The notes below the pieces were generated by a model, which was given only the letters and a program-made list of their open reading frames with translations, made no database searches and was not told where the DNA came from. 64,000 nucleotides of DNA. It comes from an uncultured Ilumatobacter sp. GTDB lineage: Bacteria > Actinomycetota > Acidimicrobiia > Acidimicrobiales > Ilumatobacteraceae. Position 1 is the first letter of the stretch. Each line of letters opens with the position of its first letter. A program made the position numbers and the translations under genes. The stretch is from contig CAJJBX010000003.1 of assembly GCA_905182555.1 (NCBI GenBank), forward strand, positions 62,001 to 126,000. Reading direction: 5' to 3'. Below, one piece after another: positions 1 to 64,000 of this stretch.

Positions 1-529
1 TTGGGAAAACGGGCGATTCCTGGCTGAACTTCTGCCACGCCATGAACGCATCACTTGGCGCGCTTTCACCAGTCGGCAGGCCGGTGTTGCCGATCACGAC
101 GCTGGCGAACCGATCAGGGTTTGCTGCAACGAGGCGAAGGCCGACAAGGCCGCCCCAGTCCTGACCAAAGAACGTCGCGTTCTGCAGGTCAAGATGATCA
201 ATGATCGCTTCCTGCATCCAAGCCACGTGCCGGGCGTAGGTGTAATCGCTCTTCTCACTCGGCTTGTCGCTCTTGCCAAATCCGACGAGATCGGGCGCGA
301 TCACGCGCATCCCCGCACCGGTCAGCAGCGGGATGATCTTGCGGTAGAGGTAACTCCATGACGGCTCGCCATGCATCGCCAGGACAACCGGCCCGTCAGC
401 CGGGCCCTCGTCGAGATAGTGGACGCGGAGGGTGCCGCCGTCCTGGTCGTCGATCTCGACGTAGTTCGGTGCGAAGGCGTAGCCCGCGAGATCAGCGAAA
501 CGCTCGTCGGGTGTGCGGAGTGATTTCAT
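1..529 (-). CDS. Haloalkane dehalogenase (3' end cut by window edge)
   Basis: An alpha/beta-hydrolase that would hydrolyse a carbon-halogen bond to give an alcohol and free halide. Reading leftward from ATG at 529, residues 53-60 are HGEPSWSY and residues 123-127 are QDWGG. These match DhlA-type dehalogenases, in which Glu55/56 and Trp125 hold the halide and Asp124 is the nucleophile. The segment APDLVGFGKSDKP (78-90) is also family-typical. About 176 codons are visible; the acid and histidine of the triad lie outside the window. It is followed on the same strand by a metallo-hydrolase gene, with a 38-nt gap. An epoxide hydrolase is the main alternative, but the HGEP/QDWGG pair argues against it. 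Confidence 0.85.
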   Translation of the reverse strand, partial: MKSLRTPDERFADLAGYAFAPNYVEIDDQDGGTLRVHYLDEGPADGPVVLAMHGEPSWSYLYRKIIPLLTGAGMRVIAPDLVGFGKSDKPSEKSDYTYARHVAWMQEAIIDHLDLQNATFFGQDWGGLVGLRLVAANPDRFASVVIGNTGLPTGESAPSDAFMAWQKFSQESPVFP

Positions 530-567
530 GTTGGCTTCTTTCGTTCAACGGGGATTAATGGTGACGT

Positions 568-1431
568 TCAACGGGGATTGATGGTGACGGTGTGGAGGTC
601 GTCACCAACTTCGATGGTGCCTGCGAAGTGCGCTACTCCGAGTGCCCGCCAGTCGTCGGCGCTGCCGCTCACGGGCATCGGCGGGACGTAGTGCGTGTAG
701 ATCAACGTGTCGATCTCGGCCTTGGCTGCGGTCTGCGCTGCCTCTTCGGGCGACGAGTGGTAGTCGAGCGTGTCCTGTATCCGTTGCAATGGCACGTTCG
801 CAAGGATGTCCTTGCGGATCACGGTGTGGACCAGCGCGTTCGCGCCTTCGCATAGCGCATCGAGGCCGGCACACGGCACGGTGTCGCCGGCTGCGACGAC
901 ACTTGCGACTCCTGCATCAGAACGGTGATCGAAACGGAAGCCGACGCTCGGCTCGACCGGTTTGTGATCGGTTTGCCCGCAGGTAATCCGAACGTTGCCG
1001 GGCAGGTCAACGACACCCTCGGTCACTTCGATCACGGTCACTGGTGGCCGATGATCGAGATCTGGGTGGTGGGCGAGGCGGTATTCGATGTCCGGGTCGA
1101 GTGACGCCAGGATGTGATCGACAACCTGCTGGGTGCCGACCGGGCCAACGATCGTCAGCGGTGTCTCCTCGAACGTCATCACCCAGCGCGTCGTGATCAC
1201 GTCGTTGAGGTCGGTGATGTGGTCACTGTGCAGATGGGTGATCAGGACCGCTGAAAGGTTCGGTGCCCCGAGCCCACACGCGGCGAGACGCATCAGCACG
1301 CCTCGACCAGCATCAACCAGGTAGTGCTCTGCGTCGGCACCCTCGCCGGCCGAGATCAGCGTGGCCGGGCCAGCGCGATCAGGTGCAGGCATCGGCGAAC
1401 CGGTACCCAGCAGCGTGACGGTCAAACTCAT
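568..1431 (-). CDS. MBL-fold metallo-hydrolase (RNase Z / arylsulfatase-like)
   Basis: A soluble 287-aa metallo-beta-lactamase-fold protein. It begins MSLTVTLLGTGSP and carries the zinc motif THLHSDH at about residues 71-77. It also has further ligand-type residues (GDTVPC, HTV) and a terminal THYVPP segment like RNase Z/ElaC and lactonase-type hydrolases. ATG 1431 was chosen because GGAG lies about 7 nt upstream and the fold starts there; an upstream extension to 1533 is possible but carries no domain. It lies 103 nt after the sulfatase on the same strand, so the two could be co-transcribed. The substrate cannot be named from sequence; a phosphodiester, lactone or sulfate ester are all possible. 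Confidence 0.85.
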   Translation of the reverse strand: MSLTVTLLGTGSPMPAPDRAGPATLISAGEGADAEHYLVDAGRGVLMRLAACGLGAPNLSAVLITHLHSDHITDLNDVITTRWVMTFEETPLTIVGPVGTQQVVDHILASLDPDIEYRLAHHPDLDHRPPVTVIEVTEGVVDLPGNVRITCGQTDHKPVEPSVGFRFDHRSDAGVASVVAAGDTVPCAGLDALCEGANALVHTVIRKDILANVPLQRIQDTLDYHSSPEEAAQTAAKAEIDTLIYTHYVPPMPVSGSADDWRALGVAHFAGTIEVGDDLHTVTINPR

Positions 1432-1534
1432 CGGGAACTCCATCCCGGTAATGACATCGTTGCGAGGAAATCGTTGCGGGAGAACGAGCCGGGAGGGCAC
1501 AGAGTTGCGAAAGGGGCCTGACCCCATACGCAAC

Positions 1535-3811
1535 TCACTGGCGGCTCATTTCACTTGCGGCGTTTGCTCGCTCGGCCTCGACGGCATCGCGCGACAGCAG
1601 CTGAACAACGACGTCGTGCAGCGTGCCTTCAAAGGGGAACGGTCCGGTGTAGCGCTGCGATACAGCAGAGCCGTAGTCGTACCCGACGCTCGGACCGACT
1701 GACGACATCATTGTCATGAACAGCGGCAGCTCGGTCGGCTCGGTTGCCACGCCATCGAGGCTCAGCGAGATCGTGCCTGTCTTGGCGCCGGTACGGCGCA
1801 CCTGGACGCCGAGGGCACTCGAGCCGACTGGCACGTCGATCTCGGACTCGACGATCAAATGGTCGTCGAATGCGTTGTAGTCAACGACCAGCTTGTTGTC
1901 CTGAACAAAGATCGACACGCCTGAGTTCTCGGTACCGGTCGCGTACAAAACTCCCTGCTCACCTGCTGCACGAGTAATGCGAGCTGTGAGGTCAAACGAG
2001 GTCCCACCGAGCGACACCGATGCTTGGCCTGGCATGGGCGACATCGGTGGCCGATAGACGTATCGCTTGTCGATCGGGTGCGGGGAGTGATCGCGGAACC
2101 TGCTGCCGAACAGTTCGATCGTGCGATCGTCGAGCGGAAGCACCCCGTGTTTGTCTGCTTCCTGCCACCACAGATCGATCAACTCGGCGAGCTTCTCCGG
2201 CTCTTCGCCAGCCAGGTCGGTGCACTCAGACCAGTCGTTGCTGAGGTGGTAGAGCTCCCAGGTTTCCGTGTCGTAGTCCGCACCCTTGTTGTGCTTGCAG
2301 ACGGCTTTCCACAGCGACTCCTGGTCGCCAGCAACGAGTGCTCGGCTGCCGGCCATCTCGAAGTACTGGACCGTGTTCGCGGTCGGAGCCAACGCATCAG
2401 CCAGCGCATTGGTAAAGGAGCGACCAGTGACGGGAAGTTGTTCGAGCCCGTTGTACACCTCCGGTGCTGTGGCGCCGACCATCTCGTAAATCGTCGGAAC
2501 GATGTCGGACACGTTGACGAATTGATCGCGTAACACACCAGGGTCGGTGACGCCTGGGGCGCTGACGATCATTGGCACGTGCACACCACCTTCGTGCGTG
2601 TTCTGCTTGTACCACTTAAACGGGGAGTTGCCGGCCTGCGCCCAGCCCCACGGGTAGTTAGTGTGACTGTGCGGGCCACCGATGTCGTCGATCTGATCCA
2701 TCACCTGATCGGCTGTTTCAAAGATGCCGTTGAAGAACTTCATCTCGTGCATGACGCCGAACGGGCCACCCTCCTGCGAGGCACCGTTGTCGGCAAGCAC
2801 CACGACAATCGTGTTCTCGAGCTCACCCATGTCACGCAGACCGTCGATGAGGCGGCCAATCTGGTCGTCGGTGTGGTCGAGGAACGCGGCAAACGCTTCC
2901 TGGAGGCGGCAGTTAAAGCGCTGCTGGTTCTCCGACAGGTCGTCCCACGCATCGACTCCCGGGTTGCGCGGCGCAAGCTCTGTTTCCGGAGGGATCACAC
3001 CGAGTTCGAGCTGCCGAGCAAACCAGCGCTCGCGGATGACATCCCAACCTTCGTCGTACTTCCCGCGGTACTTGTCCATATAGGCCTGCGGTGCCTGATG
3101 CGGCGCGTGTGTGGCGCCGAATGGCACATACGCGAAGAACGGGCGATCAGGTCGCACGCCCTTGCTGTCGCTGACCATCTTCATCAGCTGGTCGATCATG
3201 TCTTCACTGATGTGGTACCCGTCGGCTGAAGACCCTCCACCACTCGACGCGGGTTGATCGATCATGTGGTTGTCGCACACGAGCGACGGGTGAAATTGGT
3301 CGGTTTCGCCTTCAAGAAAGCCGTAGAACCGGTCGAAGCCCCGGGCCAATGGCCATTGCTCAAACGGGCCAGCTGCTGAGCACTGCTCCATCGGTGCAAG
3401 GTGCCACTTGCCCACGCAGAAGGTGGCGTACCCGTCGTCCCGGAGGACTTCGGCAACAGTTGCTGCGTGGTTGCTGATGTGGCCGAGTTGGCTGGGAAAG
3501 CCGGTACGGAAGTTCGACACGGAACGCATCCCGACGGCGTGCTGCGCACGACCGGTCAGCAGCGACGCGCGGCGTCGCGCAGCCAAGGCGAACGTCGCCG
3601 CTCTTGCTGCGCCACCCGCAGCGAGCGCGTCGACGTTCGGTGTATCGATATCGGAGCCGTAGCAACCGAACTGCGCGAAGCCGGTGTCGTCAAGCAGAAC
3701 GACCACGACGTTCGGTGCGCCATTGCCGGGGTGCGGCGGCTCATCAAACCATGCCTCGGAATCAGCGAGGGTCTTGCCGATCTTTCCTTCAAAACGTGAA
3801 GCTCGCGTCAT
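1535..3811 (-). CDS. Arylsulfatase (sulfatase family), active-site segment anomalous
   Basis: A 758-aa type I sulfatase-family protein that should hydrolyse sulfate esters. The metal-binding start VVVVLLDDTGFAQFGCYG (35-52), the segment ASLLTGR (82-88), KWHLAP and the DNGASQEGG region are all present, along with the C-terminal domain of the long AtsA/AtsD-like enzymes. The formylglycine precursor motif C-x-P/A-x-R should lie at 77-81, but the frame reads AARRR, with no Cys. On the same strand, one frame off (about 3567-3581), the DNA reads C-A-T-P-R, suggesting compensating small indels. The start overlaps the TetR gene stop by 4 nt (ATGA), so the two are probably translationally coupled. Confidence 0.88.
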   Translation of the reverse strand: MTRASRFEGKIGKTLADSEAWFDEPPHPGNGAPNVVVVLLDDTGFAQFGCYGSDIDTPNVDALAAGGAARAATFALAARRRASLLTGRAQHAVGMRSVSNFRTGFPSQLGHISNHAATVAEVLRDDGYATFCVGKWHLAPMEQCSAAGPFEQWPLARGFDRFYGFLEGETDQFHPSLVCDNHMIDQPASSGGGSSADGYHISEDMIDQLMKMVSDSKGVRPDRPFFAYVPFGATHAPHQAPQAYMDKYRGKYDEGWDVIRERWFARQLELGVIPPETELAPRNPGVDAWDDLSENQQRFNCRLQEAFAAFLDHTDDQIGRLIDGLRDMGELENTIVVVLADNGASQEGGPFGVMHEMKFFNGIFETADQVMDQIDDIGGPHSHTNYPWGWAQAGNSPFKWYKQNTHEGGVHVPMIVSAPGVTDPGVLRDQFVNVSDIVPTIYEMVGATAPEVYNGLEQLPVTGRSFTNALADALAPTANTVQYFEMAGSRALVAGDQESLWKAVCKHNKGADYDTETWELYHLSNDWSECTDLAGEEPEKLAELIDLWWQEADKHGVLPLDDRTIELFGSRFRDHSPHPIDKRYVYRPPMSPMPGQASVSLGGTSFDLTARITRAAGEQGVLYATGTENSGVSIFVQDNKLVVDYNAFDDHLIVESEIDVPVGSSALGVQVRRTGAKTGTISLSLDGVATEPTELPLFMTMMSSVGPSVGYDYGSAVSQRYTGPFPFEGTLHDVVVQLLSRDAVEAERANAASEMSRQ

Positions 3812-4455
3812 GGCCCGGTCTCCTTGTTGATTTCATGGTCACTATCGGGCTGCAGGCCGGGCCATCTGTCGAGAATTGCAGTGAGCGAACAATTCCACGA
3901 TCGTGAGATCTGCCGGTCCGAACGGCCGTGTGCCGCCTGCAGGACCTCGTAGGCCTCGGGCGAAGTCATGGCATCGATCACAGCAAGTAGGTTCGCCGCT
4001 CCGGCAGGCGACAGTTGTGCCGCCTCAGACGCGAAGTGCGCACGCGCTTGGTCAGACAGCTGCGAACGGCCCCGACCAACCCCTTCGGCTATCGGTTGAT
4101 AGTCGAGCGCACGCTGTCGTGCGATCTGCATCATCGGCCCAGCGACGGTCAGTAGATCGAGCCGGGCACGCACGTGCTTCGCAACTCGTTCCGAACGTGG
4201 GGCATCGGTATCGACCATCGCGTCAAACAAGTGGACGTACCGCTCCCGGAAGACGTCGAAGGCCTCGCGTTGCATGTCGTCCAGCCCGTCGAAATTTCGA
4301 AAGATCGATGACACCGAAACCCCGGCTTGCTCGGCCACGTCTTCGGCGGTCGGAGGTACTTTGCCATGGCGCACGAGCACAAAAACAGCGTCAATGACAG
4401 CGGCACGGCTGCGCTCGCGGCGCGCCCGGCGACCATCTATTGTCTGCTCCGGCAC
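3808..4455 (-). CDS. TetR-family transcriptional regulator
   Basis: A 215-aa regulator. The N-terminal helix-turn-helix spans about residues 17-65 (ARRERSRAAVIDAVFVL, then AEDVAEQAGVSVSSIFRNF), as in TetR proteins. The remainder is a helical ligand-binding and dimerisation domain without a recognisable ligand signature. It is the first gene of an operon with the sulfatase, to which it is coupled by a 4-nt overlap. The likely role is sensing a substrate or product and controlling sulfatase expression. An 18-bp near-palindrome 26 nt upstream of its start (4481-4498) is a good candidate for its own operator. Confidence 0.9.
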   Translation of the reverse strand: MPEQTIDGRRARRERSRAAVIDAVFVLVRHGKVPPTAEDVAEQAGVSVSSIFRNFDGLDDMQREAFDVFRERYVHLFDAMVDTDAPRSERVAKHVRARLDLLTVAGPMMQIARQRALDYQPIAEGVGRGRSQLSDQARAHFASEAAQLSPAGAANLLAVIDAMTSPEAYEVLQAAHGRSDRQISRSWNCSLTAILDRWPGLQPDSDHEINKETGP

Positions 4456-4480
4456 GGTGACGATGTGGACACCCTAGACC

Positions 4481-4498
4481 GCAAGACATATGTATTGC
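4481..4498. promoter_or_regulatory. Candidate TetR operator
   Basis: GCAAGACATATGTATTGC is an 18-bp inverted repeat with 8 of 9 paired positions, centred on ACATATGT. It lies 26 nt upstream of the TetR start codon. Its size and position suit a TetR-dimer site that would autoregulate the TetR-sulfatase operon. The assignment is inferred from position and symmetry only. Confidence 0.45.
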
Positions 4499-4558
4499 GA
4501 GTCAGACTTTCATAATCAGGTTCAGTTGCCCACCAACTAGACGATCTGTTACGGTCAG

Positions 4559-5098
4559 TCAGCGGCTGATTCGGTAGAGCACGTGCCGCTCGAGGCGGTG
4601 ACCGGGCTCAAGGGTCGGATGGTCAAAATCGTCGGCCGGGTCATGCGTCATCCCGATCCGCTCCATGACCCTCCACGACCGCTCGTTCACGGTCGCGGTG
4701 AAGGACACAATCTCGTCGACGCCGAGTCGTTCGAACCCGTCGGCGAGCACAACTCGTGCGCCTTCGGTGGCATACCCGTTTCCCCAAAACTCCTTGGTGA
4801 AGCGCCAGCCGATCTCGATTGCCGGCGTGAAGTGCGCTTCGAAGGTCGCTTGCCACAACCCGATGTAGCCAGCGAACAAAGACGACTCGGTTACCTCCAC
4901 CGCCCAGAGGCCGAGGCCCTGCTTTTCAAACGCCGCTTCGGCCCGATCGACGAATGCATTGCTCTGCTCGAGGGTGAGGGTCGAGGGAAAGTGCTCCATC
5001 ACCACCGGATCCGCGTTGAGTGCAGCGAACGCGACGCGGTTGGCGTCGGTCCATCGATGGAGTCGCAACCGGTCGGTCCTCAATTCACGTGGAGTCAC
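4559..5098 (-). CDS. GNAT-family N-acetyltransferase (RimJ/RimL type)
   Basis: A 179-aa acetyl-CoA-dependent acetyltransferase. It begins TPRELRTDRLRLHRW, typical of the RimJ/RimL branch, and has the core EIGWRFTKEFWGNGYATEGA (about 106-125), which forms the acetyl-CoA pyrophosphate loop. It ends with SWRVMERIGMTHDP, also family-typical. The acceptor could be a protein N-terminus or a small amine and cannot be deduced. It is followed by a 103-nt gap to the TetR gene start. Confidence 0.9.
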   Translation of the reverse strand: MTPRELRTDRLRLHRWTDANRVAFAALNADPVVMEHFPSTLTLEQSNAFVDRAEAAFEKQGLGLWAVEVTESSLFAGYIGLWQATFEAHFTPAIEIGWRFTKEFWGNGYATEGARVVLADGFERLGVDEIVSFTATVNERSWRVMERIGMTHDPADDFDHPTLEPGHRLERHVLYRISR

Positions 5099-5132
5099 GT
5101 ATCGATTCTCTCAGGCCCACCAGACGTTTGAT

Positions 5133-5342
5133 CTACCAGTTGTGGCCGCGGCGCTCCCGGCAGGTCAGATCGTCAATGAGGTTGATCGACGCCGCGCCTG
5201 CGACGAGCAGCGTCATGACGCCGTCGTCGTCGCTGAAGTACGGGCCGAACGCGTCGACGAAGAGTTGGCGAATTGCATCGAGCACCGACGGATCCGGCGC
5301 CACGAGTGTCTCAGTGGTCACGCCATCAGTCTCGCTGAGCAC
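5133..5342 (-). CDS. Small hypothetical protein (69 aa)
   Basis: A 69-aa reading frame from GTG 5342, on the same strand as and 34 nt upstream of the acetyltransferase gene. The product is mildly acidic with a hydrophobic stretch (GVMTLLVAGAASINLIDDL) and a basic end (TCRERRGHNW). I recognise no family. It fills an otherwise empty gap and its start abuts a repeated palindrome (5347-5375), so it is plausible but unproven. Confidence 0.45.
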   Translation of the reverse strand: MLSETDGVTTETLVAPDPSVLDAIRQLFVDAFGPYFSDDDGVMTLLVAGAASINLIDDLTCRERRGHNW

Positions 5343-5346
5343 GACC

Positions 5347-5375
5347 GGTCACACTGTGCCTGGCACAGTGTGACC
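5347..5375. repeat. Interspersed palindrome, copy 1
   Basis: A perfect inverted repeat with 14-nt arms (GGTCACACTGTGCC and its complement) and a single central base. Its 27-bp core has arms GTCACACTGTG / CACAGTGTGAC around the centre CCTGG, and it recurs at 18843-18869 and 31023-31049. This copy lies between divergent genes and ends directly before the GTG start of the CoA-transferase. It could be an operator, an RNA hairpin in the leader, or a REP-like element. Confidence 0.9.
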
Positions 5376-6578
5376 GTGACATCTGAATCTGTTCGACCGG
5401 CCGGCCCACTCGATGGAGTGCGCGTGGTCGACCTCACCAGCGTGGTCATGGGCCCGCTTGCCACACGCATGCTTGGTGACATGGGTGCCGACGTGATCCG
5501 TGTCGAGACGCCAGACGGCGACATCATTCGACACTACGAGCCGGCCCGCAGCGCCATGATGAGCGCGTTCAGCCTCAACCTCAATCGCAACAAGCGCAGC
5601 GTCGTGCTCGACCTCAAATCCGACAGCGGCGCGGCAGCACTGCGTGACCTCGTTGCCACAGCTGACGTGTTCGTCACGACCATGCGACGGTCGGCGTTGA
5701 ATCGACTCGGGATCGATGACGCATCGATCCGGGCAATCAAGCCGAACATCATCACCTGCGTCGCCAACGGCTGGGGCAGCAACGGCCCGAACGCCGACAA
5801 AGCGGCCTACGACGATGTGATCCAAGCAGCGTCCGGTGTTGTCGACCTCTTCACGTACTCGGGCGGCGCGCCACAGTTGGTGCCATCGATCATCGCCGAC
5901 AAGGTCAGCGGCCTGCACATTGTCCCAGCAATCACCGCCGCGCTGTACCGGCGTGCAATGACGGGCGAGGGTGATTCGATCGAGGTTCCAATGGCCGAGG
6001 TCATGGCATCCTTCAACCTGGTCGAACACCTTGGTGGCTCGACTTTCGAACCACCGGTTGGCGAGTTCAGCTATCCACGAATCACCACACCGAATCGGCG
6101 CCCCCGCCAAACCGCCGACGGCTGGGTTGTCCTGCTCCCCTATACCGACGCCAACTGGCGTGACTTCTTCGGCTTCGTCGGCCGATCCGAGCTCGCCACC
6201 GATCCGCGATTCGCCGAGCAGCGTTCGCGCATCGCCAACTCCGGTGAGCTCTACGGCATGCTCGACGAGATGGTCGCTGACCTGCCAACGGCCGCGCTGC
6301 TCGACTTCTGCGACAGCCGGTCGATACCGGCATCAGCGGTCCTCGACTTGGAACACATCGCCGACGATCCGCACTTCAAGGCCATCGACCTCTTGCACGA
6401 CGACGAGCACCCGACCGAAGGTGCCTACCGCTACACCCGCGATCCAATCCGATTCGCGAGTCGCGGCGACGACCACGAGACCGTGCGACTGCATGCGCCG
6501 GGCCTCGGTGAACACACCGACAAGGTGATGGCTGAGCTTGGTTGGACCAGCGATCAGATCGCCACGTTGCATCCCTGA
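5376..6578 (+). CDS. CaiB/BaiF-type CoA-transferase (family III)
   Basis: A 400-aa family III CoA-transferase that moves CoA between carboxylic acids. The start GPLDGVRVVDLTSVVMGP, the segment ADVIRVETPDGD, NRNKRSVVLDLKS and the catalytic-region GEGDSIEVPMAEVMASF are all family-typical. GTG 5376 gives the usual length; GTG 5370, inside the palindrome, is an alternative, and the frame upstream carries no conserved sequence. The adjoining SDR runs the same way, 93 nt on, suggesting a joint role in degradation of a CoA-activated carboxylic acid. The substrate is unknown. Confidence 0.9.
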   Translation: MTSESVRPAGPLDGVRVVDLTSVVMGPLATRMLGDMGADVIRVETPDGDIIRHYEPARSAMMSAFSLNLNRNKRSVVLDLKSDSGAAALRDLVATADVFVTTMRRSALNRLGIDDASIRAIKPNIITCVANGWGSNGPNADKAAYDDVIQAASGVVDLFTYSGGAPQLVPSIIADKVSGLHIVPAITAALYRRAMTGEGDSIEVPMAEVMASFNLVEHLGGSTFEPPVGEFSYPRITTPNRRPRQTADGWVVLLPYTDANWRDFFGFVGRSELATDPRFAEQRSRIANSGELYGMLDEMVADLPTAALLDFCDSRSIPASAVLDLEHIADDPHFKAIDLLHDDEHPTEGAYRYTRDPIRFASRGDDHETVRLHAPGLGEHTDKVMAELGWTSDQIATLHP

Positions 6579-6671
6579 CGGCCGGGCTGCCGAGATACCG
6601 AGATCAGAAAGGTCGTCGGGCCGGGCACCAGCGTTGGGGCTCAGCAGCGCAGTGCGACTAGACCCTTGCGG

Positions 6672-7518
6672 ATGGAGAATCTGAACGGTAAGACAGCAGT
6701 GATCACCGGTGGTGCAAGTGGCATCGGTCTGGCGATGGCCCACCGGTTCGGCGCTGCGGGCATGAACCTCGTGATCGGCGACATCGAAGTTCCCGCGATG
6801 GAATCAGCGGTGACCGAACTGACCGCTTCCGGCTACCAGGTCGTCAGCCTGCAGGTCGACGTTCGCGACATCGAGCAGCAGCGCGAACTCGAACGAATCG
6901 CCATCGAAGCTTTCGGCAACATCCACGTGCTGTGCAACAACGCCGGTGTGGGCGCAGGCGGCCCGGTCGCCGACCCCGACAACCTTGAGGTCTGGCGCTG
7001 GACCATCGACATCGATCTGTGGGGCGTTATCTACGGCTGCAAGGTCTTCCTTCCTGCGATGATCGCGCACGGCGAGCCGTGTCACGTGGTGAACACCGCC
7101 TCGATGGCTGGCCACGGATCGGCCCCGTTCATGGGGGCGTACAGCGTTGCCAAGTACGGCGTCGTCGCCCTGTCCGAGACGTTGACCAAGGAGATGCAGA
7201 TTGCCGGGAACGACGTTGGGGTGTCGGTACTTTGCCCCGCCTTCGTGGCAACCGGCATCGCCAAGAGCGACCGCAACATGCCCGACGATCTGTCATGCTG
7301 TACCGGCCAGCACCCCAGTATCCGGGGGGATGCAGTCAATGATTGAATCGTTGGTCGCAAACGGCATTGCGACCAACGTCGTCGCTGACGCAGTCCACGA
7401 TGCCGTCATCGAGAACAAGTTCTGGATCCTCACCCACGACGAAACCAAGCCGGGCGTGCTCGAGCGGGCCCAGCAGATCGTTGATGGCCTCAACCCTGGC
7501 CTCGGCGGGTTTCTCTAG
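6672..7518 (+). pseudogene. Short-chain dehydrogenase/reductase, frameshifted near 7290-7320
   Basis: A classical SDR NAD(P)-dependent oxidoreductase. It has TGGASGIG near residue 12, NNAGV at about 93, NTAS at about 140 and the catalytic YSVAK at about 155. The frame from ATG 6672 ends at 7346 with an unrelated tail. The expected C-terminal part (MIESLVANGIATNVVADAV to GLGGFL, ending at 7518) continues in another frame. One small indel between about 7290 and 7320 restores a protein of about 281 aa. Active-site residues are intact, so either the assembly is wrong or the gene broke recently. Confidence 0.85.
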
Positions 7519-7542
7519 CGCAACTCTGTCGACGACAAGAAT

Positions 7543-7585
7543 CTCGGGACGCATTGCGGCGGAATGCGCTGCGTCATGTCCCGAG
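7543..7585. terminator. Candidate bidirectional terminator
   Basis: CTCGGGAC (7543-7550) and GTCCCGAG (7578-7585) form an 8-bp GC-rich stem between the convergent SDR and cysC ends, with GCATT/AATGC able to pair inside. There is no clear T-run, so it may act as a simple hairpin. Confidence 0.4.
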
Positions 7586-7626
7586 GTTGCTGCGACAGTT
7601 CATTCCTTGAGCGCCGAGACCTCCGG

Positions 7627-8112
7627 TCAGCTGATGAGGCCGCCCGCACGAAGCGCGGCGATGATCTGATCAGCTGCTTCTTCTGCTGACAGCACCGTGG
7701 TGTCGACATGGACCTCCGGTGACTCCGGAGCTTCATAGGGCGAGTCGATCCCGGTGAAGTTGGCCAATTCACCGGCGCGGGCCTTGGCATACAGGCCCTT
7801 CGGGTCGCGCGTTTCAGCAACATCGAGCGGCGTGTCGACGTGCACTTCGATGAACTCGCCCACCTCCACTCGCTCTCGGGCTAAACGGCGTTCTGCCCGG
7901 AACGGCGAGATGAATGACACGAGGACCAGCAGACCGGCGTCGACCATCAGGCCCGACACTTCAGCAATCCGGCGGATGTTCTCCACACGGTCTGCATCGG
8001 TGAAACCGGGGTGCACACAGACCGGTGCCCATGTAGGTCGTGCCGTAGAGCGCGGGGAAGATCGGAGAGTTGCGTGTGGCGTTGTAGAAGAGCGTCGACT
8101 TGCCGGAGCCGG
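7627..8112 (-). pseudogene. cysC: Adenylylsulfate kinase (CysC) domain of a CysN-CysC fusion, frame broken
   Basis: APS kinase phosphorylates adenylylsulfate to PAPS. The intact C-terminal part reads [49 protein letters not shown] and FTGIDSPYE, all family hallmarks. The P-loop GLSGSGKST is visible at about 8090-8115 only after restoring one missing base. The stretch between the P-loop and GFTDADR (about 8010-8090) is shorter than usual and does not match the LDGDNVRHGL region. It continues the CysN reading, as in bifunctional CysNC proteins. The kinase is probably non-functional as written. Confidence 0.75.
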
Positions 8113-9515
8113 AGGCCGGTCAGCCAGACGACGCCCGGCCGATGGTTGTTCTGATCAGCGCGGGCTGCTTTGTCAACACGAACGTCTTGCCAGTGGATGT
8201 TGTGGCTGCGCCGAAGTGCAAAGTGCAACATGCCGGCACCCACAGTGTTCTGAGTGCGTTTATCGATGATGATGAAAGAGCCCGTATCACGGTTTTCCGC
8301 ATAGGGGTCGAACGGAACTGGCCGGTCGAGGCTGAGGTTGCACACGCCAATCTCGTTCAGTTCAAGCGTGTTGGCGGCGAGGTGTTCCAGCGAGTTGACG
8401 TCGACCCGGAACTTCGGATTCGCAATGGTCACGCCAACGGTGCGGGTGCCAAGCTTCATCAGGTAGGGGCGGCCGGGCAACATCTCGTCTTCGTGCATCC
8501 ACACGACGTGCGCCTCGAACTGGTCGGAGACTTCGGCTGGCTGATCAGCGATGCACAGAAGATCGCCGCGGCTGACATCGATCTCGTCGGCGAGTGTGAT
8601 GGTGACTGACTGGCCAGCGACGGCAACGGCGAGGTCGCCATCCATCGTGACAATGCGGTCGACCGTGCTGGTCGTGCCAGCAGGAAGCACCCGGACGGTG
8701 TCACCCGGCCTGATAGAACCGCCGACGATCCGGCCGGAGAACCCGCGGAAGTCGAGGTTGGGGCGATTGACCCACTGAACGGGCATGCGGAAGGGTCCAG
8801 CAGCAACGACATCATCGACGGGAACTTCTTCGAGGTACGTCATCAGCGTGGAACCGTCGTACCAGGGAGTGTGCTCGCTGTGGGCAACAATGTTGTCGCC
8901 CTTCAGCGCTGAAACCGGAATGAAGTTGACGCTCGCCAGGCCGACCTCGCGTGCGAAGTCGGAGTACTCCGTGACGATCGTGTCGTAGATCTCTTGCGAG
9001 TAGTCGACGAGATCCATCTTGTTGATCGCGACGACAACCTCTTTGATCCCGAGCAGCGACACCAGGTAGCTGTGCCGTCGGGTCTGGGTGAGCACGCCCT
9101 TTCGGGCATCAACCATCACGACTGCGACGTCAGCAGTTGACGCTCCGGTAACCATATTGCGCGTGTACTGCTCGTGGCCCGGCGTGTCAGCCACGATGAA
9201 CTTCCGCTTCTCGGTCGAAAAGAATCGGTAGGCGACGTCAATCGTGATGCCTTGCTCACGTTCGGCCGTCAAGCCGTCGAGCAGCAGGGCAAAGTCGAGA
9301 TCGGTGCCCTGGGTTCCAACCTTGGCCGAATCGACCTCGAGTTGGGCGAGGTGGTCTTCAAACACCATGTGTGACTCGTACAGCAAGCGCCCGATCAACG
9401 TGCTCTTGCCGTCGTCAACGCTGCCACACGTGATGAAACGCAGGAGTGATTTGTACTGGTGCGACGTCAGGTACTCGTCGATGTCAACGGCGATCAGATC
9501 AGAAACATGCGCCAT
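7947..9515 (-). CDS. cysN: Sulfate adenylyltransferase subunit 1 (CysN part of CysNC)
   Basis: The GTPase subunit of ATP sulfurylase, which drives adenylylsulfate formation together with CysD. It has the G1 loop GSVDDGKST (31-39), [26 protein letters not shown] (G3) and NKMD (G4), followed by the two EF-Tu-like barrel domains. True CysN sequence runs to about 8120; the remaining codons down to 7947 are an out-of-frame tail caused by a lost base at the start of the APS-kinase domain. It overlaps the cysD stop by one base (TAATG), so the pair is translationally coupled. Confidence 0.92.
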
Positions 9516-10429
9516 TAGAAGTACCCCTCTTGCTTCTTCTTCTCCATCGAGCCAGCGGAATCGCTGTCGATCAACCGGCCTTCGCGCTCAGACGTCGTGG
9601 CGAGCAGCATCTCTTGGATGATGCCCGTGAGGCTGTCGGCGTCGCTCTCGATGGCTCCCGACAACGGGTAGCACCCGAGCGTACGGAACCGCACGTTTTT
9701 GATCTCAGGCTCTTCGCCCAGCTCAAACTGAAAGCGATCGTCGTCGATCATGATCAACGTGGGGCCGCGGTGCACGACCGGCCGAGGTGCTGCGTAGTAC
9801 AACGGCACGATCGGTATCTGCTCGAGGTGGACGTACTGCCACACGTCGAGTTCGGTCCAGTTCGAGATCGGAAACACGCGGAGCGTTTCACCCGAGCTGC
9901 GACGTGCGTTGTAGATCTGCCAGAGCTCGGGGCGTTGGCGCTTGGGATCCCACTGGTGCTGAGCGGAGCGAACCGAGAACATGCGCTCTTTGGCCCGCGA
10001 CTTCTCTTCGTCGCGCCGCGCTCCACCGAAGCAAAGGTCGAAGTTGTTCGATTCGATGACCTGCTTTAACCCGTCGGTCTTCCACATGTCGGTGTGCATC
10101 GCGGAGCCGTGGTCGAATGGGTTGACACCGCGTTCGATGCACTCTGGATTCTTGTGGACAATCAGATCGACGCCGAGGTCTTTGGCCGTCTGGTCGCGGA
10201 AGGCGTACATCTCGCTGAACTTCCACGTCGTGTCCACGTGAACGAGCGGGAAGGGCGGCTTCGAAGGGTAAAAGGCCTTCATCGCAAGGTGCAGCATGAC
10301 TGAGCTGTCCTTGCCGACCGAATACAACATCGCTGGGTTGTCGCTCTCGGACACTGCCTCGCGCATGATATGTATGGCCTCGGCTTCAAGCCGCTGCAAA
10401 TGCGTTAACTGATTCTCTACTAAATCCAC
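9515..10429 (-). CDS. cysD: Sulfate adenylyltransferase subunit 2 (CysD)
   Basis: The PP-loop ATP pyrophosphatase subunit of ATP sulfurylase, making adenylylsulfate from ATP and sulfate. The start [16 protein letters not shown], the PP-loop [17 protein letters not shown], the [16 protein letters not shown] segment and the C-terminal EKKKQEGYF are all diagnostic. GTG 10429 gives the usual length of about 304 aa; a TTG at 10465 would add 12 non-conserved residues. It sits directly after an Rrf2 regulator gene and before cysN. The arrangement indicates a sulfate-assimilation operon for cysteine synthesis. Confidence 0.93.
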
Positions 10430-10479
10430 GGACAATACCGTAAACTGCGAAACGTTCCGGTGCAAGCACCAATTTCAAC

Positions 10480-10971
10480 TCAGCGCGGATTGCGGGGATG
10501 GCGTCGATCCGTCGTCGTTCGGTAGTCGGCCGCAAGCGATACGACATCGGCCGGCAAGTTGCCACTGATGAGGTCGTCGAGGCTGACCTCTTCGAGCACG
10601 CGCCGCAAGCTGCCGCGAATCGCCATCCACACTTCAGACAGCGACTCGGCCGGTGCCGGATACCTGAGCCCCCGAAGGCTCTCGTCATGCACATCCGCCA
10701 GCGGGCCATCCACTGCGCGGAACACGTCAGCGAGCGAGATGGCGTCTGCATCGCGCGACAGCGTGAAACCCCCCGTCGGTCCGCGCTTGGACCGAATCAG
10801 CTCGGCACGTTTCAGATCGCGCGTGATGTCGAGCAAATACTTGAGTGAAATCCCCTGGCGCGTCGCGATCGCCTCGGCCTTGACCGCGCCACCGTCAACG
10901 TCAGCCAGTTCACCCGAGGCCAGTTCGGCCATAAACCGCACCGCATTGTCGACTCGCTCAGAAATCCGCAT
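10480..10971 (-). CDS. Rrf2-family transcriptional regulator
   Basis: A 163-aa winged-helix regulator beginning MRISERVDNAVRFMAELAS, with the recognition region AIATRQGISLKYLLDITRDLKRAELI and the wing SKRGPTGGFTLSR, as in Rrf2/IscR/CymR proteins. I see no three-cysteine cluster of the IscR type, so it is unlikely to carry an Fe-S centre. It precedes cysD on the same strand, pointing to control of sulfate assimilation by a sulfur metabolite. ATG 10971 was chosen because the upstream frame encodes the tail of a decayed oxidoreductase. Confidence 0.9.
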   Translation of the reverse strand: MRISERVDNAVRFMAELASGELADVDGGAVKAEAIATRQGISLKYLLDITRDLKRAELIRSKRGPTGGFTLSRDADAISLADVFRAVDGPLADVHDESLRGLRYPAPAESLSEVWMAIRGSLRRVLEEVSLDDLISGNLPADVVSLAADYRTTTDRRHPRNPR

Positions 10972-11039
10972 CGTCGGGAACGGTATCGCGGGACTCGCCA
11001 CCGGTCGGCAGCGGCGATTGCCACTACAACTAACAAGCC

Positions 11040-11335
11040 CGCAACGAAGGAACCCTGCGGCCATCTGAGACCGAAACTCCACAATTCGGCAAGTCTTCAG
11101 GTCTTCGTACCCTCGGATGACATCGGGGAGGGCAGTAATGCTGATCGCTCCGTCGATCAGGCGGGCTACAACGAGCTCTCTACCATCGGCATCGGCATCG
11201 GCATCTGCATCTGCATCTGCAGCGCCCAGGGGAACTCCTCGGCCAGGCCCGCTTCAGCACGACGCATCTGATTCCGACCAAACGGATCAAGTCGGGTACC
11301 GCCCAGCCGTTTTGCGGACCACAGCGCCACAAAAA
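11040..11335 (-). pseudogene. Remnant of the C-terminus of an indolepyruvate ferredoxin oxidoreductase-type enzyme
   Basis: This 364-nt gap (10972-11335) has no intact gene. Read leftward it encodes AKRLGGTRLDPFGRNQMRR and, in another frame, ALPDVIRGYEDLK followed by FRSQM. These match the C-terminal domain of single-chain indolepyruvate (2-oxoacid) ferredoxin oxidoreductases, which usually end with LDPFGYT..RR.E and LP..IRGYE.VK. A hexanucleotide repeat (11184-11219) and a frame change separate the two pieces. Nothing of the much larger N-terminal part is present, so it is a gene stump rather than a functional gene. Confidence 0.6.
11184..11219. repeat. Hexanucleotide tandem repeat
   Basis: Three CATCGG units followed by three CATCTG units (36 nt). 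It lies inside the oxidoreductase remnant, where it would encode alternating Gln/Pro and Met on the minus strand, and probably arose by slippage. Confidence 0.95.
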
Positions 11336-12202
11336 TCAGTCGCGATCGCGACTACGCCGGAGCAAAACTTCCTGAGCGATCGTTGCAACATGTGTGCCAT
11401 CGAGGTTCAAAACGTCACCAGTGACGAGGCCACGACCACCGCTCAGGCCGTGTGAACGAGTGTCGAACCAGTGCCACTGATCGGCTCGGCACGGTCGATG
11501 GAACCAGACCGAGTGATCGAGGCTCGCGCCTTGGAACTTGAAGCGATCGCTCGCGTCATTGGCGAAGTCTGGGTGCGGCGATCGTGCCGCACGTGACGGC
11601 GCAGCATCAGAGAGGAACGCCATTGCGAGCGTGTGCTTGACCGGATCATCGCCGAGCAGCGCGCCGTCTTCGTCCAGGATTCGCAACCAGTAGCCGAGCC
11701 GCCAGGGCTCGCCATCCTGGCCCGGCAGATCAACGGCACGGCGATCGATCAGGTTGCCCCAGGAGTAGTTCTCGAGGGTCGGATCGTCAGGGAGCGCGAG
11801 CCCATCGGGCAACCGAGCAATCTGAGCATCAGCTTCGTCTTCATCGACCTGGAACGACACCGACACGTTGAGGATTGCCCCGCCGGATTGACGCGCAACG
11901 ACCTGGCGGGTGCAGAACGATCGGCCGTCACGAAGCCGTTCCACCTCGAAACGAATCGGTTCGGTCGTCGACCCCGGGCGGATGAAGTAGGAGTGCAGCG
12001 AGTGCGGGCGGCAATCGGGTTCGACCGTTGCGATTGCTGCGGCGAGGGCCTGCGCGACGACTTGGCCGCCGAAGAGTCGGTTGCCCCACGGGTAGCGCGC
12101 CACGATCCCGACGTATGTGTCCGGGCCGTGTGGCTCCAAGTACAGCAGGTCGCCAAAGTCGACGTCTTTAATTTTCGGCGCACCATTCGACGGGTCACTC
12201 AT
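11336..12202 (-). CDS. Acyl-CoA thioesterase II (TesB-like)
   Basis: A 288-aa double-hotdog acyl-CoA thioesterase that hydrolyses medium- to long-chain acyl-CoA to fatty acid and CoA. It has GNRLFGGQVVAQALAAA (about 41-57), SLHSYFIRPG, RDGRSFCTRQVVARQ and the second-domain ASLDHSVWFHRP with DQWHWFDTRSHG. These are the TesB active-site segments with Asp, Thr/Ser and Gln positions. The length is typical. It is divergent from the 2OG-oxygenase gene at 12320 across 117 nt. Confidence 0.92.
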   Translation of the reverse strand: MSDPSNGAPKIKDVDFGDLLYLEPHGPDTYVGIVARYPWGNRLFGGQVVAQALAAAIATVEPDCRPHSLHSYFIRPGSTTEPIRFEVERLRDGRSFCTRQVVARQSGGAILNVSVSFQVDEDEADAQIARLPDGLALPDDPTLENYSWGNLIDRRAVDLPGQDGEPWRLGYWLRILDEDGALLGDDPVKHTLAMAFLSDAAPSRAARSPHPDFANDASDRFKFQGASLDHSVWFHRPCRADQWHWFDTRSHGLSGGRGLVTGDVLNLDGTHVATIAQEVLLRRSRDRD

Positions 12203-12319
12203 GGCCCCATCATCGCTCAGACCACCCGAAATGGAGACAATCTCGCATCGCTAATGCAGCATTTCAGTCCACATTTCGGGCGAATGCACTGACGGATGGG
12301 TTCGGTCAGCGGGCCCTGA

Positions 12320-14636
<2,317 letters not shown>

Positions 14637-14640
14637 CGGT

Positions 14641-16218
14641 TCAGCCGCGCAGTTCGCGCTTGAGGATCTTGCCTGTGGCGTTACGCGGTAGTTCGTCGAT
14701 GAAGCGAACGGACTGTGGCACCTTGAACCGAGCGAGGCGCTCACGGCAGAAGTTCAAAATCGCAGTCTCGTCCAAGACCGAACCGGCGGCGTCTGGCGAC
14801 TTCACGATGACCGCTTGACCAACCTCACCCCACTTTTCGTCAGGCAGCCCAATCACCGCGACGTCGGCGATACCTGCAAGATCGAACAGCGCCGACTCGA
14901 CCTCCGACGGATAGACGTTCTCACCACCGGAGATGTACATGTCCTTCCATCGGTCAACGATGTACATGTAGCCGTCTTCATCCATCTGCGCCGCGTCACC
15001 GGTGTGGAGCCAGCCATTGGTAATCGCGTCGGCAGTTGCCTCGGGATTATTCCAGTAACCCGGTGTGATGTTCGGTCCCTTGCACCAGAGCTCACCGATC
15101 TCGCCCGGGGCCACATCGTTACCGTCCTCGCCGACGATACGAATCGCCGTGTTCATTCCCGGCAGGCCTGCGGAGCCGGCCTTCCTGACCGCCATCTCTT
15201 TAGAGATTGAGGTGACCATCGGACTCGTTTCGGTCATCCCAAACGCCTGGATGAGTGGGCAGCCAACTTTCTCCCACATCTGGAGCAGCGGGAGCGCCGA
15301 GGGTGCACCGCCGATAGCCGTGGTGACCACGCCGGAGAAGTCAGTGGTGGCGAACTTCTCGTGCTGGCCCATGAATAGGTAGTTCGCGGGCACGCCGAGA
15401 AAGTGGGTGATGCCGCGTTCCGGATCGTTGATCAGGTCGAGCGCCTCGCCCGGGTCAAAAGTGCGCATGATCAGCGTTGATCCACCGAAGTAGGCAGCAG
15501 GGTTGGTGTAGCAGTTGAGCCCGCCCGTGTGAAACAGCGGGAGGAAGCAGAAGTTGACCATCGAGCGGCCAAGATCGCTCAGCTCGGCAAGGTTGATCGA
15601 GTTCCAGAACGACATGCCATGCGTGATGATCGCGCCCTTCGGACGACCGGTGGTGCCCGAGGTGTACATGATCGTCAACGGATCGTCGTGGGTGAGTTCG
15701 GGCATCACCGGCAAAAGCGCGGGGTCGGCATCGATACGGTTTGCTGCAGCGGCCAGCGCGTCGTCGTAGTCGACGCTCCCCTCGGGATGCGATCCTGCCC
15801 CGCTGAACACGACGAGGTGTGGCACATTGGTCCGCTGGGTGAGTTCGGCAGCGGTGTCACCGAACTCGGGGTCAGCACAGAGCACTGTGGCCGCGGCATC
15901 GCTGACGATGTAGTCGAGTTCGTGAACGGTGAGTCGCCAGTTAACGGGCACGAAGACCGCGCCGAGCCGAGCACAGGCGAACTGCACTTCGATGAACTCG
16001 ACACGGTTCATCGAAAACATCACCACGCGGTCACCCCGACCGACACCGAAGTCGTCACGCAACATCGCGGCTGACCGGCCAACTCGTTCGTCGGCCTCTC
16101 GCCAGTTACACGCCAACCCAGCCCCGTCACCAGTGGAGTCGATGTCGGCCCAGGCCGATCGGTCAGGGCTCACCATCGCGTGGTGAGCAACCCAGTCATA
16201 CGCAGGAGCAATCGGCAT
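14641..16218 (-). CDS. Acyl-CoA synthetase / AMP-binding ligase
   Basis: A 525-aa ANL-superfamily enzyme that activates a carboxylic acid to acyl-AMP and then acyl-CoA. It has the P-loop-like MYTSGTTGRPKG (about 173-184), QAFGMTETSP, the hinge region GWLHTGDAAQMDEDGYMYIVDRWKDM, SGGENVYPSEVE and the terminal catalytic Lys in RNATGKILKRELRG. ATG 16218 (MPIAPAYDW) is preferred; GTG/ATG codons up to 16257 would add 13 unsupported residues. It ends 4 nt from the convergent acyl-CoA dehydrogenase, so both probably serve the same acid-degradation route. Confidence 0.92.
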   Translation of the reverse strand: MPIAPAYDWVAHHAMVSPDRSAWADIDSTGDGAGLACNWREADERVGRSAAMLRDDFGVGRGDRVVMFSMNRVEFIEVQFACARLGAVFVPVNWRLTVHELDYIVSDAAATVLCADPEFGDTAAELTQRTNVPHLVVFSGAGSHPEGSVDYDDALAAAANRIDADPALLPVMPELTHDDPLTIMYTSGTTGRPKGAIITHGMSFWNSINLAELSDLGRSMVNFCFLPLFHTGGLNCYTNPAAYFGGSTLIMRTFDPGEALDLINDPERGITHFLGVPANYLFMGQHEKFATTDFSGVVTTAIGGAPSALPLLQMWEKVGCPLIQAFGMTETSPMVTSISKEMAVRKAGSAGLPGMNTAIRIVGEDGNDVAPGEIGELWCKGPNITPGYWNNPEATADAITNGWLHTGDAAQMDEDGYMYIVDRWKDMYISGGENVYPSEVESALFDLAGIADVAVIGLPDEKWGEVGQAVIVKSPDAAGSVLDETAILNFCRERLARFKVPQSVRFIDELPRNATGKILKRELRG

Positions 16219-16311
16219 GGTGACATGCTGCCAGAACGGAATCGGCCCGCTCGACACGTAGGTAACCCCACCCGGCCACAGGCGAGCCGGTCGTCTGTCC
16301 CAGCACCAGCG

Positions 16312-18747
16312 TTACGTGAGCATGATCTGGTCGGAGCGGTCGAGGCTGGCGAGGTCGTTCGACTGGATGGCCGTGGGCGACAGCGTCCACAGGTTGCCGT
16401 CAATAACGATCGTTCGCTGAATCGCTGACTCGTAGCCGTTCCAGTTCGGCCAGCACAGCTCGAAGCGCTCAAAACCGGCGGTGTCAATGTCGAGTTGCTC
16501 GGCGGAAACGCCCCACCAGTCTTCGAGCTCACCGACTGGCACTGGGTTACAGAACAGGCCGGTTGAGCCGCCCTGATCTTGAGCCGTGCAGAGCTGAATT
16601 TGGCCGCCTTGCTGACCGATCCAGAAGAACTCGCTGTCCTGCCCAAACTGCGAGCCATCAACGACTTCGCAATCGGTCTGCCCGTTGGGGGTGTCGTCGT
16701 CTTCAACGTGGCTGATGCGACCCTGTTCGGTGATCCCGTCGGCAGTCACGTTCAACACGATGGCGCCTGCAAACTGGTCTCTATACGACTGGAGTGGGAG
16801 CACGGCCGTGTTGGTCGGCCCCCACCAGAGGAACGCACGGTGGTCGAACTGCGCATCGCTGAAGCCGTTCGGCAACGTCCACACGTCGATCTCGCGCGGG
16901 TTGGTCGGATCGCTCACGTCGAAAAGCGACACCTTGGTACCGGTTGTTCGACCGTCGTCGGTTGCGTCTTGACCGACACCGATCACGAGGTCGTTGCTGA
17001 TCGGATGCAAGTAGTTTGAGAAACCTGGGATCTTGAGTTCGCCCTGCACAACCATATTGCGAGGGTCGCTGAGGTCGATCACGTAGAAGGGGTCGACTTG
17101 GCGGAATGTCACGACGTAGGCGGTGTCATCGACGTAGCGAACCGAGAAGATGCGTTCGCCAAGCCCGAGACCGCCGACGCTACCGATCTGTTCGAGTTGA
17201 TCACCGTTGACCTCCATCGAGACGATTTGGCTCTCTGATGATTCGGTCCACGGTGCGCCCTTCGTGGTCGCCACGAAGAAGACACCGTCACGATCATTCA
17301 TCGAGAATTGATTGAGCAGGTGTCCCTCGACGGAGCCCGATGCCTCGTACCGGGCGGCACCGGGTCCAGCGATCGAGAAGCGGTGAATTGCGGTCTGGTA
17401 GTTCTCGCTGATCTGGTCGTTGATGGTCGGCGTCCAAATGTTGGTCGAGACGTACATGCGATCTTGCGATGCGTAGACGGTGTCGCCCGTGGCCATCACG
17501 CTGCTCGTACCCGTGGGCGCAGCGAGGTCGGCGCCGAGGTCAAGCGTGACAATCGAGAGCATGTCGAAACCACCGAATTCGGCGGGGGCAAACACACTGG
17601 CGCAATCAACGAGTTGCCCCTCTTCGGCGCTGCCGTCGTTGCGGTCGATGCGGAACTCTGGCAACCAGTCCTTCTCGGTTGAATTGCGGACGACCTCACG
17701 ATTCGTCTCTTCGGCCTTCTGTTCGGTGCCCGGATTCGATGGGTAAAGAAAGCCGAGGTCCTGAGGCGGCGAGGTGACAACGATTCGGGCCGTGTCGCCG
17801 ATCGAGCGGGCACTGATGTAGCGGCCATCGATGCTCATCGTGTTGACCACCGCCGGTGCGGCGGGGTTCGACAGATCAACCTCGATGATCAGCGTCTGCG
17901 GGCCCAGGTAGGAGTCCGGCCCGACCGGGCCGCCGATCGGAAAATCAGGCTCGACCGGAATTGGTTCCTCTTCGGGTGCCGGCGCAATTTCAACGAAATC
18001 GGCTTCGGCATCGGTGAAGGCCGGCTCGGCATAGCCGCCATAAAAATCTCCTTGCGCAAACACGAACGCCCGGTCGCCAGCGAGAAAGATTTCGTGACCG
18101 TAGGTGTACGACCCGTTCTGACCATTGAGGGCAACCGAACCACGCTTGGTTCCCGTCACGCCATCTTCAGCGATGTCGATGTAGTGGAGCACCTCGCCCG
18201 CAATCGCGATGATGCGGTCGCCATCATTTTTCACGATGTCGGGCTCGTCGACACCGTCGACCTGCACGTTCGTCGTGGAGTACGTGCCGTCACCACCGCC
18301 ACCTTCGCTCGTCGCTAGCTCAGCAGTCGGGACGCTGGCTTTGCCGGTTGACACCGTGTTGGTTGAAGCCGCTTCTGTGGCGGCAGGTGCATCCTCTTGC
18401 GCCGAGGCCTCGAAGACACGATCGTCAAAGAGACCGGGGAAACCGTCGTTGCCAAATCCGTAGGGCCCGACGCGGTCGGCACCGTCAGTGTGGACGTAGT
18501 CGAGGAAGGCCGAACAGTCACCAAACTGCTGCAGCGCGGCGGGGGCGAAGCCGACCGGACCCTGATTGGCGCTGTCCGGGTCAGTCGATGGCGGCTCGAC
18601 ATCCGAACCGGTTCCTGGCGGAGTCCCAGCAGCCGACGTCATCGGGACAGCGGAACTTTGTGTTGACTCATCAACTGATCCAGTACTGGTACACCCCGCA
18701 GTGACGAGAGCAAGGGCGATGAGTGGGAGTCCAATCGTGCGCTTCAT
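16312..18747 (-). CDS. Secreted beta-propeller lipoprotein (PF09826-like)
   Basis: An 811-aa exported lipoprotein. The signal peptide MKRTIGLPLIALALVTAGC has a lipobox Cys at 19, followed by a Ser/Thr/Pro-rich linker. The diagnostic VQVDGVDEPDIVKNDGDRI is that of the bacterial beta-propeller domain family also seen in copper-amine-oxidase-fused proteins. Repeats such as TAYVVTFRQVDPFYVIDLSDP and HPISNDLVIGVGQ continue to the C-terminus. ATG 18747 fits the signal peptide; a GTG at 18840 would add 31 residues with no signal-peptide character. The function is unknown; it probably acts at the cell surface. Confidence 0.85.
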   Translation of the reverse strand: MKRTIGLPLIALALVTAGCTSTGSVDESTQSSAVPMTSAAGTPPGTGSDVEPPSTDPDSANQGPVGFAPAALQQFGDCSAFLDYVHTDGADRVGPYGFGNDGFPGLFDDRVFEASAQEDAPAATEAASTNTVSTGKASVPTAELATSEGGGGDGTYSTTNVQVDGVDEPDIVKNDGDRIIAIAGEVLHYIDIAEDGVTGTKRGSVALNGQNGSYTYGHEIFLAGDRAFVFAQGDFYGGYAEPAFTDAEADFVEIAPAPEEEPIPVEPDFPIGGPVGPDSYLGPQTLIIEVDLSNPAAPAVVNTMSIDGRYISARSIGDTARIVVTSPPQDLGFLYPSNPGTEQKAEETNREVVRNSTEKDWLPEFRIDRNDGSAEEGQLVDCASVFAPAEFGGFDMLSIVTLDLGADLAAPTGTSSVMATGDTVYASQDRMYVSTNIWTPTINDQISENYQTAIHRFSIAGPGAARYEASGSVEGHLLNQFSMNDRDGVFFVATTKGAPWTESSESQIVSMEVNGDQLEQIGSVGGLGLGERIFSVRYVDDTAYVVTFRQVDPFYVIDLSDPRNMVVQGELKIPGFSNYLHPISNDLVIGVGQDATDDGRTTGTKVSLFDVSDPTNPREIDVWTLPNGFSDAQFDHRAFLWWGPTNTAVLPLQSYRDQFAGAIVLNVTADGITEQGRISHVEDDDTPNGQTDCEVVDGSQFGQDSEFFWIGQQGGQIQLCTAQDQGGSTGLFCNPVPVGELEDWWGVSAEQLDIDTAGFERFELCWPNWNGYESAIQRTIVIDGNLWTLSPTAIQSNDLASLDRSDQIMLT

Positions 18748-18842
18748 GTTGTATTCGACGTTGTCAGATCCACCACGGTTCCCGGGGGACCCAACTTCGT
18801 GGCTCCTGGACGAAAACACCGTCTCGTCGTCTTTCGCCACCG

Positions 18843-18869
18843 GTCACACTGTGTCAGGCACAGTGTGAC
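18843..18869. repeat. Interspersed palindrome, copy 2
   Basis: Arms GTCACACTGTG and CACAGTGTGAC (11 bp, perfect) around the centre TCAGG, identical in design to copies 1 and 3. It lies between the divergent lipoprotein and enoyl-CoA hydratase starts, 27 nt before the hydratase ATG. This placement fits a regulatory site better than a terminator. Confidence 0.9.
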
Positions 18870-18895
18870 GGCGCTCATCTGTCAGGCTTGGACAC

Positions 18896-19748
18896 ATGGG
18901 ACACACCTGTTTTGACGTCGAGATCACCGACAAGGTCGGCCACATCACGATGAACCGGCCCGAAAAGGCCAATTCGATGATCGCCGAGTTCTGGAACGAA
19001 CTGCCTGAGATCGTCCACGAGATGTCGGCATCCGGTGCCGTGCGCGCCGTGGTGCTGTGCGAGCGAAGGCCGGCACTTCTGCTCGGGCATGGACCTCTCG
19101 GTCTTCAGCGCGTCAGGGTCCGATGTGGGACCAGCGGCCAGCGGCGGCAAGCACACCAGTCGGCGCGGCGAACGGTTCCGCTCGACAGCAATGAAGCTGC
19201 AGGATTCCTTCACTGCACTCGAGCGAGCACGGAACCCGCGAGGGCTGCGCTCGCAAGGCGCCTGCGTCGGCGGTGGTATCGACATGGTGTCGGCTGCTGA
19301 TCTTCGGTACGCCTCCGAGTCGGCCTACTTCTGTATCGCCGAGATCAACATCGGTATGACCGCTGACGTCGGCACGCTGCAACGCATGCCGCGACTCGTT
19401 CCCGAAGGCATCGTGCGCGAACTCGCCTACACCGGCCGAAAATGGAGCGCCGCCGAAGCCCTTGCTGCTGGCTTCGTCAACAAGGTCTACGCCGACCACG
19501 AGCAGTTGATCTCGGGTGTCCACGAGATCGCCGCGGAGATCGCGTCGAAAAGCCCGATGGCCGTCTGGGGCACCAAGAAGTCGATGCAGTACAGCCAAGA
19601 GCATTCGATTGCCGACGGGCTCGACCACATCGCCACCTGGAACGCCTCGATGTTTGACACCGACGACATGGCCGAGGCGTTCGCTGCGCAGACGGAAAAG
19701 CGCGATGCAGACTTCCCTGACCTCTGGGCGCAATCACGCGGCCTCTGA
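18896..19748 (+). pseudogene. Enoyl-CoA hydratase/isomerase, frameshifted near 19062
   Basis: A crotonase-family protein hydrating 2-enoyl-CoA. ATG 18896 opens HITMNRPEKANSM, the usual start. After VRAVVL the frame is lost at about 19062, where one extra base (TGCG for TCG) shifts SEGRHFCSGMDL into another frame. That frame then carries the oxyanion segment QGACVGGGIDMVSAADLRYAS and the rest to 19748. Just before it, NPRGLRS replaces the expected KPV.AA., so a second compensated shift is likely. The corrected product is about 284 aa. It is divergent from the lipoprotein gene. Confidence 0.85.
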
Positions 19749-19765
19749 GCCTCGGACTCGGAGCG

Positions 19766-20062
19766 TCACTCCAGCTCGATTGAGAGACTCACTTCGACGG
19801 TGTCACCCACAACAATGCCTTCGGCCTTGCGCACCGGCCTCTTGACCGGCAGGACGTACACCTTGCGTTTGCGGTCCGGAAACACCGACGTCATCCATTC
19901 GGTGTCGCCGATCTGGGCGCGCACACGCACCGAACCGAAGCCGTTTCGTGTTGGCACCATCTCCGAGATGTCATCCGAATCGTCAGCGGGCACTACGAGG
20001 AACACCCACGAACCACCACTGTGCAGGTACAAGTCGGCATCAAACGTGAAGGTTGCTTCCAC
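19766..20062 (-). CDS. DUF1905 domain protein
   Basis: A 98-aa single-domain protein. It reads EATFTFDADLYLHSGGSWVFLVVP, then GFGSVRVRAQIGDTEWMTSVFPD and YVLPVKRPVRKAEGIVVGDTVEVSL, the full pattern of the small beta-barrel DUF1905 family. These usually occur alone or fused to YdeI-like domains and have no known activity. It faces the enoyl-CoA hydratase convergently, with 17 nt between them. Confidence 0.87.
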   Translation of the reverse strand: MEATFTFDADLYLHSGGSWVFLVVPADDSDDISEMVPTRNGFGSVRVRAQIGDTEWMTSVFPDRKRKVYVLPVKRPVRKAEGIVVGDTVEVSLSIELE

Positions 20063-20100
20063 TGCAGCGACCGTAGCTTTGCTCAGGTCAGTCAGGTCAC

Positions 20101-20345
20101 TCAGGAGCGCCTTGCCGGCAGTGCGTCCAACGCCTGTAGTTCGAGCAACTCGACGACATCGTTGAGCCCGAAGGTTCCGTCGATGACACGCACCGCCGCG
20201 CCGCCGTCAACAAGGTCATTCATCGCGCCGTGATCGGCCAGCGTCACGCGCTCATCGATGTGTTTCGCGATTTGCACAGCGAACGTGCCGACGCCGCAGC
20301 TCTGAGCGTTCGGTTGGGCGAGACGGTTCGATTCGACCAGGCCTC
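20101..20345 (-). pseudogene. Remnant of a zinc-type alcohol dehydrogenase / quinone oxidoreductase
   Basis: Read leftward the frame gives GVGTFAVQIAKH, the NAD(P)-binding Rossmann motif of medium-chain dehydrogenases. About 17 residues later it gives DGGAAVRVIDGTFGLNDVVE, which resembles the C-terminal V.PVIDRTFPL.EA.EA segment of the same family. In an intact enzyme these segments are about 120 residues apart, so the gene has lost its middle as well as its N-terminal half. It is squeezed between the DUF1905 gene and the start of the amidohydrolase. Identification rests on motif recognition. Confidence 0.5.
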
Positions 20346-20368
20346 TCGGCACTCGCGACACTGGTGTC

Positions 20369-22073
20369 ATGCATGATCTGGTGATTCGGAATGGACGAGT
20401 GGTCGACGGTACGGGTGCGGCGGCGCGCATCGCCGACGTGGCGATCGACGACGGCGTGATCACCGCGGTTGGCGAGGTGGCCGACGCGGGCACCCGCGAG
20501 ATCGACGCGACCGGCCACATCGTCACCCCCGGCTGGGTCGACGTGCACACCCACTACGACGGCCAAGTCTCGTGGGATCCAGTCATGGCCCCGTCGAGCC
20601 AGCACGGTGTCACCTCGGTGGTCATGGGGAACTGCGGTGTTGGGTTCGCGCCCGTGCGCCCCAATGCACATGAGTTCCTGATCGAACTGATGGAAGGTGT
20701 CGAAGACATCCCCGGCAGTGCTCTGGTCGAAGGTATCTCATGGGATTGGGAGAGTTTCCCCGAGTACCTCGATGCCTTGGAAGCAATGCCCCGCACGATC
20801 GATGTCGGCGCACAAATTCCCCATGCAGCCGTGCGCGCCTACGTGCTCGGTGAGCGCGCACACGAATACGACGTGACGCCCGACGAGATCGCCCAGATGG
20901 TCGAAATCACTCGCCAGGGCTTAGACGCCGGGGCCTTCGGTTTCTCCACTTCGCGCACGTTCCTACACACCTCCAAGCACGGCCATGTTCCCGGCACGTA
21001 CTCGACGCCCGACGAAGTGATCGCTATTGGCGAGGCAGTGCGCGACTCGGGCCACGCTCTGTTCCAGTACGTCTCCGACGACCAGGGTCAGGGAGGCGAC
21101 GAGCCGTGGCTCGACACGCTCAACGAAATGGGGTGCCCCACCACGTACACGTTGGCGCAGACTCCCGCCGACCCGACCGCGTTCCGGACTGCGCTGGCTG
21201 CTGCCGTAAGTGCCACGGCAGCCGGATCACCAATGACCCCGCAGGTTGCGGTGCGCCCGACCGGCATGCTCTACGGACTGCAAAGTTCGTTCCACCCGTT
21301 CATCGCTCACCCGAGCTACCGCGCCATCCGCGACCTCCCGCTTGGCGAGCGTGCCGCCATGCTCCGCGACCCCGAATTTGCAAGCTGCGCTGCTCGTCCG
21401 AAGACCCCTTCACCGAAAGACCGTTTCGCACACTACATGGCAACCAACTGGTAGCCAGATGTACCGGCTCGGCGACCCGCCTGACTACGAGCCGCCGCTC
21501 GAGGCCAGCGCCGCGGCCATCGCCGAGCGCGAAGGCCGCCACCCCGGCGAGGTCGTGCTCGACTGGCTGGTCGAAGCCGACGGCGAGGCGTTCATGTTCA
21601 GCCCGCTCGGGAACTACCACGAGCACAACCACGACGTCATCCGCGAGATGCTCGACCACCCGCAGGTCACGATGCCCGGTGCCTCTGACGGCGGCGCGCA
21701 CTGCGGCCTCATCTGCGATGCAAGCTTCCCGACCTACCTGCTGACGCACTGGGCCCGCGACCGCAGCCGCGGTCCAGAAGCTGCCCGCTCGAGCGTGTCG
21801 TCCAACTCCAGACGTCGAAGACCGCCGATGCCTACGGCCTGACTGATCGCGGCCGTCTCGCGGTCGGGCAAGCTCGCCGACATCAACGTCATCGACTTCG
21901 ACAACCTGCACTTGCACGCACCGAAGATGGTCCACGACCTCCCCGCCGGCGGGCGCCGCTTGCTGCAGGACGTCGACGGCTACCGCTACACGATCAAGTC
22001 AGGTCAGGTGACCTTCGAAGACGGCGAGCCCACCGGCGCACGCCCTGGTGGTGTGCTGCGGTCCGGTCGCTGA
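20369..22073 (+). pseudogene. N-acyl-D-amino-acid deacylase-like amidohydrolase, several frameshifts
   Basis: An amidohydrolase-superfamily enzyme of the D-aminoacylase branch. It starts MHDLVIRNGRVVDGTG, has the metal motif [12 protein letters not shown] (about 57-68), the [17 protein letters not shown] segment and GAFGFSTSRTF. From 21380 the frame changes at least four times. SEDPF, DRFAHYMATNW, MYRLGDPPDYEP, ASDGGAHCG (catalytic-Asp region), TSKTADAYGLTDRGRLAVG and LADINVIDFDNL each lie in different or shifted frames until the stop at 22073. The corrected length is about 565 aa, normal for the family. Upstream is only a dehydrogenase remnant. Confidence 0.85.
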
Positions 22074-22104
22074 CGGCTCACCACACGACTTGGGAATCGG
22101 CTGG

Positions 22105-22815
22105 TCAAACGGTGGCGACGTAGATCGTGCTCTCGGCAGTGCCACCGGTGAGCACATTGTCGAAGACAACGACCTCGGCAACCGCGGTAACAAAGGCACT
22201 TTCGAGCACCGCGAGATATTCAGCATCTGGCGGATCGTTCGACCAGAGCGAGAACACGCCGCCCGGACGGATACACCGAGCGAGCAACGCGACTCCGTCG
22301 GCCCCGTAGAACGACGCATTGCTCGGGTCGAGCAGGTGGCGCGGCGAGTGATCGATGTCGACGATGATTGCGTCGAACTGGTCGGGAGCTTCCGCACCGA
22401 AATCCATACCGCTGGCGGCGATCTCAAAGAAGTTGCCGAGAACAAACTCGCAGCGTTCGTCGCTCGATACCGACTCTCCGAGCGGCACGAGATGACGCTC
22501 GTGCCAGTCGATCACCGGTGCAAGCGCATCGACAACGCGGAGCGACTTGACGCGTGGGTCCTCGAGCACGGTCTGCGCGGTGTAGCCCAGGCCGAGCCCG
22601 CCAACAATGACATCAAGCGCCTCATTCGACGTGGCCGCGAGCGCAAGGCTCGACACAGCCTCTTCGCCATCGGTGATCAGGCTCGACATCAAGCCGTCTT
22701 CGCCGATCTTGATCTCGAAGACGTCGATCTTCAGTGACGGTTCAAGCCGGCGACGCAGGCTGATCACGCCGATGGGCGTCTGCTGGTAATCGAGTTCTTC
22801 AAAGAGTCGGCTCAT
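22105..22815 (-). CDS. Spermidine synthase-like methyltransferase-fold protein
   Basis: A 236-aa protein with a SAM/dcSAM-binding Rossmann fold. It has VIVGGLGLGYTAQTVL (nucleotide loop), LRVVDALAPVIDWHE (acidic strand end), CEFVLGNFFE and FDAIIVDIDHSP, an arrangement seen in spermine/spermidine synthase homologues. The classical aminopropyltransferase GGGDG motif is replaced by GGLGLG, so polyamine synthesis is not assured. ATG 22815 begins MSRLFEELDYQQTPIGVISLRRR, which resembles the N-terminal beta-hairpin of that family. It lies 25 nt after the universal stress protein gene on the same strand. Confidence 0.75.
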   Translation of the reverse strand: MSRLFEELDYQQTPIGVISLRRRLEPSLKIDVFEIKIGEDGLMSSLITDGEEAVSSLALAATSNEALDVIVGGLGLGYTAQTVLEDPRVKSLRVVDALAPVIDWHERHLVPLGESVSSDERCEFVLGNFFEIAASGMDFGAEAPDQFDAIIVDIDHSPRHLLDPSNASFYGADGVALLARCIRPGGVFSLWSNDPPDAEYLAVLESAFVTAVAEVVVFDNVLTGGTAESTIYVATV

Positions 22816-22840
22816 CTGATTCCGCCGTAGAGGTTTACGA

Positions 22841-23326
22841 TCACTTCGGCACCGGAGGAGTTGGGTGGACAACGAGGACCGGGCAGGTGGCCCTGTTCAG
22901 CACTGCTGCTTCAACCGATGGCTCGAACAACCGTGAGAACCAGTTTCGCTCGCTCGCTCCGATCACCAACACGTCGACCTCGCTCGTAGCAGCCTGCTCA
23001 AGGAGCACCGTTGCAGGATCACCGACTTCGCCGACTATTTCAGCGTTGGGCATCCCCGCTTCGCCGGCCACTCGTTCAGCAAGATCCTCTGCCTCATGGG
23101 CATCGATGTCGAGACCGTCGGCGAAATGGCTCAGTGATGGCGCAGAGAACGCTGACGCAGTCGCATACGACACCGAGGCCGCCCCCACCGAAGCCAGCTC
23201 GGGACTCACACTGATGACGACATAGTCCGCGCCCTCGCCAAAGAGATCGAGGGCCTGACGGATGACCGACCGGTCACGCTCGCTTCCATCGACAGCGATG
23301 AGCACTTTCTTCGGTGTGTTCGCCAT
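22841..23326 (-). CDS. Universal stress protein (UspA family)
   Basis: A 161-aa single Usp domain. It begins KKVLIAVDGSERDRSVIRQAL and ends with VDVLVIGASERNWFSRLFEPSVEAAVL and CPVLVVHP. The usual ATP-binding G-x2-G-x9-G-S/T pattern is altered (GASERNWFSRLFEPS), so ATP binding is doubtful. ATG 23326 fits the conserved start. It precedes the spermidine-synthase-like gene by 25 nt and the two probably share a transcript. Confidence 0.9.
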   Translation of the reverse strand: MANTPKKVLIAVDGSERDRSVIRQALDLFGEGADYVVISVSPELASVGAASVSYATASAFSAPSLSHFADGLDIDAHEAEDLAERVAGEAGMPNAEIVGEVGDPATVLLEQAATSEVDVLVIGASERNWFSRLFEPSVEAAVLNRATCPVLVVHPTPPVPK

Positions 23327-23424
23327 ACACAGAGTGTCCCACGCGGAGGCGAGTTGCACACCGGCCGGTCCGATTCGTTCCTGCCCGTCGCAAAGCCTGT
23401 CGAATCCGCCGTCTGTCTGTCGGC

Positions 23425-23874
23425 TCAGGTCATCCGTCGACCGAAGAGTCCCCGTGAGCGCATACTCATCACCACAACACCATCCTGATTGGTCATGGCA
23501 CCTTCGGTCAGGATCGTCCCACGCGTCGGGTCCTTCGACGACGGTGTGGTCTCAATCACGGTGATCGTTCCAGTCAGCGTGTCACCAGGGCGAACCGGAG
23601 CCCACCAACGCAGTTGCTCCATCCCCGGTGATCCTCGGCTGTCCGCGCCATCGAGCACTGTGTCGGCGTAGAGCCTCATCCACAGGGAGCCGGTATGCCA
23701 ACCACTGGCAATCAGACCACCGAACGACGAGTCGACAGCAGCAACCGGATCGATGTGAAACGATTGCGGGTCGAACTGAGTGGCGAAGTCGATGATCGCC
23801 TCCTCAGTCAGTGTGACCGAGCCCAACTCGATCACCTGGCCATTGGTGAAATCTTCGAAGTGCGTCGTCGCCAT
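23425..23874 (-). CDS. MaoC-family dehydratase
   Basis: A 149-aa hotdog-fold protein of the MaoC/R-hydratase type. The hydratase-2-like segment ITEEAIIDFATQFDPQSFHIDP appears here as LTEEAIIDFATQFDPQSFHI, carrying the Asp and His positions, followed by FGGLIASGWHT and RPGDTLTGTITV. It would add water to 2-enoyl-CoA or act on a related thioester. The start at 23874 is 80 nt from the divergent esterase gene. Confidence 0.87.
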   Translation of the reverse strand: MATTHFEDFTNGQVIELGSVTLTEEAIIDFATQFDPQSFHIDPVAAVDSSFGGLIASGWHTGSLWMRLYADTVLDGADSRGSPGMEQLRWWAPVRPGDTLTGTITVIETTPSSKDPTRGTILTEGAMTNQDGVVVMSMRSRGLFGRRMT

Positions 23875-23954
23875 TCGCCGAGTCTGGCAAACCGCTGCCC
23901 CCGGTTACGGCCCGAGCTGCCGGTTGTTGACCAACGACCGGCCAGACTCTCATC

Positions 23955-24998
23955 ATGTCGTTCAAGGACACCACCACTGCCAAGCTCGAAGCGTTCGCCG
24001 CGAAGACGGTACCGAAGCTGTCCGCCAAGGTGATCGCCAAGGTGGCCGGTACACCGCTCGTGGTCGACGGACGCACCCTCGATCCGTACATCCAGCTTGC
24101 CGCCAACCAGTCGGCCGGCGGGCCAGCGATGTCGACCCTGACCCCGCAAGTCGGCCGAGCTGCAGCCCACGACGGGTTCGCCGCGACGAACGGGACACGT
24201 GCAGCGGGCGTGGCCGTGCGAGACCGCAACATTCCAGGACCAGATGGCGACCTCGGTGTTCGGCTGTATCACCCGAGCGACGCCGCCGGCCTCGTCCCAG
24301 GTGTGCTGTTCATGCATCAGGGCGGTTGGGTGATTGGCGACCTCGACAGCTGCGACACCTTCTGTACACGCCTCGCTGCCGAGCTCGGTGCCGTCGTGGT
24401 CAGCCTCGACTATCGGCTTGCTCCCGAGCACCGGCTGCCTGCCCAACACGAAGATGCCGACGCCGCATGGGCCTGGATGATCGCGAACACCGAAGGGCTC
24501 GGCATCGATCCAAGCGACCTCGTGATCTGCGGCGACTCCGCTGGTGGCCAGATGGCCGCAACGCTCTGCCAGCGCCTCCGCGACGCAGGGCAACCACAAC
24601 CCGCCGTGCAGGCCATGATCTACCCACTCACCGATGCAACAGCGACCGACGGCTCGATCGTCTCATGCGCTGACTCGTTTCCGCTGTCGATCAACACGAT
24701 GGAGTGGTTCTTCGCCCAGGCCTTGCCCGACGGTTTCGATTGGTCTGACCCGGCGCTGAGCCCGGCGCTCCACGACCGCCTCAGTGACCTTGCACCGGCT
24801 GTCATTGTCACCGCTGGTTTCGACCCGCTCCGTGATCAAGGCAATGCATATGCAGCTGCCTTGCGTGACGCCGGCGTCCACGTGATCGATCGCTGCGAAG
24901 ACTCAATGTCGCACTCGTTCCTTGCGTTCGGAGGCCTGTCACCCGCCGCGCATGGTGCAATTGGCCGAGTCATCAGCGACATCAATTCACTGCTCTGA
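23955..24998 (+). CDS. Alpha/beta hydrolase of the hormone-sensitive-lipase family
   Basis: A 347-aa esterase/lipase of family IV. It has the oxyanion segment FMHQGGWVIGD (HQGG in place of the usual HGGG) at about 117-127, SLDYRLAPEHRLPAQHEDA, the nucleophile elbow GDSAGGQMA at about 194, the acid in TAGFDPLRDQG and the His in SMSHSFL. It hydrolyses short-chain esters or carboxyl amides. The N-terminal 75 residues form the cap region. No operon partner: the neighbours are divergent and convergent. Confidence 0.9.
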   Translation: MSFKDTTTAKLEAFAAKTVPKLSAKVIAKVAGTPLVVDGRTLDPYIQLAANQSAGGPAMSTLTPQVGRAAAHDGFAATNGTRAAGVAVRDRNIPGPDGDLGVRLYHPSDAAGLVPGVLFMHQGGWVIGDLDSCDTFCTRLAAELGAVVVSLDYRLAPEHRLPAQHEDADAAWAWMIANTEGLGIDPSDLVICGDSAGGQMAATLCQRLRDAGQPQPAVQAMIYPLTDATATDGSIVSCADSFPLSINTMEWFFAQALPDGFDWSDPALSPALHDRLSDLAPAVIVTAGFDPLRDQGNAYAAALRDAGVHVIDRCEDSMSHSFLAFGGLSPAAHGAIGRVISDINSLL

Positions 24999-25026
24999 CT
25001 GCGCGCTTCTGACCCGAGGGAAATGC

Positions 25027-25707
25027 TCAGGGGAGGGATACAGCGAAGGAGGCGATGATGTCGGCAACTTCGCTGGCGTGGGTGTCTTCGTGCATCGAGT
25101 GCCCACCACCGTCGAGCACAACCAGGCGCGCCTCAGGCATCTTGCGTTCGAGGTACTGACCAGAACCTTGATACTCGGGGCGGTCATCGCCGCCCGCGAG
25201 CACGATGGTCGACGTCGTGATGTCGCCAAGCCGATCCATCACGACTGAGTCGTGCTGCAGGTTCAGGTCGGTGACACGCTCTGGAACACCGAATCGGTGG
25301 GCGTTGCGACGTGAGCGGGTATTCCAGCCTTCGCGCTTGTCCGGGTCACGAAAGCCGGGCCCGGTGTTGATTGCCACGACGCCACGCACTGCGTTCGGGC
25401 GCGTCGCCGCATGGGCGAGCGCCAGGTAGCCGCCGAGCGAATGGCCAACGAGGACGGCTCGGCCGTCGTCTTTGGCCGGGCCGACGATGTCGGCCAAGGC
25501 GGCATCACGGGTGAACGCTTCGGGGTCGTCATCTGGGCACGGTGAGTCGCCGTGGCCGGGCAGGTCGATCGCAATCGTCAGGTACCGATCTGCCAACGCT
25601 TCGGCGCATGCATCCCAACTGTGGGCAGAGGTTCCGAGCCCATGGATGAAGACAATGGGCACGCCGCCGCCCTCTGTTGGTCCGCGTCGAATCGTGTTGA
25701 GTTGCAC
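25027..25707 (-). CDS. Alpha/beta-fold hydrolase
   Basis: A 226-aa hydrolase with PIVFIHGLGTSAHSWD (oxyanion region), AIDLPGHGDSPCP, the elbow VGHSLGGYLAL, the acid region VLAGGDDRPEY and the catalytic His in GGGHSMHED. GTG 25707 (MQLNTIRRG) was chosen because the frame further upstream is antisense to the thioesterase gene. It resembles 3-oxoadipate enol-lactonase and non-haem peroxidase-type hydrolases, but the substrate is open. Confidence 0.87.
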   Translation of the reverse strand: MQLNTIRRGPTEGGGVPIVFIHGLGTSAHSWDACAEALADRYLTIAIDLPGHGDSPCPDDDPEAFTRDAALADIVGPAKDDGRAVLVGHSLGGYLALAHAATRPNAVRGVVAINTGPGFRDPDKREGWNTRSRRNAHRFGVPERVTDLNLQHDSVVMDRLGDITTSTIVLAGGDDRPEYQGSGQYLERKMPEARLVVLDGGGHSMHEDTHASEVADIIASFAVSLP

Positions 25708-25747
25708 GAGGAGAACGTAGCGACCATTCTCCTCTACGCTCGGATCG

Positions 25748-26197
25748 GTGAGCAAACAGCACGAGGCTTCTATCGACCACGACCCGGCATTGGCTGCGTC
25801 GATCACCGAGGCGTTTGCCGCAGGTGGGTCCGGGTTGATGGCCGGCTTTGGGCTCCACATCGTCGCTGCCGAACCGGGGCGCGTGCGCTTCGAACTCAAT
25901 GTCGTCGAGCGCCTCACGCATGGCGGCGGTGTGCTGTCGGGGCAGGCAATCCTGGGCTGCATGGACACCGGCATGGTCTTTGTAATGATGTCGCTGCGCC
26001 CCGACGCCGATGTCGGCTTCACGACGGTGTCGCTCGCCACCAACTTCGAGCGAGGGGTGCCAGAAGATGTCGGCACGGTCACGTTCGAGGCCTGGGCCAC
26101 AAAGCCAGGCCGATCGCTCGTGTTCGGCCAGATCGACCTCGTCCTGCCGAATGGCAAGCGCGCCGCGAGCGCCACGACCACCTACATGTGGCTGTAA
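25748..26197 (+). CDS. PaaI-type hotdog thioesterase
   Basis: A 149-aa single-hotdog protein. LTHGGGVLSGQAILGCMDTGMVFVMM matches the catalytic helix region of PaaI/4-hydroxybenzoyl-CoA thioesterases, in which the HGG turn precedes the helix. The strand VSLATNFERGVPEDVGTVTFEAWATKPGRSLVF follows. It probably releases CoA from aryl- or acyl-CoA. The start is GTG 25748, 40 nt from the divergent hydrolase gene. Confidence 0.86.
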   Translation: MSKQHEASIDHDPALAASITEAFAAGGSGLMAGFGLHIVAAEPGRVRFELNVVERLTHGGGVLSGQAILGCMDTGMVFVMMSLRPDADVGFTTVSLATNFERGVPEDVGTVTFEAWATKPGRSLVFGQIDLVLPNGKRAASATTTYMWL

Positions 26198-26302
26198 TTT
26201 CGGTCGTCGTTGCGAGAACACAATAAAACTCGCTCACCGCTGTGCTGCGGACGCGAAACTGGCGTTGGCGGGAACCTCGATCTGCGAGCCCGTTGTCTGG
26301 CA

Positions 26303-26710
26303 TCAGGTGGCCTCGACGAACTCCACCCAGTTGCCGTCCGGATCCTCGACCATGCCGATGCGGATGCCCGGCCGGATCTCCGACGCCGGCACGACCACGT
26401 TGACGTCGGCGGCAGCACACTCGGCGAGAATCTCATCAAGGTTCGAGACGATCAGGGTGAGGTATCGAAATCCGAGGCCACCGGCGATGCCGCCGGGCGG
26501 CGAGCGCGGCGGGGTCGCGGTGAGGTTGACCAACTTGATGACCGTGTCGCCGCACTGCAAACGGTGCATCGTCCCATCGCCACCAATGGGCATCGGCATG
26601 TCGCCAACGTGCTCGAGGCCAAGGAGGCCGACATAGAACGCGAGCGAACGTTCGCTCTGTTCGATCACAATGCCGAGATCGATGGCGGACTTGGCAAGTT
26701 GTACAGGCAT
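26303..26710 (-). CDS. VOC-family (glyoxalase-like) protein
   Basis: A 135-aa vicinal-oxygen-chelate protein with two beta-alpha-beta-beta-beta modules. LGIVIEQSERSLAFYVGLLGLEHVGD opens the first, and RYLTLIVSNLDEIL, then GIRIGMVEDPDGNWVEFVEA, form the second, with the terminal Glu as a likely metal ligand. Such proteins include glyoxalase I, dioxygenases and resistance proteins. Upstream lie 105 nt (26198-26302) in which I see no gene. Confidence 0.87.
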   Translation of the reverse strand: MPVQLAKSAIDLGIVIEQSERSLAFYVGLLGLEHVGDMPMPIGGDGTMHRLQCGDTVIKLVNLTATPPRSPPGGIAGGLGFRYLTLIVSNLDEILAECAAADVNVVVPASEIRPGIRIGMVEDPDGNWVEFVEAT

Positions 26711-26719
26711 TCCCGGAAG

Positions 26720-28129
26720 CTACGCGATCAGCAACACTGGGACATGTTGGTACTGCGGGTTCACAGCTTCGAGAGCTGACGCGACTTCGAGGAGCGCGCG
26801 ATCGTTACCGACTTGCGCCACCAGTTGCAGCCCAACGGGAAGGCCTGCGGAGGTGAACCCTGCTGGCAAAGACAGCGCCGGGCAACCGGTCGGCGTGATG
26901 GCGCAGCAGGTCGTCATCCATTCGAGGTAGTCGGCCATCGCGACGCCATCGATCTCCATCGGGAACTCGGTTTCAACGGGAAATGGTGCGACCTGTGCAG
27001 CCGGCAGGGCGAGCACGTCGTATTCATCAAAGAACTTTGTCATCTCGACGTGGAGCCGCGCGCGTAATGCTTCTGCCCGTAACACGTCGTCGGTGGTGAT
27101 CGACAAACCAAACTCGATGTTCTCGACCACAGTGGCCTTCATCAGTGACCACCGATCACGGGGAATTGCTTGACCGAGTTGGCGGTAGGCCAGGCCTCGC
27201 AGCGTGCGGAAGATCTGCATTGATGCCGACAGGTCGGGGGCTGCTTCGGTGAACGTGCCCCCGGCTGTTGTGATCTGTTTGGCTGCCTTGCGGCAGAGGT
27301 CGAGTACTTCGGCTTCCGCGGTAAACAACCCGAAGTCACCACCCCAGGCCAGGCGCGCCGAGGTCGTTGTCGGGAGCGGAGCCCGGAAGGTCGCCGGGTC
27401 GTCAGCAAGCGACAGCGGGTCGTCGGCCCGGGGCCCGGCGAGCGCACTGAGGAGTAGCGCTGTATCGGCCACGGTTCGCCCCATCGGGCCGCGCACACTC
27501 AGCCGCACCAGGTGAGTAGAAGTCGACGTCGCAGCGGACTGGGCCACTCGCCCGATCGTCGGTCGGAGGCCGACCACGTTGCAGAAGGCTGCAGGGTTGC
27601 GCAGTGAGCCGCCGAGGTCGCTGCCGTCGGCGATGGGCAACATCCGGCTGGCAAGGGCTGCCGCCGCGCCACCACTGCTCCCGCCCGCCGACTTCGACAG
27701 ATCCCACGGGTTCCGAGTCACACCAAACACTTCGTTAAACGTGTGCGAGCCGGTGCCGAACTCGGGTGTGTTGGTCTTTCCTATGATAATCGCCCCGGCG
27801 GCACGGAGTTGCGCCGCGATGAAACCGTCAGCCGCTACCGGACGGGTGCTCGTCACCAGTGAACCCGACCGTGTCGGAAGCCCAGCAACGTCTTCCAAAT
27901 CCTTCACTGCTACCGGCAGGCCGTGCAGCGGCCCCGTCGGTTTTTGGGCGTCGGCCGCGTCGGCGTCGGCGAGCACGTCGGCACGGTCGCGCATCGACAC
28001 GATGGCGTTGACCTGTGGGTTGACCTGATCGATTCGGTCGAGGTGAGCAATCACCACGTCACGCGCCGACAGCTCTCGCGACCCGAGTAGGTCGGCCAGT
28101 TCAACGGCGGTGTGATCGACAATCTCCAT
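26720..28129 (-). CDS. Amidase (amidase signature family)
   Basis: A 469-aa Ser-Ser-Lys amidase hydrolysing carboxamides to acid and ammonia. It has GLPVAVKDLEDVAG with Lys76, SAGGSSGGAAAALAS with Ser151 and IADGSDLGGSLRNPAAFC with nucleophile Ser175. ATG 28129 gives the standard start (MEIVDHTAVELADLLGSRELSA); the open frame upstream overlaps a promoter gap. It is 9 nt from the VOC gene on the same strand, so the two may be co-transcribed. Confidence 0.92.
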   Translation of the reverse strand: MEIVDHTAVELADLLGSRELSARDVVIAHLDRIDQVNPQVNAIVSMRDRADVLADADAADAQKPTGPLHGLPVAVKDLEDVAGLPTRSGSLVTSTRPVAADGFIAAQLRAAGAIIIGKTNTPEFGTGSHTFNEVFGVTRNPWDLSKSAGGSSGGAAAALASRMLPIADGSDLGGSLRNPAAFCNVVGLRPTIGRVAQSAATSTSTHLVRLSVRGPMGRTVADTALLLSALAGPRADDPLSLADDPATFRAPLPTTTSARLAWGGDFGLFTAEAEVLDLCRKAAKQITTAGGTFTEAAPDLSASMQIFRTLRGLAYRQLGQAIPRDRWSLMKATVVENIEFGLSITTDDVLRAEALRARLHVEMTKFFDEYDVLALPAAQVAPFPVETEFPMEIDGVAMADYLEWMTTCCAITPTGCPALSLPAGFTSAGLPVGLQLVAQVGNDRALLEVASALEAVNPQYQHVPVLLIA

Positions 28130-28232
28130 CGGCCCATCCTGGCAGTCGAACGGTCGGCTGCTTCGACGCCAGGCGGTGATCCTCAACAGCTTCGATGCAC
28201 TTCTGGCAGCGCGGGGCGGCCATGCTGACGCG

Positions 28233-29138
28233 ATGGACATCGGTATTTTCTCAGGCGTTGCGAGTAGCGGCGGATTCAGCTCGATCGTGGCGGACGCAGC
28301 AGCGTCGGCCGAAGCAGGGTTCGACACCTACTGGCTCCCGCAAATCGTGCAACAGGCTGAGGCGATGAACATCATCGGCGCCGCTGCACAAACGGTTCCG
28401 AACATTCGCTTCGGAACATCGGTGGTCCCGACCTACCCTCGCCACCCAATGGTCATGGCCGAGCAGGCCCAAACCACCAGCATGATCACTGGCGGCCGTT
28501 TCACCCTCGGCATCGGCCTCTCCCACAAGCCGGTGGTCGAAGGCATGTGGGGCCACTCGTTCGACAAGCCGCTCCGCCACGCCCGCGAATACCTCGAAGC
28601 GCTCATGCCACTCGTACGCGGCGAAGGCGTCAGCTTCGCCGGCGAAACCCTCACCGCCCGCGGGCAGCTGGCAATCAACGCCCCTGAATCTCCGGTGCTG
28701 CTTGCCGCACTCGGCCCGCAAATGTTGAAGCTCGCTGGTGAGCGTTGCGGCGGCACCATCACGTGGATGACCGGCGCGAAGACGCTCAGCGAACTCACCG
28801 TGCCCACGATCAGCGAAGCAGCATCAAACGCCGGGCGCGAGACGCCACAGGTCGTTGCTGGCATGCCGATTTGGGTGACCGACGACGTCGACGCAGCGCG
28901 CGCCAATGCCGCCAAGACGTTCCTGATCTACGGCCAGCTTCCGTCGTACCGTGCAATGCTCGACCGCGAGGGCCTCGGCGGCCCCGAAGACCTCGCCATC
29001 ATTGGCGACGAGGCAACCTGCGCGGCGCGGCTCGACGAACTCGCCGCCGCCGGTGTTACCCAGCTCGCGGCATCAGAGTTCGCCTCGGACCCCGAAGGTC
29101 GGGCCCGCACCCGTGCATTCCTCGCCAGCCGCCTCTGA
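28233..29138 (+). CDS. LLM-class (F420-dependent type) oxidoreductase
   Basis: A 301-aa luciferase-like TIM-barrel flavoprotein. MDIGIFSGVASSGGFSSIV is followed by AEAGFDTYWLPQ, IRFGTSVVPTYPRHP, MAEQAQTTSMITGGRFTLGIGLSH (a strong signature of the F420-type branch) and APESPVLLAALGPQMLKLAG. In actinobacteria such proteins generally use F420H2 or FMNH2 to oxidise or reduce small substrates. ATG 28233 was chosen at the start of the first beta strand. Confidence 0.88.
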   Translation: MDIGIFSGVASSGGFSSIVADAAASAEAGFDTYWLPQIVQQAEAMNIIGAAAQTVPNIRFGTSVVPTYPRHPMVMAEQAQTTSMITGGRFTLGIGLSHKPVVEGMWGHSFDKPLRHAREYLEALMPLVRGEGVSFAGETLTARGQLAINAPESPVLLAALGPQMLKLAGERCGGTITWMTGAKTLSELTVPTISEAASNAGRETPQVVAGMPIWVTDDVDAARANAAKTFLIYGQLPSYRAMLDREGLGGPEDLAIIGDEATCAARLDELAAAGVTQLAASEFASDPEGRARTRAFLASRL

Positions 29139-29139
29139 G

Positions 29140-29424
29140 TCAGTAGCTGGCAGGCGTTAACTCGAGGGCCGCGCTGGCAATCGGTAGCCGCACGACGACG
29201 CAGTCGCCATGCACGTCGGTCGTCACGTCGGGGTGTCCAGTAATCCACCACATCCGCGGCTGCACGCCGACGATCCGGAACTCAGTCCAACCCGTTTGGT
29301 CGGTCACCGGCTCGACGTCGACATAGAGCGAACCGCCACGCCACCCGTGGCACACCACCGTGACCTTGCCGACTTCGACATCGCGAACGGCAGCCAGCTC
29401 GGAGTGTTCGGCGCGCTCCCTCAT
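29140..29424 (-). CDS. Hypothetical protein (94 aa)
   Basis: A compact 94-aa reading frame (VEVGKVTVVCHGWRGGSLYVDVEPVTDQTGWTEFRIV...) with alternating hydrophobic residues that suggest a small beta-rich domain. I recognise no family. It ends 1 nt from the convergent LLM gene. The 195 nt between its start and the flavoprotein gene (29425-29619) shows no further gene. Confidence 0.55.
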   Translation of the reverse strand: MRERAEHSELAAVRDVEVGKVTVVCHGWRGGSLYVDVEPVTDQTGWTEFRIVGVQPRMWWITGHPDVTTDVHGDCVVVRLPIASAALELTPASY

Positions 29425-29619
29425 GACAACTGCCTCATTGGTCGTCCAGTAATTTCAGCGCACGGAGCAGTGCGGTTTCAGCGAGATCCGTGCTCTGTTC
29501 GTCATGTATTGGCATGTAGTGGGAACCTCACCACGGCGAATGTAGCGCGTGCCAGTTGCCCAATGTGGTGGCCCACGGCTGTGGCAGGATGACGGATCGA
29601 TCTCGAACGGGGCACCACC

Positions 29620-31020
29620 ATGGCGACAGAACTTGCGACTGACTATCTGATCGTCGGGAGCGGGGCCGTCGGCATGGCGTTCGCCGACGTGATCATCAGC
29701 GAGACCGACAAGAACGTCGTCATCATCGACCGATTCGCTAAGCCCGGTGGCCACTGGAACAGTGCGTATCCGTTTGTCACGCTGCACCAGCCGTCGCAGT
29801 TCTACGGGGTGAGTTCGCGTGAGCTGAGCAAAGGTCGGATCGACGAAGTTGGCCTCAACCGCGGCCTCAGCGACCTGGCCAGCGGTGCCGAGGTCAGTTC
29901 CTACTACGACGACGTGATGCGCCACACGCTGCTGCCGACGGGCCAGGTGCGCTACTTCCCCATGTGCGACTACCGCGGCGATGGCAATTTTGAACACAAG
30001 CTTTCCGGCGAGCACTTCCACGTCACGCCGCAAATGACGGTCGACTGCACTTACCTCAACACGACGGTGCCCTCCACGCACACGCCGAACTTCGAAGTTG
30101 GCGTAGGCGTGCAGTTCATGCCACTCAATGACCTCCCAAAACTTGAGCACGCTCGCGCTGGCTACGTCGTCGTCGGTGGCGGCAAGACAGGAATCGATGC
30201 TGTCCTATGGCTGATCGATGTCGGCGTCGATCCCGATCAGATCACGTGGATCGTGTCACGCGATGCATGGCTCTTGAACCGCAAGAACGCTCAACCAGGT
30301 CTCGAGTTCTTCGAGAACACGATCGGCGCCCAGGCCAACCAGTTCGAAGCAATCGCCAGCTCAACATCCGTCGCCGACATGTTCGATCGGCTTGAAGCGT
30401 GCGGCTATTTCCTGCGGCTCGACACCGCCGTCCGCCCAACGATGTTCCACGCCGCGACCATCAGTGAACTCGAGCTCGCTGAGTTGCAACGCGTCAAGAA
30501 CATCGTGCGCATGGGCCGCGTCCAGACCATCAGTACCGACGAGATTGTGCTCGACGGCGGCACGGTACCGACGACTGCTGAGCATCTATTCATTGACTGC
30601 TCGGCATCGGCCATTTCCAACCTTGAGCCGAAGCCGATCTTTGAAGATGGCCTCATCACCCCGCAAACCGTGCGGAGCTACCAGCCAGCTTTTAGCGCCG
30701 CGTTTGTCGCACACATCGATGCGACCCGCGAGACCGTCGAGGAAAAGAATCACTTGTGCCAGGTTGTTCCCCTCCCGAACGCTGATCTCGACTACCTGAA
30801 GTTGACGTCGGCGTTCATGGTCAACCAGTTCAACTGGGGTCAGGACCCCGAGATCAAAGCATGGTTGTTGGCAAACCGCCTCGATGGATTCAGCCAGACC
30901 ATTGCTGCAGTTCCGAAAGACGACGAAGCCAAGATCGCGATCCTCCGCAAGCTCGGTGACAACGCATTCCCGGCGGTCGCCAAGCTCGGGGAATACATCG
31001 CCGAGTACGAGTCGGCCTAG
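29620..31020 (+). CDS. FAD/NAD(P)-binding oxidoreductase (flavin monooxygenase-like)
   Basis: A 466-aa two-dinucleotide-binding flavoprotein. The FAD motif is YLIVGSGAVGMAFADV near residue 9 and the first strand ends VVIIDRFAKPGGHWNSAYPFVTLHQPSQFYG, as in flavin-containing monooxygenase relatives. The second motif GYVVVGGGKTGIDAVLWL lies at about residues 184-201. It probably oxygenates or dehydrogenates a small molecule. The stop is followed 2 nt later by palindrome copy 3, then by the convergent HD-oxygenase gene. Confidence 0.86.
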   Translation: MATELATDYLIVGSGAVGMAFADVIISETDKNVVIIDRFAKPGGHWNSAYPFVTLHQPSQFYGVSSRELSKGRIDEVGLNRGLSDLASGAEVSSYYDDVMRHTLLPTGQVRYFPMCDYRGDGNFEHKLSGEHFHVTPQMTVDCTYLNTTVPSTHTPNFEVGVGVQFMPLNDLPKLEHARAGYVVVGGGKTGIDAVLWLIDVGVDPDQITWIVSRDAWLLNRKNAQPGLEFFENTIGAQANQFEAIASSTSVADMFDRLEACGYFLRLDTAVRPTMFHAATISELELAELQRVKNIVRMGRVQTISTDEIVLDGGTVPTTAEHLFIDCSASAISNLEPKPIFEDGLITPQTVRSYQPAFSAAFVAHIDATRETVEEKNHLCQVVPLPNADLDYLKLTSAFMVNQFNWGQDPEIKAWLLANRLDGFSQTIAAVPKDDEAKIAILRKLGDNAFPAVAKLGEYIAEYESA

Positions 31021-31022
31021 CG

Positions 31023-31049
31023 GTCACACTGTGCATGGCACAGTGTGAC
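31023..31049. repeat. Interspersed palindrome, copy 3
   Basis: The same 11-bp arms GTCACACTGTG / CACAGTGTGAC, with centre CATGG. It begins 2 nt after the flavoprotein stop codon and ends 22 nt before the stop of the convergent HD-domain gene. Here it could serve as a bidirectional terminator hairpin, unlike copies 1 and 2. Confidence 0.9.
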
Positions 31050-31071
31050 GCCTGGGACCGGCTCGGGTCTT

Positions 31072-31626
31072 TCAGCGAATCGCGACCGAGCGCAGCACGT
31101 CGACATAGTGATCGAACCCAGGAACGATGCGGCCGCGAACTTTGGCCATGTCGTCCCAGCGCCGCACGAGCACCGCACCACGACTGCCGGGGTGGCGTTC
31201 GAAGACGTCGACTTCATCGGCGGTCATTGCGCCACCCTGTACGGCAAGGGTCCGCACCGACGACGGTGACAAGGTCGCGAAGTACGACGGCTCGACGGCA
31301 CACAGGTAACGTTTCGCAGCCACATGCAGCGCGACTGGCCCCGTGACCTCCGGCCCGAACCATGGTGCGAGATACCGGGCACCGGCTTTCTCGTGCTCGT
31401 AATCGTCGACCAAGACCTCGTCGAGCCCGACCTGATCGTCGAGCAGCAGGTGCCCCACATCGTGCAGCAGGGCAGCTGCCACCAACGCATCCGATTCGCC
31501 AGCAGCCGTAGCCAACTCCGCGCACTGCAATGCGTGCTGCAACTCGGTGATCGCCTCGTCGTACAACCGTGATGCCGCGGCGCTGGCGTACAGCGCCGAG
31601 AGGGCGTCGAGTGGCAACTTGGTCAT
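31072..31626 (-). CDS. HD-domain oxygenase, PhnZ/TmpB-like
   Basis: A 184-aa HD-domain protein like the mixed-valent diiron oxygenase PhnZ (and TmpB), which cleaves the C-P bond of 1-hydroxy-2-aminoalkylphosphonates to give phosphate and an amino acid. Likely ligands are His31 (LQHALQCA), His55-Asp56 (LLHDVGH), His78 (EHEKAG), His101 (HVAAKRYL) and Asp158/159 (RRWDDMAK). HVAAKRYL and QGGAMT are shared with PhnZ as I recall it. Tyr22 and Glu24 lie where PhnZ has its Tyr/Glu gate, with apparently different spacing. Its start overlaps the dioxygenase stop by 4 nt (ATGA). The partner gene strengthens the assignment; the exact phosphonate is open. Confidence 0.82.
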   Translation of the reverse strand: MTKLPLDALSALYASAAASRLYDEAITELQHALQCAELATAAGESDALVAAALLHDVGHLLLDDQVGLDEVLVDDYEHEKAGARYLAPWFGPEVTGPVALHVAAKRYLCAVEPSYFATLSPSSVRTLAVQGGAMTADEVDVFERHPGSRGAVLVRRWDDMAKVRGRIVPGFDHYVDVLRSVAIR

Positions 31627-32414
31627 CGCTGCACCGGGCGCCCGAGGAAGTCGTCGATAATGCTGATGCGGACCCGCGCACCATCAAAATCTTCGCCATC
31701 CACCGCAAATGCGGCTCGCTTGTCGGCGTAGTAGCGGTTGCGGAAGTCACCACGCGACGCAGCGTTGTACGTGAGATAGGCGGCGCGGCGCGGCCGATCG
31801 CTCCGATTTGTATCGCTGTAATGCGGGGTGTACGAATCAAAAAACAGCAGGTCGCCTGGATTGAGCAGCACCGGGCGCCAGTCAAGCCCCGCCGACAGCG
31901 ACTCGTCGATACGACCCCGAGCGTCGGTGGCCATCATGCTGGCGCGCCCCGGCGATCTTGTCGTGCCGGCGTCTGGCGCAGGGGCCACGTAGAGACATCC
32001 GCTCTGTTCTGTCGCTGGATCGAGTGGAACCATGCAGGAGATGTGGTGGTCGATAAATCGGTAGGCCGGAGCGTCTTGATGTGGGGCAAAGCCGCCACCA
32101 CCGGGATGCTTGTAGTTGATCTTCTCTTTGAACAGCAGGACTGGTTCGCCGAACAATTCGCCGAGCACTCTGCTAATGAGGCCGTCGCAAATGAATGCGC
32201 GGAGCACGTTGTGGTGCTCGATGAAGTCTTCGCTCCTGGCCAGGACCGCGCCGGCGTCGGTCTGTTCGAAGTGGTGCAGGCCCGGGCCATCGGTGTCAGC
32301 CCACCCCGCCACATCGCACACCGCAGCGTCGATCGCGGCGACTTCGCTCGGTTCGATCGCCCCGCGCATCACGAGCCAACCCTGTTCGCGAAATGCCGCC
32401 ACGTCGATCTTCAC
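31623..32414 (-). CDS. Phytanoyl-CoA-dioxygenase-like Fe(II)/2OG hydroxylase, PhnY/TmpA-like
   Basis: A 263-aa 2-oxoglutarate oxygenase. The segment LLFKEKINYKHPGGGGFAPHQD resembles PhnY and TmpA, which hydroxylate 2-aminoethylphosphonate or its N-trimethyl form at C1; the iron ligands would be His112, Asp114 and His198 (TPHYSD), with Arg209/210 for 2-oxoglutarate. GTG 32414 has AGGGA 5 nt upstream; GTG 32426 would overlap the upstream stop as GTGA. It is coupled to the HD oxygenase downstream. A hydroxylase followed by an HD oxygenase is the known order of oxidative aminophosphonate breakdown. Confidence 0.85.
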   Translation of the reverse strand: MKIDVAAFREQGWLVMRGAIEPSEVAAIDAAVCDVAGWADTDGPGLHHFEQTDAGAVLARSEDFIEHHNVLRAFICDGLISRVLGELFGEPVLLFKEKINYKHPGGGGFAPHQDAPAYRFIDHHISCMVPLDPATEQSGCLYVAPAPDAGTTRSPGRASMMATDARGRIDESLSAGLDWRPVLLNPGDLLFFDSYTPHYSDTNRSDRPRRAAYLTYNAASRGDFRNRYYADKRAAFAVDGEDFDGARVRISIIDDFLGRPVQR

Positions 32415-32422
32415 GTCTTCCC

Positions 32423-33484
32423 TCACGCTTGTTCCAGGCCAAGCAGCTCGGCGACTAACGGGGCCCAGTCGAGCGCTGACGGTTGAGCAGCATCGATCCA
32501 TCGCATCAGCGGCTCGGCTTGCGGTGCACCGCCGGACACGATGGCGAGCTGCGTCCGGCAGCGGGGACTGCCGTGTTGCCCGCCGAGTGGAATCGGCGCC
32601 GCATCGAACATCCGCCCCGGTTCGGTCCATGCCATCCAGACATCAGCGCTCAACCGCTCGGCTGACTCGATTCCGGCAACAGCTTCGATCGCAGCGAGGG
32701 CGTCCGTGCCGACATCGCCGTGAATCAACGCGGCTGTTCCGTCGGTGGCTACGTGGAGATCAACGAACCCAGACAGGGCCTCGGCAAGCGCGACCGATGT
32801 CTGGTCGGCAATGGTCTCCTGGTCGTGGTCAGACAGGGTGATGACGACGGTGTGTTCCCATCCGTCGGCGAGCGCATCAATGAGTTCGCCGTACGCGCCA
32901 TCCGTCGCACCATATTGCGCAATTGCCTGCGGCGAATCCGGCCCATAGAGGTGCGATGTCGTGTCGGGTTGATTGAGATGCAGCACTACCAAGTCGGCAT
33001 TGAGGTCGATATTCCGCACCGCCGCGACGACAGCAGCATCAGCCGGATAGCCGAACTCGCAGCGGGCGGTGCCGTCCGGTATCCATCCGCCGGGCGGCCA
33101 CACCTCGTCGGCACGATCGCCGCCCATCTGAGCGATCAATTTCTGGTCACCGACGACCGTTACCGATCGCCCACCAGCTGCAGCGACGCGATCAAACAGC
33201 GTTCGGGCGCGTGGTCCAGCTTTCGGCGAAGGCACCCATCCCTCGCCGTCGATCCAGGTGTGATTGCCGTACACGCCCGTCTTGCTGGGGTCGGCGCCTG
33301 TAATAAAGGCCGCATGATTGGCGTAAGTGACCGACATCGGCAGCGACAGCCCACCATCGGGTGCGCGTCCACCCTCGCAGGCCTGCCGCCAGATGTTGGG
33401 CGTGAGCGCGGCACTGACGTGGCGATGCGGCAGGGCGTCGATAATAATCATCACCACACGCAGGTCGTCGTTGATCACTCTCAC
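32423..33484 (-). CDS. Alkaline-phosphatase-superfamily hydrolase (phosphodiesterase / phosphonoacetate hydrolase type)
   Basis: A 353-aa two-metal hydrolase. It has VVMIIIDALP (Asp16), the nucleophile region MSVTYANHAAFITG (Thr53), NQPDTTSHLYGPD, LSDHD and GGQHGSP, supplying the complete Asp/Thr/Asp/His/Asp/His/His set of nucleotide-pyrophosphatase and phosphonoacetate-hydrolase relatives. The start is GTG 33484 (or 33478). Its stop abuts the PhnY-like gene start. In this operon it could hydrolyse a phosphonate ester, or another C-P or P-O bond, before the oxidative steps. The substrate cannot be read from sequence. Confidence 0.8.
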   Translation of the reverse strand: MRVINDDLRVVMIIIDALPHRHVSAALTPNIWRQACEGGRAPDGGLSLPMSVTYANHAAFITGADPSKTGVYGNHTWIDGEGWVPSPKAGPRARTLFDRVAAAGGRSVTVVGDQKLIAQMGGDRADEVWPPGGWIPDGTARCEFGYPADAAVVAAVRNIDLNADLVVLHLNQPDTTSHLYGPDSPQAIAQYGATDGAYGELIDALADGWEHTVVITLSDHDQETIADQTSVALAEALSGFVDLHVATDGTAALIHGDVGTDALAAIEAVAGIESAERLSADVWMAWTEPGRMFDAAPIPLGGQHGSPRCRTQLAIVSGGAPQAEPLMRWIDAAQPSALDWAPLVAELLGLEQA

Positions 33485-33550
33485 AGCGTACGGCACGCTC
33501 GGGGACGGCCAATTAACTCGTCTCGTCTGGCTGCGCGCCTGGTCGACTCT

Positions 33551-33580
33551 TGTCAACCAACCCTGTCAACCAACCCTGTC
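33551..33580. repeat. 13-bp tandem repeat
   Basis: Two full copies of TGTCAACCAACCC plus a partial third, in the 94-nt gap between the hydrolase start and the VOC-protein stop. The last partial copy overlaps the VOC stop codon. It may modestly affect message stability; no function is evident. Confidence 0.9.
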
Positions 33581-34097
33581 AGAGGGAGCGCACTGGATCG
33601 CTGCCGTCCCAGCCGATTGAGGCACCGCGGACCATGTCCGAGAAGTCACGGAGTGCAGGTGTTGCCTCGTAGATCCCGATCAGATGTCCACGGGCACTGC
33701 CACCATCGTGCAAGGCAAACCCACCACCACCACCGGCCGTTGTGCGTGCACTCAACACTTCGGCGTGTCCATCAGTCGCGAGGCCAGCCGATGTGGCTTC
33801 GAAGTTGTTGACGGAATGTGCAACGTGATGGAGTCCCGACGTGCCGACGAGCGGGGCAGCATCTGCCCGCAGGCCGTGCTGGCAGATCAGCTCAAACATC
33901 ACATCTCCCCACCAGCCGGACGCTCGGGAATGATCAAACGTCGCCTCCTCGCCGTTGACCCGGACGTCGAGCAGCTCAACGTGGTCGACGATAAAGAACG
34001 GCCCAATGCCCACTGGCGCCCAACCCGCTGCAGCCTCACGCACGTCGTCGACTGCGTACACAAGCCTCGTGGGGCCGCTCATGGCTGGATCGATCAT
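33579..34097 (-). CDS. VOC-superfamily protein
   Basis: A 172-aa protein that reads as a degenerate glyoxalase/VOC fold. SGPTRLVYAVDDVREAAAGWAPVGIGPFFIV opens a first module, and GLHHVAHSVNNFEATSAGLATDGHAEV opens a second, with HH as a metal-ligand candidate. ATG 34097 and 34082 are both possible starts. As first gene of the leftward operon it may catalyse isomerisation or ring/ester chemistry before or beside the phosphonate enzymes, by context only. Confidence 0.7.
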   Translation of the reverse strand: MIDPAMSGPTRLVYAVDDVREAAAGWAPVGIGPFFIVDHVELLDVRVNGEEATFDHSRASGWWGDVMFELICQHGLRADAAPLVGTSGLHHVAHSVNNFEATSAGLATDGHAEVLSARTTAGGGGGFALHDGGSARGHLIGIYEATPALRDFSDMVRGASIGWDGSDPVRSL

Positions 34098-34243
34098 GGA
34101 GCAAACGTAGCGCCCCCATGTTCGGCTCGACATTGCGTGCTTTCGACCAGCAACAGAGCGTGCTCAGAACATCGAGACTCGGCATTCACCGATTCCCGGC
34201 ACTGAATTGTGTGGAGAAGTGACGTTCGACACGTCTCACTGCG

Positions 34244-34260
34244 GTTGTATCTGATACAAC
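34244..34260. promoter_or_regulatory. Perfect 17-bp palindrome, candidate operator
   Basis: GTTGTATC-T-GATACAAC has 8-bp perfect arms around a single base. It lies in the 201-nt divergent gap between the VOC gene (start 34097) and the ABC binding-protein gene (start 34299), 38 nt before the latter ATG. The TTGTATC/GATACAA form resembles GntR-family operators. It could control one or both operons; no regulator gene lies nearby. Confidence 0.5.
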
Positions 34261-34298
34261 TCTCAAAAGACGTACACAACGAGTTCCTGGGGGGAATG

Positions 34299-36044
34299 AT
34301 GTTTGTAAGTACACGACGCCGCACACTGGCGATCTTGGTGTCTGGGGCACTGGTCGCCGCTGCATGCAGCGGCAGCGACTCGGCTGACTCACCTGATGCA
34401 ACGGAGGCTCCAGCCGCCGCGGCCGAAGCTGAGCCCGACGAAACACCCGATGACTCCGAGCCTGCCGACATGCCAGACGCCGAGCCGGCGCCAACCGCGC
34501 CCGACGAACCAGCGCCACTCGAAGACGAAGACCAGCTCACCAGCGCCGGCGAGGGCAACGTCGACCTGGCGTCGCTCGAACCAATCGCAGGAGGTGAGAT
34601 CACCTTCGGGCTCACCAACGACGGCACCGGATTCGACACGACCGGTGCAGTTGCGCCCGGGTCAATCCGGGTGATCACCGCACTCAACGACTCCCTCGTC
34701 GGGCTCGACGCTGACGCAAATTGGCAGCCGAACCTCGCCGAAAGCCTCACACCGAACGACGACTTCACATCGTGGACAATCACCATGCGACCCGGTCTGC
34801 TGTTCCACGACGGCGAACCCGTCGATGGCGAGGCCGTCCGCGCCAACCTGCAGGCGTTCAAAGACAGCCCGACCGTTGGATTCGCAATGGCCCAGGTTGA
34901 CTCCATCACCGCAGTTGACGAACTGTCTGTCCGGCTCGACCTCAGCGCTCCATGGGCAGCACTTCCATACGGACTCGTTGGTCAGCCCGGCTGGATGGTG
35001 TCGCCATCGACGATCGGCACAAACGAGACGTTCACCGGTACCGGCCCATTCATACTCGAAAGCTGGACACCGGGCGACGGAGCACGCGTCGTGCGCAACC
35101 CAAACTATTGGCGAGCCGACGAGGGTTTGCCATACCTCGATGCAATCAACTTCAAGTTCCTCGTCGACGTGACCGTCAAGCGTCAGGCCTTTGAAGCCGG
35201 TGATGTGCAGGGCTACGTCAGCCCCGACGACGAGGACATCCTCGATTTTCTCGATGACGACGAGACCGACGTGTGGATAGGCACCGCCGGCGCCAACGAG
35301 TACCTGTGGCTGCTCAACACCACCGCTGCTCCGTTTGACGACCTTCGCGTCCGCCAGGCCATGGCCCACGCGATCGATAAGCAGTTCATTATCGACGCGT
35401 TCCGTTCCGGCCTGACCGTTCCAGCCAACGGGCCGTTGAACCCTTCGGACCGTTGGTACACCGAGAACAACTATCCGCAGTTCGACCCGGCAGCGGCTCA
35501 GGCACTCGTCGACGAGTACGAGGCTGAGTTCGGTCCAATCGAATTCGAGTTGTCGATCGAGCCGAATGCGTCGACGATCGAAGTTGCCGAAGTAATGATG
35601 TCCTTCCTCACCGACGTCGGTATCGACGGCAAAATCAAGGAAATTGGTCAGGGCCAGTCGGCGCTCACCGCAATTTTAGACGACTTTCAGGCGTTCTCGT
35701 GGTTCCAGTTCGGCTCTCCCGATCCCGATAGTGACTACGTGTTCTTCCATTCGAGCGGGGGTTTCCTCAACTGGACGAACCTGGTCAGCGCTGACATCGA
35801 CGCCGGCCTCGACGCCGGCCGCCAGAACGTCGACGAAGCTGATCGCAAAGCTGGCTACGCACAGTTTCTGCAGGCCCTGGGTGACGAAGTGCCAATGATT
35901 TGGGTCGATCACCTCAATGGTGTCGAGGCAGCTGTCACGCTGCCCGAACTCCACGAGGTTGAGCATGTGGTAGCAGAACCGGAGGTTGGGCTCCTTCGGC
36001 AGCTTCTTCGCCTGGTCGGGTGTCTGGATCGAGCAGTGACCTGA
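34299..36044 (+). CDS. ABC transporter substrate-binding lipoprotein (SBP family 5)
   Basis: A 581-aa peptide/opine/nickel-type binding lipoprotein. The signal peptide ends LVAAAC with the lipid Cys at 23, followed by an acidic, Pro-rich linker. The binding domain has TMRPGLLFHDGEPVDGEAV, TGPFILESWTPGDGARVVRNPNYW and DDLRVRQAMAHAIDKQFI, all family signatures. GGGGGGA just upstream supports ATG 34299 over 34296. The last about 30 residues do not look natural. Another frame at 35975-36035 reads LGSFGSFFAWSGVWIEQ, a more family-like end, so a small frameshift near 35950 is possible. First gene of a transporter operon. Confidence 0.9.
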   Translation: MFVSTRRRTLAILVSGALVAAACSGSDSADSPDATEAPAAAAEAEPDETPDDSEPADMPDAEPAPTAPDEPAPLEDEDQLTSAGEGNVDLASLEPIAGGEITFGLTNDGTGFDTTGAVAPGSIRVITALNDSLVGLDADANWQPNLAESLTPNDDFTSWTITMRPGLLFHDGEPVDGEAVRANLQAFKDSPTVGFAMAQVDSITAVDELSVRLDLSAPWAALPYGLVGQPGWMVSPSTIGTNETFTGTGPFILESWTPGDGARVVRNPNYWRADEGLPYLDAINFKFLVDVTVKRQAFEAGDVQGYVSPDDEDILDFLDDDETDVWIGTAGANEYLWLLNTTAAPFDDLRVRQAMAHAIDKQFIIDAFRSGLTVPANGPLNPSDRWYTENNYPQFDPAAAQALVDEYEAEFGPIEFELSIEPNASTIEVAEVMMSFLTDVGIDGKIKEIGQGQSALTAILDDFQAFSWFQFGSPDPDSDYVFFHSSGGFLNWTNLVSADIDAGLDAGRQNVDEADRKAGYAQFLQALGDEVPMIWVDHLNGVEAAVTLPELHEVEHVVAEPEVGLLRQLLRLVGCLDRAVT

Positions 36045-36060
36045 ACCAGCGGATTGCAAC

Positions 36061-37017
36061 ATGCTGATATTCGTCCAGCGCCTCGGAAGACTGGTCTTCG
36101 TCTTTTTCGTCGTCACGTTCGTGACGTTCTTTCTGCTTGACCAGGCACCGGGTGACCCGGCTGAACGGTTCGCCGGGTTGAACGCCACGCCTGAGGTGAT
36201 CGAAGGCATTCGCGCCGAACTCGGATTGAACGGATCGCTAATCGAGCGGTACCTGCGCTGGCTCGGCAATGCGGTGAGGTTCGACTTTGGTGACTCCATT
36301 GTCACGCGCGGGTTCAGCAGTTGGGACCTCATTCGGGAGTCGCTGCCCAAGACGTTGGAGCTGATGGTGTTTGCCGAGATCATGGCAATCGGGATAGCGG
36401 TGCCCCTGGCGCTCGCGTCGGCCCGTCGCCCGGGCAGTTTCATCGACAAGGCTTCGTCGTCCACCGCGTTCGGCTTGCTCGCATTGCCAGCGTTCGTGCT
36501 GGGGATCTACATGTCGTTCATCTTCGGCGTGAAGCTCGGATGGTTCCCGACCATCGTCGACAACCTGCCCGGGCTCAACGATGATCCGCTCGACAACCTG
36601 CGCCAGATGTTCCTGCCATCGCTCACGTTGGCGCTGAACCTGGTTGCCGTCTATCTGCGCCTGCTCCGCAGCGACCTGATCGAAACTCTGCAAGAGGACT
36701 ACGTGATGCTCGCCCAGGCACGCGGCTTGAGTGAGCGTCGAATCATGTGGCGCCACGTGCTGCGGCCGTCGTCGCTCAACTTCACGACCGCCGTCGGGCT
36801 CAACATCGCTGGCCTCATCGGTGGCGCGTTCATCATCGAGGTGCTGTTCGCGATTAACGGAATGGGCCGACTCGTCATCCAGTCGGTGATACTCGAAGAT
36901 TTCAACGTCGTGGCCGCCGTGGTCGCCATTCTGACCGTCGCCTATGTGATGATGAACTTCCTCGTCGACGTGTTGTATTCGATTCTCGATCCGCGGATTC
37001 GCCATGCCGCTCGTTGA
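36061..37017 (+). CDS. ABC transporter permease (DppB/OppB-like)
   Basis: A 318-aa inner-membrane permease. The first helix LVFVFFVVTFVTFFLL is followed by the family-specific APGDPAERFAG, then about five more helices. The coupling EAA loop reads EDYVMLAQARGLSERRIMWRHVLRPSSLNF. It starts 16 nt after the binding-protein stop and overlaps the next gene by 14 nt, so the operon is tight. It imports a peptide-like or similarly sized polar substrate. Confidence 0.93.
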   Translation: MLIFVQRLGRLVFVFFVVTFVTFFLLDQAPGDPAERFAGLNATPEVIEGIRAELGLNGSLIERYLRWLGNAVRFDFGDSIVTRGFSSWDLIRESLPKTLELMVFAEIMAIGIAVPLALASARRPGSFIDKASSSTAFGLLALPAFVLGIYMSFIFGVKLGWFPTIVDNLPGLNDDPLDNLRQMFLPSLTLALNLVAVYLRLLRSDLIETLQEDYVMLAQARGLSERRIMWRHVLRPSSLNFTTAVGLNIAGLIGGAFIIEVLFAINGMGRLVIQSVILEDFNVVAAVVAILTVAYVMMNFLVDVLYSILDPRIRHAAR

Positions 37018-38935
37018 ACCGGGGGCCACCGGGGCGAAGACCGAGACCGAAGCAGTTGCGCCAATCAAAGGCGGCAACCCGGGCCAAAAACGTCGACTCG
37101 GCCTCACTTTCTGGCTGTCGGCGGGCTGGATCTTCACGCTCGTATTCCTCGCCCTATTTCGCGACATCCTGCCGATCCGCGACCCAGACGAACTCGGCAT
37201 TCGGACACGTGAAGTCGCCAAGTTCGAAAGCCCCGGGCGGAACGCGTGCGGCGGCGGCGACGGCCAAGGCCGCGACATGTTTGCCCGGGTCGTCCAGGGT
37301 GCACGGCCTGCGCTGATCCTCGGCCTCACCGTCACCATCATCGGCGGAATCCTCGGGAGCGCAGTCGGCGTCACGTCGGGGTACCTGCGCGGCAAAGTCG
37401 ACACGGTCACCACGGTGTTCATCGACATTGCCCTGGCATTCCCTGGCTTGGTGCTCCTCATCGCTGTCCGAGCAACGTTTGGCAACTCGATGTTCGTGTT
37501 CATCGTCCTGTTCTCACTGACGAGCATTCCCGGCTACGCCCGCATCGTGCGCGGTGCATCGTTCGCGCTGTCAGAACGCGACTTCGTCGACGCGGCGGCA
37601 GCGATGGGGGCAACCAAACGACGGATCATTCTGCGCGAGCTCGCGCCGAACATCGCACTCCCCGTGTTGTCGTTTGCGTTCATTGGCTTCGCGTTGGTCA
37701 TCGTCGCTGAGGGCGGGCTTGCTTTCATTGGCTTATCGCTCGACGAGACCACCTGGGGCAAGTTGATCGCCGACGGCGCCGGTGACATTGCTCGGCACGC
37801 CCACGTTGCTCTCTTCCCCGCAACAGTGATGTTCCTCACGATTCTGGCATTCAACCTCGTCGGCGACTCGATGCGAGCGCTCTACTCGCCACGCGAAGTC
37901 GCGACGCAGCGTCGCCTACGCGTTGGTGCCATGGCCGACACTGGGAGCGGCGACGAAGTGCTCTACATCGACGACCTGTTCACCGCCCTCCACACACCGA
38001 ACGGTGACGTGCATGCCGTCGACGGGGTCTCGCTGTCTTTGAAAGCAGGCGAAGCACTCGGCTTGGTGGGCGAGTCTGGGTCGGGCAAAACAATGATCCT
38101 CCGGTCGATCGTCGGTGCGTTCGCTCTGGCCGACGTCACCCGGACCGGTACCGTCGAAGTCGCCGGCGTCGACATGTTGCGAGCAGAACCAGCCGACATC
38201 AAGCGGACCCTCGGGACCCAGATCGGCATGGTCTCACAAAATCCGCTCACTGCACTGAACCCGGTCCGGCTGATCGAACACCAGATCACCGAGCCAATGC
38301 TTGTGCACACCAGCATGTCCAAGTCCGAGGCGCGAACTCGGGCTCTCGAACTGATGCAGCAGGTCGGAATCCCGGCGCCTGAACGGCGCCTGCGCGAGTA
38401 CCCGCACCAACTGTCTGGCGGCATGCGCCAACGCGTGACCATCGCGATTGCGTTGGCAAACGAACCGGAACTCCTGCTCGCCGATGAGCCGACCACTGCA
38501 CTCGATGTCACCGTGCAAGACCAGATTCTGCGCTTGCTCTCTGACCTTCAGCGCGATCGGAAAATGGCCATGGTGCTCGTCACCCACGACTTGGCGGTCG
38601 TCAAGGGCTTCACCGATCGTGTCGCGATTGTGTACGGCGGCGAGGTCATCGAGTCAGGGCCGACTGAGCAGATCTTCAGCAACCCTCGACACCGTTACAC
38701 CGTTGCGCTGATTCAGTCGATGCCCAACCTCGACCTCCCAAGCCACTCAGAGCTCACCACGATCGAGGGCACTCCTCCTTCGCTGGTTTCACCGCCACGT
38801 GGTTGCCGGTTCGCCGCGCGCTGCCCGGCCGCCCAAGACATCTGCAACACCACACCCCCGTCAACCAATGAAGCCAGCGAGCACTGGTTCCGCTGCCACT
38901 TCCCTGCTGGCGACGATGCAGAAGGGGCCGCCTGA
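37004..38935 (+). CDS. Fused ABC permease (DppC-like) and ATPase (DppD-like)
   Basis: A 643-aa two-domain protein. Residues about 35-300 form a DppC-type permease (SAGWIFTLVFLALF, ARPALILGLTVTIIGG, EAA loop ERDFVDAAAAMGATKRRIILREL). From residue 310 a full ATPase follows: Walker A GESGSGKT at about 356, Q-loop SQNPLTALNP, signature LSGGMRQR, Walker B LLLADEPTTALD and THD. The C-terminal GCRFAARCP...C is the oligopeptide-transporter cysteine extension. Permease-ATPase fusions of this type are known in actinobacteria. The possible internal start at 37931 leaves two separate proteins as an alternative. Confidence 0.92.
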   Translation: MPLVEPGATGAKTETEAVAPIKGGNPGQKRRLGLTFWLSAGWIFTLVFLALFRDILPIRDPDELGIRTREVAKFESPGRNACGGGDGQGRDMFARVVQGARPALILGLTVTIIGGILGSAVGVTSGYLRGKVDTVTTVFIDIALAFPGLVLLIAVRATFGNSMFVFIVLFSLTSIPGYARIVRGASFALSERDFVDAAAAMGATKRRIILRELAPNIALPVLSFAFIGFALVIVAEGGLAFIGLSLDETTWGKLIADGAGDIARHAHVALFPATVMFLTILAFNLVGDSMRALYSPREVATQRRLRVGAMADTGSGDEVLYIDDLFTALHTPNGDVHAVDGVSLSLKAGEALGLVGESGSGKTMILRSIVGAFALADVTRTGTVEVAGVDMLRAEPADIKRTLGTQIGMVSQNPLTALNPVRLIEHQITEPMLVHTSMSKSEARTRALELMQQVGIPAPERRLREYPHQLSGGMRQRVTIAIALANEPELLLADEPTTALDVTVQDQILRLLSDLQRDRKMAMVLVTHDLAVVKGFTDRVAIVYGGEVIESGPTEQIFSNPRHRYTVALIQSMPNLDLPSHSELTTIEGTPPSLVSPPRGCRFAARCPAAQDICNTTPPSTNEASEHWFRCHFPAGDDAEGAA

Positions 38936-39924
38936 TGGCCGGTACCGGCACAGCGCATCTCCGCCACGACGTCGTACTCAGCGTGACCGAGCTCGTCGTC
39001 GAGTTCCCGGCGCGCAAGAAGCAGGTCGTGCATGCCGTTTCTGGCGTGAGCTTCGATCTCGACAAGGGCGAAACCCTGGGGATCGTCGGCGAGTCAGGCT
39101 GCGGTAAGACCACGACCGGTCGGGCCATCATGCAGCTCGAATCGGTGACCAGCGGAAGTATTCGATTGAACGGTGTCGACCTTGCCGCAGAGCAGGGTGA
39201 GCAGCTCCGACAGGCGCGCAAGGCAATGCAGATGATCTTCCAAGATCCCGTGTCGTCACTTAATCCGAGTCGGCGTGTTCGCGAGATTGTCCGGGAGGGC
39301 ATCGACATCTGGGGTCAGACCCGTGAAGGCGATGTCGACGCATGGGTCGCCGAGGTCATGGAGTCGGTCGGGTTAGGCGACGAGGACGTTGCCGACCGCA
39401 GGCCGCATGAGTTCTCCGGTGGCCAGTGCCAGCGAATCAACATCGCGCGTGCGCTGGTGATGGAGCCTGACGTGTTGATTCTCGACGAGCCGGTTTCGGC
39501 GCTCGACGTATCGGTGCAGGCCCAAATCCTTAACCTGCTCGAGGGCCTCAAGCGGCAGTTCGGGCTGACGATGCTGTTCATCAGCCACGACCTCTCTATT
39601 GTTCGGTACCTTTCAGACCGAGTGATGGTGATGTATCTTGGCCAGGTCTGTGAGATCGCCGAAACTGCTGACCTGTTCAGCCGTCCCACGCACCCGTATA
39701 GCCGTGCACTGCTTGCATCCATCCCCGGCAACACCCTCGGCCTGCCACAGGCGAGTGAACTCATCAGCGGCGAGTTGCCCTCGCCACTCAACCCGCCGTC
39801 AGGCTGTCGTTTCCGGACACGCTGCCCGCACGCGACTGATGTCTGCACCAGCACCGAACCCGAACTGGTCGAACACGAACCCGGTCACTGGGTTGCCTGC
39901 CACCATCCTTCGGTGAATGCGTGA
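38935..39924 (+). CDS. ABC transporter ATP-binding protein (DppF/OppF-like)
   Basis: A 329-aa ATPase with Walker A GESGCGKTTTGR, Q-loop FQDPVSSLNPSRRV, signature EFSGGQCQRINIARAL, Walker B VLILDEPVSALD and ISHDLSIVRYL. The GCRFRTRCP...C C-terminal extension is that of peptide-type importers. The start overlaps the previous stop by one base (TGATG). It pairs with the ATPase half of the fused protein to power the transporter. Confidence 0.94.
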   Translation: MAGTGTAHLRHDVVLSVTELVVEFPARKKQVVHAVSGVSFDLDKGETLGIVGESGCGKTTTGRAIMQLESVTSGSIRLNGVDLAAEQGEQLRQARKAMQMIFQDPVSSLNPSRRVREIVREGIDIWGQTREGDVDAWVAEVMESVGLGDEDVADRRPHEFSGGQCQRINIARALVMEPDVLILDEPVSALDVSVQAQILNLLEGLKRQFGLTMLFISHDLSIVRYLSDRVMVMYLGQVCEIAETADLFSRPTHPYSRALLASIPGNTLGLPQASELISGELPSPLNPPSGCRFRTRCPHATDVCTSTEPELVEHEPGHWVACHHPSVNA

Positions 39925-39975
39925 ATGAACGGTTTGCCTCAGTGATAGATCGCCGAGAGAAATGAGGACCGAGGA

Positions 39976-41328
39976 GTGACGCCAGAGGAACTGCGCAAGG
40001 CCGTTGACGACGGAACGATCGACACCGTCGTCGTGGGATTCACCGATCACTACGGACGAACCCTGGGGAAACGATTCGACGCGGCGTTTTTCCTCGAGTC
40101 CATCGACGACGGGACTCATGCCTGCGACTACCTGATGACAGTCGACATGGAAATGGAGCCGGTAGCTGGATACGCATTCTCGAACTGGTCATCAGGATTT
40201 GGTGACTTTCACCTTGTGGCCGACCTCAACACGTTGCGACTTGCCGCCTGGGCCCCGAACACGGCATTCGTGCTCTGCGATGTCGAACGTAATGTCGATC
40301 ACCATCCGGTTGGCGTGGCTCCTCGCTCGATCCTGCGTCGCCAGCTCGACGCCGCACACAACGCTGGTTACGCACCCAACGCGGCGAGTGAGTTGGAGTT
40401 CTTTCTCTATCGCGACACATATCGCGACGCACACGACAAGGGCTATACCGGCCTCGTCGCAGCAGGCTGGTACGTCGAGGACTACCACCTCCTCCAAGGG
40501 GCACGGGTCGAGGACTACGTCGGCGCAGCGCGGCGCGTGCTCCGAGACTCCGAGGTACCAGTCGAAAATTCAAAGGGCGAAGCAGCGATCGGGCAACACG
40601 AATTGAACATCCGCTACGCACCGATTCTCACGATGGCCGACCGGCACGTGGTGATGAAGCAAGCAATGAAGGAGCTCGCTGATCAACAGGGCGTGTCGGT
40701 GACCTTTATGGCGAAGCCGCATCATGATCAGTCCGGGAGTAGCTGCCACATCCATCTCAGTCTCTGGTCCGGCGAAGGTGAGGCGGCCACGAACCTTTTC
40801 TCCGACGGGACCGGGCGCACCGATGCGTTCCGCTGGTTTCTCGGCGGATGGATGCAGCACCTGCGTGACTTCATGGTGTTCTACGCGCCAACGATCAACA
40901 GCTACAAGCGCTATCAGGATCAGTCGTGGGCCCCGACCGGGTTGGCGTGGTCCGATGACAATCGCACGACCGGGTTCCGCATCGTCGGATCCGGCCCCAG
41001 CCTGCGAATCGAATGTCGCATCCCTGGTGCCGACGTCAACCCGTACCTCGCCTTCGCTGCTGCTCTGGCGAGCGGCCTCGATGGGATCGAGAACCAGATC
41101 GAACCCCCGCCAGAGTTCAACGGTGATGCCTACACGTCAGACGACGTGCAGCGCGTCCCGAGATCGCTGCGCGAGGCAGTGACCGTGTTCACTGCGAGCA
41201 ATACCGCGCGACGTCTGCTTGGTGACGAAGTCGTCGATCACTACAGCCACTTCTACCGGTCCGAATGTGATGCCTATGACAGCGCCGTCACCGATTGGGA
41301 ACGCCACCGGTACTTCGAGCGGATCTGA
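39976..41328 (+). CDS. Glutamine synthetase-family ligase (gamma-glutamyl-amine synthetase-like)
   Basis: A 450-aa type I GS-fold enzyme. The glutamate/metal residues lie in ASELEFFLYR and GEAAIGQHELNIRYAP, with the ATP/His region FMAKPHHDQSGSSCHIHLSLW and substrate Arg in SGPSLRIECRIPGADVNPYLAFAA. It lacks the Tyr-adenylation loop NLYDLPPE of true GlnA and resembles PuuA and GlnA3/GlnA4-type gamma-glutamyl amine ligases. The start is GTG 39976. It is 51 nt from the transporter ATPase gene, so it probably acts on the imported amine. The amine's identity is unknown. Confidence 0.88.
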   Translation: MTPEELRKAVDDGTIDTVVVGFTDHYGRTLGKRFDAAFFLESIDDGTHACDYLMTVDMEMEPVAGYAFSNWSSGFGDFHLVADLNTLRLAAWAPNTAFVLCDVERNVDHHPVGVAPRSILRRQLDAAHNAGYAPNAASELEFFLYRDTYRDAHDKGYTGLVAAGWYVEDYHLLQGARVEDYVGAARRVLRDSEVPVENSKGEAAIGQHELNIRYAPILTMADRHVVMKQAMKELADQQGVSVTFMAKPHHDQSGSSCHIHLSLWSGEGEAATNLFSDGTGRTDAFRWFLGGWMQHLRDFMVFYAPTINSYKRYQDQSWAPTGLAWSDDNRTTGFRIVGSGPSLRIECRIPGADVNPYLAFAAALASGLDGIENQIEPPPEFNGDAYTSDDVQRVPRSLREAVTVFTASNTARRLLGDEVVDHYSHFYRSECDAYDSAVTDWERHRYFERI

Positions 41329-41371
41329 ACCACTCAGGCTCTTCGCGTCTCGCCATCGGCGTCCGGGAACC

Positions 41372-41405
41372 AAAAAGCCCCCGGCAGCGCTGCTACCGAG
41401 GGCTT
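41372..41405. terminator. Hairpin terminator of tRNA-Ala (possibly bidirectional)
   Basis: On the minus strand AAGCCC..CGG and CCG..GGGCTT pair around an inner CAGC/GCTG stem and are followed by TTTTTGG. It lies 7 nt after the tRNA and 43 nt after the convergent glutamine-synthetase-like gene, so it may serve both. Confidence 0.7.
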
Positions 41406-41411
41406 GAGTGG

Positions 41412-41484
41412 TGGAGACGATGGGAATCGAACCCACGACCCCCTGCTTGCAAAGCAGGTGCTCTGCCAACTGAGCTACGTCCCC
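41412..41484 (-). tRNA. tRNA-Ala(UGC)
   Basis: A 73-nt cloverleaf read leftward. The acceptor stem GGGGACG pairs with CGTCTCC, including the G3-U70 pair that identifies alanine tRNAs. The D-arm is AGCTCAGTTGGCAGAGC, the anticodon loop CTTTGCAAG with anticodon TGC, and the T-arm GTGGGTTCGATTCCCAT. The CCA end is not encoded. A hairpin terminator follows. Confidence 0.97.
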
Positions 41485-41639
41485 AGAGGCGGAGCGAACG
41501 ATATCGCCGCTCAGGCCCAGTCCACCGCGTGACTTTGGGCAAAGGCGTGAGGTGGACACGCATCAGGTGCGCGTGTACCTCATGTCTTTGGCATGACCGG
41601 CGACGTCTGAAACCTGGCTGAACCGGCCAAACTGGTCCG

Positions 41640-42095
41640 ATGGCTGACAAATCACCCTTCGATCTGCACTCTCCGATCGACTGGCTCAAGTGGATTGGCC
41701 GTAACGCAAAGCGAATGCTGATCTTCATCCTCGGCGTCTCGGTGCTCCTTGCGGGTGTTGCAATGCTGGCCCTTCCGGGCCCAGGCCTCGTCGTGATCAT
41801 CGCCGGCCTCGTCATCCTCGCCACTGAGTTCACATGGGCCGAGCGAGCCCTCGACAAGACGAGCAAGAAGGCAGCGGGCGCTGCAACCAAGGTCACCGGC
41901 AACAAGAATGGTCAGTTAGCGCTTGCGGTGTCAGGCATCGGCATGATCGTGGCCGGTGTGCTCGTCGCCGTGTTCTTCAACAACTTCTTCATCGTCGGCA
42001 TTTCTATTGCGATCGCCGGTGTGATCGGCCTTGGAACACTCCATCCAAAGGTCCAGAGCTGGATCGACGAGAAGGCGAATATTCCCTCCGGCTGA
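41640..42095 (+). CDS. PGPGW-type small membrane protein
   Basis: A 151-aa integral membrane protein. A helix at about 24-42 (MLIFILGVSVLLAGVAML) is followed by ALPGPGLVVIIAGLVILATEF, the PGPG-centred hairpin of the PGPGW family. A C-terminal pair of helices (ALAVSGIGMIVAGVLVAVFF and FFIVGISIAIAGVIGL) completes it. The function is unknown. It follows the tRNA-Ala region, with 155 nt (41485-41639) in which I see no gene. Confidence 0.85.
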   Translation: MADKSPFDLHSPIDWLKWIGRNAKRMLIFILGVSVLLAGVAMLALPGPGLVVIIAGLVILATEFTWAERALDKTSKKAAGAATKVTGNKNGQLALAVSGIGMIVAGVLVAVFFNNFFIVGISIAIAGVIGLGTLHPKVQSWIDEKANIPSG

Positions 42096-42159
42096 GCAAG
42101 CGCCAGCGATCTCGGGACGATTCCGCGCACTCGGGTGCCCAGACATATCACGAAAGGCG

Positions 42160-42339
42160 TCAGTCGTCTTTGAGGGCAACGGCGTTGGGGGTGACGTTCA
42201 TTTTCGGCTCGTATTCGGCAAGGTCGACATCGCGGGCGTCAGCGCGAATCGTGGCTCGCAAGTCGATACGGCACGTGTCGCACGGGCCGAAGTACTCCTC
42301 GTCGACCGAGCCGCTGCAGCGCGGACAGTCGAAGATCAC
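42160..42339 (-). CDS. Small zinc-ribbon protein (59 aa)
   Basis: A 59-aa frame read leftward from GTG 42339: VIFDCPRCSG, then FGPCDTCRIDLRA, ending KMNVTPNAVALKDD. Cys5, Cys8, Cys20 and Cys23 form two CxxC knuckles of a rubredoxin-like zinc ribbon. The gene sits alone between a membrane-protein gene and a membrane-anchored protein gene and would be missed by a length cut-off. I cannot name the family; such ribbons often bind nucleic acids or act as protein adaptors. Confidence 0.7.
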   Translation of the reverse strand: MIFDCPRCSGSVDEEYFGPCDTCRIDLRATIRADARDVDLAEYEPKMNVTPNAVALKDD

Positions 42340-42432
42340 GACAACGACTCCGACTGGTTTGCACCCAAATGAATCGATCGACCTGCCACAAACTTCACGC
42401 CAACGACGTTACAACGCCTACGATCGACTGCA

Positions 42433-43926
42433 ATGCCTCGCTCTCGTCCACCGATGTACGACGACGGCGGCGGCCTACCAGATGTCGCACGAGGCGAAGA
42501 GCAAAGTCGTCTATACAGCGGTAGCGATCGTCGTAGCGATCGAGATTCCGTTGAGGGTCACGGCAACGAACGACGCGAGGTTCCAAATTTTTTGATCCGC
42601 CGCGCCATCGTCGTTGGTCTCGTCGTTGCTCTCATCGCCCTTACCGCAATCGCTGCCGGCAACCTGCTGGGACGCCGCGCTGGGGGCTCCGGTTTGACTT
42701 TCGGTGACAGCGACTGGAACACCGTCGTGTCGATCGACCAGAACATTGGCAGCGTCGTCCTCACCGACGCCGAAGGTGAAGAGACCGGCCGATTCCGACT
42801 TGGCATCCAATCCCTCACCGACAGTGCCGTCATTGGCTCGACTGTGATTGCTGCATCAACCAACAGCATTGCTGTGGCCGACCTCTCTGCACCCGATGAC
42901 ATCATCATCATCGGCATCGAGTCAGCTGGCACCCTCGTTCGCCCGTCGGGGACCGTTGCCACCGTCATTGCCCCCGACACCCAGTCGCAACGAGTCGTGC
43001 TCGTGCACGGTCCGACTCTTGAACTGATCGACACCGCAGATCTCGACACGGTGCCCGGTGCTCGATACGACATCAACCTCGCTCGCAGCGATCCCGCCGG
43101 GCGCAACGTCTTGGTGACCGACTCGGGCAACTTCCAAAGCGTTCTGTTTTCATTCGACCGTGACACTCCGAGCTTCTTCCCGGGCTTGGCGCTGGCGGTC
43201 GACGACTCGATCGTGGTGACCGCCCAAAACGTCGGCACCAACGCCAACATCAATGTGTTCGATCACAAGGGTGAGCCCGGTATTTCGACCCAAACTGCGT
43301 CGATCCGGGCCGGAATGATCGCAGGCGGCAACGTCATTCTCATCGGCGTCGAAGGTGAGGTCCTCTCACTGTCGATCGCCAGCGGCGAAGTCACCACGCT
43401 CGACTCGCTCAGCGTCGGCACCGTGCAATCGGGCAACGTGGCGCCACGCGGTGATCGCCTGATCGTGCGTGGCGACCAAGGCACCGCGATTGTCGATGGC
43501 GATGGCCTCGTGATCGTCGACCTCCCTGACGCCCAACCGACCACGACCGGCATTGACGAACTTGCACCGCGCCGCAGCGCGTGCGTCATTCTCGCTCGCA
43601 CTGCAAGCAACGAAATTGTGGTCGTCGATCTCGAAGATGGTGCCATCCGAATCGAAGCCCTTGCCAGGCCCGACGTACTCGCCGATGTCAGCGGATGCCT
43701 GCCCGTCGTTCCGACATCAGCGGGCTACCTGTCACTCACCCCCGACGCCGTGCAACCCGTCACGCTTGTTGGCGATGTGCTCGCGATCTCACCCGATGGC
43801 GGCACGCTCGTCGTCGAGAACAACAAACGCTTGGTACTCACCGAACGAGCCGTCCCTGACAGCGATCGGGCAGATCCCGTCGACATTGGTCGTGCCGGCC
43901 GCAGCGTTGCCTTCGCCGATCTGTGA
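42433..43926 (+). CDS. Membrane-anchored protein with a propeller-like extracytoplasmic domain
   Basis: A 497-aa protein. Residues 1-52 are charged and cytoplasmic (rich in Arg, Asp and Ser). A single helix RRAIVVGLVVALIALTAIAA (about 55-74) anchors it, and about 420 residues lie outside. The outer part is a series of short beta-strand blades (VVSIDQNIGSVVLTDAEG, SIAVADLSAPDDI, LELIDTADLDTV, VLAISPDGGTLVVENNKR) like a seven-bladed propeller. No catalytic motif was seen. It is followed 10 nt later by the Cys-rich protein gene, so the two may form an operon. Function unknown. Confidence 0.75.
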   Translation: MPRSRPPMYDDGGGLPDVARGEEQSRLYSGSDRRSDRDSVEGHGNERREVPNFLIRRAIVVGLVVALIALTAIAAGNLLGRRAGGSGLTFGDSDWNTVVSIDQNIGSVVLTDAEGEETGRFRLGIQSLTDSAVIGSTVIAASTNSIAVADLSAPDDIIIIGIESAGTLVRPSGTVATVIAPDTQSQRVVLVHGPTLELIDTADLDTVPGARYDINLARSDPAGRNVLVTDSGNFQSVLFSFDRDTPSFFPGLALAVDDSIVVTAQNVGTNANINVFDHKGEPGISTQTASIRAGMIAGGNVILIGVEGEVLSLSIASGEVTTLDSLSVGTVQSGNVAPRGDRLIVRGDQGTAIVDGDGLVIVDLPDAQPTTTGIDELAPRRSACVILARTASNEIVVVDLEDGAIRIEALARPDVLADVSGCLPVVPTSAGYLSLTPDAVQPVTLVGDVLAISPDGGTLVVENNKRLVLTERAVPDSDRADPVDIGRAGRSVAFADL

Positions 43927-43936
43927 TACCACACGT

Positions 43937-44626
43937 ATGACTGACGAGTTCATCGAGATCGATCGTGGAGACACCGTTTGGCGATTCGAGCGAGAGTTCC
44001 TTGAATCCAATTGGACCTGCCTTTTCGGCAATGGGTGCAAGGGAATCCTCACCGAACCAGCCGAGGAGCTGAACCAGGGCTGCTGCTCCCTCGGCGCCCA
44101 CTTCGGCGACGGCCCCGCAGGTCAAGCCGAGTCGAAGGAGGTCCTGGCGTACGCATCGATGCTCACGCCGAAGAACTTCCAGCACTTCGACCAGGCCCAC
44201 GAGGCGGACACACCGGGCATGCTCGCGATCTACGGCGACGACGGCCGCACCCACACAAGGCTCGTTGACAACGCCTGCATTTTCCTCAACCGGCCGGGCT
44301 TCGCAGGTGGAGAGGGATGTGCACTCCACATCGCCGCCATCGAGTTCGACGAGTCACCCACCGAATGGAAACCATCGGTGTGCTGGCAACTGCCACTGCG
44401 TGTCGACTGGCAAGAAGTCAATGCCGACACCGAGACCGCAACGGTTCGCCGCTGGACCCGTGCCGACTGGAGCAAGCACGGCGAGACGATGGCATGGTGC
44501 TGCACTGAGCGATCCGACGGCGGCGAGGCGTATGCCGGCACCGAGCAGGTGATCGACTCGCTACGCGAGGAACTCACGGCGCTGGCGGGTGCCGAGGTCT
44601 ACGTCGAGCTGCGCCGACGCCTCTGA
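43937..44626 (+). CDS. Cysteine-rich conserved hypothetical protein
   Basis: A 229-aa soluble protein with grouped cysteines: CLFGNGCKG near residue 28, QGCCSLGAHF near 48, ACIFLNRPGF and GCALH in the middle, and AWCCTER near the end. The pattern CxxxxC...CC...C is reminiscent of metal- or Fe-S-binding proteins of the YkgJ/DUF3109 type, but I cannot confirm the family. ATG 43937 lies 10 nt after the upstream stop. It is rich in Trp and Glu and has no signal peptide. Confidence 0.7.
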   Translation: MTDEFIEIDRGDTVWRFEREFLESNWTCLFGNGCKGILTEPAEELNQGCCSLGAHFGDGPAGQAESKEVLAYASMLTPKNFQHFDQAHEADTPGMLAIYGDDGRTHTRLVDNACIFLNRPGFAGGEGCALHIAAIEFDESPTEWKPSVCWQLPLRVDWQEVNADTETATVRRWTRADWSKHGETMAWCCTERSDGGEAYAGTEQVIDSLREELTALAGAEVYVELRRRL

Positions 44627-44654
44627 GCAAAATCGGACCCGCGACCTAGGCAAA

Positions 44655-45440
44655 TCAGATGATGTTGATCGCGTCGAGCACCGCAGAAACCCGCTCGTTG
44701 CCAACATCGCCCGTGCTGGTTCCTCGCCAGTCGGTCCGCTTGGTCCCCCACGACACGAAGTCATGTGCGGTCGTGTGAATCACTGGCGCATCGTCGTCAC
44801 GATGATTCGCCACCGTCCAACCGTCCGGGCCGGGTGAAATGCAAAACGTGTCAGCAGCAGGACCATCAAAGACCAGGTTGACCACTTGATCCGGACCAGC
44901 GTCGAGCTCGGCAGCACACATCTGCGGTAGTCCGGCGAGCATCCATTCCAGCGTGGCTCTCAGCGCTTCGGTGTCACGCGGAAGCTGTGCAGCGCGATCG
45001 ACGGCAGCGCCGATGTCGTGGCGCAAGTGGCAGTAGTGATCGAACACGATCGCGTTGGCCAAGATGTGCAGCGGGTGTTCGCCCAGGTCGGAGAGCGGAA
45101 CGACGGTGTTGGCCATCGGCGCTTCTTGCAGCGCAGCAAGTGCCGCGACGCCCTTGCCTGCCCACTCTTGGTAGGCGGCGATTACTTCGATCGGCGTCCA
45201 GTCTTTGCGCTGCTGCACGGGAACCTCGGCAGACGTTTCGGTGTGGCCGGAATCGCCGCCATCGACAGTGTCGGGCGCTGCGATCTTCTGAAACGTCGCC
45301 GCCATGTGCTGCGCCACGTCTTGAACACGCCAGCCGTCGCAACCTGAAGCAGCCTCCCATTCAGCGGGGGTGAGCGAGGCGAAAATCTCCTTGGCGCGGT
45401 CAACTTCGACATTGAGTGCTGCGATGGCTGCGTGTGTCAT
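44655..45440 (-). CDS. Maleylpyruvate isomerase N-terminal-type (mycothiol-dependent, DinB-like) protein
   Basis: A 261-aa four-helix DinB/MDMPI protein. LTPAEWEAASGCDGWRVQDVAQHMAATFQKI is the classical N-terminal signature, in which His (QHMAAT) is a metal ligand. ANAIVFDHYCHLRHDIGAAV supplies further His residues. The C-terminal SCP-like part has AHDFVSWGTKRTDW. Mycothiol is the usual cofactor in actinobacteria, in agreement with the mycothione reductase gene at 49574-50944. The substrate is unknown. Confidence 0.83.
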   Translation of the reverse strand: MTHAAIAALNVEVDRAKEIFASLTPAEWEAASGCDGWRVQDVAQHMAATFQKIAAPDTVDGGDSGHTETSAEVPVQQRKDWTPIEVIAAYQEWAGKGVAALAALQEAPMANTVVPLSDLGEHPLHILANAIVFDHYCHLRHDIGAAVDRAAQLPRDTEALRATLEWMLAGLPQMCAAELDAGPDQVVNLVFDGPAADTFCISPGPDGWTVANHRDDDAPVIHTTAHDFVSWGTKRTDWRGTSTGDVGNERVSAVLDAINII

Positions 45441-45539
45441 GGAGCGAGTCTCGCGCGGGTTCGCTCGGCAGTCACGGCCAGGACTGAACGTCTGTGACCA
45501 ACGCTCGCCACGTCAATGGCCGCACTACGGTCGTGCTCG

Positions 45540-46283
45540 ATGCCTTTCAACGTGCGGGGACGAACTTGGGGGCTGGTAGTTGCACTGGTCGTCGGGGGCT
45601 GTGCTGGCAACGGTGCCAGCGCGCCCGGTTCGAAACCGGCCTCTTCGACAGTTGCATGGACACTCGACAAGGCGGCTGCAGTGGCAGCTGCCATCGACGT
45701 TCGCGCGAATGGCTGCGGGCCGCGCATCGGTTTCGGGTCCGGCACCGTCATCAACGGGGGTGACATCGTGACTGCTGCACACGTGGTGGCCGGGTCGACG
45801 TCGGTGGAGGTCATCGATGGCAATGGCGCACGAGCTCCTGCCAAGGTCGTGTTGTTCGACCCCGACCTTGACCTCGCCGTTCTGCGACCCGCAGACGCCC
45901 TCGGAACACCTCTGACTATTCGCTCCATGGAGGCCCGTGAGGACGAAGTCGGCGTCCTGGTTCGGATCCGGGAGCTCGATGGTGTCATGGAGATAGAGCA
46001 GATCGATGTTCGCGTCATCCGTGAGGCAAACATCTCGACGACCGACATCTACCTCGACCGCAAGGTTGTGCGGGATGGCTTCGAAATCGAAAGCTCGGTC
46101 AACATCGGCGACTCCGGAGTAATGGTCGTCCTCCCCGGCGGAGGGGCTGGCGTCGTCTGGGCGCGCAGCAATCGTGTCGACGGGCGTGCCTGGGCGATCG
46201 ACTTGCCCACCGGAGTCATCAATGGCACTGCACTTGCCGAAGAGCTCGTTCCGGTCGACGTCGGCCAATGCATCCCGAACTGA
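45540..46283 (+). CDS. Secreted trypsin-like serine protease lipoprotein
   Basis: A 247-aa exported protein. The signal peptide MPFNVRGRTWGLVVALVVGGC has a lipobox Cys at 21. The protease domain shows GFGSGTVINGGDIVTAAHVVAG (His), DPDLDLAVLRPA (Asp) and SVNIGDSGVMVV (Ser), a full chymotrypsin/HtrA-type triad. No PDZ domain follows. ATG 45540 fits the signal peptide. It probably acts at the outer face of the cell membrane. Confidence 0.86.
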   Translation: MPFNVRGRTWGLVVALVVGGCAGNGASAPGSKPASSTVAWTLDKAAAVAAAIDVRANGCGPRIGFGSGTVINGGDIVTAAHVVAGSTSVEVIDGNGARAPAKVVLFDPDLDLAVLRPADALGTPLTIRSMEAREDEVGVLVRIRELDGVMEIEQIDVRVIREANISTTDIYLDRKVVRDGFEIESSVNIGDSGVMVVLPGGGAGVVWARSNRVDGRAWAIDLPTGVINGTALAEELVPVDVGQCIPN

Positions 46284-46315
46284 ATTGGCACCGATTTCAG
46301 CTCACCGATTGCAGC

Positions 46316-47611
46316 TCACCGGATGCCGAGTACACGGTCGGTGTAGGTGTTGCGGAACGTCCCCGTCGGATCAAGCTCGCCGCGCCATTTCTGGAACGTG
46401 TCCCACTCGGGGTAGCGACCACGCAGGGTGTGTGACGATTGGTAGTGCATCTTGCCCCAGTGCGGCCGGCCCGCGTAGTCGTTCATAATTTGCTCGACTC
46501 CTTGAAAGTAAGCCTCGTACGGCATGCCCTTGTACTGGTGGACCGCAATCCAGCCAGAAGCCCGGCCGTTGGCAGTCGACAGCGGAATATCATCGGCAGC
46601 CGACGCCCTGACTTCGATCGGAAAAATTGGCTTGACCGGCAACGTCTTAATCAGCGCATCGATACGGCCGAGTGCATCCGGCACGGCATCAAATGGCACG
46701 CCATACTCCATTTCAAGGAACCGCACCTTACGCGGGCTGCAAAAGACCTTGTCGCTCCGGTCGAGCGTCTCGCGTCCGCTGGCCGACGACGTGATCGCTT
46801 TGGCGACCTTCGGTGCGAGCGAAGGAAAGCTCCTGGCGACGCGACAGACGGTGCCGAATGCCAGATTCTCCGCGATCCACTTGTCTTTGATGTAATCAAT
46901 CTTCGACTGTGGAGCAGCAGGGCGGTCGGTAATCGTGTTGCGCTTGACCATGCATCTGCGGGCACCTGGCATCCAAAAAAATTCGGCGTGGTCAGTCGAG
47001 TGCATCACGCCGCGGAAGTCGGCAACGACATCGGTGAGTGTCTCGATCGTCTCGACAGCATGCAAGTTGAAAGCTGGAACGCAGCGAACCGTGACCTCGG
47101 TGAGGATGCCAAGTGAACCAACACCAACGCGTGCCACGCGCAGTAGTTCGGGATCATTGGCCTCGTCGGCGCGACGGATCGTGCCGTCACCAGTGACCAG
47201 TTCGATGCCGACAATCCGGGTGGCGATGTTGCCATGACCCGCCCCGGTGCCATGGGTCGCGGTCGCGGTCGAACCGGCGATCGACTGGTAGGCAATGTCG
47301 CCGAGGTTCGGGAGTGCCAGGCCGCGCTTTGCCAACTCGTCGTTGAGGTCAAACAACCGGATGCCGGCCTGCACCGTGACGTCATGGCCGTCGGTCGAGA
47401 TGACCTGTTTCATCTTGTCGAGCGACAGGAGGTGGCCGTGCGTCATTGCGGTGTCGGTGAACGAGTGCCCACCAGCAATCACCTTGACCTGTTCGCCGGC
47501 AGCGTGCGCCGCGGTGACGATACGCGACACGTCGGCGGCGCTGGTCGGCTCGTGTATGCCCTGCGGATGGCACTGCTGATTACCGGCCCAGTTCTTGGTG
47601 GGAACGCTCAT
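46316..47611 (-). CDS. FAD-dependent aldono-lactone oxidase (L-gulonolactone / D-arabinono-1,4-lactone type)
   Basis: A 431-aa VAO-family flavoprotein. The FAD domain holds VKVIAGGHSFTDTAMTHGHLLSLD (the His for covalent FAD in the GHSF segment), GIRLFDLNDELAKRGLALPNLGDIAYQSIAGSTATATHGTG and LRVARVGVGSLGILTEVTVRC. The C-terminal HWGKMHYQ and PTGTFRNTYTDRVLG segments are the ALO-domain end. It oxidises an aldonolactone using oxygen or another acceptor. It is convergent with the protease gene, 32 nt apart. Confidence 0.93.
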   Translation of the reverse strand: MSVPTKNWAGNQQCHPQGIHEPTSAADVSRIVTAAHAAGEQVKVIAGGHSFTDTAMTHGHLLSLDKMKQVISTDGHDVTVQAGIRLFDLNDELAKRGLALPNLGDIAYQSIAGSTATATHGTGAGHGNIATRIVGIELVTGDGTIRRADEANDPELLRVARVGVGSLGILTEVTVRCVPAFNLHAVETIETLTDVVADFRGVMHSTDHAEFFWMPGARRCMVKRNTITDRPAAPQSKIDYIKDKWIAENLAFGTVCRVARSFPSLAPKVAKAITSSASGRETLDRSDKVFCSPRKVRFLEMEYGVPFDAVPDALGRIDALIKTLPVKPIFPIEVRASAADDIPLSTANGRASGWIAVHQYKGMPYEAYFQGVEQIMNDYAGRPHWGKMHYQSSHTLRGRYPEWDTFQKWRGELDPTGTFRNTYTDRVLGIR

Positions 47612-47734
47612 ACGAAGATTGTAGGGCGCGTGCCCAACATAAGCCAGACGCGCTCACCTGGCCCGTCCCCCACCGCAGCCCCCGCCCGTGCCGAAATGGA
47701 AACCAGATCACTGCACCTGAGCGAAGTAACGATC

Positions 47735-48944
47735 TCAGTTTCGAAGGATTGAGGTCAATACAGCGACGGTCCACTCGAGTTCGTCGACAGTGGTGGTGCA
47801 ATGGACCGACAGCCGGAGCATGTCGGGTAGGTTCCGTCGTTCGACGTCGTAGCGCGATGAACCAGCGAAGGTCGTCGAGGCGTTGATCGAGCACCTGCTC
47901 AGCGCTGCCTTCAGATCGGCTGACGCGACGTTTGGTGATGCTGTCGTCACGATCCCACAGCGCTGCAGCCCCTCGTCGTAAACCGTGAGTCCGAGATCGG
48001 TAAGCATCGTTCGCAGCTGATTGGCCCGCTCAGTTACGGTCGCCTCGATTCGATCGATCCCCAGCTCGTGGACAACATCGACCGCCGCGCCTAAGCCGAG
48101 CCAACCGGCATGACTGAACTCCCAGTACTCAAATCGCTGCGCACCCGCAGCGAATGTGTAGTCGTCAGTGCTCGACCATTTTGCACCGTGATGATCCGGC
48201 TGCGACGGTGTCACTCGGTCAAGGATCGATGGACGCGCATAGAGAAAACCGGTCCCGCGTGGGCCACGGAGATACTTCCGACCGGTGGCTGACAGGAAGT
48301 CGCAACCGATTTCATCGACGTCAATCGGCAGGAAGGGGAAGGTGAAGAGTAGCTGGCGCAGCGCCGCCTCAGGTGTGGGGGCGTGCAGGTCGCACAGCCC
48401 GAGGAAGGAGCGGAGCGTCTCGCGCGGCTGCCAGTCGGCGCATACGAAGGCCGCGAGCCGACGCCGCTCGGCCAGCGCGTCGAGGCTCCTGGCCGCACTC
48501 GTCACTTGGCAAACGATCGATAACGACGCCGCGAGTCTTTGCGGCGTGGATGAAGGCAATCGCATTGGCGCCGTACTCGTGATCGTGCACGATGATCCGC
48601 TGTCCGGCCGCCATCGGGATCGACCAGAAGGCTGCCATCCATGCCTCAGCAGCACTGCCGAAGCGGGCAATTTCAGACGGCTCTGCACCAATCAGGCGAG
48701 CAATCGAAGCGTGCGTTTCCCTGGTTCGATCAGCAGCCTCGGCAGCAGCCTCGTAGCCGCCAATCACGGCTTCGCGTTGCAGGTGTCCCAGTTGCGCATC
48801 AAGCACTACCTGCGCGGGCAGCGACGAACCAGCATGATTCAGATGGATCAGGCCGCCCGAACATCCTGGAGTCACTGCTCGGATCGCAGCAACCTCATCA
48901 TCTGCGAATGGCGGTGGGCTGGGCGGTACGAACGAGGCAGCCAT
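47735..48944 (-). pseudogene. Class V aminotransferase (cysteine desulfurase/selenocysteine lyase-like), broken at 48330-48520
   Basis: A PLP-dependent fold-type I enzyme. The N-terminal half from ATG 48944 reads GGLIHLNHAGSSLPAQVVLDAQ and IARFGSAAEAWMAAFWSIP. The C-terminal half, in another frame, carries LPIDVDEIGCDFLSATGRKYLRGPRGTGFLYAR with the PLP Lys in GRKYLRGP, and runs to RLSVHCTTTVDELEW. Between them (about 48330-48520) the expected strand with the PLP-binding Asp (..DACQS.GQ) is scrambled across frames, so several indels are needed. The corrected length is about 400 aa. It is followed by a separate SRPBCC gene upstream. Confidence 0.83.
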
Positions 48945-48955
48945 CGATTGCGACG

Positions 48956-49504
48956 CTACCGAAGCCAGTTGTTCGGAATTGCTTTCTCACACCATCGGCC
49001 GAACCGCTTCCAGAAAATGCCCATCAACGTCTCCCACGATCCGACCGCACGACGGCGAACGTAGGAGTCGAGCCGTAAACGCAGCACCGTCGACGAATCG
49101 TCCGGGCCGTCATCCAGCCAAAACTGCAGACGCGTCGGCCGAAACAAGCCGTGGCTGACCGCATAGCTGCCGTAGAAATACTGCAGGTCGCGGTATCGCT
49201 CGTGGACGATCGTGCCCAGCACACCCGAGAAGGACATGAATGGGCCAACGTGAGCGTTGTACACACCCTCGGAAAAGCCCGTCTGCCCGGAAGCGTTGGT
49301 CAAGAACTCAACGCGAAAGGGACGAAGCTGTCCATCGGTAAACGTGGCTGGGTCACAGAGCCATTCCCACACAGCAGCACGAGACCGTCCAACCGTCCAC
49401 TGCTGTTCAAACGCGTGCTCGACGAAACCGGCCGGCGGCGTTGCCGGAAAAGGCGCGACCGACAGGATTGGACCGGACAGCGGTGCAACAGGCGTCTCAC
49501 TCAT
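48956..49504 (-). CDS. SRPBCC-fold protein (polyketide cyclase/START-like)
   Basis: A 182-aa helix-grip protein. HAFEQQWTVGRSRAAVWEWLCDPATFTDGQLRPFRVEF is a typical first strand and alpha-helix of the SRPBCC superfamily, followed by beta strands (RYRDLQYFYGSYAVSHGLFRP, STVLRLRLDSYVRR) and the long C-terminal helix (LMGIFWKRFGRWCEKAI). Such proteins bind lipids or aromatic metabolites. Its stop is 12 nt from the class V aminotransferase start. Confidence 0.75.
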   Translation of the reverse strand: MSETPVAPLSGPILSVAPFPATPPAGFVEHAFEQQWTVGRSRAAVWEWLCDPATFTDGQLRPFRVEFLTNASGQTGFSEGVYNAHVGPFMSFSGVLGTIVHERYRDLQYFYGSYAVSHGLFRPTRLQFWLDDGPDDSSTVLRLRLDSYVRRRAVGSWETLMGIFWKRFGRWCEKAIPNNWLR

Positions 49505-49573
49505 GGCTCCATGCTCGGCGCGATTCTGTCGAAGTGCAAACTTCGCCATGGAGCGACTGCTTCGAGGGTGTCG

Positions 49574-50944
49574 TCAGAGTGCTTCAAGGATGGCGTTCTC
49601 GACGACTTCGGTCAGCGCCGGATGGATGTAGAACACCTTGCGTGCAACGTCGTCGGCACGCTGGTCGAACTCCATTGCCTGGATGATCGGCTGGATCAGC
49701 GTGGCAGCCTGCGGACCAAGAATATGGGCACCAATAATGAAGCCGGTGTCGGTGTTGACGAGCACCTTGGCAAAGCTGGTCTCATCGACGATTGCCCAGC
49801 CGTACGCGGTGCCGGCGTAGTCACGCTGACCCACCTTGAACGGGAGGCCCTGGGCAACCGCTTCCTGCTCGGTCAAGCCGACGCTGGCGACCTGCGGATT
49901 GGAAAACACTGCTCCCGGAACTGCCTTGTAGCTCTGATGGCGAACGTCGTTGGGATGGGCGATGTTCCAGAACGCCACCGAGGCTTCAGCGTTGGCCAGA
50001 TGCTTAAGCTGGTAGTTGTTGGCGATGTCACCGATCGCCCAGACGTTGTCGACGGTGCTCGCCATCGTGTCGTCAACGACAACGGTGCCGCGGTTATGGC
50101 ATTCGAGGCCACCGGCCCTGACGTCAACGAGGTCGCTGTTCGGCTCGCGGCCGGTCGCCACGAGTAGTTCGTCGACGATGACCGTCTCGGCGCCAACCGT
50201 TAGCGCGATGCCATCGGCTGTGCGTTCAACATGGGTCGGCACGACACCGAGGCGCAGGTGGACACGCTCGGCGAAGATCTCGGTGAAGCGATCGGCGATG
50301 TCGTTGTCGAAACCGCGTAGCAGCGTATTTGAACGGTTGAAAAGCGTGACGTCAGAGCCGAGGCCCGAGAACACGTGGCCCATCTCGACAGCGATGAAAC
50401 CGCCACCGATGATGCCGAGGCGCTTCGGCAGATCGTCAAGACGCATAATCGTGTCAGACGTGTGGAAGCCCACCTCGGCGAGGCCAGAAATCTGTGGCAC
50501 AACCGGACGGGCACCAGCAGCAAGCAGGACCTTGTCGCCACTGATCGTGCGTTGGCCGCCGTCGTTCATGTCGACACGAAAGACCTTGTCGCCAATGAAT
50601 GAGGCCGTACCTTCCAAGAGGGTGACGTTTGGGCTGCCGGTCGCGCGGTACTCGCGTCCGCCTGCAGAAATCTCATCGATTCGGCCAAACACGCGATCAC
50701 GAATCGCCGGGAAGTCAGCACCGTTGAACTGCGTGTCGATACCGAGCTTGGCGCCATTTCCTGCAGCCAGTGCTGCGTCGGCGGGGAGCACGAACATTTT
50801 GGACGGAATACAGCCCACGTTGAGACAGGTGCCTCCGTAGACGCCACGTTCCACGATGGCGATGTTCCAGTTGCTGAGGTACTCGGGAATCGAGTTACCG
50901 GAACCCGATCCGATAATCACCAAGTCGAACTGTTCGTTGTCCAT
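49574..50944 (-). CDS. mtr: Mycothione reductase
   Basis: A 456-aa FAD disulfide oxidoreductase that reduces mycothiol disulfide with NADPH. It has the FAD motif DLVIIGSGSGN, the redox pair GGTCLNVGCIPSK (Cys40, Cys45), the NAD(P) motif RLGIIGGGFIAVEMGHVF and the interface His-Glu in FYIHPALTEVVENA. The IPSKMFV variant after the active site is typical of mycothione reductases and separates them from dihydrolipoyl dehydrogenases. ATG 50944 is preceded by a 12-bp repeat region. This is a marker gene for actinobacteria. Confidence 0.88.
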   Translation of the reverse strand: MDNEQFDLVIIGSGSGNSIPEYLSNWNIAIVERGVYGGTCLNVGCIPSKMFVLPADAALAAGNGAKLGIDTQFNGADFPAIRDRVFGRIDEISAGGREYRATGSPNVTLLEGTASFIGDKVFRVDMNDGGQRTISGDKVLLAAGARPVVPQISGLAEVGFHTSDTIMRLDDLPKRLGIIGGGFIAVEMGHVFSGLGSDVTLFNRSNTLLRGFDNDIADRFTEIFAERVHLRLGVVPTHVERTADGIALTVGAETVIVDELLVATGREPNSDLVDVRAGGLECHNRGTVVVDDTMASTVDNVWAIGDIANNYQLKHLANAEASVAFWNIAHPNDVRHQSYKAVPGAVFSNPQVASVGLTEQEAVAQGLPFKVGQRDYAGTAYGWAIVDETSFAKVLVNTDTGFIIGAHILGPQAATLIQPIIQAMEFDQRADDVARKVFYIHPALTEVVENAILEAL

Positions 50945-50993
50945 GTTGTCGCTCACGACTTGAATACAACCACGAACAAGCCGCTTTGTTCCT

Positions 50994-51041
50994 GAACTCG
51001 ACATCGAACTCGACATCGAACTCGACATTGAACTCGGCATC
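50994..51041. repeat. 12-bp tandem repeat, four copies
   Basis: Four copies of GAACTCGACATC, the last two with one change each. It lies in the 119-nt gap between the divergent mycothione reductase and NUDIX genes, so copy-number change could alter spacing of their promoters. Confidence 0.95.
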
Positions 51042-51063
51042 GGACGGGATCGATGCACCCTCC

Positions 51064-51558
51064 ATGTGTCAGGGTGGGCTGGTGTTCAACGACAAACGAC
51101 CGGCTTCCGGCGACGGGTTCATGCGATGCAGCGACGGTCAGGTGCGTTGGGGGATCTACGGAGCAGCGGGGGTTGTGTTCGTCATCCGCGAGACCGACGG
51201 CCCTCGGGTGATGATCCAGAAGCGGTCGCAGATGGCCCACGAAGGTGGCACCTGGAGCTGTGCCGGTGGAGCACTCGATCAGGGTGAGATGCCGCTCGAG
51301 GGAGCGATGCGCGAAGCCTCCGAAGAAGTCGGTGACATCGTTGGCACGCCACGACTCATCGGTCAGGTCGTATTTCAACCCGCCACCGACTGGGCCTATA
51401 CGACGGTCGTAGTCGAAGTCGACGAACGTTTTGGATCATCGATCAACTTCGAAACCGACGCCGTCGACTGGTGTACACCTGCCGAAGTCGAAGCACTTCG
51501 ATTACATGCCGGCTTCGCGGCAGCCTGGCCCGAAGTTAAAGCCATCGTCACCGCCTGA
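51064..51558 (+). CDS. NUDIX hydrolase
   Basis: A 164-aa pyrophosphohydrolase. The Nudix box is GALDQGEMPLEGAMREASEEVGDI (GX5EX7REUXEEXGU). RWGIYGAAGVVFVIRE precedes it as the first strand, and GTWSCAGGALD surrounds the box. ATG 51064 gives the RC..GQVRWG lead-in of actinobacterial homologues; ATG 51121 is an alternative. It hydrolyses a nucleoside diphosphate derivative; the specificity is unknown. Confidence 0.9.
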   Translation: MCQGGLVFNDKRPASGDGFMRCSDGQVRWGIYGAAGVVFVIRETDGPRVMIQKRSQMAHEGGTWSCAGGALDQGEMPLEGAMREASEEVGDIVGTPRLIGQVVFQPATDWAYTTVVVEVDERFGSSINFETDAVDWCTPAEVEALRLHAGFAAAWPEVKAIVTA

Positions 51559-51621
51559 CATTTTTTGAGAGCCAACAAGACGGGGCTGGCTGTGCCAACC
51601 GGCGACGTTGTCCGAGGGTTC

Positions 51622-52287
51622 TCAGCCGGTGATGTTGGCAGCGCCGCTGGTGATGCCCACGAGGTGGGTCTGATCGTTGAAGCTGGCCATCCGCCAGATG
51701 CTCTCACCATCGACGTGCCATTCGCTGACCGACGTGTTCTGCGGGCTGGTCACAGGCAGCTTGCTGAGACCAGTGGAAGCTCCAGGCCACCGGCGAACTG
51801 CCGTCACCATGATGACGCCGCCGTGACAGATCACCCAGACGGTTTTGCCGCGATGCTCATTCACCACACGATCGGTCGCCGCGAGTACACGCGCACCAAA
51901 GTCGTGGCCTGACTCGCCACCCGGTGACAGCGGGTTCTCCCAGTCGGTCCACGGCGCGATGCCGTACTTTGCCGTGTACTCGGCAATCGTCATCCCTTCA
52001 GCTTCGCCCGAGGTGCGCTCCATCAAGTCGGCATGCTGGCCAGGCACGATGCCGAGCGGCTCGGAAATGATCTCGGCGGTGTGGACCGCACGCGGCATCG
52101 TCGACACCAGTACGACATCAGGTGTCATCGACGGGTCGGCAGCGAGCCGTTCGCGTAACGCTTCGGCCTGGGCAACGCCCAGATCGGTCAAGCCGCCACA
52201 CGAGTCCTGACCGCTCAACCACCCACCCGCATTCGAGGCCGACTGGCCGTGGCGGATCAGGATCATGCGGGTCACATCGGAGCTCAT
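51622..52287 (-). CDS. Histidine phosphatase family protein
   Basis: A 221-aa phosphoglycerate-mutase-like phosphatase. The catalytic RHG motif is ILIRHGQSASNAGGW near residue 9, followed by LTDLGVAQAEALRERL, VSTMPRAVHTAEI, an acid-bearing GEAEGMTIAEY and the second His in WVICHGGVIM. ATG 52287 places the RHG motif near the start. The physiological substrate is unknown. It is divergent from the Mo-oxidoreductase gene. Confidence 0.9.
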   Translation of the reverse strand: MSSDVTRMILIRHGQSASNAGGWLSGQDSCGGLTDLGVAQAEALRERLAADPSMTPDVVLVSTMPRAVHTAEIISEPLGIVPGQHADLMERTSGEAEGMTIAEYTAKYGIAPWTDWENPLSPGGESGHDFGARVLAATDRVVNEHRGKTVWVICHGGVIMVTAVRRWPGASTGLSKLPVTSPQNTSVSEWHVDGESIWRMASFNDQTHLVGITSGAANITG

Positions 52288-52358
52288 CGTGATCCAGCAT
52301 GACACGCCGCTCTGGCGCGCGGCCAGCCGCGCCTGCCGGGCAACCGTACGCTTGATGT

Positions 52359-54465
52359 ATGACCGACGTGCTCGAGCCCGCCGCCACGCGAACAATCAAC
52401 GGCACATGCCACCACGACTGCCCCGACTCGTGCGGCTGGATCGTCACGGTCGAAGACCGTCCGGCCGGGCCCGTTGCTGTCAAATTGCGCGGCAACCCCG
52501 ACCATCCATACTCGGCGGGCGAGTTGTGTCCGAAGGTCAACCGATTCCTCGATCGGGTCTACTCCCCCGACCGACTGCTGCATCCGATGCGCCGAGTCGG
52601 TCCGAAGGGCGCCGGCGAGTTCGAGCAGATCAGCTGGGATGACGCCCTCACCGAGATCGCGACCAACCTCCATCGGGTCATCCGCGAACACGGCCCCGAA
52701 GCGGTGCTCCCCTACTCCGACGCCGGCAATCAGAGCATGCTTGCGCTGATGGGGCTGAGCGGTCGATTCTTCGGCCACATGGGCGCAACCAAACTCGACC
52801 GAAACATCTGCGGCGTCACCGTCGGTGCCGGTATGGCCAAGACGGTGGGTTCACCGCGCGGCATCGACCCGATGCAGCACCTGCACTCAAAGCTGCTGAT
52901 TCTCTGGGGCACAAACACTCGCCTCACCAACCGGCACCTGTGGCCGACTATCGAGGCGGCCCGAGCCAACGGGGCGCGCCTCGTTGTCATCGACCCCATT
53001 CGGACCGTTACCGCCGACGCCATCGACGAGACACGGGGGTGTCATCCAGCCGCTCCCCGGCACCGACATCGCCATGATTCTCGCGATGATGCACGTACTG
53101 ATCCGTGACGAACTCACCAATCAGGCATGGATCGACGCTCACACGCTGGGATTTTCCGAACTCCAGGATGAGGTTGCTGATTGGACGCCCGAACGAGCCG
53201 CTGACGCATGCGGTGTACCCGCCGACGTCATCACACAACTCGCACACGACTACGCAACCGTGCGGCCGGCCGGAATTCGCACGCTGATTGGTCCCGAACA
53301 CCACGAAAACGGTGCGATGTTCCACCGCACACTCAGCTGCCTGCCCGCCCTCACTGGCGCCTGGGCCGAGCGCGGTGGCGGCGTCTCGAAGAGCACCGGT
53401 GGTTGGACCGAGTGCCAAATGGACGTCGACGCCATTCTCCGACCCGACCTTGAGGTCGGCAATTCCCGCACACTCAACATGAGCCGGCTCGGCCAAATTC
53501 TCACGCACCCGCACGCCGGCGAAAACGACGGCCCGGCCGTGCATGCGTTCATCAACTGGAACTGCAACCCGGTCGTCACCACGCCGAACGCTGAGTTGAT
53601 TAAGCAGGGACTCCTGCGTGATGACATCTTCACCGTCGTGCACGAACAGTTCCTCACCGACACCGCCAAATACGCAGACATCGTGCTCCCGGCGACCACC
53701 CAAATTGAGGCCGACGACATCGTGTTCTCCTGGGGTTCGTTGCACACCAACTACAACAATGCGGCGATTCCTCCGCTCGGCGAAAGCGTCAGTAACCCCG
53801 AGCTGTTCCGCCGTCTCGCTGATGCGATGGGCTACACCGAGCCGGCACTGTTCGACGACGACGAGACCCTCATGCGTGAGGGTGCTCCCGACCTCGACCT
53901 CGACGGACTGCGCGACACCATGTGGCAAGAAGCGCCATACCCAGCCGACGGTCGACCCTTCGGCGACGGCGACTTCGACACTCCATCAGGTCGCCTCCAT
54001 CTCGCCTCCGACGAACTCGAAGCAATGGGTCAACCGCGAGTACCCACCTACATTGCACCGAATGAGGGTCCCGGCGGCGACCCCGCACTCGTCGCGCTGT
54101 ACCCACTGCAATTGCTCACCCCGAAGCACCATGCTCGGTTTCTCAACTCGGGCTACTCGCACCTCCCGAAGCACGGTCCAGCCGAAGGTGGCCCGTTTGT
54201 CGAGCTCGACGCCATCGACGCGGCCGCTCGGCAACTCGTCGACGGTGCAACCGCTCGCGTGTGGAACGGACGAGCGACGGTTCAGCTCCCCGTGAAGATT
54301 TCGACGCGACTCCGGCCCGGCGTTGTTGCCATCCCCTGGGGTTGGTGGATGCAAGATCACCCCGACGGCAAGGCCGCTAACGCCCTGACCAATGACACCC
54401 TGACCGAATGGGGCGGCGGCGTTGCCTACTCCGACACCCTCGTCGAAGTCGCCGCGCTCACCTGA
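52359..54465 (+). pseudogene. Molybdopterin oxidoreductase (formate dehydrogenase/BisC-like), frameshifted near 53035
   Basis: A Mo/W-bisMGD enzyme with an N-terminal [4Fe-4S] site (Cys17, Cys21, Cys25, Cys57: CHHDCPDSC...GELCPK). ISWDDALTEIATNLHRV and LDRNICGVTVGAG follow, then WGTNTRLTNRHLWP. At about 53035 (DETRG) the frame is lost and resumes one frame over with IQPLPGTDIAMILAMMHVLI, running to 54465 through KYADIVLPATTQIEADDI and TPSGRLHLASDEL. One indel restores about 701 aa. The substrate is not deducible. The position after TNTRLTN is normally a substrate-specific residue. Confidence 0.88.
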
Positions 54466-54481
54466 CGCATCGGCGCTCGCT

Positions 54482-54530
54482 GTTTGTGTGAGCTCAAGCG
54501 GCAACCGACGGTCCTCTCGCTCACATAAAC
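54482..54530. terminator. Weak stem-loop in the 54466-54721 gap
   Basis: GTTTGTGTGAGC and GCTCACATAAAC pair over 12 positions with one mismatch and a 25-nt loop, just after the Mo-oxidoreductase stop. No T-run follows. The rest of this 256-nt gap shows no gene, remnant or promoter I can support. Confidence 0.3.
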
Positions 54531-54721
54531 CTCGGGTTCACCCGCGTTCACGTGTCCGGCCTGATCGCACGCTTGAGAATCACGCAAGATGTTTGGCTCT
54601 CTTATCTTCAGTGCTCGAAGCTCACTGTCTCAAGCAGCAGCTGGGCGCATCTCAACGGTGGGGTGTCATCACACGACCTCGGGCCCGCGGCTGACGTCCC
54701 TTCCGACCGGCCCCCTTCCGG

Positions 54722-56353
54722 CTAGATCGGAATTTGGGGGACCGTCGTGGTGGTCGTCGTCGTCGTGGTGGTGGTCGTTGTTGTGGTCGTGGTCGTGGTG
54801 ATGTCGAGACGTTGCGTGAAGAGGACTTGGACGGTGCCGTCGGGGCTGAGAAGTTCGCCGATTGCTTGGACCACGCCAGCCGCGTTGGGTTGTTCGGGGC
54901 CGGTCACTTCGATGACCACGTGCCCATCGATCACCGTGAGGTTTCGCAAGACCAGCCCATTACCTGTCGCCCAGGCCCTCGCAACCACGCCAACACGCTG
55001 AGACAGGACCTCGTCCCGGGTCGGCTCGAGTTCACCCTGCGCCACTTCCTGACGCTCAAGCCAGGTCAGTTCGACGACCAGGGTCTCGGCAAACTCTGCG
55101 TCGAGGCGCGCGCCTAGCGCCTGCAGCGACGGGGCATCGCCAACACCGCTGACATCCACGCGAACAGCGTTTGCCTCGACCGAGAGCGCGTCCAGGCGAC
55201 GGCCTGAGGGCGGTCCACCGTCAAGCAACCAGGCCTGCACGACGGCCTGGACTCGGACGAGCCGAAGCTCTTCTTCAGACGGCGGCCGTTCCGTCGTCGT
55301 CGTGACCGCCTCGAAACGCTCGACCTTGTCCCACGCAGTCGACACGATCCTGCCGGCACCGAACTCGGCCTGCATCAGTTCAACCATCGACTGCTCATCA
55401 ATGGGCTCTTCGAAACTCGTCACGTTGACGAAGATGCGGTCGCCGTCAAACGAAATATCCGAACTCGTTGTCTCGGTGGTGGCCAACCAATCAGACACGA
55501 TCAATTGCCCTCGAACCTGTCGGTCGCTGGCCCACGCCGCCGCCTCCAACAGCGTCGCCACCAACAGCGCCGCAACGCCAATACCAACGGCGAGTGAACG
55601 GGTGCCCATCAGGGCCAGGCGCTTCGGCGGTACAAACCCGGTCACGACAAACACGACCGCACCAGCCAAGACAATCGCTGCCAGGTTGGTCGTGTACAGG
55701 AGCATCGCGCCCCGGGCAAACGTCATCTGTCCGGCTTCGAGCGCTACCCCGACAGTGGCGAGCGGTGGAACCAGTGCCACAGCGACAGCTACGCCTGGCA
55801 GCGATGACGATGCATCCTTTCGAACCGTTGCGTACGCGCCGGCGAAACCGGCCGCGAGGGCCACAACGAGATCACGGATGTCTGGAGCCGTTCGACTCGT
55901 GACCTCGCGCGGCAGGTCGCCGCTGACAAACAATGCCGCCAGCACATACGACAGTGCGATCGAGCCAAGAGTCGCCAAAGCAACGACACCAAACCACCGC
56001 AACGACTTCCGAAACAGTGCCATTGAAATACACGCCGCCGTGGCCAACACCGGCTGCATCAACGGCGCAAGCAACATGGCACCGATGACAACGGCCGCAG
56101 AGTCAGCCGACAGGCCCATCACCGCGACCACCACGGACAACGTCAGCATCGTCGTGAAACGGAAACCCCAGTGCTCCTGCCGCTTAATACCAAGTTCAGC
56201 CATCACACGCTGGCGTTCTTCGGAATCGAGGTGGCGATGCCACCACACCGGCTGGTGTTTCAGCGTGGACGAGGTTGAGTCGCCAGATTCTTGATCGTCA
56301 GCGTCGCCCACAGGGCGAGAGGATACGGGCAGACACCAGGGCCGGTCAGGCAC
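54722..56353 (-). CDS. DUF389 membrane protein with poly-Thr tail
   Basis: A 543-aa membrane protein. The DUF389 helices begin WGFRFTTMLTLSVVVAVMGLSADSAAVVIGAMLLAPLMQP (seven or so helices to about residue 280), including GVAVAVALVPPLATVGVAL. A soluble C-terminal part with BON-like repeats (FVNVTSFEEPIDEQSMVELMQAEFG..., VRVDVSGVGD...) follows. It ends in 19 consecutive Thr codons plus VPQIPI. The function is unknown. Start codons near 56353 and 56311 are both possible. It is divergent from the MgtE_N gene, only 18 nt away. Confidence 0.85.
   Translation of the reverse strand: MPDRPWCLPVSSRPVGDADDQESGDSTSSTLKHQPVWWHRHLDSEERQRVMAELGIKRQEHWGFRFTTMLTLSVVVAVMGLSADSAAVVIGAMLLAPLMQPVLATAACISMALFRKSLRWFGVVALATLGSIALSYVLAALFVSGDLPREVTSRTAPDIRDLVVALAAGFAGAYATVRKDASSSLPGVAVAVALVPPLATVGVALEAGQMTFARGAMLLYTTNLAAIVLAGAVVFVVTGFVPPKRLALMGTRSLAVGIGVAALLVATLLEAAAWASDRQVRGQLIVSDWLATTETTSSDISFDGDRIFVNVTSFEEPIDEQSMVELMQAEFGAGRIVSTAWDKVERFEAVTTTTERPPSEEELRLVRVQAVVQAWLLDGGPPSGRRLDALSVEANAVRVDVSGVGDAPSLQALGARLDAEFAETLVVELTWLERQEVAQGELEPTRDEVLSQRVGVVARAWATGNGLVLRNLTVIDGHVVIEVTGPEQPNAAGVVQAIGELLSPDGTVQVLFTQRLDITTTTTTTTTTTTTTTTTTTVPQIPI
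54743..54799. repeat. Trinucleotide repeat encoding 19 threonines
   Basis: Nineteen in-frame Thr codons on the minus strand (mixed ACG, ACC and ACA) near the C-terminus of the DUF389 protein. The mixture of synonyms suggests an older repeat under protein-level constraint or GC drift, not a fresh slip. Confidence 0.95.
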
Positions 56354-56371
56354 CCCGACTAACCTGGCTAA

Positions 56372-57627
56372 ATGGCCAGCGAACTGATCTACGCGTTTCG
56401 TGTGCTGCGCCTTCCGCTGCTCGACGCCGGTGGTTCGCCAATTGGACGAATCCAGGACCTCGTAGCAACCCCAGGCCGACCCGGAACGAACGGCGAGCCT
56501 GACACCCCACCGCGCATCGTTGGCTTCGTCGCATCAAGCCAGCGCAGACGCATCTTCGTCAACGCGAACCGCATCGCTGAACTGAACAGCGACGGTGCTC
56601 GCTTACAAAGCTGGGACATCGACCTCAACCCGTTCAAGCCCAGGCCCGGTGAGGTCCTGATCAACGCCGAGTTGATCGATCGCAAGGTCGGAACCGAGAC
56701 GGTCAGCGACATTGCAATGCGCCGCAAGTCCGATGGCCGATCTAGCTGGTGGGAAATCGACAAGGTCCGCCTGACCGCTAAGAACACGCTTCGACGACGT
56801 TCGACGTATCGACTCGTCGACTTCGAAGAGGTGCCTGCGCTCTTTGATCAGCCAACCGAAATGCAGGCCGAGGCCGCTCGCCTGCGCGACTTCCACCCAG
56901 CCGAGGTCGCTGCGTTCGTACGCTCGCTCCCCAACGAACAACGTCGTCTGATCGCCGAAGCCATGGATGACGAACGGCTCGCCGATGTTCTCGAAGAGTT
57001 GACCGAGGCAGAACAGGTCCGCATCGTTGAAAGCCTCGACCGTGAGCGGCTCGAAGGCGTTTTCGACGAGATGGACTTCGACGATCTCGCCGACCTCCTC
57101 GGCCAGATGTCCGAGGTCAAACGGCAAGAAATGCTCGAGGTCATGGGCGACGAGGACGCTGAAACCGTCCGTCGTCTCCTGTCGTACGAAGAGGGAACAG
57201 CGGGCGGCCTGATGACACCGGAGGTCATCATCCTCGGCCCGCACGTCACCGTCTCAGAAGCACTCGCCCAAATACGCCACCCTGACTGGGTCGTGAGCAT
57301 CGCGGCCCAGGTCTTCGTGTGTAACGCACCGTTCAAGTCACCGACCGGCAAGTTCCTTGGCATCGTGCACATGCAGCGCCTGCTGCGCGAACCACCAAAC
57401 ATGGAAATCGGTCGAATGCTGGACGATGTGCCGATCGTCGCGCCTGACACGTCTGACCGTGATGTGGCGGAACGTCTGGCCAGCTACGACATGCTCGCTG
57501 TTGCCGTCTGCGACGCCGCCGGCCGCCTGCACCTGGAGAGGGTGAGGACGTGATCGACCGGATGCTGGGCCCGGCATGGCGCACACGGCGCAAGCCAAGC
57601 CCTACACCCGAAGTGAGTAAGTCGTGA
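56372..57627 (+). CDS. MgtE N-terminal-domain protein (no transporter domain), tail frameshifted at about 57535
   Basis: A soluble protein of about 417 aa. Residues 10-135 form a PRC-barrel-like domain (LRLPLLDAGGSPIGRIQDLV). An MgtE_N superhelix spans about 170-275 (FHPAEVAAFVRSLP, DERLADVLEELTE, FDDLADLLGQM), followed by two CBS motifs (GTAGGLMTPEVIILGPHVTVSEAL; NMEIGRMLDDVPIVAPDTSDRDVAERLA). The membrane part of MgtE is absent, as in actinobacterial homologues paired with DUF1003. The open frame ends at 57553, but the expected EDVIDRMLGPAWRTRR ending lies in another frame and stops at 57627. There it overlaps the DUF1003 start by 4 nt (GTGA). Confidence 0.85.
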
Positions 57628-58166
57628 AGCGGCGCGAAGACCTGACCGCACCGCGCTCACGGCCCCGACTCGGCGTCGCGTACGACTCCGACGCCTTCGG
57701 CAGCTTCGCGGAATCTATTGCCAACTTTTTGGGGACCGCACGCTTCCTGGTATGGCAAACAGTCGTCGTCAGCCTGTGGATCATCCACAACGCGTTTGCC
57801 CCACGCGACCTACAATTTGACCCGTGGGACCGGGGCCTCGTGCTGCTCACCCTGGTGCTCTCGATCCAAGCTTCGTACGCTGCTCCGCTGATTTTGCTCG
57901 CACAATCGCGCCAGGAACGTCGCGACCGCGTGACATCAGAAACCGACCGTGAAGTTGCCGAACGGACTCAGGCCGACACCGAGTTCCTCGCGCGAGAAAT
58001 AGCCAGCGTCCGGGTATCGCTCACCGACATGGTCACCGGCGAGGACTTCGGTGATCGTCTCGACCAAATGAGCGAGATGATCGAACGTCTCTCGCTCCAG
58101 GTGGGCCAGCTTTCGGGTGACCCAGTCACCACCAAAAGCAGTTCAACGGTCAACGACGCGAACTGA
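57624..58166 (+). CDS. DUF1003 membrane protein
   Basis: A 180-aa protein. FGSFAESIANFLGTARFLVWQTVVVSLWIIHNAF and DRGLVLLTLVLSIQASYAAPLILLAQSRQERRDR are the two DUF1003 helices with the conserved tail. A coiled region follows (FGDRLDQMSEMIERLSLQVGQL). It follows the MgtE_N gene with a 4-nt overlap, a pairing common in actinobacteria. The function is unknown, perhaps linked to divalent-cation homeostasis. Confidence 0.88.
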   Translation: MKRREDLTAPRSRPRLGVAYDSDAFGSFAESIANFLGTARFLVWQTVVVSLWIIHNAFAPRDLQFDPWDRGLVLLTLVLSIQASYAAPLILLAQSRQERRDRVTSETDREVAERTQADTEFLAREIASVRVSLTDMVTGEDFGDRLDQMSEMIERLSLQVGQLSGDPVTTKSSSTVNDAN

Positions 58167-58418
58167 TCGGGAGCTTCCCGCGGCTCCAGGTGGTCAGGGC
58201 CGATCTCGAGGGTTTGGGTATCCCGGGCCTTGGCCAGCGCATCTTGCTGACGGGGCCGGACAAGTCAATCGTTGGTGGTGATCAGCGTTGCTGCAGGAAT
58301 CCCCAGCGACGGAGCCCACGATATGGCGTCGTACTTACCGAGTGCGGTTCCACTCCAGAGCGGTCGCCTCGGTGATCAGGCCAGTCGAATCGGGCGTTGG
58401 AATATTGGTCTCAGTCAT
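58120..58418 (-). pseudogene. Remnant of an alpha/beta hydrolase C-terminus
   Basis: ATG 58418 overlaps the next gene's stop (ATGA) and reads MTETNIPTPDS and TEATALEWN, then is cut by a stop. One base over, the DNA continues ALGKYDAISW, GIPAATLITTND, a TGA where CGA would give Arg, then LVRPRQQDALAKA and IGPDHLEP. That is the familiar LG.YD..W...VP.A.L.T..D.LV.P..Q..LA......GDH ending of alpha/beta hydrolases, holding acid and His. The nucleophile half is absent. The remnant's end overlaps the convergent DUF1003 gene. Low-copy decay is the simplest explanation. Confidence 0.5.
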
Positions 58419-59374
58419 GTCGTTTTTTTCGGGCTGAGTTGTGGAATGCCGGTGAACTCTTGGAGGCGGACACCGAGCCGCTCGACGCTGTGCAACAGGC
58501 CGAGAGTGTCAAGTTCAGGGGCACCGCTGAAAACAACGCCAGCGTTGAGCGACCCATCAAGAACGGCACCAGCAAATGCAGTCGCAGTCGCTGCGGCACT
58601 CGTCGCAACCAGTTCGGCCACGCCAGCAATGAGGGTGATCCGCTCGCCTGTAGCAGCCCGTCCGCGGACCTCGACGCGAACGGCGCCAACCCCGCCCTCA
58701 CTGTGGGGAGGTCTGAGCATTGGGAGGCGAGCGGTGAGGCGGTCCCGTCGGTTCGCCGACACGCGTGCGCTAATCCGATCGACCTCGGGGAAATTCTGGT
58801 GGAACAACATCGGTGATGGCAACTCGGCCCGATAGCAATCGTAGGCACCGACTGGTTCAGGGAACCAACACAATTCGCGGCCGGAGCCAGCCGGCTTGAC
58901 CGTCTGCTCACCATCGTGCAATCCATGCGCATGCCCAGCCAATGCGCGGTGATGCTGGCGCGCACACGCAGGGCCTGCAGTCCCGTGCACGGCGACATGA
59001 ATCTCATCACACAACTCAAGTTGCCCGACAAGATGACGCGCCAATAGACCGGTCAGCCCTGGAGACATCCCAGCCCCGACAACCAAAGGAACGCCCTGGA
59101 GGCGGGCCGTGTCGTCGAGTTCGAGCAACGCCTGCACATCAGCGACCCTGTCGGTGATCGACACGATGGGCACGCCCATTGCGACCAGGCGAGTTGCTGA
59201 TCGAATCTGCGGGCCACCGTGGGCCAGGATTGCGACGTCGGCACCATGCGCTGGTGACATATCGCAACGTGGATCGACCTGGGTCACCTGACAGCCGGGC
59301 GCAACAATATTGAGTCGTTGTGCAATGCGGCCACCGGTGACACCGTTGCCGACGAGCGCGACGCGACTGACCAT
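58415..59374 (-). CDS. Saccharopine dehydrogenase-like NAD(P)-binding protein
   Basis: A 319-aa protein. The N-terminal Rossmann motif SRVALVGNGVTGGRIAQRL is followed by DVAILAHGGPQIRSATRLVAMGVPIVSI and VPLVVGAGMSPGLTGLLARHLV, which resemble the saccharopine-dehydrogenase/homospermidine-synthase fold. The C-terminal part (LFHQNFPEVDRISARVSANRRDRL and TGERITLIAGVAEL) resembles the homodimer domain. The substrate is unknown. ATG 59374 overlaps the stop of the 44-aa gene upstream by one base, so both are co-translated. Confidence 0.8.
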   Translation of the reverse strand: MVSRVALVGNGVTGGRIAQRLNIVAPGCQVTQVDPRCDMSPAHGADVAILAHGGPQIRSATRLVAMGVPIVSITDRVADVQALLELDDTARLQGVPLVVGAGMSPGLTGLLARHLVGQLELCDEIHVAVHGTAGPACARQHHRALAGHAHGLHDGEQTVKPAGSGRELCWFPEPVGAYDCYRAELPSPMLFHQNFPEVDRISARVSANRRDRLTARLPMLRPPHSEGGVGAVRVEVRGRAATGERITLIAGVAELVATSAAATATAFAGAVLDGSLNAGVVFSGAPELDTLGLLHSVERLGVRLQEFTGIPQLSPKKTT

Positions 59375-59508
59375 CAGCGGTCCGGCAGCTCGAGCGGCCG
59401 CCACCCGCCATGCTGCGGGGGCGTGCCGCCGGTACCGCGGACCCGCAGGCACGCGGCAAACGTACCAGCCAACAAAATCGCCGAAATCGCACCGCGTAGC
59501 AGCTTCAT
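59374..59508 (-). CDS. Small hydrophobic protein (44 aa)
   Basis: A 44-aa frame from ATG 59508: MKLLRGAISAILLAGTFAAC, then RVRGTGGTPPQHGGWRPLELPDR. A single N-terminal helix is followed by a Gly/Pro-rich tail, suggesting a small membrane or exported protein. It is coupled to the saccharopine-dehydrogenase-like gene (TGATG). I do not recognise a named family. Confidence 0.6.
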   Translation of the reverse strand: MKLLRGAISAILLAGTFAACLRVRGTGGTPPQHGGWRPLELPDR

Positions 59509-59574
59509 CAGCAGAGCATGTTCGCCCCACGACGCGAATGCAACCTCGCTCGTCGTGCACAGCGCGCACACTGA

Positions 59575-59618
59575 CTGAAAACCGAAACGAGACCCACCGA
59601 TTGCTCGGGGGTCTCGTT
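59575..59618. terminator. tRNA-Ile terminator
   Basis: On the minus strand AACGAGACCC and GGGTCTCGTT form a perfect 10-bp stem with a 13-nt loop, followed by TCGGTTTTCAG. It begins 7 nt after the tRNA 3' end. Confidence 0.7.
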
Positions 59619-59625
59619 ACTGGGG

Positions 59626-59699
59626 TGGGGCTACCTGGAATCGAACCAGGGACCTCATCGTTATCAGCGATGCGCTCTAACCGACTGAGCTATAGCCCC
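59626..59699 (-). tRNA. tRNA-Ile(GAU)
   Basis: A 74-nt cloverleaf read leftward. The acceptor GGGGCTA pairs with TAGCCCC, the D-arm is AGCTCAGTCGGTTAGAGC, the anticodon loop CTGATAA has anticodon GAT, and the T-arm is CCTGGTTCGATTCCAGG. No CCA is encoded. It lies between the 44-aa gene and the DUF3566 gene, as expected for actinobacteria near gyrA. Confidence 0.97.
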
Positions 59700-59781
59700 A
59701 GCAGGTACGAGACGTTATCGGCCGTCAGTCGGATCAACACGCGCGGTTCTCGACCCGTGCAATCAAGCATAAAAACCGTCG

Positions 59782-60363
59782 TCAGCGTTCGATATGGCCG
59801 GAGTCGTCGACGATCGCTTCGAGAATGATTGGGCCTGAAGCATCGTTGATTACTGCAGGGACCTCGGGCTCTGGACGACGCACCACGAAACGGCGCATTG
59901 GCGATGAACGTGATTCGACGACTTCTTCTTCAAGCACCGTGAACCGGACCCCGCCAACCAGGTCCGTGATGAGGTTGAAAAGAGATGCGAGGAGCAAAGC
60001 GAAGCCGGTCAAGCCAAGGACTCCGAAGAGACCCGCGATCCAGGCGGCGTGGTAGATCTCGCCACCATTGAAATCGAACGACTGCCAGCCGAAAGATTCG
60101 AAAAATCGCTCAACGTTCTCGACGGTGCCGGTCGCATATGCAACGTTCCACAGCAGCACGGAAGCGGTCAACAGGGTCAAATACAGCACCATGTTCGCGA
60201 TGATCGCGATCTTGAACACCGACCACGGATCAACGTGGCGGACGACTCGTGTGACCTTGCGGACGCGCGCCTTACGCCCGAGAATCCGCGGCACCTTCAG
60301 TGGGACCGGAACCGGCGCCGGGTCGTAATCGATCGGCTTTTTCGGCCGACGTCGAGCTGACAT
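59782..60363 (-). CDS. DUF3566 membrane protein (C-terminal part of a split gene)
   Basis: A 193-aa protein carrying the DUF3566 domain: KARVRKVTRVVRHVDPWSVFKIAIIANMVLYLTLLTASVLLW, then YHAAWIAGLFGVLGLTGFALLLASLFNLITDLVGGVRFTVLEE. Two transmembrane helices are clear. It is the conserved gyrA-downstream protein of actinobacteria. ATG 60363 (MSARRRPKKP) is a usable start. However, the frame continues upstream into an acidic region that is cut off by a 16-bp duplication (60478-60509). Confidence 0.87.
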   Translation of the reverse strand: MSARRRPKKPIDYDPAPVPVPLKVPRILGRKARVRKVTRVVRHVDPWSVFKIAIIANMVLYLTLLTASVLLWNVAYATGTVENVERFFESFGWQSFDFNGGEIYHAAWIAGLFGVLGLTGFALLLASLFNLITDLVGGVRFTVLEEEVVESRSSPMRRFVVRRPEPEVPAVINDASGPIILEAIVDDSGHIER

Positions 60364-60826
60364 GGTGTCGTCTTGCGGAGCAGAGTCGACAATCGGCCCG
60401 TCGACGTCGGCACGCCGGAGCTCTTCGAGAATGTCAGGAATAGCCTCGGGCGGATACTCACAGTCTTTAGCCTCAGCGCCGTGACTGTCCCGGGCCGTGA
60501 CTGTCCGGGCTGTCGCTGTCGTCGCTACCTTCGGTCGCGAACACAATGGCCGGAAGATCAAGCGTTTGATCATCGCCACCGGGGTCCGCTACAGCGTCAA
60601 CGGCGTCGTTGATGGGCTCCGCGCCTGCGAGAATCGCTCCTTCGACTGCGCCAGCCGCATCAAGGTCATCGTTCGCTGCATAGTTCGCGAGTGACTCGAC
60701 CAAGGTTGCATCAAGTGCGTCGATTTCAGCCGTGTTTGGGCCGTCTTGCTCATCGCTGTCAGACGTCAGCTCACCGATGACCTCATCAACCCGTGACGAA
60801 TCGAGTTCTCCTTCGGTGGCACTCAC
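60364..60826 (-). pseudogene. Acidic N-terminal part of the DUF3566 gene, frameshifted by a duplication
   Basis: From GTG 60826 the frame reads SATEGELDSSRVDEVIGELTSD and, later, VFATEGSDDSDSPDSHG, strongly acidic and Ala/Asp-rich. It then runs into a stop at 60473. Removing one of two 16-nt copies at 60478-60509 makes it continue as DSHGAEAKDCEYPPEAIPDILEELRR, straight into MSARRRPKKP of the DUF3566 protein. The full product would be about 340 aa. Such acidic N-termini occur in DUF3566 proteins. Confidence 0.6.
60478..60509. repeat. 16-bp tandem duplication
   Basis: Two copies of GCCGTGACTGTCC plus three bases (CGG in the first, GGG in the second). Sixteen is not a multiple of three, so the duplication shifts the reading frame of the DUF3566 gene. 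Confidence 0.9.
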
Positions 60827-60913
60827 CTCTGGGAGTGTACGCAACCTACGGGCCGTGATCCTGCCATGCGGCGTGGCCTCACCCCCATGGGCTCAGCGGT
60901 ACACGAGTCGACA

Positions 60914-61234
60914 TCACGGTGCATTGGTTGCTCGAGCTGTCGCAGTGGTGTCGCCCAACCGGACAACCACCGTGACCTCGTGTGATTCCGGATTCCGCGT
61001 CCAGGAAACGACAATCGCTCCATGGAGTTCTGCATACGTCGAAGCCGCCGGTGCTCCGCCATCGAGCGATGCCAGTGCGGCCGCATCGGCTGCTGTCTGG
61101 GCACGTGTGCGCTGTTGGACTACAGCGCCGAACCCGACCAGCGCACTCATAAGTGCAAGTCCCACCGCAACCACGATGACCAACAGGAATGCGGCCGATT
61201 GACCGGCGTCGTTTTGTTGTTGCTCCATCGGCAT
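60914..61234 (-). CDS. TadE-like / secretion-associated small protein
   Basis: A 106-aa protein beginning MPMEQQQNDAGQSAAFLLVIVVAVGLALMSALVGFGAVV. The Gln/Asp-Gly-Ala-Gln..A lead and the hydrophobic helix match the TadE/Rv3654c-type pseudopilin-like proteins. The soluble part (TRAQTAADAAALASLDGGAPAA) carries the AD.AALA motif common to that group. It probably serves a Tad-like pilus or secretion system, whose other genes are not in the window. The gap to gyrA (61235-61390) shows no further gene. Confidence 0.72.
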   Translation of the reverse strand: MPMEQQQNDAGQSAAFLLVIVVAVGLALMSALVGFGAVVQQRTRAQTAADAAALASLDGGAPAASTYAELHGAIVVSWTRNPESHEVTVVVRLGDTTATARATNAP

Positions 61235-61390
61235 CTCCAGCATCTCCACTCGTTCGATTTGAAGGAGGCTGCTCAAGCAGCGAGGAGACCCTGAAGTCAA
61301 CGAAATTAGGATACCAAGAACAGCAAAGGTGTGAGGCAGCTGCGCGTCTACCTCAACCCTTCGACATGGGCCGACGGAGGTCAGGCGGAA

Positions 61391-63889
61391 TTAGTCGTCT
61401 GCGCCGGCATCGGCATCGGCATCGGCGTCGCCTTCGCCTTCGCCTTCGCCCGCAACGATTGATGCAACAGAGCTGACGGTGTCACCATCATCCATGTTCA
61501 TTACTCGGACGCCAGTTGCACTACGGCCCTGTTCAGAGATCTCGCGGACCTGCATTCGAATCGTGAGGCCCGACTCGGACACCGCGACGATCTCATCGTC
61601 GATACCGACCATAAATGCTGCCACGACCTCACCCTTCTTGCCGGTGAGCTTCATGCCGCGGACGCCCTGGCCGCCGCGACCCTGGACGTTAAAGCTCTCA
61701 AGCTCTGTCCGCTTGCCGTAGCCGGCCTCGGTCACGATCAGAATAGATGTGTCGTCACGGGCGACGTCGACAGACACGACTCGATCCTGATCGTTCTTCA
61801 GCTTCATGCCGCGCACGCCAGCTGCTGTGCGACCCATGGAGCGGACATCGTTCTCGTTAAAGCGGATTGTCATGCCACCGCCGGACACCATGAAGATGTC
61901 GTCGTCACCGCTGGTCTCAATGACCTTGACGAGTTCGTCGCCATCCTTCAAGTTGATGGCGATCAAGCCGTCGCGACGGCTCTTGTCGTACTCGGTGAAG
62001 GTCGTCTTTTTGACCGTGCCCTTCTTTGTAGCGAAGAAGAGGTAGCGGTCGACACCGAACTCCCGTGTGTCGATAATTGCTTCGACACGCTCACCCGGGA
62101 TGAGCGGCAAGAGGTTGACGATCGGCATACCCTTGGCCGTCCGCTCGCGCTCGGGAACGTCGAGTGCTCGCAGTCGATAGACCTTGCCCAGGTTGGAAAA
62201 GAACAAGAGGTGCGCGTGCGCCGTCGTGAAAATCACATGACGCACAATGTCATCAAGCTTCAACTTGCCGCCCGACACACCACGGCCTCCGCGGCCCTGC
62301 GTCTTGAACGAGCCGGCCGGTACGGCTTTGACATACTGGGCTTCGGTCATCACGATGACGAGTTCCTTGTCGTCGGTGAGGTCTTCAATTGACATTTCGC
62401 CGATGTCGTAGGTCAGTTCGCATTTGCGATCGGTTGCGAACTTGTCGCGGATTGCCGTGATCTCTTCCTTGATGACCGTGTTGAGGCGATCGGGATTGTC
62501 GAGGATGTCTTGCAGGTCGATGATCTTCAGGCGCAACTCGTCAAGTTCGGTCTGCAGATCAACTCTTGAAAGCCGGGTGAGCTGACGGAGCTGCATATCC
62601 AAGATGTCGTTGGCCTGGATCTCGGAGAATTCAAACGGTGTTGCCATCAGGCCGTCACGAGCAATGGCGACGTCATCGCTTGCACGAATGAGTTTGATGA
62701 TTTCGTCGATGACATCGAGGGCCTTAATGCGCCCTTCGAGAATGTGTTCGCGATGCCTTGCCTTCTTCAACCGGTTCTGGGTTCGGCGGGTGATGACCTC
62801 GACCTGGTGGTCGAGGTAGGCGACAAGGGCGTCACGCAAGGTGATCTGCTTGGGCACGCCCTTCACCAGAGCGACCATGTTGATCGAGAACGTGGACTGC
62901 AGCTGAGTGAGCTTGAACAGGTTGTTCATCACCACGTTGGCGTTGCCGTCGCGTTTGAGGCTGATGATCAGCTCGGTCTTGCCGCCGTTGGAGCCATCGT
63001 TGACATCGGCAATACCGTCGAGGTCGCCGTTGTCGACCAACTGCTGGATACGCGCAGCAATCGCCGAGCAGGAGGTTTGGTACGGCAGCTCAGTAACAAC
63101 GATTTCGTATCGCCCATTCTTGCCTTCTTCAATCGATGCCTTGGCACGCGTTTTGACCGAGCCGCGGCCGGTGCGATACGCGTCCATGATCCCAGCCCGA
63201 CCGAGAATCTGGCCACCGGTCGGGAAGTCCGGACCCTTGACGAACTCCATGAGCGCGTCCGCATCGGCGTCGGGATTGTCAATGAGGTGCACGACGGCGT
63301 CGATTACCTCGCCGAGGTTGTGTGGCGGGATGTTCGTTGCCATACCAACAGCGATGCCCTGGCTGCCATTGACCAGCAGGTTCGGGAACCGCGCTGGAAG
63401 CACAATGGGTTCCTCGGTGGTCCCGTCGTAGTTCGGGATCATGTCGACGGTGTCTTCGTCGATGCCAGCAAGCAGTTCCATCGCGAGCGGGTCAAGGCGA
63501 CACTCGGTATAACGCGAGGCGGCAGGACCGAAGTCGGGTGAGCCGTAGTTGCCGTGGAAGTCGATCAGCGGATGGCGCAACGAGAAAGGCTGGGCCATAC
63601 GCACAAGTGCGGCATAAATGGCAGAGTCACCGTGGGGATGGAAGCGAGCCATCGTGTCGCCTGCGACACGGGCGCACTTGACGTGGCCCCGATCTGGGCG
63701 GAAGCCCTGCTCTTCCATGTCCCAGATGATCCGGCGGTGGACTGGCTTGAGGCCGTCGCGTACATCGGGTAGAGCGCGCGACATGATGACTGACATGGCG
63801 TACTCGAGGAACGAGCTTTCCATTTCCTCGTTGAGCGCGATCGGCTGGATCGAACCGCCGGTTGGTGTGTCGTCAGTGGTGTCAGTCAT
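61391..63889 (-). CDS. gyrA: DNA gyrase subunit A
   Basis: An 832-aa type IIA topoisomerase subunit that breaks and rejoins DNA, introducing negative supercoils with GyrB. It has SRALPDVRDGLKPVHRRI, the catalytic Tyr127 in AASRYTECRL, and a C-terminal domain with GyrA-box-like blades (QGRGGRGVSGGKL; QGRGGQGVRGMKL). The quinolone region reads HPHGDSAIYAALVRM: Ser89 is kept, but Ala93 replaces the usual Asp (E. coli Asp87). The protein ends in a Gly-Glu and Asp-Ala repeat tail encoded by hexanucleotide repeats (61405-61449). In-frame TGA upstream confirms ATG 63889. Confidence 0.97.
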   Translation of the reverse strand: MTDTTDDTPTGGSIQPIALNEEMESSFLEYAMSVIMSRALPDVRDGLKPVHRRIIWDMEEQGFRPDRGHVKCARVAGDTMARFHPHGDSAIYAALVRMAQPFSLRHPLIDFHGNYGSPDFGPAASRYTECRLDPLAMELLAGIDEDTVDMIPNYDGTTEEPIVLPARFPNLLVNGSQGIAVGMATNIPPHNLGEVIDAVVHLIDNPDADADALMEFVKGPDFPTGGQILGRAGIMDAYRTGRGSVKTRAKASIEEGKNGRYEIVVTELPYQTSCSAIAARIQQLVDNGDLDGIADVNDGSNGGKTELIISLKRDGNANVVMNNLFKLTQLQSTFSINMVALVKGVPKQITLRDALVAYLDHQVEVITRRTQNRLKKARHREHILEGRIKALDVIDEIIKLIRASDDVAIARDGLMATPFEFSEIQANDILDMQLRQLTRLSRVDLQTELDELRLKIIDLQDILDNPDRLNTVIKEEITAIRDKFATDRKCELTYDIGEMSIEDLTDDKELVIVMTEAQYVKAVPAGSFKTQGRGGRGVSGGKLKLDDIVRHVIFTTAHAHLLFFSNLGKVYRLRALDVPERERTAKGMPIVNLLPLIPGERVEAIIDTREFGVDRYLFFATKKGTVKKTTFTEYDKSRRDGLIAINLKDGDELVKVIETSGDDDIFMVSGGGMTIRFNENDVRSMGRTAAGVRGMKLKNDQDRVVSVDVARDDTSILIVTEAGYGKRTELESFNVQGRGGQGVRGMKLTGKKGEVVAAFMVGIDDEIVAVSESGLTIRMQVREISEQGRSATGVRVMNMDDGDTVSSVASIVAGEGEGEGDADADADAGADD
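61405..61449. repeat. Hexanucleotide repeats at the gyrA 3' end
   Basis: Three GGCATC units, one GGCGTC, then GCCTTC units, encoding Asp-Ala and Glu-Gly pairs at the extreme C-terminus of GyrA. The GGCATC core is the same as in the repeat at 11184-11219. Confidence 0.9.
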
Positions 63890-64000
63890 GTTGAATCCCC
63901 AGTGGTGAGATCATTCGAGTTGTCGCGAGGCGATATTTGGTGAGTGCGCCGCAGGCGGTACTCATCCAATCCGAGGAACGGAAAGGAGGAGCGAAACACG
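63890..64000. other. gyrA upstream region (window edge)
   Basis: 111 nt upstream of gyrA. GGGGA lies 6 nt before the ATG as ribosome-binding site. No other gene is identifiable; a gyrB stop codon would be expected beyond the edge if the standard order holds. Confidence 0.5.

Follow-up and report, generated by a model that had tools for sequence, protein, structure and literature searches.

A REP-like palindrome family with a YCWGR centre in Ilumatobacter, probably of the TIRYT/TnpA_Y1 subclass 2.1 type

The closest described counterparts of the repeats analyzed here are the TIRYT/TIRtron repeats, which include self-complementary TIR families and have the published consensus GGGGWSAS (PMC3733652). 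The TnpA_Y1 proteins called subclass 2.1 in PMC6006769 are probably the TIRYTs of PMC3733652. According to PMC6006769, subclass 2.1 is the second largest Y1 protein group, present in 14.9% of strains, and no REP-like sequences were found near its genes. CGTC-tagged REPs are palindromic repeats for which no dedicated transposase has been identified (PMC3733652). A literature search on palindromic repeats or transposases in Ilumatobacter found nothing; among the papers found on REPs and actinobacteria, none is on Acidimicrobiia by title, and none of the matches listed for REPIN or RAYT and for Ilumatobacter or Acidimicrobi combines both.

The window, a 64-kb stretch of the genome of an uncultured Ilumatobacter sp., was searched for GTCACACTGTG-N5-CACAGTGTGAC with up to 3 mismatches. 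Exactly 3 matches were found (Table 1), all with 0 arm mismatches, as the first-pass annotation had claimed; the chance mean is 0.01, and 0/100 shuffles reach 3. The arms of copy 1 are indeed extended, with bounds close to the 5347-5375 given at first. Rfam at gathering thresholds identified two tRNAs only, and no known family for the palindrome.

Table 1. Palindrome copies in the 64-kb window, predicted folds, and orthologous sites in the sister species G004
Copy	Position	Strand	Structure	Predicted fold	G004 site
Copy 1	5346..5376	none	31-bp perfect palindrome CGGTCACACTGTG-CCTGG-CACAGTGTGACCG; 27-bp core 5348-5374	-26.4 kcal/mol, z -4.9	L068:733
Copy 2	18843..18869	none	27-bp palindrome, centre TCAGG	-24.2 kcal/mol, z -3.5	L073:2001 (centre CCAGA)
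Copy 3	31023..31049	none	27-bp palindrome, centre CATGG	-29.9 kcal/mol, z -5.1	L063:1765

The gene context is as first described. Copy 1, between divergent genes, is immediately 5' of a CoA-transferase family III gene (5376/5378-6578, +), and has no called gene end in front of it. Copy 2 is also between divergent genes, encoding a beta-propeller protein (16312-18840, -) and an enoyl-CoA hydratase (+). The latter gene is frameshifted. Copy 3 begins 2 bases past the TAG stop of the gene at 29620-31020 (+) and ends 22 bases short of the end of an HD-domain gene (31072-31626, -), the genes on its two sides being convergent.

The source genome of the window (G000) is a 2.56-Mb MAG, 73% complete, in 26 contigs, and hosts 43 placements at 40 sites (0 in the reversed control), fewer than the >100 copies per genome which PMC2817692 gives as usual for REPs. 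Copies are found on 19 of the 26 contigs at irregular distances. This genome-wide map led us to reject both the fixed spacing of about 13 kb and the regulon of only three genes, with no further copies in the genome, that the three window copies had suggested. The consensus is a self-complementary sequence of about 31 bp, CGGTCACACTGTG-YCWGR-CACAGTGTGACCG, and fits REPs in the broad sense, which are 20-40 bp palindromes with many extragenic copies. The gene caller sets 3/40 sites inside a gene, among them copy 1 of the window, which is a miscall. Centres conform to YCWGR and are read in both orientations; the 38 isolated placements feature CCTGG (13), CCTGA (9), TCAGG (7), CCAGG (5), and four further centres in one placement apiece. 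The three window centres had been noted correctly, and the rule that they always end in GG fails genome-wide, as CCTGA occurs in 9/38. The CATGG centre of copy 3 deviates from YCWGR. With respect to the neighbouring gene, the loop has no clearly preferred orientation (CTG 10 and CAG 14 in G000, 10 and 6 in G004). Tandem reiterations of the palindrome were observed, and pieces of flanking sequence are common to different copies.

The sister species G004, whose genome is 81% complete, carries 27 sites. Of the 40 G000 sites, 19 have an orthologous site in G004, and much of the spread is therefore old. In G005 the palindrome occurs as a subfamily variant, in which arm base pair 6 is swapped on both sides in 12/12 copies. 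Allowing 2 mismatches, the palindrome is absent from seven of the nine congeners and, at the same stringency, from 50/50 wider relatives. Only G000 and G004 carry the family, joined by G005 with its variant. Clean empty sites with exact borders were sought and none was obtained. G005 is without the element at the place of copy 1, where the intergenic sequences have diverged too far for borders to be read off, and at the places of L036:2001 and of two L067 copies, where gaps align poorly; L067 searched against G000 matched elements only. At the place of L041:2001, one arm is present in G004 as a 14-bp direct tandem repeat.

Sites cluster at gene 3' ends, a preference expected of REPs in the broad sense: 25/40 sites in G000 and 17/27 in G004 are no more than 15 bp away from a stop codon, against 8.5% for random intergenic placements in the window, and the hairpin mostly starts 0-2 bases past the stop. 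Sites between divergent genes are 3/40 and 4/27, respectively. The hairpin followed by a U-tract that marks intrinsic terminators is not the rule, since the 8 bases past the hairpin include five or more T at only 1/76 sides in G000 and 1/52 in G004, and no terminator-like site with a T-run was called in 30900-31200 around copy 3. Ordinary intrinsic terminators were rejected on both grounds. The location of 25/40 sites close behind stops, without U-tracts, argues against operators as against ordinary terminators.

The same placement, the predicted folds (-24 to -30 kcal/mol) and the maintained pairing of the arms could point to an RNA hairpin with a function at the 3' ends of genes, either a U-less terminator or a 3' stabiliser, selected on transcripts whatever its origin. 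In line with this, L034 and L058 differ by one outer stem pair swapped on both sides, a two-sided change which keeps the outer stem, and are followed by four or five T. We consider the RNA role unlikely, because T-runs are so rare overall, the primary sequence of arms and centre is kept beyond mere pairing, copies 1 and 2 of the window sit between divergent genes, and seven congeners do without the palindrome at 2 mismatches. A further point against it is that a terminating ribosome covers the first bases past the stop codon, and most hairpins start within this space.

An operator of a global transcription regulator, with a regulon of about 40 sites, is quite improbable. Most sites are behind stops and few between divergent genes, seven of nine congeners lack the motif at 2 mismatches, and tandem reiterations exist; moreover, the part best conserved across families is the centre, to which a dimeric regulator would be indifferent. 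The regulon operator suggested in the first-pass annotation is thus not supported, even though the inverted repeat is perfect, has conserved arms and is about as long as an operator, and two window copies out of three are between divergent genes. That the dispersed, near-identical intergenic copies are chromosome-organisation sites (for segregation, replication arrest or a nucleoid protein) is hardly credible, given their absence at equal stringency from most congeners and all 50 wider relatives, and the mixed orientation of the centre.

The YCWGR centre recurs next to transposase genes. In the genus, 15 Y1 (HUH) transposase genes were examined, and perfect hairpins centred on YCWGR were found on both sides of 9/15, with arms differing from those of the 27-bp family, and with the CAG form upstream and the CTG form downstream in 9/9; as background, the 64-kb window contains 9 YCWGR-centred hairpins with arms of at least 4. 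At the remaining 6/15 loci hairpins are missing on one or both sides. YCWGR hairpins were identified also at two Y1 loci outside the genus, L168 (G016) and L167 (G058). Arms are alike where Y1 proteins are alike, as in L101/L105 (76% identity), L107/L097 (68%), and L019/L098/L096. Some flanking hairpins of the genus start with CGTC (L105, L107). G000 and G004 have one Y1 match each, flanked by GGGG-TCAGG-CCCC; accordingly, the G000 gene was rejected as bearer of the 27-bp palindrome. A RAYT-type gene, looked for as the companion of a REP-like family, is therefore present in G000, and the palindrome at its flanks is another one. In neither G000 nor G004 was a cognate Y1 gene flanked by the 27-bp palindrome itself, as in REP/RAYT pairs, found; this absence is not final, because the two genomes are 73% and 81% complete.

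The HuH motif is present in 14/14 Y1 proteins, Y---NP in 10/14 and Y---NA in 4/14. The best PDB match of the G000 Y1 model is 4ER8, a REP transposase with a REP hairpin. Other matches are weak: DnaA domain IV for the same model (Foldseek E 0.031, TM 0.82 of target), NF047646 below its cut-off for 8/8 proteins (30-56 of 80 bits), and, in a PDB sequence search with one protein, two entries, one being a hypothetical transposase (E 0.09). Weak Pfam matches of the tail at a loose threshold, including HTH_17 at 0.0074, were not used.

The core GTGYCWGRCAC is abundant in several genomes relative to its reversed control (G000 48/2, G001 177/5, G003 143/5, G007 128/2, G006 96/8, G005 42/5, G004 33/2). 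A five-fold excess, a threshold set post hoc, goes with a Y1 match (9/14 vs 5/46 genomes, which are related to each other); outside the genus the association is only 2/3 vs 5/47. A Y1 match without core excess was found in G002 and G027, and the excess without a match in G025, G028, G032, G037, and G051.

Genus Y1 genes may belong with the TIRYT/subclass 2.1 genes: HuH is present throughout, Y---NP predominates, and the C-terminal tail of the G000 model weakly matches DnaA domain IV. They share with TIRYTs inverted repeats at both gene ends and dispersed copies, and the GGGG-TCAG of L019 fits GGGGWSAS (PMC3733652). In contrast to subclass 2.1 as presented in PMC6006769, they are accompanied by hairpin repeats in which the YCWGR centre is constant and the arms vary with the lineage; unlike TIRYT repeats, the 27-bp family has no linked gene. 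Canonical REP/RAYT systems (REPtrons, REPINs) are similar in that their palindromes are short and extragenic, number in the tens, occur behind genes and are near-identical within a genome, and in the link to RAYT-like genes, here seen in relatives. They differ in that the present element is a perfect palindrome with a conserved apex and no conserved GTAG/GTGG foot. GTAG within 8 nt marks 9/80 feet in G000 and 5/54 in G004, GTGG 3/80 and 1/54; GTAG exceeds chance, partly because of stop codons. As bases outside the 31-bp palindrome are not conserved either, membership in the GTAG REPs was rejected. Like CGTC-tagged REPs, the 27-bp family is without an identified dedicated transposase, but CGTC is near only 1/80 and 2/54 feet.

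The suggestion of a REP-like family thus holds, on the strength of the 40 sites, the lineage restriction, the 3'-end preference, and the centre in common with hairpins flanking RAYT-like genes. The palindrome is probably a REP-like element of the TIRYT/TnpA_Y1 subclass 2.1 type, moved or copied by such a Y1 enzyme. Also in favour are the 4ER8 match, the likeness of arms among like Y1 proteins, the joint occurrence of core excess and Y1 genes, the two-sided base-pair swaps in G005 and between L034 and L058, and the flank pieces common to different copies. Against it stand the failure to find a Y1 gene with this very palindrome or a clean empty site, the many sites orthologous in G004, the Y1 loci with hairpins missing on one or both sides, and the genomes in which core excess and Y1 match do not go together. 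We infer spread by this kind of enzyme, and recognition, mobility and function may be envisaged as follows. The repeat of about 31 bp folds into a hairpin on either strand, and the enzyme would bind the folded single strand, in which the apex GTG-YCWGR-CAC is common to all families and the outer stem would tell them apart. The element would then be copied or moved as a non-autonomous unit. The copies that survive are mostly right behind stops, where the hairpin may incidentally protect transcripts or bring them to an end. The cognate enzyme may have been lost or may be encoded where the genome is unassembled; alternatively, a related enzyme may act in trans.

A broader reading is offered tentatively, at somewhat less than even confidence. 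DnaA-tailed Y1 transposases (subclass 2.1/TIRYT) would have REP-like hairpins after all, defined by a conserved YCWGR apex (a Y-R step topped by a CWG triloop) rather than by a GTAG foot; GGGGWSAS would represent this apex carried by a short GGGG/CCCC stem. In this reading, the 27-bp family is an orphaned or trans-mobilised branch in Ilumatobacter and some relatives, whose movement or recombination carried gene 3' ends between loci.

The analysis extends REP-like repeats to Acidimicrobiia, and accounts for palindromes which, in Actinomycetota, might be mistaken for operators or terminators. Natural hairpins with one centre and changing arms, located beside their enzymes, make substrate recognition directly testable.

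The arms GTCACACTGTG and CACAGTGTGAC mark the window at three places, as the first-pass annotation had claimed. The pattern GTCACACTGTG-N5-CACAGTGTGAC has exactly three matches at ≤3 mismatches (expectation 0.01), with perfect arms in all, and copy 1 is included in a 31-bp perfect palindrome. RNA folds of copies 1, 2 and 3 with short flanks measure -26.4, -24.2 and -29.9 kcal/mol (z -4.9, -3.5 and -5.1). Further genomic copies, on which that annotation made a repeat family depend, do exist. The whole assembly of the source organism (G000; 2,558,616 bases, 26 contigs, 72.7% complete) hosts 43 placements at ≤3 mismatches, 19 of them exact, which make 40 sites once overlapping or close placements are merged; the reversed control pattern has none at the same threshold. 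The family consensus is CGGTCACACTGTG-YCWGR-CACAGTGTGACCG, and no position is strongly conserved outside these 31 bases. One-arm tandem reiterations occur at some G000 sites (stretches L027, L033, L036, L038, L040 and L043). Direct tandem repeats of one arm, derived from palindromes and made of 9–14 bp units, were observed at L036:4687, L040:2001, L043:2001 and, in the sister species G004, in L234; they look as if produced by replication slippage at the hairpin.

At ≤2 mismatches, 27 matches were identified in G004 and 2 in the congener G005, none in the seven remaining congeners and none in 50/50 family and order relatives. The exact 23-bp core was searched for in genome_contigs, which covers 84,980 species but may omit entries from the source genome or a very close one; it occurs in 15 stretches, all in one Ilumatobacter MAG corresponding to G004. 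G005 features a subfamily: in 12 isolated copies (≤4 mismatches), a partial count from places found by BLAST, arm base pair 6 is T:A, not A:T, in all, and 6 have a C:C or G:G mismatch at pair 5. Comparison of the flanks of 67 sites (40 in G000, 27 in G004) revealed 19 orthologous pairs, including all three window copies. At the site corresponding to L041:2001, a direct tandem repeat is present in G004; the G005 counterpart is a hairpin in which two arm pairs are altered on both sides, followed ~60 bp further by a second hairpin with inverted centre. Congener stretches around the genes near the window copies (L190-L198, L180-L183; coverage of the exact intergenic place confirmed only for some) contain no YCWGR hairpin with arms ≥4, the sole exception being an unrelated 4-bp-arm case in L196.

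Sites were placed relative to gene ends set by a simple codon-based gene caller. As called, the G000 sites are tandem (27), convergent (8), divergent (2) or inside a gene (3); copy 1, one of the latter, is miscalled and truly divergent, which makes 3/40. A stop codon faces the site at ≤15 bp in 25/40, versus 8.5% of 5,832 intergenic window placements (binomial p 2e-17). G004 sites, found at ≤15 bp from a stop in 17/27, are tandem (14), convergent (8), divergent (4) or at an edge (1). Since 23% of null placements are divergent, depletion of this class is clear in G000 only (p 0.01). Two of the window copies, 1 and 2, therefore depart from the usual placement. Next to copy 2, the gene for an enoyl-CoA hydratase is interrupted by either a frameshift or an assembly error.

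Two sequences are over-represented at the hairpin feet: TAGCG, with TAGC at -5 in 10/76 G000 feet, and TGACCG, with TGAC at -6 in 6/76. The neighbouring stop codon accounts for part of this; as the same placements occur in 8/59 G000 feet with no called gene end, the elements may prefer certain targets or bring a foot of their own. Membership in the GTAG REPs was rejected: GTAG lies near 9/80 G000 feet, above chance, and is not a conserved foot.

Some copies share neighbouring sequences. L039:3467 (G000) is flanked on one side by 66 bp of a gene end present at L055, on the other by 87 bp, 100% identical, of the L053 gene end; the orthologous place in G004 (L077) hosts a single element, with 88 unmatched bases versus 541 in G000. 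L027 and L037 have in common a 91-bp alignment (89%), ~60 bp of it flank, L051 and L052 29 bp of flank. Gene ends next to the copies have thus been carried along or swapped, via transposition or inter-copy recombination; G000 being a MAG, assembly error is possible.

Coordinates of features in the window and in other stretches
Feature	Position	Remark
Palindrome copy 1	window 5348-5374	
Palindrome copy 2	window 18843-18869	
Palindrome copy 3	window 31023-31049	
Enoyl-CoA hydratase gene over two reading frames	window 18896-19748 (+)	18896-19300 and 19035-19748 each match ECH_1
GGGG-TCAGG-CCCC exact core, one in window	1513-1525 (-)	
GGGG-TCAGG-CCCC repeat elsewhere	L041:3333-3372; L036:515-560; L019; L057	
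~0.54-kb G000 segment between/beside two elements	L039:3001-3600, contig C5	one small ORF; pieces of gene ends from two further loci

The check for a RAYT-type transposase proposed by the annotation was answered in part: G000 has one HUH-type tyrosine transposase (Y1, PF01797) gene, flanked by GGGG-TCAGG-CCCC and not by the 27-bp palindrome. The genus totals 16 Y1 hits in 8/10 genomes, G000 counted. Among 15 loci examined (L108, with a wrong ORF called, was left out), 9 have YCWGR-centred perfect hairpins (arms ≥4) near both ends, oriented CAG upstream and CTG downstream in 9/9; L019, L096 and L098 belong to a single lineage and are not independent cases. The Y1 gene stops at the central TGA of its downstream hairpin in five loci (these three, L101 and L107). 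L100 has a hairpin on one side only (87 bp available upstream); L095, L103, L104 (only 2 bp downstream), L106 and L109 have none on either side. Arms are alike for similar Y1 proteins, and different between lineages. Beyond the genus, YCWGR hairpins lie on both sides of the Y1 match in L168 (G016) and L167 (G058), one each in L165, L172 and L173, none in L166, L169, L170, L171 and L174.

A second short motif, approximately CTGTGACACC, was observed ~20–80 bases before the Y1 start codon in L019, L101, L102, L104 and L105, after the upstream hairpin, and alone in L104. L106 (G005 C240) has long inverted repeats GTCACAG...CTGTGAC at the ends, L109 and L103 other direct and inverted repeats.

Counts of the core GTGYCWGRCAC, relative to its equally palindromic reverse, are 48/2 (G000), 177/5 (G001), 8/3 (G002), 143/5 (G003), 33/2 (G004), 42/5 (G005), 96/8 (G006), 128/2 (G007), 15/4 (G008) and 7/5 (G009); G008 and G009 are the congeners with no Y1 hit. 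Over 60 genomes, a ≥5-fold core excess marks 9/14 with a Y1 hit versus 5/46 without (Fisher p 1.7e-4), or 9/11 versus 5/49 (p 6e-6) when G050, G054 and G058, with stronger IS200-model hits, are taken as negatives, p values only indicative because threshold and split were picked afterwards and genomes are related. Outside the genus the figures are 2/3 and 5/47. Y1 occurs with no core excess in G027 and in G002, where arms are other (TTCACG/CGTGAA); excess with no Y1 hit is found in G025, G028, G032, G037 and G051.

All 14 aligned Y1 proteins (L103 and L108 left out) have the HuH and Y---N motifs, 10/14 Y---NP. NF047646 (REP-associated tyrosine transposase) is matched below cut-off by 8/8 scanned. 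The G000 Y1 model (mean pLDDT 84.2, pTM 0.63) best matches in PDB 4ER8, a REP transposase with REP hairpin (E 1.4e-6), next the IS608 and ISDra2 transposases; DnaA domain IV (1J1V) ranks 33 (E 0.031, TM 0.82 of that domain). According to PMC6006769, subclass 2.1 features DnaA_C/HTH-like tails, no REP-like sequences are reported near its genes by automatic and manual searches, and it probably corresponds to the TIRYTs of PMC3733652. TIRYT inverted repeats, according to the latter paper, often share GGGGWSAS, and some are self-complementary and repeated.

The motif GGGG-TCAGG-CCCC carried by Y1 of G000 and G004, followed by CTTTCGCAACT, is itself a second dispersed repeat, with many occurrences in G000, G004 and G005; the enzyme therefore adjoins one repeat family, and the 27-bp palindromes have no enzyme beside them. 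Their own enzyme not having been found, they are not assigned to a particular REP/RAYT pair. Between the two interpretations of the annotation, the regulon operator is less favoured, and the palindromes are filed as a REP-like family in the broad sense, which would work like the hairpins beside TIRYT-type genes.
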